A stretch of DNA of 64,000 nucleotides from Brasilonema sp. UFV-L1. Its GTDB lineage: Bacteria; Cyanobacteriota; Cyanobacteriia; Cyanobacteriales; Nostocaceae. The notes under the pieces were generated by a model. It was not told where the DNA came from, did no database searches, and saw nothing but the letters and a program-made list of their open reading frames with translations. Within the stretch, counting starts at the first letter, position 1. Each line of letters starts with the position of its first letter. The translations under genes and the position numbers were made by a program. The DNA lies in assembly GCF_012912105.1 (NCBI RefSeq), contig NZ_QMEA01000002.1:1-64000 (forward strand), read 5' to 3'. Below are positions 1-64,000 of the stretch, in pieces.

Positions 1-12
1 ACTTTTTTTGAC

Positions 13-55
13 ACAAAAGCCTCCTCTTCCTTTGGTTGAGGTGGCTTTTGTTTTT
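13..55 (+). terminator. Rho-independent terminator of a gene left of the window
   Basis: An imperfect inverted repeat (AAAAGCC.CCTC pairing with GAGG.GGCTTTT) is followed by TTTTTG. No gene precedes it here, so it probably ends one lying outside on the left. Confidence 0.55.
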
Positions 56-130
56 GATGCTGTGTTTATCCACGGTACTGGGTTGAAAAAATTTGCATGA
101 AAAAGTTTGCATGAGAAAAATCAAAATACT

Positions 131-150
131 CAGGACTTACGCAACTGGCA
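131..150 (+). repeat. Dispersed 20-bp repeat, copy 1
   Basis: The 20-mer CAGGACTTACGCAACTGGCA occurs here, again at 48882-48901, and as both arms of a palindrome at 45162-45202. A shortened copy (CAGGACTTACGCA) lies at 18323-18335 and a diverged one near 12790. It looks like the end of a mobile element or a very small mobile repeat. The rest of 56-355 shows no gene. Confidence 0.85.
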
Positions 151-355
151 TAAAGCACGAGTGGGCAGACAGGGCAAACACATCTGAACATGACAAGCGC
201 GGGGGTAAGTAAGTCGGCATAAAAAAACCAAACTATGTGAAGATAAGTAAATACGGAGAATACATCTATATTGGGTAACTAGTATATGGGCGCTCGTTTA
301 AGGGTATTCCTCAGTCGTGAGCAAGATCGCACTCTATTAAACATTAGAACTGCAG

Positions 356-607
356 ATGTGCCACATTCATGTCAAAGAGCGAGCAGAGGTCATCAGATTA
401 AATGCACATGGTTGGTATGTAGAAAAAATCGCGGCTCACTTTAATTGGACGGATCAAACAGTGAGAGACGTTTTGCATAAATGGCAGAGATTAGGCCTGG
501 AGGGGCTTTGGGAATTGTCAGGTCGAGGGGTTAAACCAAAGTTGAAAGAGGACGACATCATATTTTTGGAAGACAGACAGGCGATCGCCATGCGGCAATT
601 TCATTAG
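356..607 (+). pseudogene. Helix-turn-helix fragment of an IS630-type transposase
   Basis: The 83 codons encode a winged helix-turn-helix of the kind found at the N-terminus of IS630/Tc1-like transposases (ERAEVIRLNAHG, then ETIAxHF-like and TVRDVLHKW-like helices, then GLEGLWELSGRG). The DDE catalytic part is missing: translation stops right after a GCGATCGC site. I infer a relict. The following 560 bases (608-1169) show no continuation of the transposase and no other convincing gene. An independent small regulator is a less likely alternative. Confidence 0.55.
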
Positions 608-1081
608 ACCAAACACATATGCAAACACATATGAACGTCTGGACGTTTTAATTGCTCAATTAAATAATTAGACAGTCAGTAGACCACATCATACCGAAAT
701 CAAAATCCGGTTCAGATGAATACAAAAACCTCCAACTTCTTCATCGGCATTGTCATGATAATAAGACTGCCAATGATGGTAGTCTTGGCAATCAATCTGA
801 CTGTAATAGTGTCAAGCCTAAGCCGCCAGTCATCCCGGAGGACTATAGATGGGTTGACGATATGCTGGTTGTGATCTATGTATGACAAGCACCATTTCAT
901 TGAGGAGCGGAATGATGCGAAAGTATCACGTTCCGTTTTGGAGAGCAACGGCTCTGGTGAGGGAGTCGTTGACTTTAATCAAACGGACACGACTAGCTTC
1001 AAAATCACTTAGGACAAGATATGCTTCATAAATTGAATAATGAGTTTTTAAATAAAAATGATCATCGTGTAGGGGGTGGAG

Positions 1082-1152
1082 AGAGGGTTGAGCGACGCTC
1101 AACCCTCTGTTATAAAAAAGAAAAAGCGAGAGGATGCCGTAGGCATCCTCTC
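1082..1152. repeat. Two adjacent perfect palindromes
   Basis: GAGGGTTGAGC-GAC-GCTCAACCCTC (1083-1107) and GAGAGGATGCC-GTA-GGCATCCTCTC (1128-1152) are perfect 11-bp hairpins with 3-base loops, 20 bases apart. They resemble the small palindromic elements seen elsewhere in the window. Confidence 0.8.
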
Positions 1153-1169
1153 CCCCTGCTCCCATGATT

Positions 1170-1628
1170 ATCATTATTGAGAATTAAAGACTCGGACTTT
1201 TTCCGACAGTATCTGGCGCTCGGTTTACGTTGTCCGACACGTGTCGAAGACTTTCAAGAGTCAAAAACCAAAAGTACAGCAGTGGTGTGAAGCGCTAGAG
1301 CTTACTGAGAGCAAGTTTGTGGAAGATGCGATAGGGCTTGCACCGTTTTGGACAGGGGACACTTTTAGGGGTTTATCGTTGGTTGGTACTGTCCCTTATT
1401 TCTTATGTTTTGGCGCACTGGGCTTATTTATCGACGGCGATTGCCTACGGCAGAGCTACGCTTAACGCATCTTTATATCTACCTAATTGGGGAGAAGCTG
1501 CAAAAATTGCATTCCAAACTATATTTCCTCATTTGGTGGTGTACCTTATTCTACAAGACATTGAATCCCTGAGAGAACTGGCACTTAGTCAAGGAATTAA
1601 CATCCAAATTTCCAGGTGCAAGATGTGA
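1170..1628 (+). pseudogene. Broken IS4-like transposase, C-terminal part
   Basis: The frame at 1338-1628 encodes FGQGTLLGVYRWLVLSL..., ending LRELALSQG-[FI][ND]IQ-SRC-like. This is the characteristic C-terminal tail of cyanobacterial IS4-family transposases, after the last catalytic residue. The preceding bases hold transposase-like pieces in other frames (for example DSDFFRQYLALGLRCPTRVEDFQ at about 1188-1255), so the gene is frameshifted and its front is lost. No terminal inverted repeats could be identified. Family assignment is from memory of the tail motif. Confidence 0.5.
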
Positions 1629-1707
1629 GTTAAGTCAAACAGCTCGCAACTTGGGTTTTCAAGTATTTTTAGGTAGGGACGGTGCTCAACATTTTTTGTT
1701 CAAAAAA

Positions 1708-1779
<72 letters not shown>

Positions 1780-1834
1780 CTAGGATATTTAGATATTACA
1801 TGATATCACCTCGACGCTAAATTTGTCTAGCAGA

Positions 1835-2506
1835 TTAACTGCTGGAAGTTGATTGTTGTAAATTCGCCGGAATTTGTTTTGGGATAGTCCAGAAATAAAT
1901 CGTTCTTCCATCGACTTGCTCAACCTTTTCAGGTTTCCACTCTCCCATGTCAAAAGCGTGCGACACAATACGGGTACCAGGTTTGAGTTGCTGAAATAGC
2001 TGCGAACGCAACTTCACATTGAGTTCTGGCAGCAAGTAGAGAGTCACCACTGTTGCTTCGCTAAAGTCACTCTTAAATAAATCTTGCTGGAGAAACTTCA
2101 CTTTGTCAGTGACTTTTGCTTTTTTAGCATTTTCGTTAGCCTCTTTGATGCGTTGTGAGTCAATATCTATACCCACAGCCTTCTTGACGCCATACTTTTG
2201 TACTGCAGTAATGGGAATTCGTCCGTCTCCACTGCCAAGGTCGTACAGAATATCATTTTTGCTAACCTTCGCAACTTTTAACATTCTGTCTACGACTTCC
2301 GGAGGTGTTGGTACATATACAACATCTGGTGTCCGTTCTGTCGGTTGAGTTGTGGGTGTAGACTTTTGCTGAACTTCTATGGTAGAAGGAGATGCTTCAA
2401 CCTCTCCCTGGGAACTGACTTGCTGTTGCTGAGTGCAACCAACCAACGTCAGGCTACCGACACTGACTATTACCAACAAAACCTTTAATATTGCTTGTAA
2501 TTTCAT
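1835..2506 (-). CDS. SAM-dependent methyltransferase, predicted lipoprotein
   Basis: This 223-residue protein begins with a lipoprotein signal (hydrophobic stretch ending LTLVGC; lipid-modified Cys about residue 24) and a Gln/Ser/Thr-rich linker. A class I methyltransferase fold follows. The SAM-binding loop is LYDLGSGDGR, the acidic residue after strand 2 is in GIDID, and QQDLF follows. The ATG at 2506 was chosen because it places the signal peptide at the N-terminus; an upstream in-frame start at 2593 would add 29 unlikely residues. The substrate is unknown, and an exported SAM enzyme is odd since SAM is cytoplasmic. Similar proteins are common and uncharacterised in cyanobacteria. Confidence 0.8.
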   Translation of the reverse strand: MKLQAILKVLLVIVSVGSLTLVGCTQQQQVSSQGEVEASPSTIEVQQKSTPTTQPTERTPDVVYVPTPPEVVDRMLKVAKVSKNDILYDLGSGDGRIPITAVQKYGVKKAVGIDIDSQRIKEANENAKKAKVTDKVKFLQQDLFKSDFSEATVVTLYLLPELNVKLRSQLFQQLKPGTRIVSHAFDMGEWKPEKVEQVDGRTIYFWTIPKQIPANLQQSTSSS

Positions 2507-2918
2507 GACTTTTCTCTTGTTAAAAACGTAAGCTTTGGCACTGTCACTTTTGTTGCCATATGGGAAATTACCGCAATATTGGTAATCAGCCACAAGAAAA
2601 CAACTTTAAAGCTTAAGCTGGTATGGAAACACTTTGAATCTGCTTTAGGTTAGGTATGGTTGATAAAAGTCTCCTATTTTCCAGATGTTTTTAAGCGATG
2701 AATTTGGCATTCATAGATTTTGTATTTTGTCAATCCCGTAAATTTATTCTCCTTGGAACGAGGAATGAAGTTATAGTTTTCAACCTTTGACTTCATGCAG
2801 CTAAGCTTCGTGATTTGTTGAAAGTAAAGATAATGGATTATATCTATCAAAATCTACAGGAAGATTCGTACAATAATTCAGTAGCGCCACATACGTTTAC
2901 TGATATAGGAGATAACCA
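2507..2918. other. Gene-free spacer before ccmK4
   Basis: The 412 bases between the divergent methyltransferase and ccmK4 hold both promoters by position. No open frame with coding character is seen, and in particular no ccmK3, which usually sits here. The only clear site is AGGAG just before the ccmK4 start. Confidence 0.6.
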
Positions 2919-3257
2919 ATGCCACTACAGGCAGTTGGATCAATTGAAACAAAGGGTTTTCCTGCTGTGCTAGCAGCAGCAGATGCAATGGTGAAAGCAG
3001 GTCGAGTCACCCTCGTAGGATATATAAGGGTGGGTAGTGCTCGCTTTACAGTTAATATTCGTGGAGATGTATCTGAGGTCAAAACTGCTATGCAAGCTGG
3101 TATTGAGGCTGTAGAACAGGTTCATGGTGGTACCCTTGAATCCTGGGTCATTATTCCTCGTCCTCATGAAAACGTTGAAGCTGTCCTGCCTATCGGTTAC
3201 ACAGAACAAGTTGAGCAATACCGACAAGCAGTGGAAAATCCAATTGTACGCAGGTAA
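2919..3257 (+). CDS. ccmK4: Carboxysome shell hexamer protein, CcmK4 type
   Basis: This 112-residue protein is a single BMC domain. It starts [20 protein letters not shown], continues [22 protein letters not shown], and ends with IIPRPHENV...VLPI. Such subunits form hexagonal tiles of the beta-carboxysome shell, with central pores thought to pass metabolites. The [11 protein letters not shown] segment and the short C-terminal tail fit CcmK4 rather than CcmK1/K2. ATG is preceded by AGGAG. CcmK4 normally follows ccmK3 in a satellite locus, but here it stands alone, with a glycosyltransferase 75 bases downstream. CcmK6 of heterocystous strains is an alternative I cannot exclude. Confidence 0.85.
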
Positions 3258-3332
3258 TTGCTGGTTAGTTTATAGTCGGTCATTCAGAAAAATTTGACTA
3301 ATGACCGATGACTAATGATTCATGACTAATTC

Positions 3333-4064
3333 ATGTCTAATATCTCGATTATTATCCCTACCTTAAATGAGGCGAGCTGTCTAGAACGCACTCTACGTCA
3401 TCTCACTATAGTAGTACCTCCAGTTCGGGAAGTGCTAGTGATTGATGGTGGCAGTTCTGACGAAACTGTCACCATAGCTCAAAAAGCTGGAGTTTCCGTG
3501 ATTGCTGCCAAAAAACGCGGACGTGCTGCACAAATGAATCAAGGTGCAGAGATCGCAACAGGAGAAATCCTTTGCTTTTTACATGCAGACACGTTGGTTC
3601 CAGACGATCTTGTGACAGTCATTAACGAGACACTAGTGGACGAAACTGTTGCTGCTGGAGGTTTTATTTCTTTGATGACAGGTGATCAAACTACTCGATG
3701 GGGAGTATCACTACACAATTTTGTGAAAAGTTATTACGCACCATTGCTTTTTCGTCCACACCTGTTTTTTCAAGGACTGCGCTTGTTGTTTGGTGACCAA
3801 GTAATGTTTGCACGTCGTGCTCATTTTTGGGAATGTGGAGGTTTTGACAGCAATCTTCCAATCATGGAAGAGGCTGACTTATGTTTGAAGCTTGTGCAAC
3901 AGGGGAAAATCCGCCTGGTAAACCGCATTGTCCAAAGCAGCGATCGCCGTGTGGCACACTGGGGTTTCCTCAAAGCGACAGCTATATATCTTTCTATCGG
4001 CTTTCTTTGGGGTTTAGGCGTCTCGCCACAATACCTCAAGCAGTTTTATGAGGATGTTCGCTGA
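3333..4064 (+). CDS. Family 2 glycosyltransferase (TIGR04283-like)
   Basis: This 243-residue protein has the GT2 (GT-A) fold signatures IIPTLNEA near residue 7, DGGSSDET near 39 and the metal-binding LHADT near 85. A later MEEADLCLKL segment and a hydrophobic segment near the C-terminus (TAIYLSIGFLWGLGV) suggest membrane association. The family is often listed as a selenodomain- or arsenosugar-associated transferase, but no such partner is nearby. Donor and acceptor are unknown. The start is ATG with no strong ribosome site; short tandem TGACTAATGA-type repeats fill the gap to ccmK4. A strong terminator follows at 4081. Confidence 0.8.
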   Translation: MSNISIIIPTLNEASCLERTLRHLTIVVPPVREVLVIDGGSSDETVTIAQKAGVSVIAAKKRGRAAQMNQGAEIATGEILCFLHADTLVPDDLVTVINETLVDETVAAGGFISLMTGDQTTRWGVSLHNFVKSYYAPLLFRPHLFFQGLRLLFGDQVMFARRAHFWECGGFDSNLPIMEEADLCLKLVQQGKIRLVNRIVQSSDRRVAHWGFLKATAIYLSIGFLWGLGVSPQYLKQFYEDVR

Positions 4065-4078
4065 AAATCGGGCTGATT

Positions 4079-4110
4079 AAGGTACCCACAAGGGTACCTC
4101 AAAATTTTTT
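4079..4110 (+). terminator. Terminator of the glycosyltransferase gene
   Basis: GGTACCC-ACAA-GGGTACC is a perfect 7-bp hairpin (4081-4098) followed by TCAAAATTTTTT. It lies 15 bases after the stop codon. Confidence 0.85.
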
Positions 4111-4938
4111 ATAAAAAATTGAGAATATTATATACTATACTATATACTCTAATCTGAAAGAAAACAATTTCTTTTAACAATCAGATAAATTCTCAAAATC
4201 AATCATCAAATCTCTTGCTTTTTCTGACTTTTTCTTATTTATTACTAATAGTATTTTGTCTTATATTTCCTACATGATGATGGATTTGTAAAATGACAAC
4301 AAGTAGTTGACCAAGCTCTTTTTGACGAAAAATTTTTACCGGTCTTTTTTTGCATAATATAACGACTAGTCATTCTTAGATAATCCAAATGTTTTAAAAA
4401 TGGATACACGCTAAGAGTGCTTGCGTCTATCTATAATTGGCAAATACAAAATGGATCCCTGTCTTGAGTGATCATGCATATACAGTACTGCTAAAAAAAT
4501 AGTATAAAAAGTAGCAATAATGTATACTACCAATAGAAAGCTCAGTAACGGTGAAACATAGATTGGTAAAACAGCGTCTAGAAAGGTTGATGAAATTCGC
4601 CAGCATTATCAAGTGCAAAATGTTAGTTTTTCCAGATCCCTCATCAAAACATCTTGCAAGGTCATACACTTTGACTCGCTCGTTTTTCTGAGTCAACATA
4701 ACGTATCCTAGGTTTACAAAAGTTAAACTTTAGGTCAAGTAGCGAGAAAAGCTCACAAGTATTGATTTTTGGTTATTCAAGATTGCGAAGATGCATCGAA
4801 ATTGAAAAATACCTGCATAACTTTAGTGAGTCAAAACGTAATAAAAGAGGAAAGACATTGGATGTCATGATGGACATCATCAAATCAGGTGCAGCTGCCA
4901 GTGTAAAGGTAAAGAGGGATAAAAGGGGGTTGTGATTG
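4111..4938. other. Long leader region upstream of hetZ
   Basis: This is 828 AT-rich bases without a convincing gene. Long non-coding leaders with several start sites are typical upstream of heterocyst regulators, and hetZ in Anabaena is HetR-dependent. I could not find a match to the HetR operator (GAGGGGTCTAACCCCTC-like). A short frame without ATG ends directly before hetZ (stop 4933-4935) but has no start I trust. Confidence 0.5.
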
Positions 4939-6114
4939 ATGCAAACTTTAAAACAGGGTATTGAGGAGCGCAATCTCACCATGGCTTCGGAGGCGGACAA
5001 ACTGGCGCAAGATTGGCGAAAACGCTTGGATATAGAATGTCCAGAACAGAGTGTTCCCAATAGGGAAAGTATAGTGAAATGGCTTTTGGGAAGTGACTTA
5101 CATCGATTTGAGCTACTTAGCTCAAAAGAATTGGATATCGCCAAACAAGCCATGGAGTACCGCTACAAAATTTTGCGTCAACGTTACTTAGGAATTGCCA
5201 GGGAACGTGCTTACCGCAACTTAATCACTCGATTGGGAAGTTTGGTAACATTACGTAATAAAGTTCAGACTTGGATTGCCTTGAGTCGCGATCGCCAACG
5301 GACAGTGTTAGACGTACTGCAAGAAGTTATCCAAGAACTACTGCAAAGTGATAATTACATACAACAACAAATGATTTACATTGGTGAATTTACAACTGAT
5401 GGCAGACTAAAAAATGCCCTACTGTTTGCCAGTGTAGAAGAGTATTGCTTGCGACCAGTCCGCAATCAACCACTTTTGGTATATCGTTTTGTAAATTACC
5501 TACGGAGGACTCAACGTGGTGGTTTAACTCAAGTGCCAAGTCAGGACTTAGTTAGGCTTGTCTCTGAAGAAATTCTTACTGATGACAGTGATAATCGAGT
5601 CAACTTAGTTGATACTCAGGCAATAGCTGAATATCAAGAAGCTATTCAGCAAGAAGAACAACAAGCACTGCGTCAAACAGTCAAGCAAGAATTTGAGGAT
5701 TATTTACAAGAAAATCTTGGGCAAGAAGCTGTAGAGTGGCTGCGACTTTATCTACAAGGCAAGCCTCAAGATGAAATTGCCAAAAAGCTCAACAAGCCAA
5801 TCAAAGAAGTGTACCGACTCAGAGAAAAAGTAAGCTACCACGCTGTACGTGTGTTTGCCCTCAAAGGGAAACCAGAACTGGTAGATAGCTGGCTGTCAAT
5901 TTCCTTGAAAGAGCATAATTTGGGGCTGACACCAAAGCAGTGGCAAAAATTGTACGAACAATTGACCCCCATGCAGCGCCAAGTCCTAGAATTGCGTAGA
6001 GCAGGTGATTCCATAGAAAACATCGCGTCTGTGTTAAAACTTAAAACTCATCAAGCAGTCGGTGAATGGACTAAAGTTTATCTGTTAGCCCAGACTTTGA
6101 GGAGTCAAGAGTGA
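4939..6114 (+). CDS. hetZ: Heterocyst differentiation protein HetZ
   Basis: This 391-residue protein matches HetZ in length and in segments such as MASEADKLAQDWRKRL, RYKILRQRYLGIARERAYRNL and the C-terminal LTPMQRQVLELRRAGDSIENIA. The last looks like a sigma-region-4/HTH helix pair. HetZ is a cytoplasmic DNA-binding regulator acting early in heterocyst differentiation together with HetR and PatU3. ATG 4939 is used because AAAAGGGGG lies about 10 bases upstream; the TTG immediately before it is in frame. In Anabaena the gene is followed by patU5 and patU3; here 635 gene-free bases follow, then a peptidase. Confidence 0.85.
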   Translation: MQTLKQGIEERNLTMASEADKLAQDWRKRLDIECPEQSVPNRESIVKWLLGSDLHRFELLSSKELDIAKQAMEYRYKILRQRYLGIARERAYRNLITRLGSLVTLRNKVQTWIALSRDRQRTVLDVLQEVIQELLQSDNYIQQQMIYIGEFTTDGRLKNALLFASVEEYCLRPVRNQPLLVYRFVNYLRRTQRGGLTQVPSQDLVRLVSEEILTDDSDNRVNLVDTQAIAEYQEAIQQEEQQALRQTVKQEFEDYLQENLGQEAVEWLRLYLQGKPQDEIAKKLNKPIKEVYRLREKVSYHAVRVFALKGKPELVDSWLSISLKEHNLGLTPKQWQKLYEQLTPMQRQVLELRRAGDSIENIASVLKLKTHQAVGEWTKVYLLAQTLRSQE

Positions 6115-6749
6115 AGCGTCCGGAAAAGGAAATTGGTAATTGCTCCAGATTTGAAACCCTGTAGTTTAGTAGACTTCAACTGCTAAACTAGAGACTGCCA
6201 ACTATTGAGTAACAATTACCTGTTTCCAATTTCTAAACAATTTTCAGATGATTTGTCATGTTTTTTACAATTGTCTTTTCTAAAAGAATCATTGATGAAC
6301 TCTTAAATGATGTAAATAATAACAAAAATTTGCGAAACACACAAAAGTCGTACGTAACAGCGCTGAGTCTTTAGTATGCATCACTAACACTTTTGATCTA
6401 ACGTTAACGAAGTATAATATATATTAAGTAGAGTATACGGAAAACACTAACAAGGAAAGAAGTGATGGAATCAAAACCTTAGAAAATGCTCGAATGCAAA
6501 AAAGATGGAACGACAATGTTTTCCAAGTGGTGATAGACAATTGAATAAAAATAGACAATACTAATTAAGTAGGATATCTCATTCACTTTAGACAACTGCT
6601 TAATTGAACGGGTTTAGTGTAAACAAGTATTAAGTGCTGAGGTAAGAGCAGTCAGCAAATTTTTTGACTTGCAACTCTTGACTATTGACCATTAACTATG
6701 AACTATGAACTAATAATTCATAACTCAGAATTCTTACTCACAAACAAAG
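6115..6749. other. Gene-free region after hetZ
   Basis: There is no coding frame. TAGTTTAG...CTAAACTA forms an 8-bp hairpin near 6163-6190, without a T-run. The end holds tandem AACTATGAACTATGAACTAAT repeats (about 6690-6720), a common filler in these genomes. No patU-like frame is seen. Confidence 0.6.
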
Positions 6750-8534
6750 ATGACTGAAGCAACAGCACCTCGCACTAACACTTACACCCAGCAAACTGCA
6801 CCGACAATTTACTACCAGGTGGCAATGCCCAAACCAGAAACGCACCTGTTTGAAGTGACTTTGCGTCTGGTAGACTACTCATCGCCGATTTTAGACTTGA
6901 AACTGCCAGTGTGGACCCCTGGGTCCTACTTAGTGCGAGAATATGCCAAAAACTTACAAGATTTTGCTGCTTTTAGCAATGATAAGCCTTTGTCCTGGCA
7001 AAAAATCAGTAAAAATCACTGGCAAGTTGAAACAAGTTACATATCAGAAGTAATTATACATTACCGTATATTTGCTAATGAATTATCAGTGCGAACAAAT
7101 CACTTGGACTCTAGTCATGGCTATTTCAATGGTGCAGCACTGTTTTTTAGAATACTAGGTTGGGAAAGAGAACCAATACAGGTCAGTATTATACCGCCAC
7201 ACCCAGAGTGGAAGACCACTACATCGTTACCACCAGTCAGACAAAAAGTCAATATTTTTTGTGCTTTAGATTTTGATACGCTTGTAGACAGCCCCTTTGA
7301 AATTGGTACCCACCAGTTACATCACTTTGAAGTTTTGGGAAAACCCCATGAACTGGCAATTTGGGGTAAAGGGAATTTCCAGTTGCAGCAGATGATTGCT
7401 GACATTGGAAAAATTATCGAAGTAGAAGCACGAATGTTTGGTGGGTTACCATATCAACGATACGTATTTATTCTGCATTTACTCGCTCAAGCTTATGGTG
7501 GTTTGGAGCATAAAGACTGCTGTTCGCTGATTTATCAGCGCTTTGGCTTTCGCGATCGCGACAAATACGAACGCTTCATCCAATTGGTTGCACACGAGTT
7601 CTTTCACTTGTGGAATGTTAAGCGTATTCGCCCCAAAGCGCTAGAGGTCTTTGATTACGACCAAGAAAACTATACATCATCACTGTGGTTTTGTGAAGGG
7701 ACGACAAGTTACTACGATTTGCTTATTCCCTTTCGCGCAGGAATTTATGATGCGAAGTCATTCTTGAATAATTTGAGTAAGGAAATTTCTCGGCATGAAA
7801 CGACTCCAGGACGCAAGGTACAATCGCTTGCAGAGTCAAGTTTTGATTCATGGATTAAACTTTATCGTCAAGATGCCAACAGCGGTAATAGCCAAATTTC
7901 TTACTATTTAAAAGGTGAAATGGTGTCGTTGTTGCTAGATTTGCTGATTCGTTCACGACATAGAAATCAGAAATCACTTGATGATGTCATGCTGCAAATG
8001 TGGCATCAGTTTGGAACAGATGAAATTGGTTACACCCCAGAAGAATTGCAAGAAGTTATTGAGTTCATTGCTGGTATGGATTTGACCGATTTCTTCAACA
8101 GCTACATTGATCAAACAGAAGATTTGCCTTTCAATGAATACTTGGAACCATTTGGCTTGGAACTGGTAGAAGAAAAGGATGAAGAACCTTACCTAGGTGT
8201 AAAAGTCAGCAGTGAACATGGACGAGAAGTGATTAAGTTTGTTGAAGCAAGTTCACCTGCACAATTAGCAGGAATTGACTCAGCAGATGAGTTAGTGGCT
8301 ATTGATGGTTTGCGTGTCACAGCGAATGGGTTGAGCGATCGCCTGAAAGATTACCAACCGAAAGATATCATTCAAGTCACTATTTTCCATCAAGATGAAC
8401 TTCATACTCTACCTGTCACCCTGGCATCTCCTCGTGTCAAAAAGTATCATATAAGACCAGTAGAAAATCCTTCTCCTACACAGAAAGAAAATTTTGCTGG
8501 ATGGTTAGGTGTGCCTTTGACAACCCTACGCTAG
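6750..8534 (+). CDS. M61 family aminopeptidase with PDZ domain
   Basis: This 594-residue protein has the M61 architecture: an N-terminal beta domain, a zinc-peptidase domain with HEFFH at residues 282-286 followed by WNVKRIRP, and the glutamate region WFCEGTTSYY. A C-terminal PDZ domain spans about residues 475-565 (YLGVKVSSEHGREVIKF...SPAQLAGI). Members such as glycyl aminopeptidase remove small N-terminal residues. No signal peptide is seen, so a cytoplasmic location is likely. The ATG at 6750 agrees with the start of the beta domain; no clear ribosome site is present. Confidence 0.85.
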   Translation: MTEATAPRTNTYTQQTAPTIYYQVAMPKPETHLFEVTLRLVDYSSPILDLKLPVWTPGSYLVREYAKNLQDFAAFSNDKPLSWQKISKNHWQVETSYISEVIIHYRIFANELSVRTNHLDSSHGYFNGAALFFRILGWEREPIQVSIIPPHPEWKTTTSLPPVRQKVNIFCALDFDTLVDSPFEIGTHQLHHFEVLGKPHELAIWGKGNFQLQQMIADIGKIIEVEARMFGGLPYQRYVFILHLLAQAYGGLEHKDCCSLIYQRFGFRDRDKYERFIQLVAHEFFHLWNVKRIRPKALEVFDYDQENYTSSLWFCEGTTSYYDLLIPFRAGIYDAKSFLNNLSKEISRHETTPGRKVQSLAESSFDSWIKLYRQDANSGNSQISYYLKGEMVSLLLDLLIRSRHRNQKSLDDVMLQMWHQFGTDEIGYTPEELQEVIEFIAGMDLTDFFNSYIDQTEDLPFNEYLEPFGLELVEEKDEEPYLGVKVSSEHGREVIKFVEASSPAQLAGIDSADELVAIDGLRVTANGLSDRLKDYQPKDIIQVTIFHQDELHTLPVTLASPRVKKYHIRPVENPSPTQKENFAGWLGVPLTTLR

Positions 8535-8548
8535 TCATTTGTATTTGA

Positions 8549-8591
8549 TAATTCGTAATTCGTATTTACCAAAATCACGAATTACGAATTA
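8549..8591. terminator. Perfect 15-bp hairpin after the M61 gene
   Basis: TAATTCGTAATTCGT and its exact complement are separated by 13 bases, just after the stop. The arms carry the ATTCGTAATTCGTA filler repeat common in Nostocales. There is no long T-run, so it may only stabilise the mRNA 3' end. Confidence 0.5.
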
Positions 8592-8663
8592 CGAGTTACA
8601 CAGATAAAGCCATATACGGGTAAGATCAATGCAAGGCAGATACTCTATCAACGGAGGAGAAGA

Positions 8664-8825
8664 ATGGAAAAGTATGTATGTGGCGTCTGTGGCTACGAAT
8701 ACGATCCTGAGGTAGGCGATCCGGAGAATGACATAGCACCGGGGACAGCGTTTGAAGATATACCAGAGGACTGGGTATGTCCTGTGTGTGGGGCAGGAAA
8801 AGACGAATTTGAGCTTGAAGAATGA
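8664..8825 (+). CDS. Rubredoxin
   Basis: This 53-residue protein has both rubredoxin iron-binding loops, [12 protein letters not shown] (Cys6, Cys9) and [15 protein letters not shown] (Cys39, Cys42). The four cysteines hold one Fe and shuttle single electrons in the cytoplasm. There is no membrane anchor, so it is not the photosystem I assembly type RubA. The ATG follows an excellent ribosome site, ACGGAGGAGAAG. The 3' part overlaps the antisense end of the neighbouring monooxygenase gene by more than 130 bases. Confidence 0.93.
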
Positions 8826-9139
8826 GCAACTGTTAACTGCAGTGATACTGCGAATACCTTTTCAAAATGCTCAACCTTGGGAAATGGTTCGTAGAAATGG
8901 TGAAGTAAGCGCTTCCATTGCTCATATTTAGGTGAGTTACGAAACCCGGTAGTATGGTCTTCTAAGGTTTGCCATCGGACAAGAAGCAAATACTGGTTTG
9001 GGACTTCAATACAGCGTTGGAGTTCATGAGATATGTATCCTCCGATTGAAGCAATGATAGCAGATGCTCTGGCGAAAGTGATTTCAAATTCGCTTTCCAT
9101 CCCTTTGCGAACATTGAGGATTGCAAGTTCTAGAATCAT
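8693..9139 (-). CDS. Antibiotic biosynthesis monooxygenase (ABM) domain protein
   Basis: The first about 100 residues form an ABM (dimeric alpha-beta barrel) domain: [31 protein letters not shown] and [12 protein letters not shown]...[22 protein letters not shown]. Such proteins are small cofactor-free oxygenases or haem-handling enzymes. Relatives end shortly after the EHFEKV region. Here the frame runs on for about 49 more residues (Ser-rich, then [10 protein letters not shown]), which are the exact antisense of rubredoxin. I infer loss of the usual stop codon. Start ATG at 9139. Confidence 0.75.
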
Positions 9140-9276
9140 AAAGTTTTACAGCAAGTGGGTAAGCTCTGTTTTTTAAAATCTTAAAACAATGAGCATAACC
9201 ACGATGTGAGGTGACGTGTAGCTTACTGAAGCACACCTAATCTGGTACAAAATGCTCAGTCGATGAGTTGATAGCA

Positions 9277-10116
9277 ATGTTATTCGTTTTTATCGTTGTT
9301 ACCGGAGTCTTCATTTTTCTCCTTCTTTTGGAGAGAATCGTTCCCTTACGTTCTGTGAAACATTCACTCTTCAAACGCCTATTTATCAACTTTTGCGTTA
9401 CTGCTCTTGCTTTTGTTGCAAATGCGGCAATTGTACAACCTGCTGCCCAAATTGTAATGCAGTGGACTCAGCAGCAGTCCTTGGGATTGATTCACATCGT
9501 AGTACTACCCGCAGTGATTGAAAGTGCGATGTTCCCAAACAGAGTCGCCCAAGGGGTGATTGCCTTTTTGTTGATGGATCTCACATTTTACTATTGGCAT
9601 CGGGCTAACCATAGATTTCCATTATTATGGCGCTTCCACAATGTCCATCACATCGACCCAGATTTAGATGTTTCTACAGGATTTCGCTTTCACTTTGTCG
9701 AGATTGTTCTATCAGCAGGATTTCGTGTTCTTCAGGTTGCTTTGATTGGCGTATCAGTAGAAACTTACATCATTTACGAGTTAGTTTTTCAGATCAACAC
9801 GCTTTTTCACCATAGTAACGTCCGTCTTCCACTTGGAGTGGAACGCCTGCTAAACATGATATTGGTGACGCCGCGTATGCATAGTATTCATCATTCGCAG
9901 GTACAACAAGAAACCAACTCCAACTTTTCTGTTGTTTTTTCTTGGTGGGACAGACTACATCAAACACTGCATTTTAACTTTTTCCAGTCCGAGATTGACA
10001 TTGGTGTACCAGCCTACTCGTCTTTTGACGACAACCAGCTACAGCATATTTTGATTATGCCGTTTCAAAAACAACGAGATTACTGGCACAGACGTGACGA
10101 CACATCAGCTGTTTGA
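9277..10116 (+). CDS. Sterol desaturase / fatty acid hydroxylase family membrane protein
   Basis: This roughly 279-residue integral membrane protein has the di-iron histidine clusters HRANH, HNVHH and HSIHH of the FA_hydroxylase family, set between four or five hydrophobic segments. Family members hydroxylate or desaturate lipids, carotenoids or sterols with O2. The substrate cannot be told from sequence. ATG 9277 is preferred over an upstream in-frame TTG at 9268, although neither has a good ribosome site. A strong hairpin with a T-run follows at 10175. Confidence 0.85.
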   Translation: MLFVFIVVTGVFIFLLLLERIVPLRSVKHSLFKRLFINFCVTALAFVANAAIVQPAAQIVMQWTQQQSLGLIHIVVLPAVIESAMFPNRVAQGVIAFLLMDLTFYYWHRANHRFPLLWRFHNVHHIDPDLDVSTGFRFHFVEIVLSAGFRVLQVALIGVSVETYIIYELVFQINTLFHHSNVRLPLGVERLLNMILVTPRMHSIHHSQVQQETNSNFSVVFSWWDRLHQTLHFNFFQSEIDIGVPAYSSFDDNQLQHILIMPFQKQRDYWHRRDDTSAV

Positions 10117-10174
10117 GAAGGGCGATTCTACTAAAGGTGAATCAGCTTTGCATAATCCAGGACTCCTATGGCAC

Positions 10175-10256
10175 ATAAAATATCCAGCCGTTGCAAGCGC
10201 CTAAAACAGCGTGTTGCACACTCGATAACGAATACAGCTGGATATTTTATTTTTTG
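10175..10256. terminator. Large terminator hairpin between converging genes
   Basis: ATAAAATATCCAGC (10175-10188) pairs perfectly with GCTGGATATTTTAT (10237-10250), followed by TTTTTTGG. The 48-base loop can form an inner GCAA.CGC/GCG..TTGC helix. It would end the 9277 gene. The large structured loop is unusual for a plain terminator. Confidence 0.7.
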
Positions 10257-10285
10257 GGTATCCCTATGAACAATATTGTGAAGTA

Positions 10286-10425
10286 CCCGCCACCAAAACG
10301 GAGTACCGTTTATGGTGGGGGCTTCCAGTTTCATTCGTCGATGCCACGTTGGGGATCCCTATTGCTCAATTGTCGTTGCCCGTCTTATATCCCGCCGCTA
10401 AACGGAGTACCGTTATAGCGGGGGA
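10286..10425. repeat. Pair of related hairpins with conserved ACGGAGTACCGT tip
   Basis: Copies at 10286-10321 and 10391-10425 share the tip ACGGAGTACCGT and the outer CCCGCC...GGGGG. The stem differs between copies (CCACC/GGTGG against CCGCT/AGCGG) with pairing retained on both sides. About 70 bases separate them. Confidence 0.75.
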
Positions 10426-10563
10426 CTTACGACGAACCTGTTAAGGATGAGTGTAAATACATTTGTGCATGAGAAACACTATATTGATTGGCATCTAGTT
10501 TGACTCAACACAAAATTTACCTCATCCTTAAACATTGCTCAAACGATTGAGACAACAGTCTTC

Positions 10564-12459
10564 TCAACTAGCACTTGAATATTCATAGGCACCTATATCA
10601 ATACCAGCGCCTTGAGGTCGTTGTACACCATCCTTATCGGCCTGTGCATATTGACCGATTGCAGAGGAACCAGCATCAATTGCTGGCGATGCAGATGTAA
10701 GATGGAAATCATTGGCATTGGTGTTATTGTTTGGGTTCTGGTTATTACTTCCAATTTCACGTCCATAGAGGGTTTCATAGCCACTGAAGCTGACAAATCC
10801 AGCTGACTCGACCTTGGTGTTATTGTTAGCGCTCAGGTTATCAATTCCAGTTCCACCTTCATACAGGTTCTCATACTTGTTCGAGAACAAGTTATTTTCC
10901 AAAGTCAGATTGCCCGTATCTTCAATCAAGCCATTCCGGTAGGTACTATCAGTAAAGATATTGTTGCGAATCGCAATGTCAGTAGGTTTATAACCACCAG
11001 CCACATAACTCGAACCATCGACTTCAATGGCTTCGACATTATTAACAACGGTATTGTTGAAAATCTCCACGTCACGAACATTACTCATAACGCCAATTCC
11101 TCGACCAGAATTCACTCCTTGTAGTCCATTGCCATAAACAACGTTGTTGTAAACTCGGATATCAGAGACATCCCCTTGATTAGGCACTTCATCTGCAACC
11201 ACAATTCCATCACCAAAGTTGTCGGTGACCACATTGTTGTAGACGTCAACATTAAACGTGTTAGAACTGAAACCATCTACATAAATAGCAGGACCACCTT
11301 CATAGCCCTGATTTGTACCGGAAATCGTGGCTTGACCAGTTACATAGTTGCCATGAACAGAGCCATTTCGGGAACCAGTTTTAATGTCGATACCTTCGCG
11401 TGTACCCCCTTTAAGAGTGTTATTAGCTACCTCAAAACCATCAACACCCCAAATGCTTAGGGATTCTTGCGTTTTCAGTGGATCATCGCCTCTACCACCT
11501 TGCCATCTTGCATTGGCATTTTCAATAGTGTTGTTGAGCACCTTAATATTCTTACTGGTAACTTGCTCTTCTCCACCTCCGAAGTAAGTATCAGGCATAG
11601 CAATGATACCTGAGGAACCAGTGTTGTAGGTGTAATTGTTTTGAATTGTTATATCGCTGGCATCACGCATAGAGATTCCAGCCCAAGATGTGTCTTCAAT
11701 GCGGAAACCATCAATAACCCAATTGCTTTTACCTACAGACTGAATAACTCCTTCTCGGAAACCTCCATTGATAGGGTCAGGGTCACGCAATGTAACATCA
11801 CCATTGGCTTTGAGTATGATATCACCTGATTCGCTGTTACCAGATTTACCAAGAGTCACTAGCTCGCTGTAAGTACCTGGTTGAACCAAAACAGTGTCAC
11901 CTGCTTTGATAACAGAATTTTCTCCAACTGCGTAGTTAATGCTTTTCCAAGGTTTATCAATTGTACCTGGATTGTCATCACTACCATCTTGTGAAACATA
12001 GTACACAGTACCAGAGTTATTGGCTGATGGTGTTGAAGAAGAAACGGATGTGGGTGTCAATGAAGAACTAGGTGATGAAGATGTAGCACCAGAATTGGTC
12101 AGGTCTTCAGTGTTTCCATTAGAGTCACCAACTAGGGTATCCTGTCCTCCGGTCAGAGAGTCTCCATTGCTACTACTGAGATTATTGTTACCATTGTTAA
12201 CCAGACTTTGATCATCATTAGAGATACCAAGTACAGTACTGCTTCCGCTGCTACCATCTATCTGGCTGTTTTGCCCACTAAAGTTCTTGTTGGTCCAAGA
12301 ATCGATGGTGTCTTGTATACCTTTGGAAGTCCCACCACTATCTCCATTCACATTAAGAGTGGAATTTTGAGAGTTGCTGTTATTAGTGATGACATCAGAA
12401 ATTGGTTGAATTGAAGTATTGCTTTGAAGCGGCTGAGATTGACAGTCTGTAAAGTTCAT
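10564..12459 (-). CDS. Parallel beta-helix protein, surface or secreted type
   Basis: This 631-residue protein has an N-terminal 150 residues rich in Ser, Asn and Gly with no predicted fold. A DUF1565-like start (YYVSQDGSDDNPGT) follows, then a right-handed beta-helix with many PbH1 repeats (IQNN, VLNNTIENA, VYNNVV, IFNNTVVNN, LENNLF). It ends SPAIDAG...GIDIGAYEY, a motif frequent in bacterial surface adhesins and polysaccharide lyase-like proteins. There is no Sec or Tat signal, so export, if any, must use another route. No catalytic residues could be assigned. ATG 12459 is followed directly by coding sequence; the gene stands alone. Confidence 0.75.
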   Translation of the reverse strand: MNFTDCQSQPLQSNTSIQPISDVITNNSNSQNSTLNVNGDSGGTSKGIQDTIDSWTNKNFSGQNSQIDGSSGSSTVLGISNDDQSLVNNGNNNLSSSNGDSLTGGQDTLVGDSNGNTEDLTNSGATSSSPSSSLTPTSVSSSTPSANNSGTVYYVSQDGSDDNPGTIDKPWKSINYAVGENSVIKAGDTVLVQPGTYSELVTLGKSGNSESGDIILKANGDVTLRDPDPINGGFREGVIQSVGKSNWVIDGFRIEDTSWAGISMRDASDITIQNNYTYNTGSSGIIAMPDTYFGGGEEQVTSKNIKVLNNTIENANARWQGGRGDDPLKTQESLSIWGVDGFEVANNTLKGGTREGIDIKTGSRNGSVHGNYVTGQATISGTNQGYEGGPAIYVDGFSSNTFNVDVYNNVVTDNFGDGIVVADEVPNQGDVSDIRVYNNVVYGNGLQGVNSGRGIGVMSNVRDVEIFNNTVVNNVEAIEVDGSSYVAGGYKPTDIAIRNNIFTDSTYRNGLIEDTGNLTLENNLFSNKYENLYEGGTGIDNLSANNNTKVESAGFVSFSGYETLYGREIGSNNQNPNNNTNANDFHLTSASPAIDAGSSAIGQYAQADKDGVQRPQGAGIDIGAYEYSSAS

Positions 12460-13286
12460 GATTTTGCCTCCGTCAAGTTCTTCGTTAACGTCGTAACTGC
12501 AGATGACCCGAAGAAAGGAAGGACCCTGAATATCAAAGCAATTGAATTAAGCCCTAAAAGATTGTAGAGATTTCGCGCTTTACTGAAGCAACGCACATTA
12601 AATCTCAACCTTCAACAACAGAAACTTTTTCACTGTCATTGAAAGTTTATAGGGTAAGATAATTATCCGGCACGAGTTAGGTAAATGCTTCGCTCATTTT
12701 GGGCTTAGCCATCGTTCTTAAATTTGTTAAGAGACTTGGTCTAAGCAGCCTTAAAGTTGGGATGAATTTTTTTTCTTCGTACATTATATCAGGACTGACG
12801 CAACGGTCAAGCGACTAAGTGATTTTCTATGGCAACTGTATCTAAATTTTGAATTACTTTCCCAGTAAAGGTTTCATAAACTTACAAGCATCTATTAAAC
12901 TTTTATGCGTTGAAAACAAAAACTTTTGTCTCATAGGCATTTTAAATAGTTTTGTCTAATGAGTTAGAATTGACGCATTGACAGAAAACACAAAATATGA
13001 ATAATGAATTTTATGCTTTTAGGCTTGATTTTTCGATAATTTTTAGGCGATTGCAACTCATCAAAGGATAATTACCAAAAGCCTGAAATGACTGATTTTC
13101 GTTAGTGCATATAATAAAGAATTTGTACAGTGCGTAAATCCAATGAGTATTTGAATTAATGAGTATTTGAAATTGTGAATCACAACTTTCATCTTTAAAA
13201 TTCATCCAACAGTAGGTTTATATGCATTTGCTAACTGTTTTAAAGTTTCTGTTGTATCCAGAAACACCGTCTATGTTGGAGAATGC
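12460..13286. other. Gene-free region between divergent genes
   Basis: These 827 bases contain the promoters of the beta-helix gene and the GH31 gene by position. A diverged copy of the dispersed repeat (CAGGACTGACGCAACGGTCA) lies at about 12790-12809. No convincing coding frame is present. Confidence 0.55.
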
Positions 13287-15671
13287 ATGCCGCAATACTT
13301 TGGAAAACTGCCTACAACTGCCCAACCTTGGACAAGCATTGATAAAGTGCAAGCCGTACATTGGGATGAACGCACTATTCAAATTGAGTGTGGTGAGTCA
13401 CGCTTAGCCATCAGCGTGCTAGCACCAAACTTAATCCGAGTCAAGATGTCACCTCATGGCGAATTTATGCCTCGTCGTTCTTGGGCAGTCACATTGGATG
13501 ATACAGAATGGGCAGTTATACCCTTTAAGGTGAATGAAACCAACGAAATAGTAGAAATTGAAACAGAGCAAATACGTGTATGTATTCAGCGGCAAAATTG
13601 CCATGTGGCTTGCTTTGACAAAACTGGTCGTCCTTTTGCCCAAGATGCAGACATTGGTATGGGTTATCGTATGGGTGCAGTTTCTGCGTGGAAACGCATA
13701 GAAGCAGAAGAACATTTCTACGGCTTTGGGGAACGTACAGGCTTTCTTGACAAACTCAGCGAAGTCAAAACAAATTGGACGGTTGATGCCTTAGATTACG
13801 GTTCACTCACTGATGAGATGTACCTAGCAATTCCATTTTTTATAGCCTTGCGTCCTGATTTGGCTTACGGTATTTTCTTTAATACAACTTTCTGGAGTCA
13901 GTTTGACATAGGCGCAGAAAAACCAGGTTTGTGGAAAATGGAAACTCGCGGTGGTGAGTTGGACTATTACATTATTTATGGTCCAGAACCTGCAAAAATT
14001 CTCCACACCTACACTCAGCTTACGGGTAGAATGTCATTACCACCAAAATGGGCGCTTGGCTACCATCAATGTCGTTGGAGTTATGACTCAGAAATCGTTG
14101 TGCAACAGCTGGCGCAGGAATTTCGAGAACGCCGCATTCCTTGTGACGTCATCCACCTTGATATTGATTATATGCGGGGCTATCGCGTATTTACCTGGAA
14201 TCACAAGCGTTTTCCAAACCCTGCAAAACTGATAACTGATTTGGCACAGGCCGGCTTTAAATCAGTAACAATGATTGACTCAGGCGTTAAGTACGATCCA
14301 GAAGCCGACTATCACGTTTTTGATCAAGGCATAGAAAACGACTATTTCGTACGTCACGCCAATGGACAATTATTTCACGGCTATGTATGGCCAGAAAAAT
14401 CTGTTTTTCCTGATTTTCTGCGTTCTGATGTGCGTCAATGGTGGGGTGACTTGCAAAAAAGCCTCACAGAAATTGGCATTGCAGGAATTTGGAATGATAT
14501 GAATGAGCCAGCTATAGACGATCGCCCCTTTGGAGATGGTGGCAATAAAATTTGGTTTCCCTTAGATGCACCGCAGGGAGGAGGGGGAGAAAACAATTCA
14601 AAATTAGGAGTCTCTCCCTCATCCTCTTCGTCTGAAGAAAGAACGACTCATGCGGAAGTGCATAATTTATATGGTTTGTCAATGGTGAAAGCATCTGCAC
14701 AAGGTTTACAACGACTGCGCCCAAATCAGCGTTCTTTTGTGCTGACACGTTCTGGTTTTGCAGGAGTGCAGCGTTGGTCGTCGGTGTGGATGGGCGATAA
14801 TCAGTCATTGTGGGAACATCTAGAAATGTCTTTGCCTATGCTATGCAACATGGGACTTTCTGGTGTGGCATTTGTGGGCTGCGATATTGGCGGATTTGCT
14901 GGTAACGCCACCGCTGAATTATTTGCTCGGTGGATGCAGGTTGGAATGCTCTACCCCTTCATGCGTGGTCACTCAGCAATGACTACAGCTCGTCATGAAC
15001 CTTGGGCTTTTGGAGAGCGTACAGAGAACATATGTCGAGAATACATCAACCTACGTTACCAGTTACTGCCATACATTTACAGCCTCTTCTGGGAAGCTGC
15101 AACCACAGGAGCGCCTATTTTAAGACCATTACTTTACCATTTTCCTAACGATCCTAAAACATATACGCTTTACGACCAATTGCTACTTGGTCCTTTCCTC
15201 ATGGCTGCACCAATTTACCGTCCAGGAATTGAGTATCGTGCTGTTTACTTACCTGCAGGTACTTGGTATGACTGGTGGACTGGGGAATCTTACTGTGGTC
15301 CAGTTCATATCCTTGCCCATGCTCCATTAGAAAAAATGCCTCTTTATATACGTGCTGGCGCGATTATCCCCATGCAATCTGTGATGCAATATGTTGATGA
15401 ACATCCACTTGAGCAGCTAAGCCTACGTGTTTTCTCTGGTACTGGTGAATTTACACTTTACGAAGACGATGGATGTACATTTGAGTACCAAAAGGGTGCA
15501 TTTGCAAGTGTAAATTATCGTGTCTCGGTGAGTGGAGAAGAAACAATTGTGGAAATTGGAGCGCGAGACGGAGGATGGACACCATCACCTCGTAAAGTGA
15601 TTGTTGAACTTGTGGGAGTTGGCGAACAGCAGTTTCAAGACGATGGGAAACCACGTACTTTGAAGTTTTGA
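13287..15671 (+). CDS. Glycoside hydrolase family 31 (alpha-glucosidase-like)
   Basis: This 794-residue protein has the GH31 layout: N-terminal beta-sandwich, (beta/alpha)8 barrel and C-terminal beta domains. The catalytic nucleophile is Asp404 in GIWNDMNEPA. HLDIDYM and a later SGFAGVQRWSSVWMGDN block also match the family. It should release glucose or a related sugar from alpha-glycosides in the cytoplasm; no signal peptide is present. An in-frame low-complexity insert (GGGGENNSKL...SSSSSEERTT, about residues 430-456) follows the active site. GGAG sits just before the ATG. surE follows 43 bases later on the same strand. Confidence 0.9.
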   Translation: MPQYFGKLPTTAQPWTSIDKVQAVHWDERTIQIECGESRLAISVLAPNLIRVKMSPHGEFMPRRSWAVTLDDTEWAVIPFKVNETNEIVEIETEQIRVCIQRQNCHVACFDKTGRPFAQDADIGMGYRMGAVSAWKRIEAEEHFYGFGERTGFLDKLSEVKTNWTVDALDYGSLTDEMYLAIPFFIALRPDLAYGIFFNTTFWSQFDIGAEKPGLWKMETRGGELDYYIIYGPEPAKILHTYTQLTGRMSLPPKWALGYHQCRWSYDSEIVVQQLAQEFRERRIPCDVIHLDIDYMRGYRVFTWNHKRFPNPAKLITDLAQAGFKSVTMIDSGVKYDPEADYHVFDQGIENDYFVRHANGQLFHGYVWPEKSVFPDFLRSDVRQWWGDLQKSLTEIGIAGIWNDMNEPAIDDRPFGDGGNKIWFPLDAPQGGGGENNSKLGVSPSSSSSEERTTHAEVHNLYGLSMVKASAQGLQRLRPNQRSFVLTRSGFAGVQRWSSVWMGDNQSLWEHLEMSLPMLCNMGLSGVAFVGCDIGGFAGNATAELFARWMQVGMLYPFMRGHSAMTTARHEPWAFGERTENICREYINLRYQLLPYIYSLFWEAATTGAPILRPLLYHFPNDPKTYTLYDQLLLGPFLMAAPIYRPGIEYRAVYLPAGTWYDWWTGESYCGPVHILAHAPLEKMPLYIRAGAIIPMQSVMQYVDEHPLEQLSLRVFSGTGEFTLYEDDGCTFEYQKGAFASVNYRVSVSGEETIVEIGARDGGWTPSPRKVIVELVGVGEQQFQDDGKPRTLKF

Positions 15672-15714
15672 GCGTTAAAAGCCTAAACTGTATTTAGCCA
15701 TAACAACACAATCT

Positions 15715-16395
15715 ATGACCTTGATTCTCACAAATGATGATGGAATAGACGCTCCTGGTCTTCAAGCGCTCCGCAAAGCTGTTAATGGTAAAGAAATAAT
15801 TATTGCTGCTCCCAAAGATCATTTGTCTGGTTGTGGACATCAAGTCACTACAACTCGACCAATTCATGTCCATCGTCGTTCTGAGAACGAGTATGCGATC
15901 GCAGGGACTCCGGCCGATTGCGTCAGAATTGCTTCAACACATATTTGCCGAAATATCCAATTTGTGCTGTCCGGGGTTAATGCTGGGGGCAATATGGGAG
16001 TGGATGCTTACATTTCTGGTACTGTCGCCGCCGTGCGGGAAGCAGCAATGCACGGTATTCCTGGAATTGCAGTTTCTCACTATCGTAAAAAGAAGCTGAA
16101 TGTAGATTGGGATGTACTAGCACGCTGGACGAGTTCTGTTTTAGCTGATTTAGTGAATCGTCCCCTCGAACCGGGAAGTTTTTGGAACGTAAATTTGCCT
16201 CATCTGCTTCCGGAAGAACCAGATCCAGAAGTTGTGTTTTGCCAGCCTTGTACTAAACCTTTGCCCGTCAACTACCGCATTGAGGGCAATGATTTTTATT
16301 ACGAGGGTGAATATGCTAAGCGCGATCGTACTCCTGGCAGTGATGTTGAGATCTGTTTTTCTGGGAAAATAGCTGTCACTAAACTGAGGGTTTAA
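15715..16395 (+). CDS. surE: 5'/3'-nucleotidase SurE
   Basis: This 226-residue protein carries the SurE N-terminal metal site NDDGIDAPG (Asp8, Asp9), then AAPKDHLSGCGH and SGVNAGGNMG. It ends with the KRDRTPGSDVE region that precedes the last helix. SurE removes phosphate from nucleoside 5' or 3' monophosphates in a metal-dependent way and is linked to stationary-phase and stress survival. It lies 43 bases after the GH31 gene, so the two may be co-transcribed. Confidence 0.93.
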   Translation: MTLILTNDDGIDAPGLQALRKAVNGKEIIIAAPKDHLSGCGHQVTTTRPIHVHRRSENEYAIAGTPADCVRIASTHICRNIQFVLSGVNAGGNMGVDAYISGTVAAVREAAMHGIPGIAVSHYRKKKLNVDWDVLARWTSSVLADLVNRPLEPGSFWNVNLPHLLPEEPDPEVVFCQPCTKPLPVNYRIEGNDFYYEGEYAKRDRTPGSDVEICFSGKIAVTKLRV

Positions 16396-16419
16396 AACAG
16401 TACAAACTGACTAAACTTG

Positions 16420-16444
16420 GTGTCAGAGTCTAAATCTCTGACAC
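16420..16444. terminator. Hairpin after surE
   Basis: GTGTCAGAG and CTCTGACAC form a perfect 9-bp stem around TCTAAAT. There is no direct T-run, although CTTTTT follows about 10 bases later. It lies between converging genes. Confidence 0.6.
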
Positions 16445-16588
16445 TTAACACACTTTTTAAGCAAGAAATCAAAACAATGTTATCTACCTACAGGCATATT
16501 TTGAATTGAAGCTATAACCCAGTAGGAAGTATCAGCAAGGCGGATTTTGTCGGATAATCACTGAATCATCAAATTATTAATGACTTCC

Positions 16589-17266
16589 TCAAAAAGCCCC
16601 AACTCGACCAAAAATGATGAAAAATGTTTTCACAATCAGTAACAGGTCGTACATTGGATGCCATTTCTTCTGGTATTGCAAATCTAAGTCTACAACTTGC
16701 TCAAAATTTTTGACGTAAGAACGACCATTAATTTGCCACTCGCCTGTCAAACCTGGTTTAACATTTAAGCGTTGCCAGTGACGTTGGTTATAATGACACA
16801 CTTCATCCTTTGTTGGTGGACGTGTCCCGACTAAACTCATTTCACCTACGAGAACATTCCAAAACTGTGGGAGTTCATCCAAACTTGTGCTTCTTAAGAA
16901 GCGACCAACCCTAGTCACTCGGAAATCGTTTTTATTTTTAAAAATTAATCCATCAGCTTCATTCTCCACCAAAGACTTCAACTTCTCCGCATCTGAAACC
17001 ATAGAGCGGAACTTACGGATACAAAAAGAACGCCCGTATAAACCGTATCGTTCTTGTGTGAAGAAAATTGGACCTGGACTGTCGATTATAATTGCTATTG
17101 CGATTGGCACAAATACAATCGATAAAATAAGTAACCCTACTAAGCTCCCCACAATGTCTAAAAATCGTTTTAACCTGGAATTTATTGACGGGTGAGGAGT
17201 TAGTTGGAATTCCCAATTATCAGCAGTTACACCTTCAACAATTGTTGCGCAGGATATCTGATACAT
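16589..17266 (-). CDS. Exopolysaccharide sugar-phosphate transferase (bacterial sugar transferase family)
   Basis: This 225-residue protein has one membrane helix (IVGSLVGLLILSIVFVPIAI) and the cytosolic Bac_transf domain: SPGPIFFTQERYG, FxIxKFRSM, RVTRVGRFLRSTSLDELPQFWNV and MSLVGTRPP, ending KPGLTGEWQINGRS. Such enzymes load the first sugar-1-phosphate onto undecaprenyl phosphate to begin exopolysaccharide. It is the short form without the extra N-terminal membrane helices. No other polysaccharide genes adjoin it. Start ATG 17266. Confidence 0.9.
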   Translation of the reverse strand: MYQISCATIVEGVTADNWEFQLTPHPSINSRLKRFLDIVGSLVGLLILSIVFVPIAIAIIIDSPGPIFFTQERYGLYGRSFCIRKFRSMVSDAEKLKSLVENEADGLIFKNKNDFRVTRVGRFLRSTSLDELPQFWNVLVGEMSLVGTRPPTKDEVCHYNQRHWQRLNVKPGLTGEWQINGRSYVKNFEQVVDLDLQYQKKWHPMYDLLLIVKTFFIIFGRVGAF

Positions 17267-17955
17267 TGTTAAGCCAATTATATTTAATAGAGAGAATATG
17301 ATTATGTAACGATAATTCGACTATAGACCTAGCTCACCACAAGGAAACTGAGTCTAACCGTAGATTTACTCAATCTTCATCAAGATTCTTGGGATCATGA
17401 TTTTTTATAAATTTCAGTTAAAGCAAAATAAATATCTCTTATGCAAGATGGAAAATCGTTAGAAACATCAATGTCAAAGGTAATTGTGCTAACGTCTCCT
17501 ACTAACTAAGTGCGTTAGCTAAAAACTTAAACTCATATTTCAAATGTGCAAAACTCAGACAAAGTATATCCTCCTAAAGACTTAATTTTACTCAAAAGTC
17601 AGTGGATGCTTCGTCTTGCAGGATATGCCCAGAAGTGAAAGTTGTCACAAAAGTCGAGAGTTACCATCCTCAAGGGAACAATAGCTTTATCTGTGAGTAA
17701 ACGCTTTGTCAAAGGGAAAAATATGAAGGAAAGAATTTTTTGAAAGAAATGGTTTTCTGTTATGACATTAAGCTTCTCTTAGGTGTCCTTCAATACCACT
17801 GAGACGTTCTGAACCAAGGCGTCCATACCAGTGTCTTGATAAAAATCGCACATAATCTTTAAAAGACGGTTGGTGTTTAGATCTACTTATTATTCACTCA
17901 CTCGAAAATCAACACCAAATTGGCTGTCATATTATCTTAAATGGGGGTGTAAAAA
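17267..17955. other. Gene-free region between divergent genes
   Basis: These 689 bases have no coding frame. TTGGTGTT near 17868 has its complement AACACCAA about 40 bases later, a possible regulatory inverted repeat before the coiled-coil gene. Otherwise nothing is recognised. Confidence 0.5.
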
Positions 17956-18255
17956 ATGGTCGTAGCAGGAGTCGAAGCGAAAGTGAGTCGATTAGAATCA
18001 ATTGTTGAACAAATTGGGGAAGCAGTACTTGCTACCACTGAAACAATAGAACGACTTGCTGACAGAGTAGATACTCTGAGTGCTCAAATACAAGAACAAG
18101 GAAAACAGTTACAACAGCAAGGATATCAGATTCTGGCACTGTGTGATGCCGTACAAACTCTTGCTGAAACTCAAGATGATTCTTTGCAAAAGCTCACTCA
18201 ACTTACACAGACTTTGGATCGCTTGATGGCATTGAGTGAAGAATCATCTAAGTAA
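17956..18255 (+). CDS. Small coiled-coil protein of unknown function
   Basis: This 99-residue, Gln/Leu-rich protein is helical throughout, with heptad-like spacing (VSRLESIVEQIGEAV, TIERLADRVDTLSAQI, LQKLTQLTQTLDRLM). It has no membrane segment or enzyme motif. Similar small coiled-coil proteins are frequent in cyanobacteria. The ATG is preceded by GGGGGTGT. Its neighbours face the other way, so it is a single-gene unit. Confidence 0.65.
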   Translation: MVVAGVEAKVSRLESIVEQIGEAVLATTETIERLADRVDTLSAQIQEQGKQLQQQGYQILALCDAVQTLAETQDDSLQKLTQLTQTLDRLMALSEESSK

Positions 18256-18322
18256 AATAGTGTACAGTAGAAACCGTGAAGAAATACAGTAGAAACTGTA
18301 AATAAAGTGTAAAGTCATAAGT

Positions 18323-18335
18323 CAGGACTTACGCA
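18323..18335 (+). repeat. Partial copy of the dispersed 20-bp repeat
   Basis: CAGGACTTACGCA matches the first 13 bases of the repeat at 131-150, then diverges. Confidence 0.6.
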
Positions 18336-18479
18336 CGCGTTATTAAAAACGGTTTTCAATTGTGTCTAATACAGTAAAAATGTTCCGGCGGAAGATTTTT
18401 ACACATCGGGTGGACATTTGATTTGACTGAGAATCGCTATATTCATGAGAAAACTCTGACGAATGATTCATATAAAACT

Positions 18480-18516
18480 CCCCATCCTTAGATATCAGGT
18501 AGGGTGGGGATTTTTG
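18480..18516 (-). terminator. Terminator of the ABC exporter gene
   Basis: CCCCATCCTT and AGGGTGGGG pair with one bulge around GATATCAGGT. The plus strand continues ATTTTTG and the minus strand AGTTTTATA, so it could act in both directions. Confidence 0.65.
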
Positions 18517-18548
18517 ATGAAAGGAAATCAATTTATGAAGCCTAACAA

Positions 18549-20300
18549 CTAATGCAATAATTCCTCTATCTGATGCTGACTCCATAAAGTTCTGTACAGC
18601 CCAGGCTGTTGCAAAAGTTCTATCTGAGTCCCTGTCTGAACAATTTTACCCTTGTCCATCACGAAAATGCGGTCAGCTGTCGCCGCTGCAGAAAGTTGAT
18701 GAGTAATGAAAATAACCGTTTTTCGTTGCGTACCACCAGAAAGATTTCTCAAGATGGCTGTCGCTGTTTGATTATCCACACTGGAAAGAGCATCATCCAA
18801 AATTAACATTGGGGCATTGACTAGCATTGCTCTAGCTAAAGCAGTGCGTTGTCGTTGTCCACCAGAAAGAGTAATGCCGCGTTCTCCAACTAGAGTTTCA
18901 TATTTTTGGGGGAAATTAGTTATTTCTTGATGAATTTGGGCTGTTTTGGCAGTATGTTCTACTTCTTGTTGTTCGCTCACAGGATCGCCGTAGCGGATGT
19001 TATTCTTAATTGTTGTACTGAACAGAAAGCTGTCTTGGGGAACATAGGCGATCGCACTCCTTAAATCAGCCAAGACTATTTTAGTAATGTCTACTCCATC
19101 CAAAAACAAATGTCCCGGCTCAATATCCAACAATCTTGGGATAGCATTTGCCAAAGTTGATTTCCCCGAACCAATAGCGCCTACAATTGCGACAGTCTCC
19201 CCAGGAGCTATGGTAAAACTTATATCCTCAAGTGCTGGAGTCATAGACCCAGGGTAAGTGTAACTGAGATTTCTTGCTGTCAGTTCTCCTCTAACTTGCT
19301 CTAATGGTAAGTGAATCCTATCTCGTTCATCTTTGATCTTGGGTGTAACAGTTAAAATTGCTTCAATGCGATCAACACTCACTTCACCTCGTTGGTAAGC
19401 GGTGATCGTAAATCCTAATAGAGCTGTAGGAAAAACGAGACGCTCTACATACAAAAGTAGTGCTACAAAGTCACCAACAGCAAGGCTTCCATTCGTGATT
19501 CGCGTGGCTCCTAGCCAGATAATGATAAAAGAACTCACCGTAGCTAGTCCACCAATGAGTGGAAACAGTGTATTTCGACTTTTTGCGAGTTTCAAATTAG
19601 CCTCTAACAGTTGTCGATTTTGACTTGCAAAAGCTCGACGCTCGTTTTCTTCTTGAGAGTAGATTTTGATTAAAGCAATACCGCTAACATCCTCTTGAAT
19701 CAATTCGCTCATGTCAGACAGCCTTTCCTGTACAGCTAACTGTTCTGTGCGTAAGCGCTCACTAAACAGATGCACCAACAAAAACATGAAAGGATAAACT
19801 GCTAGTGAGGCGAGTGTCAGATCCACACTCAGTGTTAGCATCACCGGTAATGTGAGAACGTAAGCAAATACAGTATTTGCCAAACTCAGGACTGCAAAAC
19901 CCAATAACCGCCGGATATTGTCCACATCGCTTGTTGCTCGATTAATCAAATCCCCTGCGGTATTCGTCACAAAATAGGACGGTTCCAGTTTCAGTAAGTG
20001 TTCAAAAATTTGTTGTTTCAGGTCAAATTCCACCTGACGCCCCACACCAAATAGCCAAATCCGGGAGGCCATCCGGATAAGCCACATAGCTGAGCTAAAT
20101 AATACAATTTGTATAATAAGATGTCTAACTTGATTGAAGCTGAATTCAACTGAGAGTTGGTCAACGCAAGCGCGAATCAACAGAGGAATTGATACACCCA
20201 AAGCATTCACAATCAACAAGGCGGTAATGCCAAATGTTGCTTCTCGCCAATAGGGGCGGAGGTATGCAAGAAGTTTTCTTAGTCGTCGTGAGTTTGCCAT
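18549..20300 (-). CDS. ABC exporter, fused membrane and ATPase domains
   Basis: This 583-residue half-transporter has a six-helix membrane domain in the first about 310 residues, then an ATPase with Walker A GAIGSGKST, Q-loop YVPQDSFLF, signature LSGGQRQR, Walker B MLILDDAL and switch FITHQL. It resembles the MsbA/MdlB group, which pump lipids or drugs as dimers. The substrate is unknown. The start is ATG at 20300. The gene stands alone on the minus strand with its terminator at 18480. Confidence 0.92.
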   Translation of the reverse strand: MANSRRLRKLLAYLRPYWREATFGITALLIVNALGVSIPLLIRACVDQLSVEFSFNQVRHLIIQIVLFSSAMWLIRMASRIWLFGVGRQVEFDLKQQIFEHLLKLEPSYFVTNTAGDLINRATSDVDNIRRLLGFAVLSLANTVFAYVLTLPVMLTLSVDLTLASLAVYPFMFLLVHLFSERLRTEQLAVQERLSDMSELIQEDVSGIALIKIYSQEENERRAFASQNRQLLEANLKLAKSRNTLFPLIGGLATVSSFIIIWLGATRITNGSLAVGDFVALLLYVERLVFPTALLGFTITAYQRGEVSVDRIEAILTVTPKIKDERDRIHLPLEQVRGELTARNLSYTYPGSMTPALEDISFTIAPGETVAIVGAIGSGKSTLANAIPRLLDIEPGHLFLDGVDITKIVLADLRSAIAYVPQDSFLFSTTIKNNIRYGDPVSEQQEVEHTAKTAQIHQEITNFPQKYETLVGERGITLSGGQRQRTALARAMLVNAPMLILDDALSSVDNQTATAILRNLSGGTQRKTVIFITHQLSAAATADRIFVMDKGKIVQTGTQIELLQQPGLYRTLWSQHQIEELLH

Positions 20301-20458
20301 TTAAGCAATGACGCAACTTTATTAATCTTATTATGAACTACGAGAAGGAATCCTTTTTTGTATGCCTTGTGGAAACTTTGCCATTCTAGAGAAAATAAGG
20401 TCAGCCACAACTGTGTAACGTGGTGACCCTACTGTTGTATCATTGTTCTAAAAAGTAC

Positions 20459-21148
20459 CTAACGACCACGTAGGAAGGTGTATATCTGGTTAAGATAACT
20501 TTCCCAAACTCGCGTTGTGACTTCGAGTGTCTCGGCATTCGGTACAAAATCTTCTAATCTTAACCCCCTTGTTCTAATAGCCTGTGGAGTTTGCAACAAA
20601 TATGGTGTTGTTCTGATGTCAGACATTGTTGAGGCATTGATGATACTATCGCTGGCTACGATAGTATCTTGTCCTAGGGCGACAAGTGTCTCAGATGTTG
20701 ATGTTGTTGGTATTGTAGACGAAGCTAGCCGCACGTTTTGGATAATTTCCTGATTGGCTAGGTATGGTTCGCCTACCATTGCGATCGGTGAGCGAACCAG
20801 GAAGTAAGCGACAGCGGGTGTGCTTGACAACAAAAGAATTGTCAGCGCCCAGCCGATTAAGTATCCTCCTGGTTTATCCAATGTTCCTCCGCTTTTCATC
20901 CTCTGTGCTGCAAAAATCATCAGCAAGATAGATGCTCCTAAAGGTTTGAGCGGAAATGACACTACCTTCCACAATGAGGCGACGGCTGGTTCATTAGGGT
21001 TAATGAACGACAGCAGTACCACAAGCAACATAATCACCAGGATTAGTCTCCCGACGAAAGTTCCTGAGGGATAAAATCTCTGGAACAAGGAGTATATGAT
21101 AGTGCCAACAAGCAACCACAGTAACACCCGACTTAACAGTACAAACAT
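20459..21148 (-). CDS. Multi-pass membrane protein of unknown function
   Basis: This roughly 229-residue protein has about four hydrophobic segments in the first 120 residues (FVLLSRVLLWLLVGTIIYSL, LILVIMLLVVLLSFI, GASILLMIFAA, LIGWALTILLLSSTPAVAYFLV) and a soluble C-terminal part. The topology recalls the membrane half of cyanobacterial YdcF/DUF218 proteins, but no catalytic half follows, so I do not assign it. ATG 21148 was chosen over an in-frame TTG at 21166. Confidence 0.6.
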   Translation of the reverse strand: MFVLLSRVLLWLLVGTIIYSLFQRFYPSGTFVGRLILVIMLLVVLLSFINPNEPAVASLWKVVSFPLKPLGASILLMIFAAQRMKSGGTLDKPGGYLIGWALTILLLSSTPAVAYFLVRSPIAMVGEPYLANQEIIQNVRLASSTIPTTSTSETLVALGQDTIVASDSIINASTMSDIRTTPYLLQTPQAIRTRGLRLEDFVPNAETLEVTTRVWESYLNQIYTFLRGR

Positions 21149-21407
21149 AGATCGATGAACTCTCAAATCTTCTTTTGCGGTCGGTCTTAGAGGTTTTAGG
21201 CAGTGGGGTTATTGTACCGTCAAATTGTAATCGTACTGTTACCTGACTTCAAATACCTCACAGCCTCACACCACGATAACCATCGTAGTGATTTTAGAGC
21301 AATTTTTTGCAACTGCGTCTACTATCAGTAATTTTCCAGATTAGTAATCTGCCTTTTGTAAATTAAATTAATTTTAGTAGTCGTCAAATCAAGCAAAAGG
21401 AAAAACT

Positions 21408-22406
21408 ATGTCGCCTGGAAAATCTACTATTTTGGTGACAGGGGGCGCTGGATACATCGGCTCCCATACAGTGCTTGCTCTCAAGCAGGCTGGTTTTGAC
21501 GTGATTATACTGGATAATCTGGTTTACGGACACCGCGATTTGGTTGAAAAAGTTTTACAAGTAAAACTTGTAGTGGGAGACATTGGCGATCGCCCGCTGT
21601 TGGATGATTTATTCAAAACACATGATATAGCCGCTGTTATGCATTTTTCGGCTTATGCGTATGTAGGAGAATCTGTTGCCGATCCGGCAAAGTATTACCA
21701 CAACAACGTTCTCGGCACTCTGATTCTGCTAGAAGCCATGCTCGCAGCATCTGTTAAGAAATTTGTATTTTCTTCTACTTGTGCAACGTACGGGGTGCCT
21801 GAAGTTGTGCCAATTCCTGAAGATCATCCCCAGAATCCGATTAACCCTTATGGTGCCAGCAAGCTCATGGTAGAGCGGATTCTCTCAGATTTTCATGTTG
21901 CTTATGATTTGAAATCAGTGCGCTTTCGTTATTTTAATGCTGCTGGTGCTGCTCCTAACGGCTTATTGGGAGAAGACCACAACCCAGAAACTCATTTGAT
22001 TCCCCTTGTGTTGCAGACAGCCTTAGGTAAGCGCGAATCCATCTCGGTTTTCGGTACTGATTACCCCACGCCAGATGGGACGTGCATTCGGGATTATATT
22101 CATGTTAGCGACTTAGCAGACGCCCACGTTTTGGGATTGGAATATTTGTTGAAAGGTGGCGACAGCGAAGTTTTTAATTTAGGAAATGGCAATGGCTTCT
22201 CAGTCAAAGAAGTTATTGAAGCTGCAAAGCTCGTCACACAAAGAGATATCAAAGTTGTAGAGTGCGATCGCCGTCCTGGCGATCCACCAGCACTCATTGG
22301 TAGTGGCGACAAAGCCAGAAAAATCCTAGGCTGGTATCCACAATACTCTTCTCTTGAGGAGATTATCACTCACGCTTGGCAGTGGCACCAGATTCGTCAT
22401 CAGTAG
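21408..22406 (+). CDS. galE: UDP-glucose 4-epimerase
   Basis: This 332-residue extended SDR enzyme has the NAD-binding motif GGAGYIG at residues 12-18, catalytic Tyr148 and Lys152 in NPYGASK, and FNAAGA and LRDYIHV-type segments of GalE. It interconverts UDP-glucose and UDP-galactose for cell-surface polysaccharides. The start ATG follows AAAAGGAAAAAC. A structured hairpin element stands 73 bases beyond the stop and probably also ends transcription. Confidence 0.93.
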   Translation: MSPGKSTILVTGGAGYIGSHTVLALKQAGFDVIILDNLVYGHRDLVEKVLQVKLVVGDIGDRPLLDDLFKTHDIAAVMHFSAYAYVGESVADPAKYYHNNVLGTLILLEAMLAASVKKFVFSSTCATYGVPEVVPIPEDHPQNPINPYGASKLMVERILSDFHVAYDLKSVRFRYFNAAGAAPNGLLGEDHNPETHLIPLVLQTALGKRESISVFGTDYPTPDGTCIRDYIHVSDLADAHVLGLEYLLKGGDSEVFNLGNGNGFSVKEVIEAAKLVTQRDIKVVECDRRPGDPPALIGSGDKARKILGWYPQYSSLEEIITHAWQWHQIRHQ

Positions 22407-22478
22407 ACTAGGAAGGAGAGAGGGAGGGAAGGAAAGATATTTTCCCACACTCCCACACTCCCCGTGGAAAAATTCGGT

Positions 22479-22558
22479 AAAAAACGGAGTCAGCCTTTGG
22501 TCTGTTTCACTGTCGGCACCCACGAGTACTCGTTCTAATAAGGCTGACTCCGTTTTTT
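22479..22558. repeat. 80-nt hairpin element, copy A
   Basis: A perfect 19-bp stem (22479-22497 with 22540-22558) closes a 42-base loop. The loop contains the self-complementary ACGAGTACTCGT and the segment CTGTC. Loops of the same length and related sequence occur at 47824 and 47990, where the stems differ by paired changes. The right arm ends in TTTTTT, so it can also act as terminator of galE and of the opposing gene. Confidence 0.8.
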
Positions 22559-22583
22559 ATGGATTCATGCGTCCCCCACTCCC

Positions 22584-23189
22584 TTATCTCCTCTTCAACA
22601 TTCGCAGGACTCCAAAAAAAACACCCGCCGCTAAAAAACCTGAGACGGCGATCGCCCACAATGGAATTCCCTGAGTTTGTTCTTCGGTTATATTTTGATT
22701 GACATTTTGCACATTTTGTGGACTATTGGTGACTGCCGAACCAGCTGCCACCGTAACTGCAAACTTTAACTCAAATGGCTGAAAACTCTGTCCACCATTT
22801 TTTGGTTTACCACGCAGCTGTAGCTGATAAGCTCCAGGTCTGGGAAAAGTTATTTCAGTACCAGGTACGCCTTGATACCGTTCAGCGGAAACAGGCTGTA
22901 AGGGCGGTTCGAGGAGTGGTGGTTCTTTAGGGGAGTGGGGTTCAGCGTAAACCACTAATTTACAATTACACTCTGCTAAGGGGATCATCTTTCCACCTTT
23001 ACGAGTCAGAGCAAACCAGGTTTTTGCTGATTCTCCAGCGCGGGGATTATCATTCGGTTCAATGTGTAAAGTCGCGCCAACATCTGCTGAAGTCGTTACC
23101 TTATGGGCAATAGCTGGGTAAGCTATGGTTAGATATATACTTAACGAAATAAAGATTAATACATAAAAAATACGGTCAACAAACCTCAT
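22584..23189 (-). CDS. Periplasmic Ig-like domain protein with C-terminal anchor
   Basis: This 201-residue protein has an N-terminal signal (FYVLIFISLSIYLTIAYPAIAHA-like) and a beta-sandwich of the FixH/YtkA kind (GATLHIEPNDNPRAGESAKTWF, CNCKLVVY, PGTEITFPRPGAYQLQLRG). It ends with a membrane helix (IPLWAIAVSGFLAAGVFFGVL) and basic tail. It lies downstream of the TauE/SafE-like gene on the same strand, which suggests a shared role, possibly in copper handling; that is inference. ATG 23189 was chosen to place the signal peptide at the start; the longer frame from 23435 overlaps the upstream gene. Confidence 0.7.
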   Translation of the reverse strand: MRFVDRIFYVLIFISLSIYLTIAYPAIAHKVTTSADVGATLHIEPNDNPRAGESAKTWFALTRKGGKMIPLAECNCKLVVYAEPHSPKEPPLLEPPLQPVSAERYQGVPGTEITFPRPGAYQLQLRGKPKNGGQSFQPFELKFAVTVAAGSAVTNSPQNVQNVNQNITEEQTQGIPLWAIAVSGFLAAGVFFGVLRMLKRR

Positions 23190-23343
23190 TCCAAGCTGTT
23201 TACCAAGGCTAAGCCGCCCAGAACTTAAGTTCTGAGCAAATAGCAAAACTCTTTTAAAGAAGACTCGAAAATCATATTCAGTCCACTTTAGTAGACTTAA
23301 GCTATAAGCCCAGGGTTTTTTAAATCCTTGGCATATGAATTTA

Positions 23344-24567
23344 CTACGACTGTTTTGGGGGAACATAAAATTGCTGTAAAGATAACATTGACCAGAAAAA
23401 GCGCCAACGCACCAGCAAGACCAACAGTGTGACAATTCCCAGAAGCACTGCTGCCAATTTATGTCTCCAGCTAGATTGAAAAGAACCTAGATAGTGAGAG
23501 CCAATTATGACAGCATGGATTACGCTTAGTAGTAAAGCTGGCACGCTGAACAAATGAATAGCTCGCCAGCGTTTGCCTAAAAACTTCTGTAGACGGTCAA
23601 AACTGGTTAGGGCTGCGGGAGTCATTAGCACCAGTGCTACAGCACCTAAAGCCATGCCAAACTGATACTCTAGTGGCAAGAACAACAACGCTGCAAAATT
23701 CCATTGCAGTGAATGTTCCATCATATGGGTGGTGTGAGCCAAAGACAGCACAAAAGCACCGACTCCTAACGCACGACGGTAACGCAAAGGTGCTGCCCAC
23801 AAGTAACTGATGGGACGAGCAACAAGCGCTAGAATCAAACAAACTAACGCCGCATGTCCGGTGTAATCTATCATTGTGTTGCCAGTCCGTAGCAGGGTAA
23901 GCACACCAATCGTGAGAGTCACCCAGCCACCCAAGCGAAACAATTGACTACGCCTGTCTTTACTGACCAACGATGTAGACACACCCACACCTAACATTGT
24001 AGGCAGAGTTCCTAAACCAAACGCCAGCATTGTTGCTGCGCCCATCCACAAATTTCCAGTTTCCGCAGCTTTAATTTGAGCAGCATACAAGAAACCACAA
24101 GGCATTAAACCCCAAGTAACACCCAAAAGGGCTGGTGTCCACCATTTGGTTTGTAGAGAAAGCTTCATCATCACCTGACTGAGATCGTTGTGTAAACGAC
24201 CTTGCATAAGAGGGTGCAGCAATGGAATTTGAGGTAGAAACTCAGGTTTTATTTGTCTAATACCAAACCAAATCAGCAAAATGCCAGTCAGAATCGCCAT
24301 CCATTGGCGTAATTCGCTACCAATCCCTGCCATTTGTCCACTAGCAAGTAATACCGAACCAAGAGCACCAATTCCTGCACCAACGAGAACATAGCTCAAC
24401 ATCCGCCCTAAGTTCAGTAGTGTGTGAAATTGCAATTGTTGTCGCCAATGGGAAGTTTCCTGCTTATGAGACAGAGAAAACGCAACTGCTAAGGGACCAC
24501 ACATCCCAACACAATGTCCAAAACTTCCTAGGAATCCTAGAGCCATGAGAAGTAATAAATTTACCAT
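23344..24567 (-). CDS. TauE/SafE-family membrane protein fused to a ferric-reductase-like part
   Basis: This 407-residue protein has 10-12 hydrophobic segments. The first half is UreH_2/TauE-like with GSFGHCVGMCGPLAVAFS and a repeated GLMPCGFLYAA motif; these cysteines are typical of copper- or sulfite-linked family members. The second half (helices with HTTHMMEHS, HLFSVPALLLSVIHA) resembles the ferric-reductase transmembrane fold with possible haem histidines. The combination suggests metal or electron transfer across the membrane. The next gene on the same strand is a periplasmic protein 154 bases downstream. Confidence 0.7.
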   Translation of the reverse strand: MVNLLLLMALGFLGSFGHCVGMCGPLAVAFSLSHKQETSHWRQQLQFHTLLNLGRMLSYVLVGAGIGALGSVLLASGQMAGIGSELRQWMAILTGILLIWFGIRQIKPEFLPQIPLLHPLMQGRLHNDLSQVMMKLSLQTKWWTPALLGVTWGLMPCGFLYAAQIKAAETGNLWMGAATMLAFGLGTLPTMLGVGVSTSLVSKDRRSQLFRLGGWVTLTIGVLTLLRTGNTMIDYTGHAALVCLILALVARPISYLWAAPLRYRRALGVGAFVLSLAHTTHMMEHSLQWNFAALLFLPLEYQFGMALGAVALVLMTPAALTSFDRLQKFLGKRWRAIHLFSVPALLLSVIHAVIIGSHYLGSFQSSWRHKLAAVLLGIVTLLVLLVRWRFFWSMLSLQQFYVPPKQS

Positions 24568-24964
24568 CTGTTATTAAAAATGAAAAAATGAAAAAATTAA
24601 CAATGAAAAATATAAATTCTTAAATTTACACATTTCTGGAAATATGACAGTTTGAAGGAGAAGTCAGAATTCAGTAATGCTCATAATCTCGTTTGCAGGT
24701 AGAAGCTAGAAATGTCAACAGAGCGCTTTCACCGCTCTGTAAGGGAAGTTGAGCCTCTCAATGGGCATTCCCAGCCAGAGACTGGGAACGAGGCAATCTA
24801 AATTATTTATCTAAATTTTTTAGATTTAAACATTCTTGGAAATAGGAAAGTTTCATGAGGCACTTTAAATGAAGTAAGTTCTTTTGTCAAAAGACACAGC
24901 GTCAAACTTAGTGTTTGCGCTATCCTATGTCAGGTAACTACTCTCCCCCTAACCTTTTTGATTG
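24568..24964. repeat. Spacer with small palindromic repeats
   Basis: The spacer holds ACAGAGCG...CGCTCTGT near 24718-24741 and CCCAG-CCAGAGA-CTGGG near 24770, hairpins of the small dispersed type. No gene is seen. Confidence 0.6.
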
Positions 24965-26065
24965 ATGAGATATATGAAAAAACGGTTTTGGTTGTTGCTT
25001 GTGCTACCAATGATAGTAGTTGTCATAGTAGTTACCAACACGTTTATTAAGCAGCACAGGGAGTCAGTGATTTACAATATTAGAGTTGAAAAAAATCTCA
25101 CTGCAAATAAAGATACAAAGACACCAACACAGAAAGATACACAGACACAAAATTCTTCCGCGTCTTTGCACCCCCCTATTCCTGCTTCCTTACAAGTTTC
25201 TGCTGATCAGCTGTTCGCCCACGTTCAAAGGCTAAATTTTACACGACATACACCAGTCGAGCGATCGCGTACTCGCGCTTACATCACAACTGAACTCAAA
25301 AAAATCGGCTGGAAACCCAAGCTAGAGAAATTTCAAGACGGCGTTAACATCTTCGCAGAAAAACCAGGAACTGATAAAGATGCAGGAGCGATTTTGGTAG
25401 GTGCTCACTATGACACTGTTTATATCTCTCCTGGTGCAGATGACAACGCTAGTGGTGTTGCTGTGATTTTAGAAATTGCACGAATTTTTGGTTCGCGTTC
25501 CACCTCCAGAACGTTACAACTTGCCTTTTTCGATAAAGAAGAAGCAGGACTTTTAGGAAGTAAAGCTTTTGTGACAGACAAGAAACATCTGGAAAATTTG
25601 CAAGGCGTTATTGTTCTCGATATGGTGGGTTATGCTTGTCACACTCCTGGATGTCAAAAATACCCAACGAGTTTACCTGTGACTCCACCTAGTGATAAGG
25701 GTGATTTTTTGGCGGTGATAGGCGATACAGAACATTTACCGCTGCTTCATGCTTTTCAAAATTCACAGAAACTCTCAGCACTCTCTCTAAATAAGGCAAG
25801 TAAAAGGAGATTAACTCTACCATCTGTACTCACGCTACCAATACCTCTCAAAGGCTTGCTGACACCTGATACTTTACGTAGCGATCACGCTCCATTTTGG
25901 TATCAAGGAGTTGGAGCTGTCTTAGTTACTGATACCGCAAATCTACGGACTCCTCATTATCATCAGCCGAGCGATGTTCCAGCAACAATTGATCGCGAGT
26001 TTTTTGCCGGAGCAGCGCAGGTTGTTGTTAATGCTACTACCAAATTATTGCAAAATGGCAATTAA
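24965..26065 (+). CDS. M28 family zinc aminopeptidase
   Basis: This 366-residue protein has an N-terminal membrane anchor or uncleaved signal (FWLLLVLPMIVVVIVVTN), a Thr/Gln-rich linker, then an M28 domain. The zinc ligands are in GAHYDTV, GADDNASG, KEEAG, LDMVGY and TPHYHQPSD. It likely acts outside the inner membrane on peptides. ATG 24965 is used; ATG 24974 (MKKRF) is an equally good start. There is no clear ribosome site, and it is a single-gene unit. Confidence 0.87.
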   Translation: MRYMKKRFWLLLVLPMIVVVIVVTNTFIKQHRESVIYNIRVEKNLTANKDTKTPTQKDTQTQNSSASLHPPIPASLQVSADQLFAHVQRLNFTRHTPVERSRTRAYITTELKKIGWKPKLEKFQDGVNIFAEKPGTDKDAGAILVGAHYDTVYISPGADDNASGVAVILEIARIFGSRSTSRTLQLAFFDKEEAGLLGSKAFVTDKKHLENLQGVIVLDMVGYACHTPGCQKYPTSLPVTPPSDKGDFLAVIGDTEHLPLLHAFQNSQKLSALSLNKASKRRLTLPSVLTLPIPLKGLLTPDTLRSDHAPFWYQGVGAVLVTDTANLRTPHYHQPSDVPATIDREFFAGAAQVVVNATTKLLQNGN

Positions 26066-26529
26066 ACAAAGAATTCAGCAAGTCCTGATTCAGGAGTCAG
26101 AATCACTTCTGTTGGGGATGCGCGACCCCAACCGATTGTAGACAACGCCAGATGCCTCAAGTCGGGAAACCCGCCCACGGCACTGGCTCCCGTATAGACG
26201 GTGGGGATGCGCGACCCCATACTCATCCGCCAGTCGCACAGAATTCATTCTGAATTCTGGCGACTGACACCTTCGTTCTTCTGTTAAGCAGATGAGTGTT
26301 TGATACTCGTGAATCAATTTTAATGATTTCATTCAACACATCAGTTAGCTTTATTGTCAATAAACTCTAGGTTTGACCCTAAGTAAGAAAAACAAGTAAG
26401 GAAAAAATTTCAAAATATGCCTTTTTTCTTGCCCAATTGGGTTTAAAACCCCGCTGTCAACGGGGGCGTTTGGCATTGTTGAGGGTTTGAATCCAAGGGC
26501 CGAAGTATTCCTTCTGCCCTCTGGCTTCT
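26066..26529. repeat. Repeat-rich spacer
   Basis: GGGGATGCGCGACCCC occurs twice (about 26114 and 26203), enclosing a hairpin element at 26141-26190 (GCCAG.TGC ... GCACTGGC with inner TCGGGAAACCCG). A further CCCCG-CTGTCAA-CGGGG hairpin lies near 26450. The layout looks like one small element inserted into another. No gene is seen. Confidence 0.7.
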
Positions 26530-27852
26530 TCAAGAATTTTTATCTGATTGAATAGCAAAATATAATTTATTGAATTCTTGATTTGGTAATAAACCTATCG
26601 GGTCTAAAGCAAGATTATCTTTAATACCTTTAACAAGATACATATCAATTGCACCCTTATTTTTAGCACTAATTTTCCCTCGAGATTCAATTGAAAAAAA
26701 ATCTTTAATTAACTCAAAAGTTGCTTGAGAAATATTAATGCCTCCAGGAATACCAGATGATTCCATCCTAGAAGCAGTGTTAACAGTGTCGCCCCAGACA
26801 TCGTAAGCAAACTTCTTATGTCCAATCACACCTGCTAATAATGGTCCTGAGTGAATTCCAATACGAATATCCCAATATGGTTGATTCAAAAGTGCCTTCT
26901 CTTTTTTACGCCATTCCATAAACGTACGAATGTTGATAGCAGCTAACACAGCATCAATGGCATGGGTTTTGTTAGAAGTTGGAATTCCCCCAACACACAT
27001 ATAACTGTCACCAATCGTTTTCAATTTTTCCAAATTATGTGCTTCAATAAACTGGTCAAAACAAGAAAAACAGTAATCAAGTTCATCAACCAATTCTTGT
27101 GGAGTCAGCTGTTCTGATAACTCCGTAAAATTCTTAAAGTCTGTAAACAGAACAGAGGCAGATTCATAATGAACCGGCTTAACTGCACCAGTTTGCTTGA
27201 GTTCAGAAGCAATATCTATGGGTAGTATATTCAAAAGCAGTTTGTCTGTTTTGTGTTTTTCTTCTTCTAGTTGAAGATACAGCCGATTTAACTCTTCAAA
27301 GCGTTCAGCATTACGGATGGCTGCTGATAATTGCACGGCTAGTAAATAGCCAATGCGTAAATCTTCTTGAGTATAGGTTTTTGGTGCTGAAGTGGCAAAG
27401 TTAATCGTACCAAGCACCCGATTCTCCGATTCCAAAGGAATGATGATCTGCGAACTGTACTGACTCAGAAAACCGCTTGTAGAATTGTGATGAATGAGTC
27501 GGGCTTGCCCTGTTCTCAGACTAGTACCAACGACACCCATGTCTGTCATCTCAGAAAAGTTTATTTCGACAGTAGAACCAAACAATGTCACAATACGCCA
27601 AGAGCCTTTACGGTTGTGCAGGCAAACACTACAATGCTCGAAGTCTAATAACCATTTTGCTTGTTTCGCAACAACCCGCAAAATCTCATCTAGTTTTAGC
27701 GAACGATTAATTGCGATCGCAATTTCATTGACAGCTGCGATCCTACACGAAAGCGCTTGCGCTTCAGCAAGCAGGCGACGGGAAAGAAGCAACAGTTGTT
27801 GATAATCCTGTTGTTCCAGCCTACTAGCAATAGAGGCGGGGATAGAAGTCAT
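26530..27852 (-). CDS. GAF-domain adenylate cyclase (class III)
   Basis: This 440-residue protein has a GAF sensor at about residues 40-195, a short coiled linker (LYLQLEEEKHKTDKLLLNILP) and a class III cyclase domain. Metal-binding Asp is in VLFTDFKNFT. The adenine-selecting Lys and Asp appear in EKLKTIGDSYM and AYDVWGDTVNTASRM, so ATP is the likely substrate. Its ATG overlaps the stop of the upstream gene (ATGA), which means translational coupling. Cytoplasmic cAMP signalling in response to a GAF ligand is the likely role. Confidence 0.9.
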   Translation of the reverse strand: MTSIPASIASRLEQQDYQQLLLLSRRLLAEAQALSCRIAAVNEIAIAINRSLKLDEILRVVAKQAKWLLDFEHCSVCLHNRKGSWRIVTLFGSTVEINFSEMTDMGVVGTSLRTGQARLIHHNSTSGFLSQYSSQIIIPLESENRVLGTINFATSAPKTYTQEDLRIGYLLAVQLSAAIRNAERFEELNRLYLQLEEEKHKTDKLLLNILPIDIASELKQTGAVKPVHYESASVLFTDFKNFTELSEQLTPQELVDELDYCFSCFDQFIEAHNLEKLKTIGDSYMCVGGIPTSNKTHAIDAVLAAINIRTFMEWRKKEKALLNQPYWDIRIGIHSGPLLAGVIGHKKFAYDVWGDTVNTASRMESSGIPGGINISQATFELIKDFFSIESRGKISAKNKGAIDMYLVKGIKDNLALDPIGLLPNQEFNKLYFAIQSDKNS

Positions 27853-28391
27853 AATGTATCAATTTCGAGTGAAATTGAATCAGTATATCTATTTATACTC
27901 GTAAACAAGTCTGCTGTCGCAATAATTTCAAATATTTCAGAATCGTCTAAACCTAAGTTCTGAAGATATTGGTAATCTTTACTCGTGAGTGCATGAGGTT
28001 CCATCGCAGCTTTTAAGCCAAAGTTAATCACTGCTTTGTCACGTTCAGGAAGCGGACAAGCTGCAAAATCTGAAACCAGGGTTGTTAAAACTTCCTCACT
28101 CATCCCTAATGATGATAATCCGTGCAAATGGACATTCAATGCATAAGGACTACTATTTGCTTGAGAAACAGCAATTCCCAGCATTTCCTTGAGTGTGCGT
28201 GGAATATCTCCTTTCAAGACAGTGCTGCGAAATTTCTTCCAGTTACCTTCCAACACTTCAGGATTGATTGCCATTGATTTAAATAAATTTGGTACAATAC
28301 CAAATCCAAGTTCAACCATGATTTCTTCATAAATCGCTTTGACCTTGGAATCACTGAGCTGCTCGTATTCGATGATCGGAAATTTAGCCAT
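27849..28391 (-). CDS. Carboxymuconolactone decarboxylase-like protein lacking active-site cysteines
   Basis: This 180-residue protein has the AhpD-like/CMD fold (FGIVPNLFKSMAINPEVLEG, LKEMLGIAVSQAN, YALNVH, LPERDKAVINFGLK). Peroxidase members carry a CxxC or related pair before the conserved His; here the segment reads SQANSSPYALNVH, with no cysteine. It is therefore unlikely to be a thiol peroxidase. It overlaps the adenylate cyclase gene by 4 bases, so the two products are made together. A ligand-binding or regulatory role is possible but unproven. Confidence 0.75.
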   Translation of the reverse strand: MAKFPIIEYEQLSDSKVKAIYEEIMVELGFGIVPNLFKSMAINPEVLEGNWKKFRSTVLKGDIPRTLKEMLGIAVSQANSSPYALNVHLHGLSSLGMSEEVLTTLVSDFAACPLPERDKAVINFGLKAAMEPHALTSKDYQYLQNLGLDDSEIFEIIATADLFTSINRYTDSISLEIDTL

Positions 28392-28988
28392 TCTTGTTTG
28401 TATGCTTAGGGAACATCTTTAGAAAAAATGTTTAAAAAGTATCGCTTTTGTCATGCTGCACGAAAAAAGTGTCGTAAACGCCAGTGTGCGTACCTTTGGT
28501 ACTGAGCATCTTTATTTAAAGCCAAAGCTCAAGATTCTTATAGTTTTAAACCCTTCAGGTACGCTGTCCTTATAGTTAATGACACATTTCACGTTTACAA
28601 ATACGTTGCACGTGCTTCAAAGTGACTCACGCTTGTGCAGGAGATTACGTTTCGCTACGATTTACTCACCATGACATTTTTGACTTTCCAAACATCGTTT
28701 GAGATTTTTTACTCAAATAACTTTGTACTACTTCATACAATCTATGTCTTTATTCTAACAAAGTAGTACTGTGGCGAGCACCTGGTCAGTAGATAGTATA
28801 TATGAATCTACTTTTCATAACCAACTTAATATACAATACCATAGTCTTTGTATAATTACGATAAATAATCTATCAAAAAGTATAATGTATAGTTGATTGA
28901 AATTTTGGTCAGTACTGAATCTTACTGAAAAATTTATACTATTGAAAAAAAATAGGTCATCAAAAAATACATTCAGACATTCAGAATT
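28392..28988. other. Gene-free region between divergent genes
   Basis: These 597 AT-rich bases contain the promoters of the cyclase unit and of the aminopeptidase by position. No gene, hairpin or repeat stands out. Confidence 0.5.
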
Positions 28989-30299
28989 ATGCAAGCAGAA
29001 TATCGGCAGCGCCGTGAGCAGTTGATGTCAAAAATTGGGAATGGTACTGCAATCTTTCGCAGCGCGCCAACAGCCGTGATGCACAACGATGTTGAATACG
29101 CTTTTCGTCAAGACAGCGATTTTTATTATCTGACTGGGTTTAACGAACCGCAAGCAGTAGCAGTATTAGCACCATCACACTCAGAACATCGATTTGTGTT
29201 GTTCGTACAACCGAAAGATAGGGAGCAAGAAGTCTGGAGTGGTTATCGTTGTGGGGTAGAAGCGGCAAAACAGATGTACGGTGCAGATGAAGCATATCCG
29301 ATTACTGAACTTGATGAAAAGTTGTCGCAGTATTTGGAAAAAGCTGATCGCATTTACTACCACCTAGGACGCGATCGCACTTTCAACGATACAATCCTGA
29401 ATCATTGGCAGCATTTGATGCGGACTTATCCCAAGCGGGGAACAGGACCAATCGCCATTGAAGATACTGGTCCAATTCTGCACAGCATGAGATTAATGAA
29501 AAGTCAAGCAGAATTGGAGTTGATGCGGAAAGCTGCTGAGATTGCAGTTGAAGCACACAATCACGCGATGAAATTTACACAACCAGGGCGCTATGAGTAC
29601 GAAGTTCAAGCAGAAATAGAATATATTTTTCGTCTGCGAGGTGCGCTTGGACCAGCTTATCCCTCAATAGTTGCTTCCGGAGTCAATTCGTGCATCCTGC
29701 ACTACATTGAAAATGATCGACAAATGCAGGACAAAGAGTTGCTGTTGATTGATGCTGGTTGTGCTTATGGTTATTACAACTCTGATATCACGCGTACATT
29801 TCCAGTAGGTGGTAAATTTACGCCAGAACAAAAGACAGTGTATGAGATAGTTTTAGAAGCACAAAAGCAGGCGATCGCCCAAGTGCAACCAGGTAACCCC
29901 TACAAACAAATTCATGATACTGCCGTGCGCGTCTTGACAGAAGGCCTAGTCGAACTTGGTATCCTCAAGGGTGAAATCGACAAGCTCATAGAAGAAGAAA
30001 AATACAAGCCATACTATATGCATCGTACTGGTCATTGGCTTGGTTTAGATGTTCATGATGTGGGTGTTTATCAGCATGGTGATGAGAAACCACAGATTTT
30101 ACAACCAGGTCAAGTACTAACTGTAGAACCAGGACTTTATATTGTCCCAGATACCAAGCTAGCAGAAGACCAACCAGAGACAGATTCACGTTGGGTTGGT
30201 ATCGGTATTCGTATTGAGGATGATGTTTTGGTAACAACAACAGGTCATGAAGTGTTGACTGCTGGTGTGCCTAAGGAAGTCGCACAAGTAGAAAGATAA
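28989..30299 (+). CDS. pepP: Xaa-Pro aminopeptidase (M24B)
   Basis: This 436-residue protein has an N-terminal AMP_N domain (MQAEYRQRREQLMSKI, DFYYLTGFNEP) and a pita-bread M24 domain. Its metal ligands are in LLIDAGCAYGYYNSDITRTF, HRTGHWLGLDVHD, LTVEPGLYI and GIRIEDDVLV. It removes the N-terminal residue next to proline using two metal ions in the cytoplasm. A terminator-like hairpin follows directly. Confidence 0.92.
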   Translation: MQAEYRQRREQLMSKIGNGTAIFRSAPTAVMHNDVEYAFRQDSDFYYLTGFNEPQAVAVLAPSHSEHRFVLFVQPKDREQEVWSGYRCGVEAAKQMYGADEAYPITELDEKLSQYLEKADRIYYHLGRDRTFNDTILNHWQHLMRTYPKRGTGPIAIEDTGPILHSMRLMKSQAELELMRKAAEIAVEAHNHAMKFTQPGRYEYEVQAEIEYIFRLRGALGPAYPSIVASGVNSCILHYIENDRQMQDKELLLIDAGCAYGYYNSDITRTFPVGGKFTPEQKTVYEIVLEAQKQAIAQVQPGNPYKQIHDTAVRVLTEGLVELGILKGEIDKLIEEEKYKPYYMHRTGHWLGLDVHDVGVYQHGDEKPQILQPGQVLTVEPGLYIVPDTKLAEDQPETDSRWVGIGIRIEDDVLVTTTGHEVLTAGVPKEVAQVER

Positions 30300-30303
30300 A
30301 CAC

Positions 30304-30330
30304 AAAGGTGGGCACAATGCTCACCTTTTG
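30304..30330 (+). terminator. Terminator of pepP
   Basis: AAAGGTGGGCA-CAA-TGCTCACCTTT is an 11-bp stem with one G-T pair and runs into TTTTG. Confidence 0.7.
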
Positions 30331-30349
30331 AGACCTCAACCTTGACTTT

Positions 30350-30650
30350 TTTGAATTCAAAATGGACCGGAGGCGGAGCGGCTCCGGCTCCGCTGCGTCC
30401 TTGCACTCTACGAAAATGTAAAATTCAAAAATGAAAAAACAATTTTGAATTTCTAATGAGCGAATTCAGCGTATGCGCAAAGCGCACGCCCAGAGGGCTA
30501 ACGCGCAGCGTACCCTCCGCAACTTGCGTGGGGTATTTCATTTTGAATTTTGAGAGAAGTTGGAGCGGAGGTTTCCTCCGATCCAATCTATGCCCTCCGG
30601 GCACGCTGCGCTATCGGTGATTTTGAATTTTGAATTCCCCCGAAGGGGGT
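30350..30650. repeat. Cluster of small palindromic elements in an AATTCAAAAT tract
   Basis: Palindromes include GGAGCGGCTCC (about 30375), GCGCAAAGCGC, GGGCTAACGCGCAGCG and TTGGA.CGGAGG-TTT-CCTCCG.TCCAA (30560-30586). They are separated by remnants of ATTTTGAATTTTGAA and its complement. This looks like repeated insertion of small elements into one filler tract. No gene is seen. Confidence 0.7.
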
Positions 30651-30656
30651 GACTTA

Positions 30657-31697
30657 TCATTCGACTGCAGATTCTAACATCCGAATCGTCCCAGCATCAG
30701 CATCGATTTCGACCTCTAAACCAATAGGCAATGTCAGCACATTTTCAACATGACCAATCATCGCACCATACCAAGCAGGAATGCCGAGTGGTTGAATATG
30801 ATCCCAGACAACTTCTTCTAAAGTGAGAGAACCGTAGTCAGCATCTGGTGAACAATTAGAACATTGTCCAAAAACAAAACCTGCGAGTTTGTCAAATAAA
30901 CCTGCAATTTTCAAGTGAGTCATCATGCGGTCAATGCGGTAAATATTTTCGCCAGTATCTTCCAAAAATAAAATCGCACCGCTGAAATTGGGTAAGTAAG
31001 GAGAACCTACAATAGCTGATAAAACAGAAAGATTTCCACCAATCAGCCGCCCTTTTGCTTTACCAGAAGTGATGGTTTGTGTGCGATACTTAACCTGCAC
31101 AAGACGATCAGAATCGTCGCCATCTTTCTGATTTTGAAAAGTTACAGCTTCACCGGTAAATAAAATACGGCGAAAATAATCTGTTTGAGTTTTTCTCCAA
31201 GAAGTCAATCCATTCGGACCATGAAATGTTACCAGGTTTGTCTGAGCATTCAAACCGAGAATTAAAGCAGTGATGTCACTGAAACCAACCAAAATTTTCG
31301 GATTTTTACGGATGCGCTGATAATCAAGATAAGGCAACATCCGGCTACATCCCCATCCACCGCGAATTGGTAAAATAGCGGCGACAGATGAATCACTAAA
31401 AAACTGATTAATATCAGCAGCGCGGTCTTTATCTTTACCTCCTAAATAACCATACCGTTCAAGTACATGAGGTGCGAGTCGGGGAACAAGTCCTAATCCC
31501 TTAACTGCATCTATGACGATATTAAGTTCTTCGCGGACAAATGTCGCACCAGCAGGACTGACAATACCCACAATAGACCCTGATTGCAAACGTTTGGGTT
31601 TCAATAGTGGTTTACGTGCTGCTTTTGCTAACTGAAATGGAGAGGCAAAAAATGAAGAAGTAGCGACTAAATTTAAAAGAAAATGACGACGGTTCAT
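30657..31697 (-). CDS. LD-carboxypeptidase (S66 family), exported
   Basis: This 346-residue protein begins with a twin-arginine-like signal (NRRHFLLNLVATSSFFASPF...AKAA) and continues with the S66 fold. The nucleophile Ser is in VGFSDITAL, after GGWGCSRML. The later Glu (LFLEDTGE) and His (GHVENV) complete the triad region. Family members cut the terminal D-alanine from murein tetrapeptides during peptidoglycan recycling. The signal suggests it acts in the periplasm. Start ATG 31697. Confidence 0.87.
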   Translation of the reverse strand: MNRRHFLLNLVATSSFFASPFQLAKAARKPLLKPKRLQSGSIVGIVSPAGATFVREELNIVIDAVKGLGLVPRLAPHVLERYGYLGGKDKDRAADINQFFSDSSVAAILPIRGGWGCSRMLPYLDYQRIRKNPKILVGFSDITALILGLNAQTNLVTFHGPNGLTSWRKTQTDYFRRILFTGEAVTFQNQKDGDDSDRLVQVKYRTQTITSGKAKGRLIGGNLSVLSAIVGSPYLPNFSGAILFLEDTGENIYRIDRMMTHLKIAGLFDKLAGFVFGQCSNCSPDADYGSLTLEEVVWDHIQPLGIPAWYGAMIGHVENVLTLPIGLEVEIDADAGTIRMLESAVE

Positions 31698-31860
31698 CAG
31701 AAAAAGTTTTTAAAACTTACGCATTAACAAGACAGACAAAAGATAGAGTAGCGTAAAAAAGGAAAAAAAAGGCGATCGCTAATCGCCGGAAACTTGAAAA
31801 AATGGATAATTGATACTGCCTGGTGTTAAGGGTAAAGTTCTAAAAAAACTCCCATCGATA

Positions 31861-32406
31861 TCAGTAATAACCAAAAAACCAGTTTCCAGCAGCTTCTGGA
31901 TCCACCCCACAGTACTCCTTTATCAGCTGCAAATACTCTTCTTTGGAAATATAACCGTCACCGTTCGCATCGAGTCGTTGAAAAATTTCTTCGTACCCAC
32001 TCACATTAAAACCATATGCCGTGAGAAACTGCTTGTATTCTTCTAAATCAATTTTCTCATCACCATCAATGTCTATGACGTCAAACAAAGCCGGCATCGA
32101 CTGTTCCCAAGCTGCTTCTTCAGAAGCATAATCTACAGCGAATTGCCTTCTGCAAGTTTCAAGGAATTCATCTAAAGAGATTTTATTGTCTTGATTAAGA
32201 TCGGCGCAAACCCAGTATTTTTCCCACAAAAAGATAAGCTTATTATGCAAGTTTTCATACTCGGGTGAACCGGGTTTCCAGTCACGTATCGCCGCAAATC
32301 GAGCAGTAATTTTCTCATAGTCTTCTCGCTCTATGAATCCGTTTTTATCGGCATCTACGGCTTGGAAGAAAGCTATCCATTTCTTTTTTAGGAGTTCATC
32401 TATCAT
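31861..32406 (-). CDS. Four-EF-hand calcium-binding protein
   Basis: This 181-residue protein has four canonical 12-residue EF loops starting at residues 18 (DADKNGFIERED), 69 (DLNQDNKISLDE), 112 (DIDGDEKIDLEE) and 146 (DANGDGYISKEE). The spacing recalls sarcoplasmic calcium-binding proteins and calsymin-like bacterial proteins. It has no signal peptide. It probably buffers or senses cytoplasmic calcium, which changes during heterocyst differentiation in Anabaena; that link is inference. A GGCGATCGC-TAA-TCGCC hairpin lies downstream near 31773. Confidence 0.9.
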   Translation of the reverse strand: MIDELLKKKWIAFFQAVDADKNGFIEREDYEKITARFAAIRDWKPGSPEYENLHNKLIFLWEKYWVCADLNQDNKISLDEFLETCRRQFAVDYASEEAAWEQSMPALFDVIDIDGDEKIDLEEYKQFLTAYGFNVSGYEEIFQRLDANGDGYISKEEYLQLIKEYCGVDPEAAGNWFFGYY

Positions 32407-32629
32407 GAGTTAGACACCCTCACAAAAAGTCGTGCTTACTTTTCATTTCAACTAATACCACAATTTTTGTAAATTTTCAAATATTTTACAAAAAGTAGGA
32501 AAAATCCTTGTGAGGCGATCGCCTGCCTTACTCTACTCCGAAAATAAAGATTTTCATTCGTGGTGCTGTAACGCTATGTCTTTGCTTCGGCAAGTATAGA
32601 TCTGAAGTTTTACAAAGTAAGTTCTTATC

Positions 32630-33055
32630 TTAAGCCGTTCGAGACTCTTTTTGTGAGTAAAGATGGTCGCAATATAATGCCCATGCAGCTCCAAATAAAC
32701 CAGTTATAGAACCTGAGATTGCTGCCAAAAGACCCCATCCAAGTGGTCCAGTCCAATTAGTAATTTCCTTCAGTATTGCCGTACTTGCTTTGCCAACAAT
32801 ATAGGCTGTCCCCGTTGCTGCTACTGTTACAAAACCCAATTCCATCAACATTTCTGACAGTCCCTTACTGGATAAATCTTCTTCAAAATAAATTCTCCAG
32901 ATACTGGTGTACATCAAAACATCAGATGCAGTTAATATAAACTGTTTCGGAATTTCTACGCCCGGAGTTGGCGCAACCGTGGCGCTACCACTACCAACAG
33001 CGTAGGTAGCAACTGCCAAAATAGCTTCTAATCTTTTTTTATCTAAACGACTCAC
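32630..33055 (-). CDS. Small membrane protein, DUF697-like
   Basis: This 141-residue protein has two hydrophobic segments (ELGFVTVAATGTAYIVG and GWGLLAAISGSITGLFGAAWALYCD) after a helical N-terminal half. The arrangement recalls the DUF697/YcjF membrane domain, but similarity is weak. GTG start at 33055 is supported by AGAGGT upstream. Function unknown. Confidence 0.55.
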   Translation of the reverse strand: MSRLDKKRLEAILAVATYAVGSGSATVAPTPGVEIPKQFILTASDVLMYTSIWRIYFEEDLSSKGLSEMLMELGFVTVAATGTAYIVGKASTAILKEITNWTGPLGWGLLAAISGSITGLFGAAWALYCDHLYSQKESRTA

Positions 33056-33390
33056 AGTGTTACCTCTTTGGATAATTCAAAATTCATATTCCACTCATTC
33101 GCTCAACTTTATCCATTTGCGATTTGCGAATTGAATCCAAAAATAACAGAAAATAACAGAATTAATAAATTTTTCATTCAAAAATCACAATTAATTTTTA
33201 ATTTTTAATTTTGAGAGAGGTTTGAGCACTGGAAACCACCGCTCAAATCTATGTTCGTAATGTAAGCGTAAGGAACGGTGACAAGCAAATTTGAGTGTAA
33301 CAAGGGTCATCCTATCAGGTGATGTTATCTCAAGATTGTGAGCGATATCTTAAAAAGATAATAATTTAATTAACATTTAAGACTAGACCT
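33056..33390. repeat. Spacer with one small hairpin element
   Basis: TTTGAGC-ac-TGG-aaa-CCA-cc-GCTCAAA (33221-33247) is a hairpin with flanks (ATTTTGAGAGAGG ... AATCTATG) like those of the 30560 element. It is probably the same family. No gene is seen. Confidence 0.6.
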
Positions 33391-33786
33391 ATGAAAAAGA
33401 TTGTTACGGCTAGTCTGCTAGCCATAGCAACTATTAGTGGATTTTTGCTTGACAATCAGCCAATTCAAGCTCACTCTCGACGTTACAATCACTATCTTCC
33501 ACATGGATACTATCCATTCTATAGAAGTCCAATCAGTTACTGCTATCCTGTGACTCACTGGCTTATAGACGAAGACCCTGCGTATCATCCTCAAGCTTAT
33601 GCTGATGGCTATCGTCAAGGACAAGAGAGTGCAAGAAGAGGAAACAAGTACAAGCCCCGTACTGCTGGTGGGGAATTTAGCCGTGGTTTTAATGACGGTT
33701 ATTCTGGAAGAGAATTTGCTGGTCAAAAACAAGTTGTTCCTAACGAATATAAGCCATACACTACGTCAGAATGTGGTTGGTATTAA
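33391..33786 (+). CDS. Small secreted Tyr/Gly-rich protein
   Basis: This 131-residue protein has a clear signal peptide (MKKIVTASLLAIATISGFLL...IQAHS). The mature part is rich in Tyr, Arg, Gly and Pro. Two related segments, YADGYRQGQESARRG and FSRGFNDGYSGRE, suggest a duplicated GY-motif. No family recognised. Likely in the periplasm or sheath. Confidence 0.65.
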   Translation: MKKIVTASLLAIATISGFLLDNQPIQAHSRRYNHYLPHGYYPFYRSPISYCYPVTHWLIDEDPAYHPQAYADGYRQGQESARRGNKYKPRTAGGEFSRGFNDGYSGREFAGQKQVVPNEYKPYTTSECGWY

Positions 33787-33826
33787 GGTATTAATAGTTA
33801 ATGTGCAATTTAAATGGATAACACCC

Positions 33827-33937
33827 TACTTCCTTCCCGGTCTAATAAGATGACCTGTAGTAAGTTATTCCTCTATTTGTGTTCTCTGTACCTGGTTGCA
33901 GTTAAAAAAGAGGTATTCTTCTGGCGGGAAGGAAGTA
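33827..33937. repeat. Perfect 13-bp inverted repeat, 85 bases apart
   Basis: TACTTCCTTCCCG (33827-33839) and its exact complement (33925-33937) flank 85 bases containing no gene. It may be the frame of a small non-autonomous element or a structured transcript. Confidence 0.6.
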
Positions 33938-34052
33938 TGATACCTGTCTAAGGAGAGATGAAAATCCATGCAAAAAAATAGAGCATTTATAAAATGCTAA
34001 GTCATAGGCGTGACGGCTATTATAGGGTGCAAATATTTTTGAGTGAGAAACA

Positions 34053-34109
34053 ACATAGATAAGCACAGAGTTAACATGCTATTGATATCTGTGCTTATCT
34101 ATGTTTTTT
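34053..34109. terminator. Strong terminator hairpin
   Basis: ACATAGATAAGCACAGA pairs perfectly over 17 bp with 34088-34104, loop 18, followed by TTTTTATT on the plus strand. It separates the secreted-protein gene from the opposing carotenoid-protein gene and may serve both. Confidence 0.75.
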
Positions 34110-34154
34110 ATTGGCTAGTTGCCAAAGATTATGCTGCTTGAAAAATAGGAACTT

Positions 34155-34646
34155 CTACACTTCGGCACCTGCTTTTGGTTCAGCACCCATAGGTGAGACG
34201 TAATCACGGAAAAGATTAATTTGCTGCTCAAAATCTATGAGCTTAATTTTGTTGAGTAGTTGTTGAGCTTGAGAAGAAAGCTGATAGTCTGAAGGCATAG
34301 GAATGATAGTGGTGTTTTCCATGCCTTGAGCTAAGCGATACCAAAAAAGTAGTTTGGTTGTATCACTCATTGAGCCGTACATCCGAGAATATTGATTATC
34401 TGCTTTGTTAATCAAGTCACGCTGAAATTGCAACTGTTGTTCGTGGGATAATTCCTTAATTTGATTAAACAAACCTTCAGCAACATCTGGAGAAACAGTA
34501 CTAGCTGCAGGCGCAGCAGGTGTAATAGAACTACCCATTTCTTTGTAAATGAACCAAAACAAAGCTAGCTGTTCGTCCACGTTCAAACCTTGAAACGCTG
34601 TCACACATTCGCGGATATTTGGATCGCTAGTTTGAGTAAATGTCAT
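34155..34646 (-). CDS. Helical carotenoid protein (OCP N-terminal-domain-like)
   Basis: This 163-residue protein matches the orange carotenoid protein N-terminal helical domain alone (FQGLNVDEQLALFWFIYKEMG, LFNQIKELSHEQQLQFQRDL, LFWYRLAQGM, FRDYVSPMGAEP). It lacks the NTF2-like C-terminal domain. Helical carotenoid proteins bind a keto-carotenoid and quench singlet oxygen or phycobilisome energy. ATG 34646 has GGAG eight bases upstream; a longer frame to 34664 is unlikely. It opens a run of stress-type genes. Confidence 0.9.
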   Translation of the reverse strand: MTFTQTSDPNIRECVTAFQGLNVDEQLALFWFIYKEMGSSITPAAPAASTVSPDVAEGLFNQIKELSHEQQLQFQRDLINKADNQYSRMYGSMSDTTKLLFWYRLAQGMENTTIIPMPSDYQLSSQAQQLLNKIKLIDFEQQINLFRDYVSPMGAEPKAGAEV

Positions 34647-34932
34647 AAAAAACTCCGATTGCAATTAATCACCAACACTAGCAAAGCTATCAAACGTACA
34701 TTTGGTGTTTAACCCCACTGAAGACAGATGTATCTAAATCAAAGAGAAGAACAATAAGAAAGCGAAGGACTTAAAAATGAGGAACAAAGCTGAAGATGCT
34801 CCTCACAATAGTTCTACATTTTTGTTGTTAAGTGATTGCAAAACACTCCAAATCCAAAACAAAAAACATCCATCAAAAGGCTTGTTTATTCAGAAAAACG
34901 AGTTTTTGAATGAATTTTCAGGAGGTTGAAAC

Positions 34933-35808
34933 ATGGAAAGACGTTTACAAGGAAAAGTAGCCATCATTACAGGAGCGGGTACCGGTATTGGAGAGGCGAT
35001 CGCCCACAAATTTGCCAAAGAAGGAGCATCAGTTGTTGTTAATGGATTAGCCGATGATCCAATTGAGGATGTCGTCAATTCAATTAGACATTACAGCGGT
35101 AAAGCAATACCCTATTCAGGAGATGTTTCACAAGAATTCCACGCTCAAAATTGCGTACAAACAGCTATTAATGCCTATGGCAAATTAGATATCCTGGTCA
35201 ACAACGCTGGAGTTTTTCTTGCTACAGGCGAAACTCAAGACTATCCCATTGATATCTTTGATGAAACTATCCGCATGAACATCCGTTCTGCGTTTTTGAT
35301 GACAAAATACGCACTACCGCATTTACAAAAAACGCGGGGTAATATCGTGTCTGCTGGTTCTGAAGCAGGTTATAACGGTTTGGCATACAATACGCCCTAC
35401 GGTGGAACCAAAGGCTGGATGCATTCTTTCATGCTTGGCGTTGCTGTTGAACAAGCAAAACATGGAGTCCGTGCTAACTGCATCTGTCCGGGTGCTATTG
35501 ATACTGCTTGGACACATAAAGAAGACGGACCGATGAACGCCAAGATGGAAAAAACTCTCATTGACGCCACACCGATGGCAAGACGCGGTACACCAGAGGA
35601 AATCGCAAATGTTTATGCTTTCATAGCTTCCGATGAAGCAAGTTATGTCACAGGTGCATTGTGGCTGGCTGATGGTGGTGTAACTACTGCAAAAGGAGCA
35701 GCAGGGGCAGATACACCATTCTGGTTACGCTTAGAACCCAAGGGCGAATTACGCCTCGATCACTCCCGTGAAGGATTGGAGAACAAAGAAACAAAGACTC
35801 TAATCTAG
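34933..35808 (+). CDS. Short-chain dehydrogenase/reductase
   Basis: This 291-residue classical SDR has the NAD(P)-binding TGAGTGIG at residues 14-21, NNAG, catalytic Ser and Tyr/Lys in SAGSEAGYNGLAYNTPYGGTKG, and a C-terminal GALWLADGG. Residues 265-291 are a polar tail beyond the usual end. The substrate is unknown. The ribosome site AGGAGG precedes ATG. An AATTCAAAATT inverted repeat follows the stop. Confidence 0.88.
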   Translation: MERRLQGKVAIITGAGTGIGEAIAHKFAKEGASVVVNGLADDPIEDVVNSIRHYSGKAIPYSGDVSQEFHAQNCVQTAINAYGKLDILVNNAGVFLATGETQDYPIDIFDETIRMNIRSAFLMTKYALPHLQKTRGNIVSAGSEAGYNGLAYNTPYGGTKGWMHSFMLGVAVEQAKHGVRANCICPGAIDTAWTHKEDGPMNAKMEKTLIDATPMARRGTPEEIANVYAFIASDEASYVTGALWLADGGVTTAKGAAGADTPFWLRLEPKGELRLDHSREGLENKETKTLI

Positions 35809-35821
35809 ACAAGGGGACTAA

Positions 35822-35890
35822 ACAATTCAAAATTCAAAATTCGCTCATTCAAAATTCAAAAAAAAGAACTTTGAATTTTGAATTTCTCCC
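35822..35890. repeat. AATTCAAAATTCAAAA inverted repeat
   Basis: Tandem ATTCAAAATTCAAA units face TTTGAATTTTGAATTT across about 25 bases, making a long AT-rich hairpin. The same tract occurs around 30350-30640. Confidence 0.7.
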
Positions 35891-35905
35891 CATCTCCCCA
35901 TCTCT

Positions 35906-36316
35906 CTATCTCTCTTCATAATCTTGTGAAGACTTTGGGTCTAATTCCCAGCGGTTATCGTCACGTTGCTCAAAAATGTCTGTTGTTCGTAAAAACGCTT
36001 TGTCGTCCATTTCCATCCCAACAGCAGCACCAAGTTCATCAACAATATCTTGATCGGGAGTAGGAACAGTACCACCAACAGCTTCATCACCTACATCTGC
36101 TGCTCTTTCCCAAGCCGCATCCACATCTAGTGCTGTTAATTCTGGATTGGCGTCAGTATTTCTTTTGATCTCGGTTTGCAGTTTATGATCGCCAATGTTG
36201 TACCCTGGTTCTGTGTGAACACCAGTTCCGTAAGATTCAGTAATTTCTTGCGGTAAATCATCCGTTTCATGTTCGTTATCACTATTTTGCTGTGTGAAAT
36301 CTTTTTTTTCTGCCAT
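35906..36316 (-). CDS. DUF6335-like acidic protein
   Basis: This 136-residue, strongly acidic, hydrophilic protein contains the segments ITESYGTGVHTEPGY, ELTALDVDAAWERAADVGDEAVGGTVPTPDQDIVDELG and RWELDPKSSQDYEER. These are the conserved blocks of a family found mainly in cyanobacteria (DUF6335). Function unknown; it is likely soluble. ATG 36316 has AGGA upstream. Confidence 0.75.
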   Translation of the reverse strand: MAEKKDFTQQNSDNEHETDDLPQEITESYGTGVHTEPGYNIGDHKLQTEIKRNTDANPELTALDVDAAWERAADVGDEAVGGTVPTPDQDIVDELGAAVGMEMDDKAFLRTTDIFEQRDDNRWELDPKSSQDYEER

Positions 36317-36933
36317 AATCCTAAGTCCTTGCTGCATCCTCACGATAGCGCTTTCTCTTCAGACGGTGGTCTTCCGAAAGAAGTATGACTTCCGAGATAA
36401 AACAATCTCTTCCTTAAGAATGAAGAGAAGCGACTCATTGATACATAGTCTTGTATGTATCAATTCACGTTCTAGCCACTTCATGGAGGGTTATGAGTTT
36501 AAGGAAGTGGAGGTTATTAAAGTATTTGGCTGATAACTTTCATAGAATTACTCATAACTACCTTCTTTTTATGATTTTTTATATATTTTTATATAAAAGA
36601 AAAGAAAATTCTTACTGAAGATCTAAAAAAATCTTCCAAAAGAACGACTAAAAATTAGTCATTAAGATCAATAATTACAAGAGTAAATGAATTCATGGTC
36701 GAGTGATAAAAAGTTGGGATTTATGACATGGATATCTATCTCTTGATTATCTGATATAGATATCCAACATCATAAATTCTGACTCTTTTCTTAAAAAGAT
36801 ATTATGTATGCATGATTAAAAAATCAGTCAGTCGAAGGAAAAAAATATTGATTTTTAAACTTACTATAGATAATCAAGACTAACAGTTGACTTCACTCAA
36901 GTATTTAGTTGAGATTAGTGGAGGCATATAGTA
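36317..36933. other. Gene-free region between divergent stress genes
   Basis: These 617 bases show CTTCCGAAAGAAG and a TATCTATCTC / ATATAGATATCC palindrome-like patch (about 36730-36765). No gene is recognised. The region probably holds both promoters. Confidence 0.5.
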
Positions 36934-37335
36934 GTGAAATACGACGAGTTTATTAAGCACGTCCAAAGTGTAGCTCAGTTGAATTCTCGTGAAGAAGCGG
37001 AGTGTGCAACTTATGCAACGCTCTTAACTATCAAAGAGCGTATTGTTGGCGATGAAGCAAAAGATTTAGCAGCACAGTTACCAAATGAATTGGGTAAATA
37101 TTTGTATGGGCGAGAAGGTGAAAATGGGCAACACTTCTCTATGCAAGAGTTTATTACTCGTGTGAGTGAAAAACAGAGAGTAGATCCAATCGCAACAGCA
37201 ATTCATGTACGGTCTATATTCATAGTGTTGAGAAATGCAGTAACACCTGGTGAATTTAAAGATTTTCAGGCAAATTTTTCAGAGGATTATGCAGAACTTT
37301 TTCCAATATCACCAACGAGTGAAGTCACAGCATAA
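36934..37335 (+). CDS. DUF2267 protein
   Basis: This 133-residue helical protein matches DUF2267 (YDEFIKHVQSVAQLNSREEAE, LAAQLPNELGKYLYG, EFITRVSEKQ). Such proteins occur in bacterial stress clusters and have no known activity. GTG at 36934 is used because GGAGG lies about 10 bases upstream. The DJ-1 fusion gene follows 103 bases later on the same strand. Confidence 0.85.
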   Translation: MKYDEFIKHVQSVAQLNSREEAECATYATLLTIKERIVGDEAKDLAAQLPNELGKYLYGREGENGQHFSMQEFITRVSEKQRVDPIATAIHVRSIFIVLRNAVTPGEFKDFQANFSEDYAELFPISPTSEVTA

Positions 37336-37438
37336 AATGACTGGGTGTTTTGTTTATATTACATTTTAGTGTCATCAAGAACTGCTTTTGTAAAACTGAA
37401 TACTCTAGGTCATGAAGAGAAATTAAGGAGAATCATCA

Positions 37439-38530
37439 ATGCTCAACAATCATATTAGTAAGAAAAAAGTTGCTATTCTCATTGAAAATGATGTGGAAGA
37501 TTCGGAATTTCAAGTTCCTTACAATGCATTCAAGCAAGCAGGAATAGAAGTCGTTGTCCTCGGTTCCCGCGTCAACGAAACTTATAAAGGGAAACAAGGA
37601 AAACTTTCTAAGCAAGCCGACGGTACCACAACTGAAGCAATGGCTTCTGATTTTGATGCTGTGGTAATTCCCGGTGGAATGGCTCCTGACAAAATGCGGC
37701 GTAACCCCAATACAGTCAGGTTTGTGCAAGAAGCGATGCAGCAAGGAAAATTAGTAGCTGCAGTTTGTCACGGACCACAAGTTTTAATTGAAGGCGACTT
37801 ACTCAAGGGCAAAAAAGCCACTGGTTTCTTGGCAATTCGCAAAGATATGATTAATGCGGGTGCTGATTATATAGATGAACCTTTAGTCATTGATGGAAAT
37901 TTAATTACATCACGTCATCCGGGAGATTTGTCAATTTTCTCCACAGCTCTACTAAGTCGTCTAGGTTATGGTGGTAAAGATGCAGCTTTGCCAGATGAAA
38001 CAGACACAAGAGCTGAATGGTGGAAATTAGCTGATGCTTGGGGTGGTTCCACCAAGGGTGAGATTGTCAAAGCTTTAAATACAGTTCTTTCTGGTGAGCG
38101 TTATTCCCAAGAAGCGCTGGAGAAATATAGCGAGAAAGAATCGGATGCACAAATAAAATCTCTGTTTCAGGAGATGATTGGTAATAAACAGCGCCACATC
38201 GAATTTTTAGAAACGCGTTTGAATGAACTGGGTGAAAAGCCTTCTTTAGCAGCAAATATCGCTAACCAGTACGCGAAGGTAAAAACAGCTCTGACAGGAA
38301 GCGACGATATTTATCAGTTGCGTTCTGCTTTGGGTGACGTACAAACAGGTATCGGTGATATTGGCAATTTGATAGCAGCCACAACTGATCCAGTTTCAAC
38401 TGCCATTTTCACACAAATCCACAAAGATCTGTTGACGTACGAACAGCGACTTGTAGATTTGTATCGGACGCGGGTAGGCGCACAACTGAAGTCTGCTAAA
38501 CCGACAACAGGAGCTGCTGTCACGATGTAA
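37439..38530 (+). CDS. DJ-1/PfpI protein fused to a helical-bundle domain
   Basis: In this 363-residue protein, residues 1-185 are a DJ-1/PfpI domain with the nucleophile elbow AAVCHGPQ (Cys110, His111) and an acidic residue in ENDVEDSEF. Residues 195-345 are helical, with paired Glu/His segments (FQEMIGNKQRHIEFLETRL, QIHKDLLTYEQRLVDLYRT). They resemble ferritin-like stress proteins (DUF2383/PA2169 type). DJ-1 relatives repair glycated proteins or act as chaperones. The AAGGAG ribosome site supports ATG 37439. Confidence 0.8.
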   Translation: MLNNHISKKKVAILIENDVEDSEFQVPYNAFKQAGIEVVVLGSRVNETYKGKQGKLSKQADGTTTEAMASDFDAVVIPGGMAPDKMRRNPNTVRFVQEAMQQGKLVAAVCHGPQVLIEGDLLKGKKATGFLAIRKDMINAGADYIDEPLVIDGNLITSRHPGDLSIFSTALLSRLGYGGKDAALPDETDTRAEWWKLADAWGGSTKGEIVKALNTVLSGERYSQEALEKYSEKESDAQIKSLFQEMIGNKQRHIEFLETRLNELGEKPSLAANIANQYAKVKTALTGSDDIYQLRSALGDVQTGIGDIGNLIAATTDPVSTAIFTQIHKDLLTYEQRLVDLYRTRVGAQLKSAKPTTGAAVTM

Positions 38531-38690
38531 AGTCTTTGTGGAACGAACCATATAGGCACAAAGTAGAAAGAAAAAAAATATCAGGATCTGACATTATGAC
38601 GGGTAGTCGTGTCAAATCAGGAAACTAGCCCCCAGCGCTTACTAGCCTTGGTTTAATGGTTCGTTTTCAAGAGTCGAGGGAGGGAAGAAC

Positions 38691-39395
38691 GTGGCATCAA
38701 CATGGGAAAATCAGCAGGGTCAGGGTCAGACACAAGCCAGTGAAACAGAGCGTTGGGCGACATTAATTGGCGGTAGCGCAATGGTTTTGCTTGGGTTAAG
38801 TCAACGCTCTCTTAGGGGAGTATTGATGGCTTTGGCAGGAGGCGGATTAATTTATCAAGGTGCAACTAAACAAAGCACGATTAAGCAAGCACAGCAAGCA
38901 ATCAGCGGCGGTATGAGTCAAGCTATCAAAGTGGAAAAGACAGTAACAATTGATAAAGGGGCAGATGAGCTTTACCGCTTTTGGCATAACTTTGAAAATC
39001 TGCCTCATTTTATGAAGCATCTCAAGTCTGTAAAGGTACACGACAATAAGCGTTCTCACTGGATTGCGAGTGCGCCTTTAGGTACAAGTGTAGAGTGGGA
39101 TGCAAATATTATTGAAGACCGGGAAAATGAATTGATTTCTTGGGCTTCTGTGGAAAGTGCAGACATTGACAACTCTGGTTTTGTCCGCTTCAAAAAAGCT
39201 CCTGGTGACCGTGGAACTGAGGTCAAAGTTGTTGTTGAATATAACCCGCCTGGTGGTGCTTTAGCATCTATTTTCGCCAAACTTTTTGGTGAAGAGCCAG
39301 AACAACAAATAGGAGATGATTTACGCCGTTTCAAGATGTTGATGGAAGCAGGCGAAATTGCTACCACTGAGGGACAACCAACAGGTAAGCAATAA
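38691..39395 (+). CDS. SRPBCC-domain protein with N-terminal membrane hairpin
   Basis: This 234-residue protein begins with two short hydrophobic segments (WATLIGGSAMVLLGLSQRS, RGVLMALAGGGLIYQG; DUF2892-like). A START/polyketide-cyclase (SRPBCC) domain follows from about residue 80 (VEKTVTIDKGADELYRFWHNFENLPHFM ... VVVEYNPPGG). Ligand unknown; such proteins are common in osmotic-stress clusters. GTG 38691 has a strong GAGGGAGGGAAG site. Confidence 0.85.
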   Translation: MASTWENQQGQGQTQASETERWATLIGGSAMVLLGLSQRSLRGVLMALAGGGLIYQGATKQSTIKQAQQAISGGMSQAIKVEKTVTIDKGADELYRFWHNFENLPHFMKHLKSVKVHDNKRSHWIASAPLGTSVEWDANIIEDRENELISWASVESADIDNSGFVRFKKAPGDRGTEVKVVVEYNPPGGALASIFAKLFGEEPEQQIGDDLRRFKMLMEAGEIATTEGQPTGKQ

Positions 39396-39537
39396 AGTCA
39401 AAAGAAATAAGGCAGGACTTTGAGCTTTTCAAGTTCTGTTAACAGTTAAAGCTTTGGTCTTTAGTTTGTAGTCATAGCTTAAATAATTCAGACAAGCTAA
39501 TGACCAGAAGTCAAGTAAAGTACAATGGAGGATTATT

Positions 39538-40098
39538 ATGAATCGTTTACGTCAAATTCTGACAGTTTTTCTGGTTGGTTTAACATTTTTTGTCATGCAA
39601 GCTTTTGGCTATAACGGATTACAAGCTCAAGCTAACAGCACCGTCACAAGCCCAGAAGGTATTTATTACAAAGGAACACCTACAGGCAGTAGTGGCAATA
39701 TCGATAATAATGATAACGTCAGCAACGACAACAAGCAGTTTGAGCAATCCAGAAACAACCTAAAAGAAACTGCTGAAAATTTACGCGAAAAAGTTAACAA
39801 CGTTACTGAATCAGTTTCTCGCAACGTGGGTGACGCTGTAAAAACTCCAGAAGGTATTTATTACAAAGCAACACCTAATGAAGACAATTTCAGCAACAGC
39901 CATAAGCTATCTCAAAATAACGAAAACCCTCTCAAAAAAGTTGCTGATAATGTTCGTGAAAAACTCAATCTTGATGAAGAAGTTCCTCGCAGCACAAAAG
40001 AATTTTTGAAATCAACAGAAAAAAGAGTTGAAAAGACAGTTGAGCCTGTAACTGGAAAATCAGAAGGATACTATCAAGAACCTCCCAGAGTTAGATAA
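39538..40098 (+). CDS. Secreted LEA-like protein with PEGIYYK repeats
   Basis: This 186-residue protein has a signal peptide (ILTVFLVGLTFFVMQAFG...QAQA). The mature part is hydrophilic, with a motif repeated twice, TSPEGIYYKGTP and KTPEGIYYKATP. Each copy is followed by an amphipathic helix of LEA character (NLREKVNNVTESV and VADNVREKLNLD). A third YYQEPP ends it. LEA proteins protect membranes and proteins during drying; the assignment is by composition. GGAGG precedes ATG. Confidence 0.7.
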   Translation: MNRLRQILTVFLVGLTFFVMQAFGYNGLQAQANSTVTSPEGIYYKGTPTGSSGNIDNNDNVSNDNKQFEQSRNNLKETAENLREKVNNVTESVSRNVGDAVKTPEGIYYKATPNEDNFSNSHKLSQNNENPLKKVADNVREKLNLDEEVPRSTKEFLKSTEKRVEKTVEPVTGKSEGYYQEPPRVR

Positions 40099-40189
40099 GT
40101 AAAGTTCGACAAGTAAAGTTCATGGTGTAGGGTGCGCTAAGTCCCTACACCTTGATAACAAATGAGCAATGACTAAGGATTAAAGACTT

Positions 40190-41359
40190 ATGAAAGCAGT
40201 TTGTTGGAATGGTGCTAATGATGTGCGAGTCGAAACAGTGCCAGATCCAAAAATTATTAACCCGCGTGATGCCATTGTCAAAATTACCTCAACAGCAATT
40301 TGCGGTTCTGATTTGCATCTTTACGACGGCTTCATCCCCACAATGGAAAAGGGTGATATCCTTGGTCATGAGTTTATGGGGGAAGTCGTTGAAATTGGTA
40401 GTGCAGTTAAGAAAATTAAAGTAGGCGATCGCGTTGTTGTTCCCTTCACAATAGCCTGTGGTAACTGCTATTTTTGCAAACGAGATTATTGGTCATTGTG
40501 TGACAATTCTAACCCCAACGGTTGGATGGCAGAAACATTGATGGGTTATTCACCATCTGGTCTATTTGGTTACTCTCATATGTTAGGTGGTTACGCTGGA
40601 GGTCAAGCAGAATACGCCAGAGTACCCTTTGCCGATGTAGGCTTATTCAAAATTCCTGATAATTTAACGGATGACCAAGTATTGTTTTTAACAGATATTT
40701 TCCCAACCGGTTATATGGCAGCGGAAAATTGCAACATTAAACCTGGTGATGTTATTGCCATCTGGGGTTGTGGACCAGTTGGGCAATTTGCAATCAAGAG
40801 TGCTTATTTGCTGGGTGCAGAACGTGTGATCGCCATTGACCGTATCCCCGAACGTCTGCAAATGGCTAAAGAACAAGGCAAGGCAGAAGTCCTCAACTAT
40901 GAACAAGTGAATGTTGGGGAGGCTCTCAAAGAAATGACTGGTGGTCGTGGTCCTGATGCTGTGATTGATGCAGTCGGGATGGAAGCGCACGGCACAGACT
41001 TTATGGCATTATACGACAAAGCAAAACAAGCAGTACGTTTAGAAACAGATAGACCTACAGCCTTGCGTGAAGTCCTTCTTTCTTGTAGTAAAGGCGGTCA
41101 CGTATCAATACCGGGTGTTTACGGAGGCTTTTTAGACAAAGTGCCGATGGGTGCTGCGATGAACAAAGCTTTGACCATCAAGACAGGACAAACCCACGTT
41201 CACAAGTACTTACGTCCTTTACTTGAGCACATACAAAATGGCAAAATCGACCCATCATTTGTCATCACTCATCGTTTTCCCCTAGAACAAGCGCCCTACG
41301 GCTACGAAATTTTTAAGCACAAGAAAAACAACTGTATCAAAGTTGTTCTCAAACCTTAA
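40190..41359 (+). CDS. Zinc-dependent alcohol dehydrogenase family protein
   Basis: This 389-residue MDR enzyme has catalytic zinc ligands in [12 protein letters not shown] and GHEFMGEV, structural zinc cysteines in [16 protein letters not shown], and the NAD-binding [11 protein letters not shown]. An insertion with [17 protein letters not shown] recalls glutathione-dependent formaldehyde dehydrogenase relatives. It probably oxidises aldehydes or alcohols formed under stress; the substrate is unknown. It is 91 bases after the LEA-like gene. Confidence 0.88.
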
Positions 41360-41420
41360 CAGTATTGGTCATTTGTCCTTTGCTGCAAATGACCAATAAC
41401 TAATGACTAATAACCAAACT

Positions 41421-42608
41421 ATGTTTGAATCTCTAAAAAAAGAACTATCCCGCCGTTCTCTTTTACATAAAGTAGGCTTTGGGTTCATGGGACTCAGTGT
41501 TGCTGGGACACTTGGACATATTATCAAACCGGCTCGTACCTTAGCCCAATCAGAAGCAGCACCATCTAACGAACCATCTTCTGTGCCTCCCAACAAAAAG
41601 CTAGGATGGGCAGTTGTTGGTTTGGGTAAGTTTGCTACCCAGCAGATAATGCCCTCGTTTGCAGAGTGCAAGAGTTCAAAATTAGTGGCTTTAGTGAGTG
41701 GCGATAGCGCGAAAGCCGAAAAGTATGCAAAGCAATACGGCGTCAATCCCAAAAATATTTATAAATACCAGAACTATGACTCTATCCGCAACAACCCTGA
41801 AGTAGATATTATCTATATCATCTTGCCCAACGGCATGCATGCAGAATATAGTATTCGTGGAGCGCAAGCAGGCAAACACATCATGTGTGAAAAGCCGATG
41901 GCGAACACGGTAGAAGAATGCCAAGCAATGATTGATGCGGCAAAAAAAGCAAACCGCAAGTTAATGATTGCTTACCGCGCCCAATACGAACCATACAACC
42001 TCGCCACCATTCAACTTGCTCAAAGTGGCAAACTTGGTAAACTCAAGTTAATCACCTCAGATCACGGACGAAATCTCAACCCCAAAGATCCCGCCGACGT
42101 TTGGCGGATGCAAAAAAAACTTGCTGGCGGCGGTTCCCTCTACGACATCGGTGTCTACAGCTTACAAGCAGCACGGTACATCACTCGTGAGGAACCCGTA
42201 GCAATTAGTGCCATGACGTACAGCACTCCTGACGATCCCCGCTTTCGAGAAGTCGAGGAAAATGTCAACTTCGTGCTGCGTTTCCCTAGCGGCGTCCTTG
42301 CCAACTGCACCTCCAGCTACGGCTACTCAAATACCAAACGCATACAAGTTTTCGGATCTGACGCTGTCTTAGAATTAGACCCAGCAACCGACTACTACAA
42401 ACATCGCCTAACAATTAAGGACAAAAACGGTAACCAAGAGCAAAAAATTGAAGAAAAGAACCAGTTCGCCCTAGAAATGGATCACCTATCCGAGTCCATC
42501 ATACAGAACAAACAACCCAAAACCCCCGGCGAAGAAGGCTTGCAAGACGTTAAACTTATGCAGCTCATTTACGAAGCCGCCCGCACAGGCAAAACCATCA
42601 AAGTTTAG
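41421..42608 (+). CDS. Tat-exported Gfo/Idh/MocA oxidoreductase
   Basis: This roughly 395-residue protein starts with a twin-arginine signal (LSRRSLLHKVGFGFMG...TLAQS). The Rossmann domain is GWAVVGLGKFATQQIMPSF, with the family motif CEKPMANT; the C-terminal domain includes GGGSLYDIGVYSLQ. It resembles glucose-fructose oxidoreductase, which keeps NADP bound and makes sorbitol as an osmoprotectant. ATG 41421 is preferred because the in-frame ATG at 41403 lies inside a generic ATGACTAATAAC filler repeat. Confidence 0.85.
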   Translation: MFESLKKELSRRSLLHKVGFGFMGLSVAGTLGHIIKPARTLAQSEAAPSNEPSSVPPNKKLGWAVVGLGKFATQQIMPSFAECKSSKLVALVSGDSAKAEKYAKQYGVNPKNIYKYQNYDSIRNNPEVDIIYIILPNGMHAEYSIRGAQAGKHIMCEKPMANTVEECQAMIDAAKKANRKLMIAYRAQYEPYNLATIQLAQSGKLGKLKLITSDHGRNLNPKDPADVWRMQKKLAGGGSLYDIGVYSLQAARYITREEPVAISAMTYSTPDDPRFREVEENVNFVLRFPSGVLANCTSSYGYSNTKRIQVFGSDAVLELDPATDYYKHRLTIKDKNGNQEQKIEEKNQFALEMDHLSESIIQNKQPKTPGEEGLQDVKLMQLIYEAARTGKTIKV

Positions 42609-42698
42609 CACTCTCCAACTCTCCTCTTCCTTTTCTTTCTTTGCGTCCTTCGCGTCCTTCGCGGTTCGTTTTCCATAAACCTAACTGAGGAAACAAAT

Positions 42699-43040
42699 AT
42701 GGCTGACACAAGCGTTAAAAAAGTAGACTCCGCCTATTCTCCCAAAGGTGAACAGGGTCAAAAGTATCTTGCATCTGGCACATCTGTTTCAATGCGTCTT
42801 TGGGAAAATGAACAACCTGGTGAACCCAAAGAACTAGCAACACGCGAATATGAAACTGTAGGTTATGTCATCACTGGTCGTGCCGAATTGCACATTGAAG
42901 GTCAAGTTGTTTTACTAGAGCCAGGAAGTTCCTGGGTCGTGCCAAAAGGAGCATCCCACACTTATAAAATTCTAGAACCATTGACCGCTGTTGAGGCAAC
43001 TCATCCACCTGCCCAAGTTCATGGTCGAGACGAGAATTAA
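42699..43040 (+). CDS. Cupin-domain protein
   Basis: This 113-residue single-domain cupin has the two motif regions TREYETVGYVITGRAELHIEG and PGSSWVVPKGASHTYKI. Metal-binding histidines are reduced: motif 1 has no HxH pair, so a metal enzyme role is uncertain. GAGGAAACAAAT precedes ATG. It lies 90 bases behind the Gfo/Idh gene and ends with a strong terminator. Confidence 0.85.
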   Translation: MADTSVKKVDSAYSPKGEQGQKYLASGTSVSMRLWENEQPGEPKELATREYETVGYVITGRAELHIEGQVVLLEPGSSWVVPKGASHTYKILEPLTAVEATHPPAQVHGRDEN

Positions 43041-43084
43041 TTTATACCTATTAACTTTTGACGAAATTCGCTCTTACTCATATT

Positions 43085-43113
43085 AAACCAAAAGCTAAGC
43101 TTTTGGTTTTTTC
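43085..43113 (+). terminator. Terminator of the cupin gene
   Basis: AAACCAAAAGCT-A-AGCTTTTGGTTT is a perfect 12-bp palindrome with a T-run (TTTTTTC). Confidence 0.9.
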
Positions 43114-43273
43114 TTGATTTTCTAATAGTTAGAGCCTCTGAAGGTGCATTCTTTGACTTATCAAGAAACGAGATGCCCTCAATCAATTTACTTATTTTCT
43201 AACTATTTTTTTTGTAGTTTTTATTGAACCATAGAGTGATGTACAGCAAGTCTTAAATGAGTTTCCTAGAAAT

Positions 43274-43322
43274 CATAGGTAGCACAAGAATCAGATTAGT
43301 CTGATTTTGTGCCAGACCTATG
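43274..43322 (+). promoter_or_regulatory. Leader hairpin upstream of manganese catalase
   Basis: CATAGGT...ACCTATG encloses GCACAA.AATCAGA-TTAG-TCTGATT.TTGTGC, a long near-perfect hairpin ending 22 bases before the catalase ATG. It may be a 5' leader structure, or an operator if it lies at the promoter. Confidence 0.55.
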
Positions 43323-43344
43323 TCTAACTAATTAGGTAATAATA

Positions 43345-44265
43345 ATGTTCTACCACACCAAGAAGCTACAGTATTTCAAAGCACCAGAAAAACCAGACCC
43401 TATTTACGCGAAGAAAATTCAAGAACTCATCGGCGGTACTTTTGGTGAAATGACCGTGATGATGCAGTACCTGTTCCAGGGTTGGAATTGTCGCGGGCCT
43501 GCTAAATACCGCGATATGCTTTTAGATATTGGTACCGAAGAAATCGGTCACGTTGAGATGCTTGCTACGATGATTGCTCACCTTCTAGATAAAGCACCCA
43601 TCAAATTGCAAGAAGATGGTGCAAAAGACCCAGTAGTGGGTGCGGTTATGGGTGGTACCAATCCACAAGATGTCATTACAGATATCATGGGGGCAGCTAT
43701 GAATCCCCAACACGCGATTGTCTCTGGTTTGGGTGCTATGCCATCCGACAGCGTCGGTTTCCCCTGGAACGGTCGCTTTATCGTTGCAAGTGGTAACCTC
43801 TTGGCAGATTTTCGGTCAAATCTGCATGCCGAATCTCAAGGACGCTTACAAGCAGTGCGAATGTATGAAATGAGCAACGACCCAGGAGTTAAAGATACCC
43901 TGAGTTTCATGATAGCCCGTGACACCATGCATCAAAACCAATGGCTAGCTGCTGTTCAGGATTTAGAACAATCCGGACTAGAAACAACCCCTGTTCCCAG
44001 TTCTTTCCCATTAGACTTGGAGAAGCGCGAGTTTGCTTATCAGTTCTGGAATCATTCTGAAGGTACAGAAAGTTCTGAAGGTCGCTGGGCAAAAGGTCCT
44101 TCTCCAGACGGTAAAGGTGAATTCCAGTATGTAGAAAATCCTAAACCGCTAGGACCAGAACCATTACCTCCTCAAAGCGATCCAAGACTGCACGGGACGC
44201 CTTTAAACAAACAAGCACAAGGTAGCGCTGATCCTTTGATTAATCGCACGACTATCGGTAGCTGA
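43345..44265 (+). CDS. Manganese catalase
   Basis: This 306-residue protein has dimanganese ligands at the same positions as the Lactobacillus enzyme: Glu35 (GEMTVMMQYLFQG), Glu66 and His69 (EEIGHVEM), followed by HAESQGRLQAVR and TMHQNQW. It destroys hydrogen peroxide without haem. The C-terminal Pro/Gly-rich tail is typical of the long cyanobacterial form. A hairpin lies in the leader. The stop is followed within 5 bases by the remnant of tnpB on the other strand. Confidence 0.93.
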   Translation: MFYHTKKLQYFKAPEKPDPIYAKKIQELIGGTFGEMTVMMQYLFQGWNCRGPAKYRDMLLDIGTEEIGHVEMLATMIAHLLDKAPIKLQEDGAKDPVVGAVMGGTNPQDVITDIMGAAMNPQHAIVSGLGAMPSDSVGFPWNGRFIVASGNLLADFRSNLHAESQGRLQAVRMYEMSNDPGVKDTLSFMIARDTMHQNQWLAAVQDLEQSGLETTPVPSSFPLDLEKREFAYQFWNHSEGTESSEGRWAKGPSPDGKGEFQYVENPKPLGPEPLPPQSDPRLHGTPLNKQAQGSADPLINRTTIGS

Positions 44266-44270
44266 ACTAC

Positions 44271-44752
44271 CTACACCGACCTTGCGGTACGATGTAGGCT
44301 TCCCAATTCATCAGGAGTTGCCGCCCCGGTCGTAGACTTTCGTCCAAACCGCTTTGGTCTTACACCCCCTCCAAGGGCAGTAGCGCTGGTTCCCAACGCT
44401 CTTACGAGTTCGCCAGTTGCTCCACTTGGGGAAACACGCGCTTGTGCTACAACGGAGGGAACCTCCCGCAGTCGCCACAACGGGGGGAACCCTCCGATAG
44501 CGCAGCGGGCAAGGGAGGGCATAGCTTTGATCGGAGGTTTCCTCCGATCAAACAACTCTTGGCAAGGCGCTGCTCTTGGCAACGCACTGGCTCCCCAAGA
44601 CCGCACTGGCTCACCAATATCCGCAAACCTTCATTTCTGATATTAATCGCTGCATTTATGTCTCTGTCATGGTGCGTATTGCAGTGTGGACAAGAAAATG
44701 AGCGAACCGAGAGATCCATCTTTTCGAGCGGTAGCAGCGTAACATTACACAA
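44271..44752 (-). pseudogene. tnpB: tnpB (IS200/IS605 family) C-terminal remnant, broken by repeats
   Basis: The reverse strand encodes the TnpB zinc ribbon and last RuvC Asp (SFSCPHCNTHHDRDINAAINIRNEGLRIL, about 44645-44710). The usual TnpB tail appears downstream in another frame (ALGTSATALGGG...GRKSTTGAATPDELGS, about 44285-44400). Between them lie small palindromes, including perfect TTTGATCGGAGG-TTT-CCTCCGATCAAA (44526-44552). The first three quarters of the gene and tnpA are absent. TnpB is the RNA-guided nuclease related to Cas12; this copy is inactive. Confidence 0.8.
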
Positions 44753-44756
44753 ATGA

Positions 44757-45161
44757 GAGGAGGGGAAGAAACGACCTATTTCTAGGTATACCTTTTTTCC
44801 GCTTCAACACGGGCTTAAAACCCGTTACTTGTAATGAGGCACCGCAGTTTTTCCGGGTTTGGTGAAACGGTGAACGCTCCGTTAAAATGAGTCCCGACAG
44901 ATTAAGACGGGTGCTCAAAAAAAGGGGAGCCAGTGCGTTCGGCGGGGATGCCGACTTGAAGCAACTGGCGTGGTCATTTGGAAACGGGGAAGGAAGAGTC
45001 ACAAAGGAAAACAAGATCCAGTAGTACGCGATACGCGTTTGCGTATCCCGAGGGCGGGACGCTTTGCGACGAGCGCGCCCCCTATGCCTGCGGCACGGCT
45101 GTTGCCTATCGGGGCTAGCGTCAAGTCTCCGGCTGATCGCAAACAAGCAGACCTAGATATT
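44757..45161. repeat. Cluster of small palindromic elements
   Basis: There is no credible gene. Hairpins include ACGGGcttaaaaCCCGT (about 44807), a reverse-strand GCCA...TGGC-type element (44926-44971), and the GC-rich run CGCGATACGCG, GGGCGGGACGC, GCCTGCGGCACGGC near 45028-45105. Many appear inserted side by side. Confidence 0.65.
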
Positions 45162-45202
45162 CAGGACTTACGCAACTGGCAGTGCCAGTTGCGTAAGTCC
45201 TG
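45162..45202. repeat. Perfect 20-bp palindrome of the dispersed repeat
   Basis: CAGGACTTACGCAACTGGCA is followed by a single G and then its exact reverse complement. The same 20-mer is found singly at 131 and 48882. Two element ends placed head to head, or an empty element, would give this. Confidence 0.9.
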
Positions 45203-45241
45203 TTAAAGCTCAAACGCCTATATCCGGTGATCGACGATTAG

Positions 45242-45661
45242 GATTTACTAGTCGGTCAACAAGCTATTGCCACCACATTGAGCAATGCTATCAGTTCTGG
45301 AAGGATTACCCCAGCATAGCTGTTCACAGGTTCTCGTGGTACTGGCAAAACCTCCAGCGCTCGCATCCTCGCCAAATCTCTCAATTGCTTGGAGGTAGAA
45401 AGTCCTACCACTCAACCGTGTGGTAAGTGTAACTCTTGTCAGGCGATCGCCAACGGGTCATCCTTGGACGTAGTCGAATTAGATGCCGCTAGCAACTCTG
45501 GTGTTGAAAACATAAGAGAAATCATAGAGCGCTGTCAATTTGCCCCAGTAGAAAGTCGATACAAAGTGTTCATTATTGACGAGTGCCATAGTCTCAGCAA
45601 TCAAGGGTGGCAAGCTCTTTTAAAGACTTTGGGTTTTCAAGGTTCTGATGAATTATTATAA
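45242..45661 (+). pseudogene. dnaX: dnaX (DNA polymerase III tau/gamma) fragment
   Basis: The frame reads LVGQQAIATTLSNAISSGRITPA, an in-frame stop (TAG 45317-45319) where DnaX has Tyr, then LFTGSRGTGKTSSARILAKSLNC (Walker A). The zinc site CGKCNSC, ELDAASNSGVENIRE and Walker B VFIIDECH follow. It breaks off at QALLKTL, where the family continues with EEPP. Both ends are missing, so it is a dead N-terminal third of a clamp-loader ATPase. The functional gene must be elsewhere. Confidence 0.85.
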
Positions 45662-45860
45662 GCTTTACGGTGTCTACCTTTGGCGTTTTATCAGTTCCTG
45701 TTTTTACCGCTTTGCGGGGACTGTTATCTGGTGGCGCTTTTGGTTGTTGCTGCCGTTCTTGGCTCACAAATTGAATATAACGAAGAGTGCCGAAGATTAT
45801 CAAGATAAATGCCGAAGATTATTACTATTCTTCGTGGTGCATTCAACGAAACCCTTGGCA

Positions 45861-45890
45861 TTGTTTCGGTACAATACCGTAAGCTATAGA
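45861..45890 (+). promoter_or_regulatory. Possible promoter with palindromic operator
   Basis: CGGTA-CAA-TACCG (45867-45879) lies between TTGTTT and TATAGA, spaced 18 bases, just upstream of the ribbon-helix-helix gene. Autoregulation by that protein would be typical. Confidence 0.45.
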
Positions 45891-45912
45891 AGAACAAACA
45901 AATTACACATAA

Positions 45913-46083
45913 ATGGCTAAGACAAATAAACCTCGATTGAATTTCACGTTGGATGAGGAGAGCAAAGATTTTATAGAAGAGTGGGCAAGGCAGGAACGCA
46001 GAAGCGTTGCCAATCTGCTGGAGGGGATTGTATTGGAGGCGGTTAGTCGAAAAAAGCAGGTGAATGGGAGTGGTCACTCTTAA
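45913..46083 (+). CDS. Small ribbon-helix-helix DNA-binding protein
   Basis: This 56-residue protein (KPRLNFTLDEESKDFIEEWARQERRS, then VANLLEGIVLEAV) has the strand-helix-helix pattern of CopG/Arc-type regulators. Such proteins bind DNA as dimers and are often antitoxins or plasmid copy regulators. It is the first gene of a compact cassette with a second small gene and a Uma2 nuclease. Start ATG 45913 has no strong ribosome site. Confidence 0.7.
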   Translation: MAKTNKPRLNFTLDEESKDFIEEWARQERRSVANLLEGIVLEAVSRKKQVNGSGHS

Positions 46084-46117
46084 ATGAAGTTGAGCGCTCG
46101 CAAAACTTCATTTTCGC

Positions 46118-46164
46118 TTGTCATGACAAAAACAGCTATAATGAATCTCATTTTTGTCCTGACA
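46118..46164 (+). promoter_or_regulatory. Two operator-like palindromes and a -10 box
   Basis: TTGTCATGACAA (46118-46129) and TTGTCCTGACA (46154-46164) flank TATAAT (46137-46142), ahead of the second small gene. A repeated half-site TTGTC suggests cooperative binding of a ribbon-helix-helix repressor. Confidence 0.5.
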
Positions 46165-46175
46165 GTGTTGAGTAT

Positions 46176-46355
46176 ATGATTCAGACCCAATCGGAACTGA
46201 CGCGCCGTACAACAGGTGCTGTAACAGTGCAAGCATTCTTTACTGAGGAGGAACGTCAGCAGTTCAAAGCGATTTGCAACGATGCTGGCAGCAACATGGC
46301 TCATGTCTTGCGTATGTTGGCTTTGAAGTGGATGGAAGGAAAGGAGGACAAATGA
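46176..46355 (+). CDS. Small ribbon-helix-helix-like protein, partner of Uma2 gene
   Basis: This 59-residue protein (TTGAVTVQAFFTEEERQQFKAICNDAGSNMAHVLRMLALKWMEG) has one predicted strand followed by two helices, as in RHH/plasmid copy regulators. Its TGA overlaps the ATG of the Uma2 gene (ATGA), so translation is coupled. The two palindromes just upstream are plausible operators. Confidence 0.7.
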   Translation: MIQTQSELTRRTTGAVTVQAFFTEEERQQFKAICNDAGSNMAHVLRMLALKWMEGKEDK

Positions 46356-46996
46356 CCAACGCAGCAGCTATGAATACCGTAATTACACCAGAAAGAATCG
46401 AATTGCCTCCTGGTGCTATCTTGAAACTCTTGGGAAACTGGCAAGACTATCAAAAGCTGCAAACACAGTTAGGCGATCGCACTATACCTCGTATCAAATA
46501 TCGACTGGGAGAGATTTGGCTGATGGCACCGCTACCAGAGCATGGAAGAGATGCGAGCTTGCTGGCAGATATTGCTAAGGTTTTGCTGGATAGTTTAGAG
46601 CAAAGATACGACTCATTTACGCCTATCACCATGAGCTTGCCTCTTGTTAGCGGCATTGAGCCTGACTATTGCTTTTATATTGAAAATTGGAGATCCGTAG
46701 TAGGCAAGAACCGTATCGACTGGCAGAATGACCCTTCACCAGATTTAGTGATTGAGGTAGATGTTACTAGTTATACCGATATTAATGACTATCTCCCTTA
46801 TAAAGTGCCAGAAGTCTGGCTGCTGAAGAATAAGCAGCTATTAGTTTACAGATTGCAGGGTGAAAGTTACGCACTTGCAGAAAGCAGTTACTTTCCTAAC
46901 GTTTCAGAAATTGTACGGCAATGTCTCCTAATTGCAAGTGAGCAGACAACAAGTGAGGCAATAAGGTGGTTAAGGAACGAATGGCACGCTCGATAA
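46352..46996 (+). CDS. Uma2-family (DUF820) putative endonuclease
   Basis: This 214-residue protein has a PD-(D/E)xK-like nuclease core: MSLPLVSGIEPDYCFYIENW, then SPDLVIEVDVTSYTDINDYLPYKVPEVWLL. DUF820 is greatly expanded in cyanobacteria and its role is unknown; mobility or defence has been suggested. ATG 46352 overlaps the preceding gene and has AAGGAGG upstream. The longer frame to 46274 would run inside the small gene. Confidence 0.82.
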   Translation: MTNAAAMNTVITPERIELPPGAILKLLGNWQDYQKLQTQLGDRTIPRIKYRLGEIWLMAPLPEHGRDASLLADIAKVLLDSLEQRYDSFTPITMSLPLVSGIEPDYCFYIENWRSVVGKNRIDWQNDPSPDLVIEVDVTSYTDINDYLPYKVPEVWLLKNKQLLVYRLQGESYALAESSYFPNVSEIVRQCLLIASEQTTSEAIRWLRNEWHAR

Positions 46997-47052
46997 GCGA
47001 TCGCTTTCCGAGGAGTTAGTAAAAAACTTAACAATTCTATCCACGTAGAAAA

Positions 47053-47096
47053 AGCCTCCTGTGTCCAGGCAAACTAGATTGGAAGACAGCGAGGCT
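47053..47096. other. Hairpin after the Uma2 gene
   Basis: AGCCTC-CTGT ... ACAGC-GAGGCT forms a nested stem, followed by GTTAAAAATG. It may end the cassette transcript, although the T-run is weak. Confidence 0.45.
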
Positions 47097-47337
47097 GTTA
47101 AAAATGTCTACTTATAATGTGCCAAATCGTGTTAAAGTTCTCAAGCATAAATTTACGCAAAGTATTAGACATCTCCGAAATATAAGCATGGCTGCGGTAA
47201 AATAAGACTCAACAAACTTTTACGAAAATAAGAACATGAGTTCTGTATCAGAGTACATCGAACAAAATCCCCAAGAAACACAGCGATTGGTTGGTCTGAA
47301 GTACGAGCAGCTAGAGCAACTAAGAAAGCAAGCGTTA

Positions 47338-47363
47338 AGCTAGCTGCGCCTGCGGCAATCGCA
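47338..47363. repeat. 26-bp insertion in the transposase gene
   Basis: Removing these 26 bases and one of two flanking TTA triplets restores QLRKQAL-HNQKQAEVE in frame. It contains GCTGCGCCTGCGGC. The size and 3-base duplication fit a very small mobile repeat. Confidence 0.75.
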
Positions 47364-47823
47364 TTACATAACCAAAAGCAGGCAGAAGTCGAAGCACGAA
47401 AGATTAGAATTTTGACACTCTCTGCGGCTTTAGCCGCAGAGATTCTTAAGAGCTTTGGGTCTTAATATCCTGATTGCTCAGGTTGCTAGGCTCAACACGT
47501 TTGCCTCTTAGGGCGTATTGATACGCCAGGTGCCACAACGGGACGCCACATGCGGGACTGTCGGGAAACCCGCCCAACGCAGTGGCTTGGGAACCCTCCA
47601 AGTTCTGATCGGAGGAAACCTCCGCTCAGACAACTCTTGGCAAGGCACTGGCTCATCTCCTGTGTGGTTATTTCAGCCGTAACTTTCTTCCAGCCCGGAA
47701 GTAGGTTTTTATGTCTTGTCTGACTCTTTTAATGTACCACTAGCCTCATTATCCACGTTGATGATTCACCAAATTTTTAATGACGCATTGTCCCCTAAAA
47801 ATTTAGCGTCGCATTTGGGCAAA

Positions 47824-47924
47824 GAAAAAGAGCCTTAGCGCAGCGGCTCCCCTTGGGAGCTTCCTTTGTTTGTTGATCTGTGTTCCAAAACGAGTACTCG
47901 TAGTTATAAGGCTGGCTCTTTTTC
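47824..47924. repeat. Hairpin element, copy B
   Basis: GAAAAAGAGCC (47824-47834) pairs with GGCTCTTTTTC (47914-47924). The last 42 bases of the loop align with copies A and C, including GATCTGT, TTCCAA and ACGAGTACTCGT. An extra palindromic piece (AGCGCAGCGGCTCC...) is inserted near the left arm. Confidence 0.75.
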
Positions 47925-47977
47925 ACAAGGAGGAACCCCGCTACGCCCTCAAGCCCTTCGATTAATCGTGGGGTCGA

Positions 47978-48076
47978 GGTCTAACACGAAGAAATTGAGC
48001 CAGCCCTCTTTTTGTGGATCTGTCTTCCAAGTCGGGTACTCGTTGTATTAGGGCTGGCTCAATTTCTAGGGGACAA
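47978..48076 (+). repeat. GGTCTAACACG / AGGGGACAA element carrying hairpin copy C
   Basis: Between the boundary motifs lies a perfect 18-bp stem (47990-48007 with 48050-48067) and a 42-base loop with GATCTGTCTTCCAA and GGGTACTCGT. It is nested inside the 47785-48138 element. Confidence 0.8.
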
Positions 48077-48412
48077 AGTGCGTGGACAAGACGCATATCG
48101 TAATGCGCTCGTGCTAAATTTTTTACGTGTAAGACCCCGTGACTGAGGCGTAAACGCCTTAAACCGTTTTCATCCCTGTCCTAAAGAACAGGGTTTTCAA
48201 CGGGCATTCTTATAAACAAAGGAGGTGGGCGTAAGGTAAAGCTATCCATAGAAGAGCAAATTCTCTTAACTTTGATACATCTGCGACAATTCACAACATT
48301 TCAATTGCTAGGCATTCAATTTGGAGTGAGTGAAACAACCGCAAACGACACATTTAACTACTGGTTCCCACTCATTCGAGAACTGTTACCATCGAGTTTG
48401 CTTGAACAGGTA

Positions 48413-48542
48413 CGGGGTCTAACACGAAAAAATTGGGCAGGCTTATTACGATATCCCGTCTTGACTCCACGATAAATCGAGAAGCTTTGATAGCGTAGCG
48501 TGACCCAACGCCATAGCCTGCCCAATTTTTAGGGGACAATGC
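48413..48542 (+). repeat. 130-bp element inserted in the transposase gene
   Basis: The element runs from CGGGGTCTAACACG to AGGGGACAATGC. It is flanked by GGTA on both sides (48409-48412 and 48543-48546), a likely target duplication. The stem AAAAAATTGGGCAGGCT pairs with AGCCTGCCCAATTTTT. The insertion separates LLEQV from KKNASDYEIV in the host frame. Confidence 0.8.
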
Positions 48543-48653
48543 GGTAAAAAAAACGCTAGTGACTACGAGATTGTTAAAGAAATTTTAACAGATTTTGAAC
48601 TAATAGTAGATAGTTGTGAGCAGCCCAGAGAGAGACCTGGAGAGTATGAAGAG

Positions 48654-48690
48654 CGAAGTCTGCCGGGGGAAGCTTCCCCCGGCGAGCTTC
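48654..48690. repeat. 37-bp palindromic insertion
   Basis: GCCGGGGGAAGCTTCCCCCGGC is a perfect 22-base palindrome centred at about 48672. It lies between GEYEE and the Lys/Tyr-rich YYSG segment of the dead transposase. Confidence 0.75.
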
Positions 48691-48711
48691 AAGAAAAAGT
48701 ATTACTCTGGT

Positions 48712-48765
48712 GAGCAGTGCGGTGGACGGGTTCCACAGGCTACAGCAACTGCGAACCCGAAGGGC
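48712..48765 (-). repeat. 54-bp insertion of the GCCA...TGGC-related family
   Basis: It splits YYSG from KKKHHTMKN in frame (54 = 18 codons). On the reverse strand CAGTTGC ... GCACTG pairs, with an inner GGGTTC/GAACCC pairing. It resembles the 44926-44971 element. Confidence 0.7.
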
Positions 48766-48881
48766 AAGAAGAAACATCATACGATGAAAAACCAGATGAT
48801 CGTTTTACCAAAATGACGAACCGTACCTCTAGCGCTTCTACTAATTTCATCTACTGCCTTTATTCGGTACTGTTACATGCA

Positions 48882-48901
48882 CAGGACTTACGCAACTGGC
48901 A
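48882..48901 (+). repeat. Dispersed 20-bp repeat, copy at the broken end of the transposase
   Basis: Exact copy of CAGGACTTACGCAACTGGCA, 66 bases after the last transposase codon. Confidence 0.85.
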
Positions 48902-49004
48902 CTACGTACCATAAATGTTAATATTCTTGAGTTGGTAGCATTGAGGGATTATTCGGTGCAGTGCTAACACTCCAAATTCTCTGACAAGACTTCCCTTATT
49001 CTTT

Positions 49005-50435
49005 ATGGCTAATCAACTGTTTATTGCAGTGACTTTTATCGGCTTTCTTGCCTTAATTACCTTTGTTGGAATCTACTCTGCAAGCCGCAAGCAAAACACA
49101 ACTGCTGATTACTTGCTAGCCAGTCGAGGGGTAAATCCTTGGCTGACAGCACTGTCAGCGATGTCAACGGGTCAAAGTGGCTTGTTGTTTCTCGGTCAGG
49201 TTGGTTTTTCCTATAAAATAGGAATTTCTTCTATTTGGTTGGTGATTGGCTGGGCGATAGGAGATTACCTTGCTTGGTGGTTCTTTTTCAAGCGTTTGCG
49301 AGAAGTTTCTGAGGAAACTTCTTCTGATACAGTCTCTGCCTTGCTTGCTTATAATACCTCTGGTAGACGATGGATTTCTATTGTCTCAGGTGTCATAATC
49401 ATTGCTTTTCTTGGTTCTTATGCTGCATCACAGCTTGTCGCTGGGAGCAAAACACTTAATGTGGTATTTGGTTGGGATTACTATCTAGGAAGTGTGCTTG
49501 GCGCGATCATCGTTGTGATTTACTGTTTTTCTGGAGGTGTCCGCGCCGAAATATGGACAGATGCAGCACAAGGAATCATTATGATTGGTTCATTGCTGTT
49601 GCTGTTAATTGTTGCAGTTATTAACTGTGGTGGCTTAGGAGAACTTTGGACAAAACTAGCAGCTATTGACCCACAACTGGTTAGTTTTAGTCCTACAAAT
49701 CTCCCTCTGGGTTTTGTGCCCTTTTTTGTTGGTTGGATAGTTGCTGGGTTTGGTGTAGTGGGTCAGCCTCATATATTAACACGGGCGATGGCGATTGACT
49801 CGCCTAACAGTATAAATCGAGCTCTCAATATTAAAACCATCTGTGGTCTGGTGAATTCTTTTTCGGCGCTGGCCATAGGTTTGGCAGCGCGAGTACTCTT
49901 ACCAGAATTGATGACTGGGGGAGATCCAGAGCTAGCTTTGCTTTATTTAGCAGAAAAATTATTGCCTTCAATTTTTGTTGGACTCATGCTAGCAGGAGTA
50001 TTTGCTGCTATCTTATCTACTGCAGATTCTCAAATACTCTGTTGTTCTGCAGCACTGACCCAAGACATTTTTCCTAACTTTGCCAATTCTTACAAACTGG
50101 TAAAATTAGGAACGCTAACTGTAGCAATCATAGTTTTAAATATTGCTCTAGCAGGCGATAAAAATGTCTTTCTCTTAGTCATATTTTCTTGGTCAGCTTT
50201 GGCTTCAGGTTTAGGTCCATTGTTGATGTTACGCACCTGGAAATTTCCTGTCAATGCATCTGTGGCAATATTAATGATGAGTGTTGGTATTGTAGCAGCT
50301 ATAAGTTGGAGTTTAGTCTTCAAGTTGTCTTCTGTTGTTTCCGAAGTGCTTCCAGGGATAGCAGCGGGTTTCTTAGTTTATTTGGTTGCAAGAATTTTTA
50401 GACAAACTGCACAGAAGCACAGAGAAGAGGGGTAG
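49005..50435 (+). CDS. Sodium:solute symporter (SSS family)
   Basis: This 476-residue protein has about 13 membrane helices of the PutP/SSS fold. [27 protein letters not shown] is the N-terminal signature and SAALTQDIF lies in the conserved cytoplasmic loop. It couples uptake of a small organic solute to sodium. The next gene is ureE, 34 bases on, so urea or a related nitrogen source is possible, but proline-type substrates are equally likely. Start ATG 49005. Confidence 0.87.
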
Positions 50436-50469
50436 GATTTTCGATATAGGTTTTAGCCAACTTAAAAAG

Positions 50470-50925
50470 ATGATGTTGACCTTTACTCAACGTAAACCAC
50501 CAAACCCTGAAACAGCAGTGACTTTGATTCTGGCGTTGACGGCTCAAGAACGCACCCGCAGCCGTCATCGTTTTGAGACAGAAAATGGGGAAGCAGTCTT
50601 TTTACGTTTACCACGAGGAACGGTATTACAGGATGGGGATATTCTGCAAGATGAAACAAGTGATGTAAGAGTGAGAATTACTGCTAAGCCAGAACCTATT
50701 TTCACTGTCACTGCCCAAACAACGATAGATTTACTACGGGCAGCATACCATTTAGGAAACCGTCATGTCCCAGTGGAGATCAAAGCAACTTATTTACGCT
50801 TATCTCCTGATTCAGTTTTACGCATTATGTTGGAACAACTGGGACTAGAAGTGAAAGAGGAAACTGTGGCATTTCAGCCAGAAACTGGTGCTTATGGACA
50901 TCATCACACTCACGAAAGTCATTAG
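50470..50925 (+). CDS. ureE: Urease accessory protein UreE
   Basis: This roughly 151-residue protein matches Ure[44 protein letters not shown], and [14 protein letters not shown] with the nickel-binding His. It ends in a His-rich tail ([10 protein letters not shown]). UreE delivers nickel to urease in the cytoplasm. ATG 50470 or 50473 fits the family; the longer frame overlaps the symporter gene. No ureF, ureG or urease subunit gene follows in the window. Confidence 0.92.
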
Positions 50926-51374
50926 TACCGGACACAATATAAGAAATATAAGAACGCTTTTATTCCAATATGATTCGGTTAAGGGTAGTTCGCGTGCATA
51001 GAAACTCGGTAACTTCTGCCAAACCAGGTTTCTGTCGGGGTGCTTATCCGAACCGTATTAGCTTTATCCCATCTTCATACACCTCAACTAGCTGCTAGAG
51101 GTTTTGACTGTTTTTTTGATGGCTAAAAACAGCATAAAAAATTTCTATTCTCAATTAGAAACTGTATTATTACTTAAAAAATATTATTGATACTTTAACT
51201 AAGTCATATTTTCAGTAATTTTGCAATGTGACAGTCAAAAACGCAGAATGTATTTCTATACACAAAAATCACTGGCTACTTTACTTTTTGCGATTGCTTT
51301 TTAGTGTAAAGTCTAGTATCCAGTATGATTATGGAAGTTTCCAAAATATTTTTATTCAGTTTCCTTCATCACTC
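50926..51374. other. Gene-free region before the MscS-type gene
   Basis: No gene is recognised. An in-frame GTG at 51228 would extend the channel N-terminus by 49 residues. The first part contains AAACTCGG...AACCAGGTTTCTGTCGGGG-like sequence of unknown nature. Confidence 0.45.
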
Positions 51375-52943
51375 ATGAACAGCATTGCTACTGAGCCAAT
51401 TTTTATTTCACTGGCTGTATTTGCCTCACTCTACATTTTTATCTTCTACGGATTACGCTTTTGGTTTCGTCGAGCTTCTATGGATATTGGCAGCGTTGCT
51501 CTGTCCGTGTCTCAGATACCGATTTTAATTATTGCTATCTTAAGCTTTTTCAAAATTGCTCTTGCTCAACTAAAGTCAACATCGATCATCACATGGGTAG
51601 AACGAGGATTGACAGCCGTGATTGTCATCACGGTTACCTATTGGGTCGCTCAACTGTTGAATGAAGTGGTGGTCTACGCTCTCAAGCAATTTGCCCAAAC
51701 GAGTGAGGCACAATGGGATGATGTTATTATACCGATTATGGAGTCGTCACTCCCAATTGTGATTTATGTGATTGGGGGTGTATTAAGCTTGCAGGCGATT
51801 AAGATTGATCTAACAGGACTGTGGGTAGCAGTTGGTGGAGCTGCTTTTATTCTTGGCTTTGCCCTACAGAATATATTAGCTGACTTCTTCAGCGGCTTAG
51901 TGCTGTTGATTGATACACCTTTCCGCTTCGGTGATGTCATTACTTTAGCTGATGGGACTAAGAGTGTCATTAAAAAGGTTGGATTGCGAGTCACCAACTT
52001 GTACGTCTTTAATCAGCACTGTGAATTGTATGTCCCTAATTCTGCATTGCACAGGCAACAGATTCTCAATTTAAGCCGTCCCACTTCCCACTACTATTAC
52101 ACTCTGAATGTCCCTGTAACCAGCGATGCTGACCCTGCTCGCGTGATTCAATTGATGCAGGCTGTGGTTTTAGCACATCCAGACACATTAGGTTTGATTG
52201 ATCAAAAGCTTGAGTTTCTTGATCAGTTATATGGCATGTCTGGAGATCCAGTCAGGGTAGAACACAAGCGACAAGCGGGACATCAACGATTGTCAGCGGA
52301 GAAAAAGCTGAACACACAGTTAATGAAAATTGAACAGGCATTCGACTCGCTGTCAAATAAAATTAGCTATCTGGAAAAGGGAGGTTTAGATGCTAACGAA
52401 ATTAGACGGATGCAGGGAGACTTTTTAGAGATTTGCCAAATGATTGGCATGGATACGATGTCCAATCTGATGACAAAACGACGGCGAGCTTTGTTAGAGG
52501 AGGCTCAAGATAAAGTTGGTGAAGAAAAACTCATTGGGCTAATCAGACAATGGTATTCCTTCTGGTTGAAAGATCCAGACTTGTTACCAGAGGATTATGA
52601 AATTTTACCAAAGCAGTGGGAGCAGAAAATTGAGTTTCTCAAGCGCAAAGTGAACAAATTGTTCCGCAAATTCAGTAACCCCTCTGGTGATGAGACTCGC
52701 TTAGATGATGCTGTGATGCAGATATCAAGTTGGATGCGAGAGAATTTTAAGACCACTCGTAATCAGTGGCAAGAACCGAAAATATGGTTAAGTGAAGTCC
52801 GGGAAGGAATGAGTAAGAACTTTAGTGTCAAGTTTTACGTGGACGATATTACTTTAGAGCACTTTGAGCGCGGTAACCGAGTGGAGAGTGAAGTGAATCG
52901 AGAACTGGCTTGGCAATTACGGCGAGCATATCTGTCACTCTAG
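51375..52943 (+). CDS. MscS-family mechanosensitive channel, large form
   Basis: This roughly 522-residue protein has four to five membrane helices and the MscS pore/beta domain (LWVAVGGAAFILGFALQNILADFFSGLVLLID split over the pore helix, then FRFGDVITL). A long charged C-terminal part from about residue 285 has coiled segments (LNTQLMKIEQAFDSLSNKISYLEKG). It opens on membrane tension to release solutes during osmotic downshock. Start ATG 51375 is preferred, as the upstream extension is less typical. Confidence 0.85.
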   Translation: MNSIATEPIFISLAVFASLYIFIFYGLRFWFRRASMDIGSVALSVSQIPILIIAILSFFKIALAQLKSTSIITWVERGLTAVIVITVTYWVAQLLNEVVVYALKQFAQTSEAQWDDVIIPIMESSLPIVIYVIGGVLSLQAIKIDLTGLWVAVGGAAFILGFALQNILADFFSGLVLLIDTPFRFGDVITLADGTKSVIKKVGLRVTNLYVFNQHCELYVPNSALHRQQILNLSRPTSHYYYTLNVPVTSDADPARVIQLMQAVVLAHPDTLGLIDQKLEFLDQLYGMSGDPVRVEHKRQAGHQRLSAEKKLNTQLMKIEQAFDSLSNKISYLEKGGLDANEIRRMQGDFLEICQMIGMDTMSNLMTKRRRALLEEAQDKVGEEKLIGLIRQWYSFWLKDPDLLPEDYEILPKQWEQKIEFLKRKVNKLFRKFSNPSGDETRLDDAVMQISSWMRENFKTTRNQWQEPKIWLSEVREGMSKNFSVKFYVDDITLEHFERGNRVESEVNRELAWQLRRAYLSL

Positions 52944-53136
52944 TTTTTAAGAGTCCATCTACAAAGCTGACTTAAGGCAGGGACGCTGCCATTTATCAAT
53001 GAGTAACATCAGCGTTCCTACCAAGGCAGTCAATATTGCAGAAGCTCGGATTAAATTTGTGTAAAAATCTGCGTTTCATTTTTACCCACCTTATGGTAAA
53101 GTTTTGGGAAAATGAGAACAATATGAAAATGCATAA

Positions 53137-54174
53137 ATGAAATTAAGTTTCAACAAATGTAAAGCACGACTAACGCAGTACGTACCTTTATTGGCAGTGC
53201 TCCCAGAAAGAGACTCACTCAAGGCGATCGCGATCGCCTCTGGGTTGGTATTAGGGCTTTGGATGAGTGGATGCAGTCCCACACCTCCTGATGAGCGATC
53301 GCAAATAAATGCAACACCAAACCCAACGAATTCGGTGAATCCGGCGAAAAAGGACAAAAAGGTCATTCTTACAACCTTCACAGTCATTGCAGATATGGGG
53401 CAAAATGTCGCAGGAGACAAGGCGATTGTGGAATCAATTGTCAAGCCGGGTTCGGAAATTCACGGTTATGAACCCACTCCTAGCGATTTAGTCAGAGCGC
53501 AAAAAGCAGATTTGATATTAGATAATGGTTTAAACTTAGAACGCTGGGCGGAGAAATTTTACAACAATATCCCCAAGGTTTCTCATATCACCTTGAGTCA
53601 AGGAGTTCAGCCTGTGGAAGTTGCGGAGGATGCTTACAAAGGTAAACCTAATCCTCACGCGTGGATGTCGCCACAAAATGCTTTAACTTATGTAGAAAAT
53701 ATTCGTAAAGCACTGGTAGATTTAGATCCAGTGAATGCAGATACCTATAAGACTAATGCTCAAGCATACAGTCAGAAGATTAAGGAGATTGACCAAAAGC
53801 TGAGAAAAGAGCTGTCAGTCGTTCCCCCAGAGAAACGCTACATAGTCAGTTGTGAAGGGGCGTTTTCCTATATTAGCCGCGATTATGGTTTGAAAGAAGT
53901 TTATCTGTGGGCGGTGAATTCGGAACAACAAGCCACTCCAAAACAAGTGGAAAAAGTGATCAACACCGTTAAGGCAAATAAAATACCTGTTGTTTTTTGT
54001 GAAAGTACGGTAAATGATGATGCACAACGTCAAGTTGCTAAGGAAACGGGTGCTAAGTTTGGCGGGGTATTCTACGTAGATTCCCTCTCTAAGCCAGATG
54101 GTCCAGCACCAACTTATCTTAAGTTACTAGAACATAATGTGACCACGCTAATTAAGGGGTTACAGAGAAAGTAG
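53137..54174 (+). CDS. mntC: Manganese/zinc ABC transporter, substrate-binding lipoprotein
   Basis: This 345-residue protein is a cluster A-I (ZnuA/MntC) binding protein with a lipobox LWMSGC (Cys46). Metal ligands are in EIHGYEPTPSD, NPHAWMSP, SCEGAFSY and VFYVDSLS (His, His, Glu, Asp), a set favouring Mn or Fe over Zn. The His-rich loop of zinc-specific ZnuA is absent. It heads an operon with the ATPase and permease. Start ATG 53137. Confidence 0.87.
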   Translation: MKLSFNKCKARLTQYVPLLAVLPERDSLKAIAIASGLVLGLWMSGCSPTPPDERSQINATPNPTNSVNPAKKDKKVILTTFTVIADMGQNVAGDKAIVESIVKPGSEIHGYEPTPSDLVRAQKADLILDNGLNLERWAEKFYNNIPKVSHITLSQGVQPVEVAEDAYKGKPNPHAWMSPQNALTYVENIRKALVDLDPVNADTYKTNAQAYSQKIKEIDQKLRKELSVVPPEKRYIVSCEGAFSYISRDYGLKEVYLWAVNSEQQATPKQVEKVINTVKANKIPVVFCESTVNDDAQRQVAKETGAKFGGVFYVDSLSKPDGPAPTYLKLLEHNVTTLIKGLQRK

Positions 54175-54310
54175 TCAGATCACAACCTGTTGAATATTTA
54201 TCATTAAAGGCTGATGCGGGGACGCAAAGAGATCTGAATGATTAAGTAGTTAAGTGAATTTGATATTAATCAAAAGATGGAGATATCAGGTGAACTACCG
54301 ACAAAGAACC

Positions 54311-55087
54311 ATGAACTCAATCAGTATTGATGTTGAAAATATGACAGTTGCTTATCACGGCAAAGTAGCTTTACATGGTGCTTCTTTGCAACTCAAAGCC
54401 AATTCCATTTATGGGTTAGTGGGGATGAATGGTAGCGGAAAATCTACCCTGTTTAAAGCAATTATGGGATTCGTGAAACCGACAACAGGGAGGGTGTTGA
54501 TTAATGGCTTGCCTATCAGGATGGTACAAAAAAATAACCTGGTAGCGTATGTGCCTCAGTCGGAAGAAGTAGACTGGAATTTCCCAGTCAGTGTCTACGA
54601 TGTGGTGATGATGGGGCGCTACGGGTATATGAATATACTTAGAATTCCTTCAACAACAGATAAAAAGGTCGTTCGGGAGAGTTTGGAGAGAGTGCAGATG
54701 TGGGAAATGCGCGATCGCCAAATTGGAGAACTCTCTGGTGGACAAAAGAAACGTGCCTTTTTTGCCCGTGCTTTAGCACAACAGGGAACAGTCTTACTGT
54801 TAGATGAACCATTCACAGGCGTGGATATCAAAACCGAAAAAACCATGATTGACCTATTGCTAGAATTACGAGATATGGGTCACACAATTTTGATTTCTAC
54901 TCATGACTTGGCATCAATTACGACTTTTTGTGACCAAGTTGTTCTCATTAACCGCACCATATTAGCCTATGGCAATACTTGTGAAGTCTTCACAGAAGAA
55001 AATCTTTCTCGCACGTTTGGTGGTTCTCTGAGTGATTTGCCGTTTAGCAAAAGCCGGATAACTTGTGAAAATCAGGAGAGCATTTAA
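54311..55087 (+). CDS. mntA: Manganese/zinc ABC transporter, ATP-binding protein
   Basis: This roughly 258-residue ABC ATPase has Walker [11 protein letters not shown]-loop [12 protein letters not shown] (typical of the metal-transport group), signature LSGGQKKR, Walker [11 protein letters not shown] and switch His in ISTHD. ATG 54311 is taken; a longer frame to 54254 lacks support. Its TAA shares one base with the ATG of the permease gene. Confidence 0.88.
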
Positions 55088-55926
55088 TGCAATTGCTAGA
55101 GTGGTTTACAATGCCTTTGCAACATGAATTCATGATCAAGGCAATTCTTGTAAGTGCGTTAGTTGGGGTAGTCTGTTCAGTGCTATCTTGCTATATGACT
55201 CTCAAAGGTTGGGCATTAATGGGGGATGCTGTTTCCCACGCAGTTATGCCTGGGGTGGTTATTGCTTATGTCCTGAAGTTACCTTTTGCCCTTGGTGCGT
55301 TTGTGTTTGGCGTGGGTTCAGTGATTGCGATTGGTTTTATCAAGGCGAAGACAAGAATTAAGGAAGACACAGTTATTGGACTGGTGTTTACAGGATTCTT
55401 TGCTTTAGGGTTGGTGCTTGTTTCTAAAACACCAAGCAGTGTAGACTTAACACACATCCTGTTTGGCAATGTTCTTGGTATTTCTCAAGCAGACATTATC
55501 CAGACAGTAATTATTAGCGTTGTGACCTTAGTGGCGATCGCCGTCTTACGCAAAGACCTACTATTATTTTGTTTTGATCCCACTCATGCGCGTTCTATTG
55601 GCTTAAATACAGGAGTGCTCTACTATATTTTGCTATCATTACTCTCGTTAACTGCAGTTGCTGGACTACAGACTGTGGGGATTATTCTCGTTGTTGCGAT
55701 GCTGGTGACACCCGGAGCAACAGCTTACTTATTAACAGATAACTTCAACCACATGATGCTCATTGCTATGGCTACCGGAGTGTTTTCGAGTGTCATGGGG
55801 ACGTACATAAGCTATCACATTGATGGTGCGACTGGGGGTTGCATTGTCGTATTGCAAACCTTGCTGTTTGTCACGGCTATGATATTTGCACCCAAGCATG
55901 GTTTGTTGGTTAGGGCAAAAAAATAG
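55087..55926 (+). CDS. mntB: Manganese/zinc ABC transporter, permease
   Basis: This 279-residue protein of the ABC-3 family has about eight membrane helices. It starts LVSALVGVVCSVLSCYMTLKGWALMGDAVSHAVMPG, the family signature (split by the first helices), and has TAVAGLQTVGIILVVAMLVTPGATA later. Overlap TAATG with the ATPase gene shows translational coupling. A terminator follows at 55946. Confidence 0.88.
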   Translation: MQLLEWFTMPLQHEFMIKAILVSALVGVVCSVLSCYMTLKGWALMGDAVSHAVMPGVVIAYVLKLPFALGAFVFGVGSVIAIGFIKAKTRIKEDTVIGLVFTGFFALGLVLVSKTPSSVDLTHILFGNVLGISQADIIQTVIISVVTLVAIAVLRKDLLLFCFDPTHARSIGLNTGVLYYILLSLLSLTAVAGLQTVGIILVVAMLVTPGATAYLLTDNFNHMMLIAMATGVFSSVMGTYISYHIDGATGGCIVVLQTLLFVTAMIFAPKHGLLVRAKK

Positions 55927-55945
55927 CGTGTTGTTTCTTAGAATG

Positions 55946-55987
55946 AAGCTCACCCTACCAAAAAATATTTTTTGATAGGATGAGCTT
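55946..55987. terminator. Terminator of the mnt operon
   Basis: AAGCTCA.CCTA.CAAAAAATA pairs with TTTTTTG.TAGG.TGAGCTT, a long stem with a few mismatches and U-rich 3' arm. It also faces the opposing gene at 56104. Confidence 0.75.
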
Positions 55988-56036
55988 AAAACGATTAAAA
56001 ATCAATTTAGCTTAATCCTGGCTGAATAACATTAAA

Positions 56037-56095
56037 TCAGTACACAGTACACAGTGATAACTGGTAACTGGTAACTGATAACTGTTAACTGAGCA
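56037..56095. repeat. Short tandem GTAACTG/ATAACTG repeats
   Basis: Runs of CAGTACACAGTACACAGT and TGGTAACTGGTAACTGATAACT form degenerate tandem units, a common intergenic filler in Nostocales. There is no spacer structure as in CRISPR. Confidence 0.8.
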
Positions 56096-56103
56096 TTAAA
56101 TTT

Positions 56104-56964
56104 TTACTGTTTTGACGTGCGAGCAAACCACTCCTGATATCTTTTTTGATATTCTTCGTCTTCCACAAGGATTGTCACTCGCACTGCTTTACATCCATGA
56201 TTTTTTTCTAAGGCGATCGCATTTAAAAGTAAACTCGCTATTTTAGGAGAACTAAATTCACCACTCACACTTAAACCACCATCAAAATTGGTGGTCAATG
56301 CAGATGTTTCCCCTTCAATCAAATCAACACCAGAAATTGCTTCTTGTCCTAAATCTATTGTTGCAAGCTGTTTGTGTTCTGGGCTAACTTGTTCTACTAT
56401 CAGTTTCTCGCGCCTGATTGGTACCTGTACTATTTGAGTTTCAATTTCTTTACGGACAACCACCTCACCAACTTTGCGTTTGCTGCGATCAATAATTAAT
56501 CGTTCTCCCAGCAAACGAATAATTTCTTCTACTGAATCTACCTGACTATTTTTCGCATCTACTACTGCTCCTCTCAGGTCTGAATTTTGTGTATTTTCTT
56601 CCTGAACGTTGAAATTATTTTCTATTTCACTCATTTGGGTTTCTTGTATATATTCAGGTAAGTATTCTACTTGTGATTTCTTGAGATTTAGAAAAATTTG
56701 TTTATTTTGTGAGTTAATTTTTTCAACTAGCTTACTACTTAATAAAAATAGTCGAACATTTTCTTGATTATCCAACTGAGATATAACAAAATTTAGCTGA
56801 CGATTGATATCTATGATTAAATCTTTAACTTTACCTACTAGCTGACCTTGCTTATCAACAGCAATATAATTTTTGACTTTAGTTTTCAGACTTTTCAACA
56901 AGTCAGTCATTCTTGCAAGTTTACTTGGTTCTTCATTATTTATATCAATTGTTCGGTAACTCAT
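56104..56964 (-). CDS. PRC-barrel-like / DUF2382 stress protein
   Basis: This 286-residue protein has an N-terminal PRC-barrel-like part (IAVDKQGQLVGKVKDLIIDINRQLNFVIS). A DUF2382 (YsnF-type) block from about residue 145 reads EEIIRLLGERLIIDRSKRKVGEVVVRKEIETQIVQVPIRREKLIVEQV (split). The last 70 residues (GEFSSPKIASLLLNAIALEKNHGCKAVRVTI) form a separate alpha-beta unit not in the neighbour. The next gene on the same strand is a related protein. A general-stress role is inferred. Confidence 0.75.
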   Translation of the reverse strand: MSYRTIDINNEEPSKLARMTDLLKSLKTKVKNYIAVDKQGQLVGKVKDLIIDINRQLNFVISQLDNQENVRLFLLSSKLVEKINSQNKQIFLNLKKSQVEYLPEYIQETQMSEIENNFNVQEENTQNSDLRGAVVDAKNSQVDSVEEIIRLLGERLIIDRSKRKVGEVVVRKEIETQIVQVPIRREKLIVEQVSPEHKQLATIDLGQEAISGVDLIEGETSALTTNFDGGLSVSGEFSSPKIASLLLNAIALEKNHGCKAVRVTILVEDEEYQKRYQEWFARTSKQ

Positions 56965-57121
56965 TGTTAAAAAAAATCATATTTTACTGATGGTAAGTAG
57001 AGACATGGAATTCCATATCTCTACTTCTATGACATAGGTAAAAGCTTTAAAACAGTTATCAGTTGTTAGTTATAAGTGAACAATCATTTGATAACTGTAC
57101 AGATGGTACTAATTTGTTGAT

Positions 57122-58063
57122 TTAACGTTCATCAATGGGAAGACCAGGAGCATTTATATCCAATTCTTCACGGCGAACTGTGTCTTTAGTCTCAACGGTG
57201 TCTTGGTCTACTACTTTCTTCACTCTGACTTCTTCACGTACAAAAGCTTCTTTGCGAACGTCAGGTGTTTCTTCGTAGATTTCTATGCGAGCAACTTCTC
57301 CTTCACGGAAGTTAGCTTCGCCAGGAGCAACAGGTCTACCAGCATCTGCTGGAGTGACTCGCTCAACAACAACTCGCTCTTTTTCTACTGGAACAGCAAC
57401 TCGTGCAGTTTCAGTTTCAATGCGTTTACCAACCGCTACTTCTCCTGCTTTTCGACGACTCTTATTAGCAATGAGTCGTTCTTCATAAAGTCTCAAGGTT
57501 TGATGATCCTGGTCGTTCAAATTGAACAACGAAGGCTCTTGGTTGTAGTTGTAGGTATTACGGTCGTAAACTGGATTAATGCCAGTAGATGGTTGCTGAT
57601 ACCCTGTTGTGGCTGGATATGTTGGATCCGTCAAAGGAATTGCTCCTCCCACAGGAGTCGCTGTGTCTAGGGGAGTAGATGCGTCTACAGCGGGGGTGTA
57701 ACTTCCAGGAGTGCGGTATGTACCGCGTACGCGCTCTTCATAGTCGTAATCCAGAGTTTGACGCTCGTCGTACTCAGGTAAATTTTCTGCTTGTTCTCTA
57801 GTCATGCCAATTGCATAAACGCGATCAACGTTATAGTCAATGCGAGAACGACCAACTGGTAACAAGACTTTCTTACCAAAAATCCAGAAACCTAAGTCAA
57901 CAACCAAATACCGGAAATGACCTTCTTCATCCACTAAAACATCACTGACTGTACCGACTTTTTCATCGGTTCCTTCTGCGTAAACGCCCATTCCTTTGAT
58001 GTCATCACCTTGAAAAGTATCTTTGTAATCTGGATCAAAATCCGCTATTTTATATAGAGCCAT
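57122..58063 (-). CDS. PRC-barrel + DUF2382 stress protein (AvaK/Lti46-like)
   Basis: This 313-residue protein has a PRC-barrel (residues 25-80: GMGVYAEGTDEKVGTVSDVLVDEEGHFRYLVVD...), a Pro/Thr/Tyr-rich linker, and DUF2382 from about 190 (LRLYEERLIANKSRRKAGEVAVGKRIETETARV...). The layout matches low-temperature-induced and akinete-marker proteins of Anabaena. No enzymatic activity is known; it is abundant under cold, osmotic or akinete conditions in relatives. ATG 58063; 157 bases separate it from the related gene downstream. Confidence 0.82.
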   Translation of the reverse strand: MALYKIADFDPDYKDTFQGDDIKGMGVYAEGTDEKVGTVSDVLVDEEGHFRYLVVDLGFWIFGKKVLLPVGRSRIDYNVDRVYAIGMTREQAENLPEYDERQTLDYDYEERVRGTYRTPGSYTPAVDASTPLDTATPVGGAIPLTDPTYPATTGYQQPSTGINPVYDRNTYNYNQEPSLFNLNDQDHQTLRLYEERLIANKSRRKAGEVAVGKRIETETARVAVPVEKERVVVERVTPADAGRPVAPGEANFREGEVARIEIYEETPDVRKEAFVREEVRVKKVVDQDTVETKDTVRREELDINAPGLPIDER

Positions 58064-59112
58064 ACTAATTTCCTCTCAACCTCTTATCATCTCTTATTAA
58101 CTAGATTAAGAAATTAGCTAATATGCTTCCTCTCCCTAGCGACTGACTTAGTTAATATGATTAATACTCTATACTGGACTTTAGACATGGCATGGAAAAT
58201 GACGAAAAAATGCTGGGTTAAAGAAGCATACACCATAAAAAAATTAGGAAAGTATTTAAACTTAGACACGCTACTTTGAACGCGTCTACGTGTCCGCGCT
58301 TGGCGCACGCTATAATGAACGGATACTTGCCACTAGAATAACTACCTCTTAAGGCAGAAGGTAAGCAACCCCCGGATTGAATCTGGGGGCTTCAGCAAAT
58401 GTTGAAGCCCTAGCTTACCAGACTAAGTACTCCCTTGTACTACGTTCAGAACAAGTGTTAAAGTTCCTACCTACAAATGCGTAGCTAGTTTGTAGCTCTA
58501 GAACCAATCATATTAAACAGGTGTATGGGTTAAGCGGTTCAACAGAACCCATGAAATCTCGGTAAATCTATTTATTCGTGCATATCGCGGAATCAGCGCC
58601 CACTTTTCGCTCCATACGCTGATACTCTTGCAGTTGAATCGTTCAGCCTTAATCTATAAGAGGTTTTTTGCGCAACGATGTTATGCTAGTTCCTAGGGAA
58701 TTAGAGTTTTGTAGCAATCAATCAGCCACGCCTAAAAAATTGAATTGCTAGGTGTTGCAAGTAGGTTAGGTGGGCACCCGAAATTGGGACGGATCTAAAT
58801 TGCTTTACCAGAAATCTGGGGACACCAATTCAATTGTTACTCTTGCCTTATGAATCCATGAAGCTTGTAGTTCGTGGATTTGACGCTACCGGGGTAGTAG
58901 CTTTGTTTAAGCGCCTTTTGGGAGAGTTCAAGCGCTCGTTTTACCAGATGGGATGAAAACAGTAATTTGAGACACTTCTACTTAATGCATAGCTTTACGT
59001 AGATTTAGTTTACCCCAGTGTATGAATGGATGTGCCGATTCTGAACATTGTCAAAGCTAACTTTACTCCCGCAAGGGAAGACACATCCTGTGCAAATCGT
59101 TATGCGTACGAC
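58064..59112. other. Large gene-free region with strong RNA-like folds
   Basis: No coding frame with support is seen in over 1 kb, yet base composition is not AT-rich filler. The most structured part is 58360-58419. ATGGGTT...AACCCAT (58525-58552) and ATCGTT...AACGAT (about 58637-58678) are further stems. It may be a relict element or a non-coding RNA locus. Confidence 0.5.
58360..58419 (+). ncRNA. Candidate three-way-junction structure
   Basis: GGTAAGC/GCTTACC closes two hairpins: CCCCCGGATT-G-AATCTGGGGG and CTTCA-gcaaatgt-TGAAG. All three stems are nearly perfect within 60 bases. It could be a small RNA, or the folded end of an IS200/IS605-type element. Confidence 0.4.
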
Positions 59113-59178
59113 GCATTGTCCCCTAAAAATTTAGCCAGCACCTGGCGTGCTGGCTAAATTTTTTACGTGTTAGACCCC
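59113..59178 (-). repeat. GGTCTAACACG / AGGGGACAATGC element, compact copy
   Basis: A 17-bp stem AAAAATTTAGCCAGCAC with its complement and a 5-base loop is framed by GCATTGTCCCCT on the left and TACGTGTTAGACCCC on the right (plus strand). This is the shortest copy and shows the complete boundaries. Confidence 0.8.
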
Positions 59179-59233
59179 CGACAGAGTTGTGAAATTTGAA
59201 ACGGTGAACCACTTGCGGGGGTGAGGCAGCGCG

Positions 59234-59279
59234 GACGCCACATGCAGCCCGGTGGGAAACCCTGCAGCAGCAGTGGCTC
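59234..59279 (+). repeat. GCCA...TGGC hairpin element
   Basis: GACGCCACATGC...GCAGTGGCT resembles 47542-47587 almost exactly at both ends. The outer stem is GCCAC/GTGGC, while the 26141 copy has GCCAG/CTGGC. The remaining bases to 59517 show no gene. Confidence 0.7.
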
Positions 59280-59517
59280 CCCTCCTGCGCCGTGCTGGCT
59301 CACAAAAGTACACCGAATTTACGCAACTCCAAGGCGGTAATGTTTGACGGTTGATAAATCAACCGCGTCGTGTTTCCTCCTTGACTATCGCGGTACAAGG
59401 TTTCCACACTCCCGCGAGGTCAGCATGAAAGAATTACTACCAACGTTCATCTAGCATTATGGATATTTTTGCCAGAGTAAAGACTTTTCGTACTGCACAA
59501 TAAACGTCTAAATCTGA

Positions 59518-60675
59518 CTAAGTTTGATTATATATTTGTCGAAGTTTTGTGATACGTAAGTTCGCCTCATCTGAAGCCAATTCTTCCAATGTCAAATAAA
59601 TCAGTGCCATTAACATAGAAGTTTGACCATTAATGGTTCTTAATTCCTCTGCATGCTCAGCATCAAAACGCTGCAAATTTTCTGCAGCAGCTTTGACTAA
59701 CGCCTGTAGAATCTTAAAAGCTGCATCAGAAAGTGGGGGCTGACCCCTGTAGTTTTCCAACCTACCTCCTTTTCGGTAATTTGGAAATGACTCTAACCCT
59801 ACAAAGCGCAAGAACCAATCAGCTCGATATTGTCCTGCAGCCGCTACAATACCCCTGTAGTCGGCAATAAGTTCGTCGAGCATGTTGTTTCGCATTGAGT
59901 TAAACAAGCGACGTGTGAAGTAGTGGGTACATTCATGTTCCAGCCGAATGATTAGAGATAAGCGTCGCCATTCGGGTTCCTCTAATCCCACGTCCTTGGC
60001 CGAAACGTTACTATAGGGACCGTCACTCAAAATAATGAACCGATCCTGATATAGCTCTTTTTGCGGTATAATCCGCCTAAACTCTGCTGCCCAACTACTT
60101 TCGGAGCAATTGCCAGGATTTTGAGCTTCCCATTGTTGCCGATAAGAGCGAATCCTATCCCAGTTGTTGTACCCGCTGACTATGCACGCTCCCATAGAAG
60201 CAGGAACTGCACTTGGTTCATTCCGCATTGTCAGCGCCTGTACCAGAGAAATAAAGTCCTTTCGATTTGGAGCAAGCAAAACTGGGATGGCTCCAGCTAA
60301 ACTTTGATGTATGATTAACTGGAGTTTCTCAGGTTGCTTCAAAATCAAACCAGTTGCCTCTGGCATCCCGTCTACTGGAACACCCTTACGAGTAGCAGCG
60401 CGATATGCGTCAGTTTGGCTAATACCCTCAAGTATAGGAAACCGAAACTGTACCAGCCGTTGCTTTAGTGTTTCAAATGCTCCGTCAGTTGCTGCAACAG
60501 CGTATTCTTCCCAGGCTACCACATGAGCTTCGGGTGCAAGTGGAAATTTGACGGTATGAGTGAACGTGTTGCAATCAAAAACGTTTTGATTGTAGGCTAG
60601 TAGTTCTTCTACCTCGTTTGCGCTGGCTTTGAAACTGGCAAGGACATCAGCGCGAAATGATTCTTGAGCAACCAT
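59518..60675 (-). CDS. Uncharacterised protein with HExxH metallopeptidase-like site
   Basis: This 385-residue protein carries RLEHECTHYFTRRLF, an HExxH zinc motif, followed 17-20 residues later by NMLDELIADYRGI. The latter could supply the third ligand (Glu or Asp) as in gluzincin peptidases. There is no signal peptide or membrane helix. Homologous proteins are annotated as hypothetical (possibly DUF7005) in cyanobacteria. It lies divergently from the FHA kinase gene. A zinc peptidase activity is inference only. Confidence 0.65.
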   Translation of the reverse strand: MVAQESFRADVLASFKASANEVEELLAYNQNVFDCNTFTHTVKFPLAPEAHVVAWEEYAVAATDGAFETLKQRLVQFRFPILEGISQTDAYRAATRKGVPVDGMPEATGLILKQPEKLQLIIHQSLAGAIPVLLAPNRKDFISLVQALTMRNEPSAVPASMGACIVSGYNNWDRIRSYRQQWEAQNPGNCSESSWAAEFRRIIPQKELYQDRFIILSDGPYSNVSAKDVGLEEPEWRRLSLIIRLEHECTHYFTRRLFNSMRNNMLDELIADYRGIVAAAGQYRADWFLRFVGLESFPNYRKGGRLENYRGQPPLSDAAFKILQALVKAAAENLQRFDAEHAEELRTINGQTSMLMALIYLTLEELASDEANLRITKLRQIYNQT

Positions 60676-61256
60676 AGGGTGGTAACTGCTATCATAATAG
60701 AATTATAAACCAATACGGTTGCTGTTAAGGCTGAAAAGCTGGTTTTTGATGTGAAATTTGAGAGCTTCGACTTGTTGTCTCATTAGGCACACCTTTGGTT
60801 AGATGGTACTCCTTTTGCGATCGCTGTGGAAAATTTGTTTGCGCAATCAGTGCTTTTGAAATTGTGACTTCAGCTCAAGCTTCCAAATAAAGTGATAAGT
60901 TCATCACTAATTTTCTACAATTTCAGTAGACCGAAAACTTTTGGAGCGCAAACGCGACAACGAGGGTTTGGGCCGATGTTTTTGGGACTCGTGAGTGCCG
61001 AGCGCTTGTGATCGTACGATCGCCATTTACAACCCTATTGCTCAAAAAACTGATTATAGGAGAGTTCTAGCAGATCGCTGTTGTCTAGTTCAAATAAACG
61101 GCTGGCAAGCCCTCTAAAAAACTTTTCGGTCTAATGAATTTGGATATGTGATCCCTGAGAATGCGGAATGTAGGGAATGGAGGTTGTAGTTTTATCTATT
61201 CTTGCCCGTGTCAGATGCATTCGGACAAAATTCTTTTTGTATCCTAGTTGTTACCA
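60676..61256. other. Gene-free region between divergent genes
   Basis: These 581 bases have no coding frame. GATCGTACGATC near 61011-61022 is a perfect palindrome. It must contain both promoters. Confidence 0.5.
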
Positions 61257-63062
61257 ATGAGCAACGTCGCAATGCCAGCACAGATTGACTCTGGAAATTT
61301 AATTAACAGTCGCTATCAAATTCAGAAGGTTCTTGGACAAGGAGGCTTCGGGCGAACTTACTTAGCATTTGACACTCAGCGATTCGGTGACTCTTGTGTT
61401 CTTAAAGAGTTTGTAGTTTCCGGGACAGCAGAAGATATAGCTCAAAAATCCCGCGAGCTATTCGAGCGAGAAGCCAAAGTATTACATTATCTTAATCATC
61501 CTCAGATTCCTAAATTTCTGGCTTGGTTTACCGAGCAAGAGCGACTTTTCATAGTGCAGGAATATATTTATGGTCAAACTTACTCTCAAGTGTTCCAGGA
61601 GCGCCTTTCTCAGCAAAATCAGGCATTTTCCGAAGCTGAAGTTATCCAATTGGTAATGGATCTGTTACCAGTGTTGGACTATCTGCATGAACTAAAAGTC
61701 ATTCATCGAGATATTTCTCTAGAAAATGTCATGCTTCCTAACGACCAATCCAAACCTGTGCTGATCGACTTTGGGTTGGTGAAGGAGAAAGTATCTCAGA
61801 TTTGGTCGGTAGGTACGGTTTTGGGAAAAATTGGCTACGCCCCACCTGAGCAACTCCGTGTAGGAAAGTCCTACCCCTCCAGCGATTTGTATGCACTAGG
61901 TGTTTGTGCTATTGTCCTTTTGACTGGGAAAATGCCAGATTTGTTGATGGATGAGTCCCTAGAGTGGCAATGGCGCTCCTATGTCAATATCAGTGAATCT
62001 TTTGCGAGCATACTGGACAAAATGCTGGCAGAGAAACCTACACAGCGCTACCAGTCAGCAAAAGAAATTCTCGATGCGCTCCAGCCACTAAGTTTACCGA
62101 ACGAAACAAAAGTGAGCGAGCCACTCAAAAAACTGCAAATTAACATTGACCAAGCTAAGAAGGAGCAACAAGTAGCAGAGATTATAGAGTCAGAAGAATT
62201 TAAACTGTTGGAACAACAGGCACTAAGGCTCAGACAAACAACTGAAGACAACAGCGAACTTCAGTTTGAAGCGCAGACACCAGAACACTCAACTCCCTCA
62301 TCACAGATGATGATCGCTCAGCCAGCTGAGGTAGTAGTTGCTCCTGAACCTGCGCCAGAACCTGCGTCGGAAGCAAAAATACCTGCTCCTGTTAATCCAC
62401 ACTTTGTAGAACATTGTCGGCAAGAACTGAACCGTTCTATAGGATCGTTAGCTAGCGTTATTCTTGAGGAGATATTCACCAAATTCCCACAAATCACTTC
62501 TGAGCAACTCATTGAAAAACTGGCAGCGGAAATTTCTAATCCTCAAAGCGCTCAAGAGTTTAGAAACCGCATCAAAATCCACAGCAAGTCTCATTCTAAC
62601 TCCTCAGTGACCCACGACTCAGAGGTAGCTTCCGCTCACAGTAGCCCCCTACCACCAACTATTGTCGTTCAACCCGTCACACAGCAAGGAAATTCAACAC
62701 CACCAGCCACAAGTGACAGCACTCTAGTCCAACAAGTAACGGCACGCCTAATCCATATCCAAACAGACAAACAGATTGAATTGCCGCGAAATCTCTCTGT
62801 GATCCGCATCGGCAAACCAAATAAGAGCATATCCCCAGATGTGGACCTTTCAAAATTTCCCAATTCGCAAGTTGTCTCACGGATTCATGCCCATATTCGC
62901 GTTGAGGGAAACGGTTTCTATATTGAAGATGTAGGAAGTTCCAATGGCACTTACATTAACAATTTGCGGCTATTGCCAGGGGACAGATATCGCCTCAGAT
63001 CTGGTGATTGCATAAGTCTGGGTAGGCGAAATTTGGTTACATTCCTGTTTCAAATTTTTTAG
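61257..63062 (+). CDS. Serine/threonine kinase with C-terminal FHA domain
   Basis: In this roughly 601-residue protein, residues 15-275 are a Hanks-type kinase with the glycine loop LGQGGFGRTYLAF, Lys in VLKEFV, catalytic HRDISLENVML and DFG in IDFGLVKE. A Glu/Gln-rich linker follows. Residues about 495-600 are an FHA domain (IRIGKPNKSISPDVDLSKFPNSQVVSRIHAHI, split, and SSNGTYINNLRL), which binds phosphothreonine. The kinase may therefore dock on its own product. There is no membrane helix. ATG 61257 is preferred to an upstream TTG at 61248. Confidence 0.9.
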   Translation: MSNVAMPAQIDSGNLINSRYQIQKVLGQGGFGRTYLAFDTQRFGDSCVLKEFVVSGTAEDIAQKSRELFEREAKVLHYLNHPQIPKFLAWFTEQERLFIVQEYIYGQTYSQVFQERLSQQNQAFSEAEVIQLVMDLLPVLDYLHELKVIHRDISLENVMLPNDQSKPVLIDFGLVKEKVSQIWSVGTVLGKIGYAPPEQLRVGKSYPSSDLYALGVCAIVLLTGKMPDLLMDESLEWQWRSYVNISESFASILDKMLAEKPTQRYQSAKEILDALQPLSLPNETKVSEPLKKLQINIDQAKKEQQVAEIIESEEFKLLEQQALRLRQTTEDNSELQFEAQTPEHSTPSSQMMIAQPAEVVVAPEPAPEPASEAKIPAPVNPHFVEHCRQELNRSIGSLASVILEEIFTKFPQITSEQLIEKLAAEISNPQSAQEFRNRIKIHSKSHSNSSVTHDSEVASAHSSPLPPTIVVQPVTQQGNSTPPATSDSTLVQQVTARLIHIQTDKQIELPRNLSVIRIGKPNKSISPDVDLSKFPNSQVVSRIHAHIRVEGNGFYIEDVGSSNGTYINNLRLLPGDRYRLRSGDCISLGRRNLVTFLFQIF

Positions 63063-63585
63063 TTAGGTGCTATGAGAGAGTACTACGTGCGACTATGAAG
63101 GCAAAGTTCTGGAGAGTGCCAATACACTTAGTTCTGGATCATGCACCTTGAATTCTTAACAAGCTATCACTTTTTTATGCCCTAAAGTTATTACTTTTTC
63201 TGTCACTGTCTAATCAAAACTGCTTATATATTATACAATGACGCTGTTACAGATTTAATTTACATTAGCCAATTTTACATTACCCAATATTGAAACAGAG
63301 CTATTTCATTCTCTGTACAACCCACTCACGTAAATAAATTTTCGGTTTCGTAGCATAAGTCCGTTAAAACGCTCAAATTCATAAATTAACTTGGTCAAAA
63401 CCGACTGAAGCTATGAGCCAAGAAATTTATTCCTTAGCCATCGCCGACCGACTTAATAAATGTTTTACAAAATAAAGTGTTTTGTTTTGATGTACTTAAT
63501 AATACACAATTTTAAACAGAAATACTCTAGCTAACTAGCTGAAATCTAATCAACCAAATAGCAAATTCCGATAATAGGAAAATCT
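63063..63585. other. Gene-free region before the STAND NTPase
   Basis: These 523 AT-rich bases show no gene, hairpin or repeat of note. Confidence 0.5.
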
Positions 63586-64000
63586 ATGAATGTTGAAGAA
63601 GTTCTCAACTTTACTGACGCCTTAATCTTCGTAAAGAAGGGCAAACATCTAAGTGACGTTCAACGGCTAATAATTCAAGCAGCTTGGTCTGGGACACGTC
63701 AGGGTTATGACCAGATAGCACAAGCAAATGGCTATTCCCCTAATTACCTCAAGCAAGATGCAGGCCCCAAGTTATGGCAACTACTTTCAGATGTCTTTGG
63801 GGAAAAGATTAAAAAAAGTAATTTTCGCGCCACAGTAGAGCGACAAGCGGGTCTAGTGTCCCATGAAGGTGGAGTCATTGATCAAGACCAAATCTGTGTG
63901 ACTGAGCGATGCCAAGATTGGGGCGAAGCACCTGATGTTTCGATTTTCTATGGTCGTAACGACGAACTGACTGAGCTAAAACAATGGATTGTGACTGAGC
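63586..64000 (+). CDS. STAND-type NTPase (vMAP/HTH N-terminus), truncated by the window end
   Basis: The first 138 residues are visible. An N-terminal helical HTH-like domain (VEEVLNFTDALIFVKKGKHLSDVQRLIIQAAWSGTRQGYDQIAQANGYSPNYLKQD, in pieces; then LWQLLSDVFGEKIKKSNFRATVERQ) matches that of cyanobacterial NB-ARC proteins with WD40 or TPR repeats. It is followed by DWGEAPDVSIFYGRNDELTELKQWI, the linker before the P-loop. The nucleotide-binding site and effector lie beyond the window. Such proteins are candidates for conflict or defence signalling. Confidence 0.8.
   Translation, partial: MNVEEVLNFTDALIFVKKGKHLSDVQRLIIQAAWSGTRQGYDQIAQANGYSPNYLKQDAGPKLWQLLSDVFGEKIKKSNFRATVERQAGLVSHEGGVIDQDQICVTERCQDWGEAPDVSIFYGRNDELTELKQWIVTE

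What the first reader, a model, noticed from the sequence alone, without database searches (positions are those of the whole stretch)
22479..48067. Hairpin family with a constant 42-base loop and symmetrically changing stems
Copies at 22479-22558, 47824-47924 and 47990-48067 share a loop of the same 42-base length with GATCTGT/TTCCAA blocks and an inner ACGAGTACTCGT hairpin. Between the A and C copies the 18-19-bp stems differ at five positions, and each change is matched in the other arm; copy B shows a third state at two of them. Stem covariation with loop conservation is the reverse of an ordinary MITE and implies a folded RNA or single-stranded DNA is recognised.
Basis: partly seen in the sequence, partly recalled or inferred. 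Interest (0 to 1): 0.75.

Follow-up and report, generated by a model that had tools for sequence, protein, structure and literature searches.

The report
Mobile DNA hairpin with flippable loop
These hairpins belong to a family of tiny jumping DNA elements in cyanobacteria of the Nostoc group whose two stem halves change together and whose loop flips over, a pattern best explained by DNA copying across the hairpin and needing no functional RNA.

Summary
The hairpins are real and belong to a family: about 84 copies above control in this genome, 7 of 7 held genomes of the genus, and 41 of 217 genomes of the family by covariance model. The usual unit is about 106 bp: two short conserved, asymmetric ends, a 16-18 bp stem, and a loop of about 42 nt. 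Copy A is an insertion that six congeners lack.

Stem covariation is strong (192 two-sided cells against 56.6 shuffled) and leaves almost no intermediates: 1269 of 1280 pairs in 80 stems are Watson-Crick, with no G-T among pairs 1-15. Most two-sided changes are of transversion type (120 of 191). Some sister copies have the same stem and a 98-100% identical but inverted loop, window copy C among them, and one homologous site shows the loop inverted.

Arm matching plus spacer inversion is the published signature of template switching between inverted repeats. I therefore read the covariation mainly as concerted copying of the arms in a REPIN/MITE-like element. It does not show that a folded RNA is recognised. 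The mobilising enzyme is unknown.

The parts
22460..22478 (+). Copy A, outer end (end family 1, CCCCGTGG... side)
   Evidence: the same end in other family-1 copies
22479..22497 (+). Copy A, left stem arm
22498..22539 (+). Copy A, 42-nt loop with core 1 (lacks the 45-bp insert seen in L003, L007, L009, L010 and L017)
22540..22558 (+). Copy A, right stem arm
22559..22576 (+). Copy A, other outer end (ATGGATTCATGCGTCCCC)
   Evidence: its last 16 bases occur exactly at 8 places in the genome; the insertion is absent in six congeners
47782..47807 (+). Outer nested element: L end (GACGCATTGTCCCC) and left arm AAAAATTTAGC
47808..47946 (+). Copy B with its own ends (end family 4), inserted in the outer element's loop; arms 47824-47834 and 47914-47924, 30-nt insert 47835-47864, core 47865-47909
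   Evidence: the same copy nested at G000:C41:42051
47971..47989 (-). Copy C, R end
47990..48067 (+). Copy C, stem 18 bp and 42-nt loop (48008-48049); loop inverted relative to the ends as compared with sister copies L026 and L100
48068..48085 (-). Copy C, L end
48113..48143 (+). Outer nested element: right arm GCTAAATTTTT and R end
48413..48545 (-). Further family member, 105 nt between the ends, stem AAAAATTGGGCAGGC, loop of another type
59110..59180 (+). Core-less member: same ends, stem AAAAATTTAGCCAGCA, very short loop (42 nt between the ends)
   Evidence: (L085)

Best explanation
This is a family of non-autonomous hairpin insertion elements of about 106 bp. Two short asymmetric ends (GACGCATTGTCCCC and GGGTCTTACACG) are conserved, presumably because an unidentified transposase acting in trans reads them (inferred). 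Between them lies a long inverted repeat with a loop of about 42 nt. When a polymerase or a single-stranded intermediate passes this hairpin, one arm can serve as template for the other and the loop can be copied in reverse (template switching or fold-back synthesis; inferred). Each arm mutation is thus erased or passed to the other arm, so stems drift in sequence but stay paired, and the loop flips relative to the ends. Shown: the family, the insertion, the pairing, the lack of intermediates and the two loop orientations. Inferred: the copying step and the mobilising enzyme.
For: (1) Mobility: copy A absent from the syntenic region in 6 of 6 congeners; exact filled/empty pair L032 versus L015. 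(2) Arms matched but free in sequence: 38 different outer 10-mers in 78 stems with at least 9 of 10 outer pairs; in the 80 stems with at least 7 of 10, 1269 of 1280 pairs are Watson-Crick; of 11 mismatches 6 are at the outermost pair counted, and none of the other 5 is G-T. Pairing 93.1% against 73.4% shuffled, two-sided cells 192 against 56.6, covariation score 0.507 against 0.145, 0 of 500 shuffles each. (3) Two-sided changes are mostly of transversion type (120 of 191 in A1; 132 of 212 over all 68 distinct arm pairs), which one G-U step cannot bridge. (4) Outer stems are about as diverged between copies as the loops (identity 0.62 against 0.60-0.72), as copying predicts and slow compensatory selection does not (inference). 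(5) Loop inversion: orientation 41:35 among 83 single-layer elements, 7 unclassified. Among 41 pairs of elements (same 14-nt stem start, loop at least 80% identical in either direction) 27 are in the same and 14 in inverted orientation, 4 of the latter at 98-100% identity and one group with a different loop type (L293 and L295 versus L296); pairs share members and are not independent. L017 and L003 share an identical 113-nt inner part between swapped ends. L110 versus L217 is inverted at a homologous site. (6) PMC8604942 reports homogenised arms and spacer inversion as joint results of template switching (abstract; introduction and one results section read).
Against: No template-switch event is caught with its mismatched ancestor. 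The inner parts of the ends are about as unmutated as the arms are matched (the end search itself allowed at most 2 changes), so many copies may be young, and selection for pairing during movement could give the same low mismatch rate. Published yeast spacer inversions involve short spacers (2-5 bp), here about 42 nt. Inversion among 98-100% identical loops is so frequent that it may belong to the transposition reaction instead of ordinary replication. The one in-place inversion could be two insertions at the same target, since same-site insertions occur. The full list holds some G-U and unpaired cells, from rows with broken or shifted arms. Nine of 89 hairpins have poorly paired outer arms.
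Confidence: 0.6

Rival explanations
1. Selection for a perfect hairpin at the DNA level: the mobilising enzyme works on folded single-stranded DNA (REPIN-like, Y1 transposase), only well-paired copies move, and compensated changes survive because unpaired copies are dead. This can act together with template switching.
For: Sharp mode of the length between the ends (64 of 100 elements at 77-84 nt, 1 at 85-100), and loops of about 42-46 nt in most of 40 stretches from other genera where the loop is strongly diverged (loops of 34-61 nt allowed). REPINs show conserved ends, fixed length and compensatory changes (PMC3116915, part of one section read). The genome has 12 Y1_Tnp matches, and 4 of these 12 loci hold a family member within about 1.5 kb.
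Against: It needs unpaired intermediates that are almost absent, does not by itself predict loop inversion, and none of the 12 Y1 genes lies between the two ends. A 5-bp flanking repeat at one exact site, if a target duplication, would fit a DDE enzyme better.
Confidence: 0.25
2. A structured RNA (regulatory RNA, riboswitch-like element or bidirectional terminator) selected for its fold.
For: Strong covariation; stems mostly A-rich at the 5' base and T-rich at the 3' base, which reads the same on both strands, as in bidirectional terminators.
Against: Loop in either orientation to the ends; no G-U among pairs 1-15 of 80 stems; transversion-type double changes dominate; no Rfam family at gathering score on the three window copies or on five further element loci; not enriched between convergent genes (3 of 28 cases with a neighbour on each side, simple ORF calling); some copies sit inside transposase genes. 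The terminator scan says nothing here, since it allows loops of 3-8 only.
Confidence: 0.1
3. A site-specific recombinase flips or swaps the loop cassette at the conserved CAGCC/GGCTG boundary, and ends, stems and loops are shuffled as modules.
For: Similar cores occur with different stems and different end families; several nested insertions start right after CAGC or CAGCC.
Against: Flips occur with different loop types and different stems, so little more than the inner stem is shared, and it does not explain matched outer arms.
Confidence: 0.05

Closest known systems
REPINs mobilised by RAYT transposases (PMC3116915; Nostoc punctiforme is among its genomes)
   Same: Short non-autonomous unit; highly conserved ends; a middle for which length and hairpin formation matter more than sequence; compensatory changes common.
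   Different: REPIN ends are inverted copies of one REP and symmetric; here the two ends differ, and the hairpin lies inside them. Loop inversion is not in the passages I read. No RAYT link shown.
Small dispersed repeats of Nostoc (Elhai 2008; paper not held, recalled; seen only in a reference list)
   Same: Nostocales; nested in each other and in minitransposons; hairpins with compensatory mutations (recalled).
   Different: SDRs are 21-27 nt (recalled); this unit is about 106 bp with conserved ends. Some inserts in its loops look SDR-like (by eye, recalled).
Prokaryotic MITEs, e.g. Nezha in cyanobacteria (PMC10969869, passages)
   Same: Short, dispersed, no transposase gene of its own, inserted where relatives are empty.
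   Different: No terminal inverted repeat between the two ends; the inverted repeat is internal and hypervariable; target duplication uncertain.
Rickettsia palindromic elements (PMC10969869, passages)
   Same: Palindromic unit of about 100-150 bp that can insert in frame in genes; L015 is an in-frame case.
   Different: In-frame insertion was seen in single cases only; no conserved peptide tested.
Template switching at inverted repeats (PMC8604942, abstract and two sections; PMC8794818, abstract and opening)
   Same: Arms homogenised and spacer inverted; stems kept perfect by copying.
   Different: Described there for single loci in yeast genes and for RNA genes; here it would act across a whole mobile-element family with spacers of about 42 nt.

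Membership tests
REPIN/RAYT | two inverted copies of one REP as ends | tested here: not met
   ends GACGCATTGTCCCC and GGGTCTTACACG are not inverted copies of each other
REPIN/RAYT | fixed length and hairpin with compensatory changes | tested here: met
   64 of 100 elements at 77-84 nt between the ends, 1 at 85-100, 34 longer, 1 shorter; covariation
REPIN/RAYT | a cognate RAYT gene flanked by the same ends | tested here: inconclusive
   12 Y1_Tnp matches, 4 loci with an element within about 1.5 kb, none lying between the two ends
MITE | terminal inverted repeats | tested here: not met
   asymmetric ends
MITE | target-site duplication | tested here: inconclusive
   GGCGG repeat at one exact empty/filled pair; identical flanking 4-mers at 20 of 173 elements against 5.3 expected, at the best of the many offsets tried; other flank classes without a repeat
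MITE | dispersed insertion, no transposase gene | tested here: met
SDR (Elhai) | 21-27 nt unit of a described sequence (recalled) | not tested
   paper not held
Rickettsia palindromic element | in-frame insertion in genes with a conserved peptide | tested here: inconclusive
   L015 in frame without a stop; L187 and L092 at the same site with stops in frame
Structured RNA of Rfam | match at gathering score | tested here: not met
   none on the window copies or five further element loci; best below threshold for the B/C region mir-3923 at 20.5 bits against 94 needed
Template-switch signature | homogenised arms | tested here: met
   (pattern, not process)
Template-switch signature | spacer inversion between otherwise matching copies | tested here: met

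The most novel reading that the evidence does not exclude
The element rewrites its own stem when it moves: transposition goes through a folded single strand in which one arm is re-synthesised from the other, so each jump makes a perfect stem and sets the loop orientation at random. Covariation would then be a footprint of the transposition chemistry and not of selection on a structure.
Probability: 0.25. Interest if true: 0.8.

Novelty: new variant of a known kind. Interest (0 to 1): 0.58.

Why it matters
Stem covariation is the standard evidence for functional RNA. Here is a large natural family (38 distinct outer stems in 78 intact hairpins) with textbook covariation whose loops flip orientation, so the covariation can arise without RNA selection. 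It is a ready test bed for telling compensatory selection from template switching, and a warning for covariation-based searches for non-coding RNA in repeat-rich genomes. It also adds a mobile element with asymmetric ends and an invertible loop, found in 16 of 56 genera searched in its family.

Tried and rejected
Riboswitch or known non-coding RNA: no Rfam match at gathering score (below threshold). Terminator role: no convergent-gene enrichment; the terminator scan allows loops of 3-8 only and so could not see these hairpins. Relation to the HEARO (IscB omega) RNA at 58361-58563: I saw no similarity by eye, and cmscan called no HEARO on the five element loci scanned. Autonomous partner with family-2 ends: among the 77 L and 98 R places entered (the lists were capped at 100 of 106 and 100 of 122, and I left out L places with 3 mismatches), correctly oriented L-R pairs 330-6000 bp apart are three: the nested element at 47782, a chance combination of neighbours at 47975-48530, and C321:36099-37866. 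The last looks like a family member split by another insertion with its own inverted ends (its middle was not read). So no autonomous partner was found, but the search was limited. Family-1 ends: the 3 inexact places lacked the exact partner string within their loci. Y1 transposase as partner: only proximity. Clean target duplication: equivocal. My first argument that arm mismatches are rarer than end mutations failed, since the inner ends are hardly mutated either, and is not used. Core-pattern search at order level: 1 of 388 genomes, our own, superseded by the covariance-model search, which used stricter filters and scored at most 18 candidates per genome, so its counts are lower bounds. In the exact-pattern scan of named genomes 7 stretches came back. 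could not find more than 84 nt between the ends because of its search window; the length claim rests. Rows dropped: one search used 89 of 98 core-anchored hairpins (loop length, register or first base out of range); 9 of the 89 fell below 7 of 10 outer pairs and were left out of the mismatch count. One search used 60 of the 68 distinct arm pairs; the 8 left out include two mis-anchored rows (L083, L088), and with all 68 the type ratio is nearly the same. Novelty searches; none of the listed titles or abstracts concerned this element or a loop inversion in a bacterial mobile element (one library, open-access papers only).
Full report
Observation. The three hairpins are present as described, with corrections. 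A and C differ at five stem positions, all matched; B has a third state at two. A 30-nt insert follows B's left arm, so its arms enclose 79 nt. B and C both lie in the loop of a larger element of the same family that starts at 47782 and ends at 48143. A, B and C carry different outer ends (called here family 1, family 4 and family 2).

Family. A core pattern with up to 3 mismatches hits 50 + 38 places in the 8.31-Mb genome against 2 + 2 for the reversed control. Reading outwards from the stems shows conserved ends: GACGCATTGTCCCC on one side and, read inwards from the other, GGGTCTTACACG. In the clusters, L and R places are mostly about 108 bp apart, end to end. Seven of seven held genomes of the genus have the core. 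The titles of the named records show Brasilonema and Scytonema strains; coordinates tie three of the unnamed congeners to them (G388, G391 and G392). A covariance model from 33 elements finds 41 of 217 genomes of the family, in 16 of 56 genera, at E up to 0.001; this is a lower bound, since at most 18 candidates per genome were scored with strict filters.

Mobility. The genes around copy A are syntenic in all six congeners, and all six lack the element there; the surrounding low-complexity DNA does not allow the exact junction to be drawn. In a transposase-like gene (DDE_5) the filled copy L032 and the empty copy L015 agree apart from two single bases, the element and a repeated GGCGG in the stretch compared. 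L015 carries another element further on, in frame and without a stop. Of 100 elements found by their ends, 34 are longer than 100 nt between the ends, and those I looked at carry inserts or nested members. I saw no gene in the usual unit, and a limited search found no autonomous partner.

Covariation. I anchored hairpins on the core, not on pairing of the outer stem, and used 89 of 98. In 71 of 89 all ten outer pairs match, and in 7 more nine do. The mean is 9.26 of 10 against 5.94 when right arms are shuffled among copies (largest of 2000 shuffles 6.45). In the 80 with at least 7 of 10, 1269 of 1280 pairs are Watson-Crick; there are 3 G-T and 3 A-C pairs, all at positions 15 and 16 near the stem base. 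The 78 best stems show 38 different outer 10-mers. On 60 distinct arm pairs, cells paired are 93.1% against 73.4% shuffled, two-sided changes 192 against 56.6, and covariation 0.507 against 0.145, and sliding the partner by 1-3 columns lowers the score to 0.143 or less. This list includes poorly paired rows and shows a few G-U cells. Of the two-sided Watson-Crick changes 120 of 191 are of transversion type. Cells are not independent events.

Loop inversion. In 83 single-layer elements the core stands 41 times in one and 35 times in the other orientation relative to the ends, with 7 unclassified. Comparing pairs of 117 elements with the same 14-nt stem start and loops at least 80% identical in either direction gives 27 same-orientation and 14 inverted pairs; pairs share members. 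The inverted pairs include window copy C (in L028) against L026 and L100 at 98%, L273 against L274 at 95% within one genome, and L293 and L295 against L296 at 100% with a quite different loop. Family-1 copies L003 and L017 have an identical 113-nt inner part between swapped ends. At one homologous site (L110 and L217, flanks 92.7% and 88.1% identical) stem and ends agree and the loop is inverted: alignment score 34 inverted against -9 direct, with a shuffled maximum of -4. Caveat: L004, L032 and L138 show nearly identical elements (L004 with a 45-bp insert) at the same site in gene copies only 73-83% alike nearby, so same-site insertion seems to happen, and two independent insertions at the L110/L217 site cannot be excluded.

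Mechanism. Matched arms and an inverted spacer are the two published products of template switching between inverted repeats (PMC8604942: abstract, introduction and one results section read; PMC8794818: abstract and opening read). Copying explains why intermediates are missing, why double transversions are common, and why outer stems have diverged about as far as the loops. It also fits all loop types, so no special recombination site is needed. Selection on DNA structure may act as well: the length between the ends has a sharp mode (64 of 100 at 77-84 nt), and REPINs, also of fixed length with compensatory changes (PMC3116915, part of section 10 read), are proposed to move as hairpins. Frequent inversion among nearly identical copies leaves open that the flip belongs to transposition itself. 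I give the copying model 0.6, structure selection alone 0.25, RNA 0.1 and a recombinase 0.05.

Classification. By working principle this is closest to REPINs and MITEs, but it fails the defining end symmetry of both. I therefore call it a new variant of a known kind and do not file it as a member of either.

Noticed in passing
L004, L032, L138 (same site in DDE_5 transposase-like genes): A nearly identical element sits at the same codon in three gene copies whose nearby DNA is only 73-83% identical in the comparisons made with L004, while a gene copy 97.6% identical to L032 over 825 bp (in L015) is empty: this suggests recurrent insertion at one target, or precise loss.
   Followed up: partly
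L015 1476-1581; also L310 1353-1461: Elements read in frame inside transposase genes (L015 in a DDE_5 gene; L310 near the start of a Y1 TnpA reading frame), reminiscent of Rickettsia palindromic elements.
   Followed up: partly
L307-L318: 4 of 12 Y1 transposase loci (39,312 bases in all) hold a family member within about 1.5 kb, more than the average density would suggest; a possible link to the mobilising enzyme.
   Followed up: partly
L267-L306 (other genera): In most of these 40 stretches the loop is 40-46 nt although its sequence is strongly diverged, and 36 of the 40 best hairpins have stems of at least 14 bp, one of them with a single G-T pair and the others perfect (best hairpin per stretch, so biased to good pairing).
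   Followed up: partly
L003, L004, L008, L010, L011, L013, L049; window 47835-47864: Smaller inserts of about 30-60 bp (such as ACGCCACATGC...GCAGTGGCTC and TAGCCCC...GGGGCGCTACGCAAACG) sit repeatedly in the loops, often just after CAGC, like the small dispersed repeats recalled from Nostoc.
   Followed up: no
G000:C321:36099-37866 (L130, L131): A family member whose right arm seems split by about 1.6 kb with its own inverted ends (CAGGGCAAACGCA / TGCGTTTGCCCTG), probably another insertion sequence; the middle was not read.
   Followed up: no
window 58361-58563 (+): HEARO RNA (RF02033, 85.8 bits); whether an IscB gene lies nearby was not examined.
   Followed up: no
window 903-979 (+): Group II intron match (RF00029, 52.3 bits).
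   Followed up: no
window 22411-22462: Copy A lies beside a purine/pyrimidine-rich repeat that also occurs elsewhere in congeners and varies in length between them at this site.
   Followed up: no
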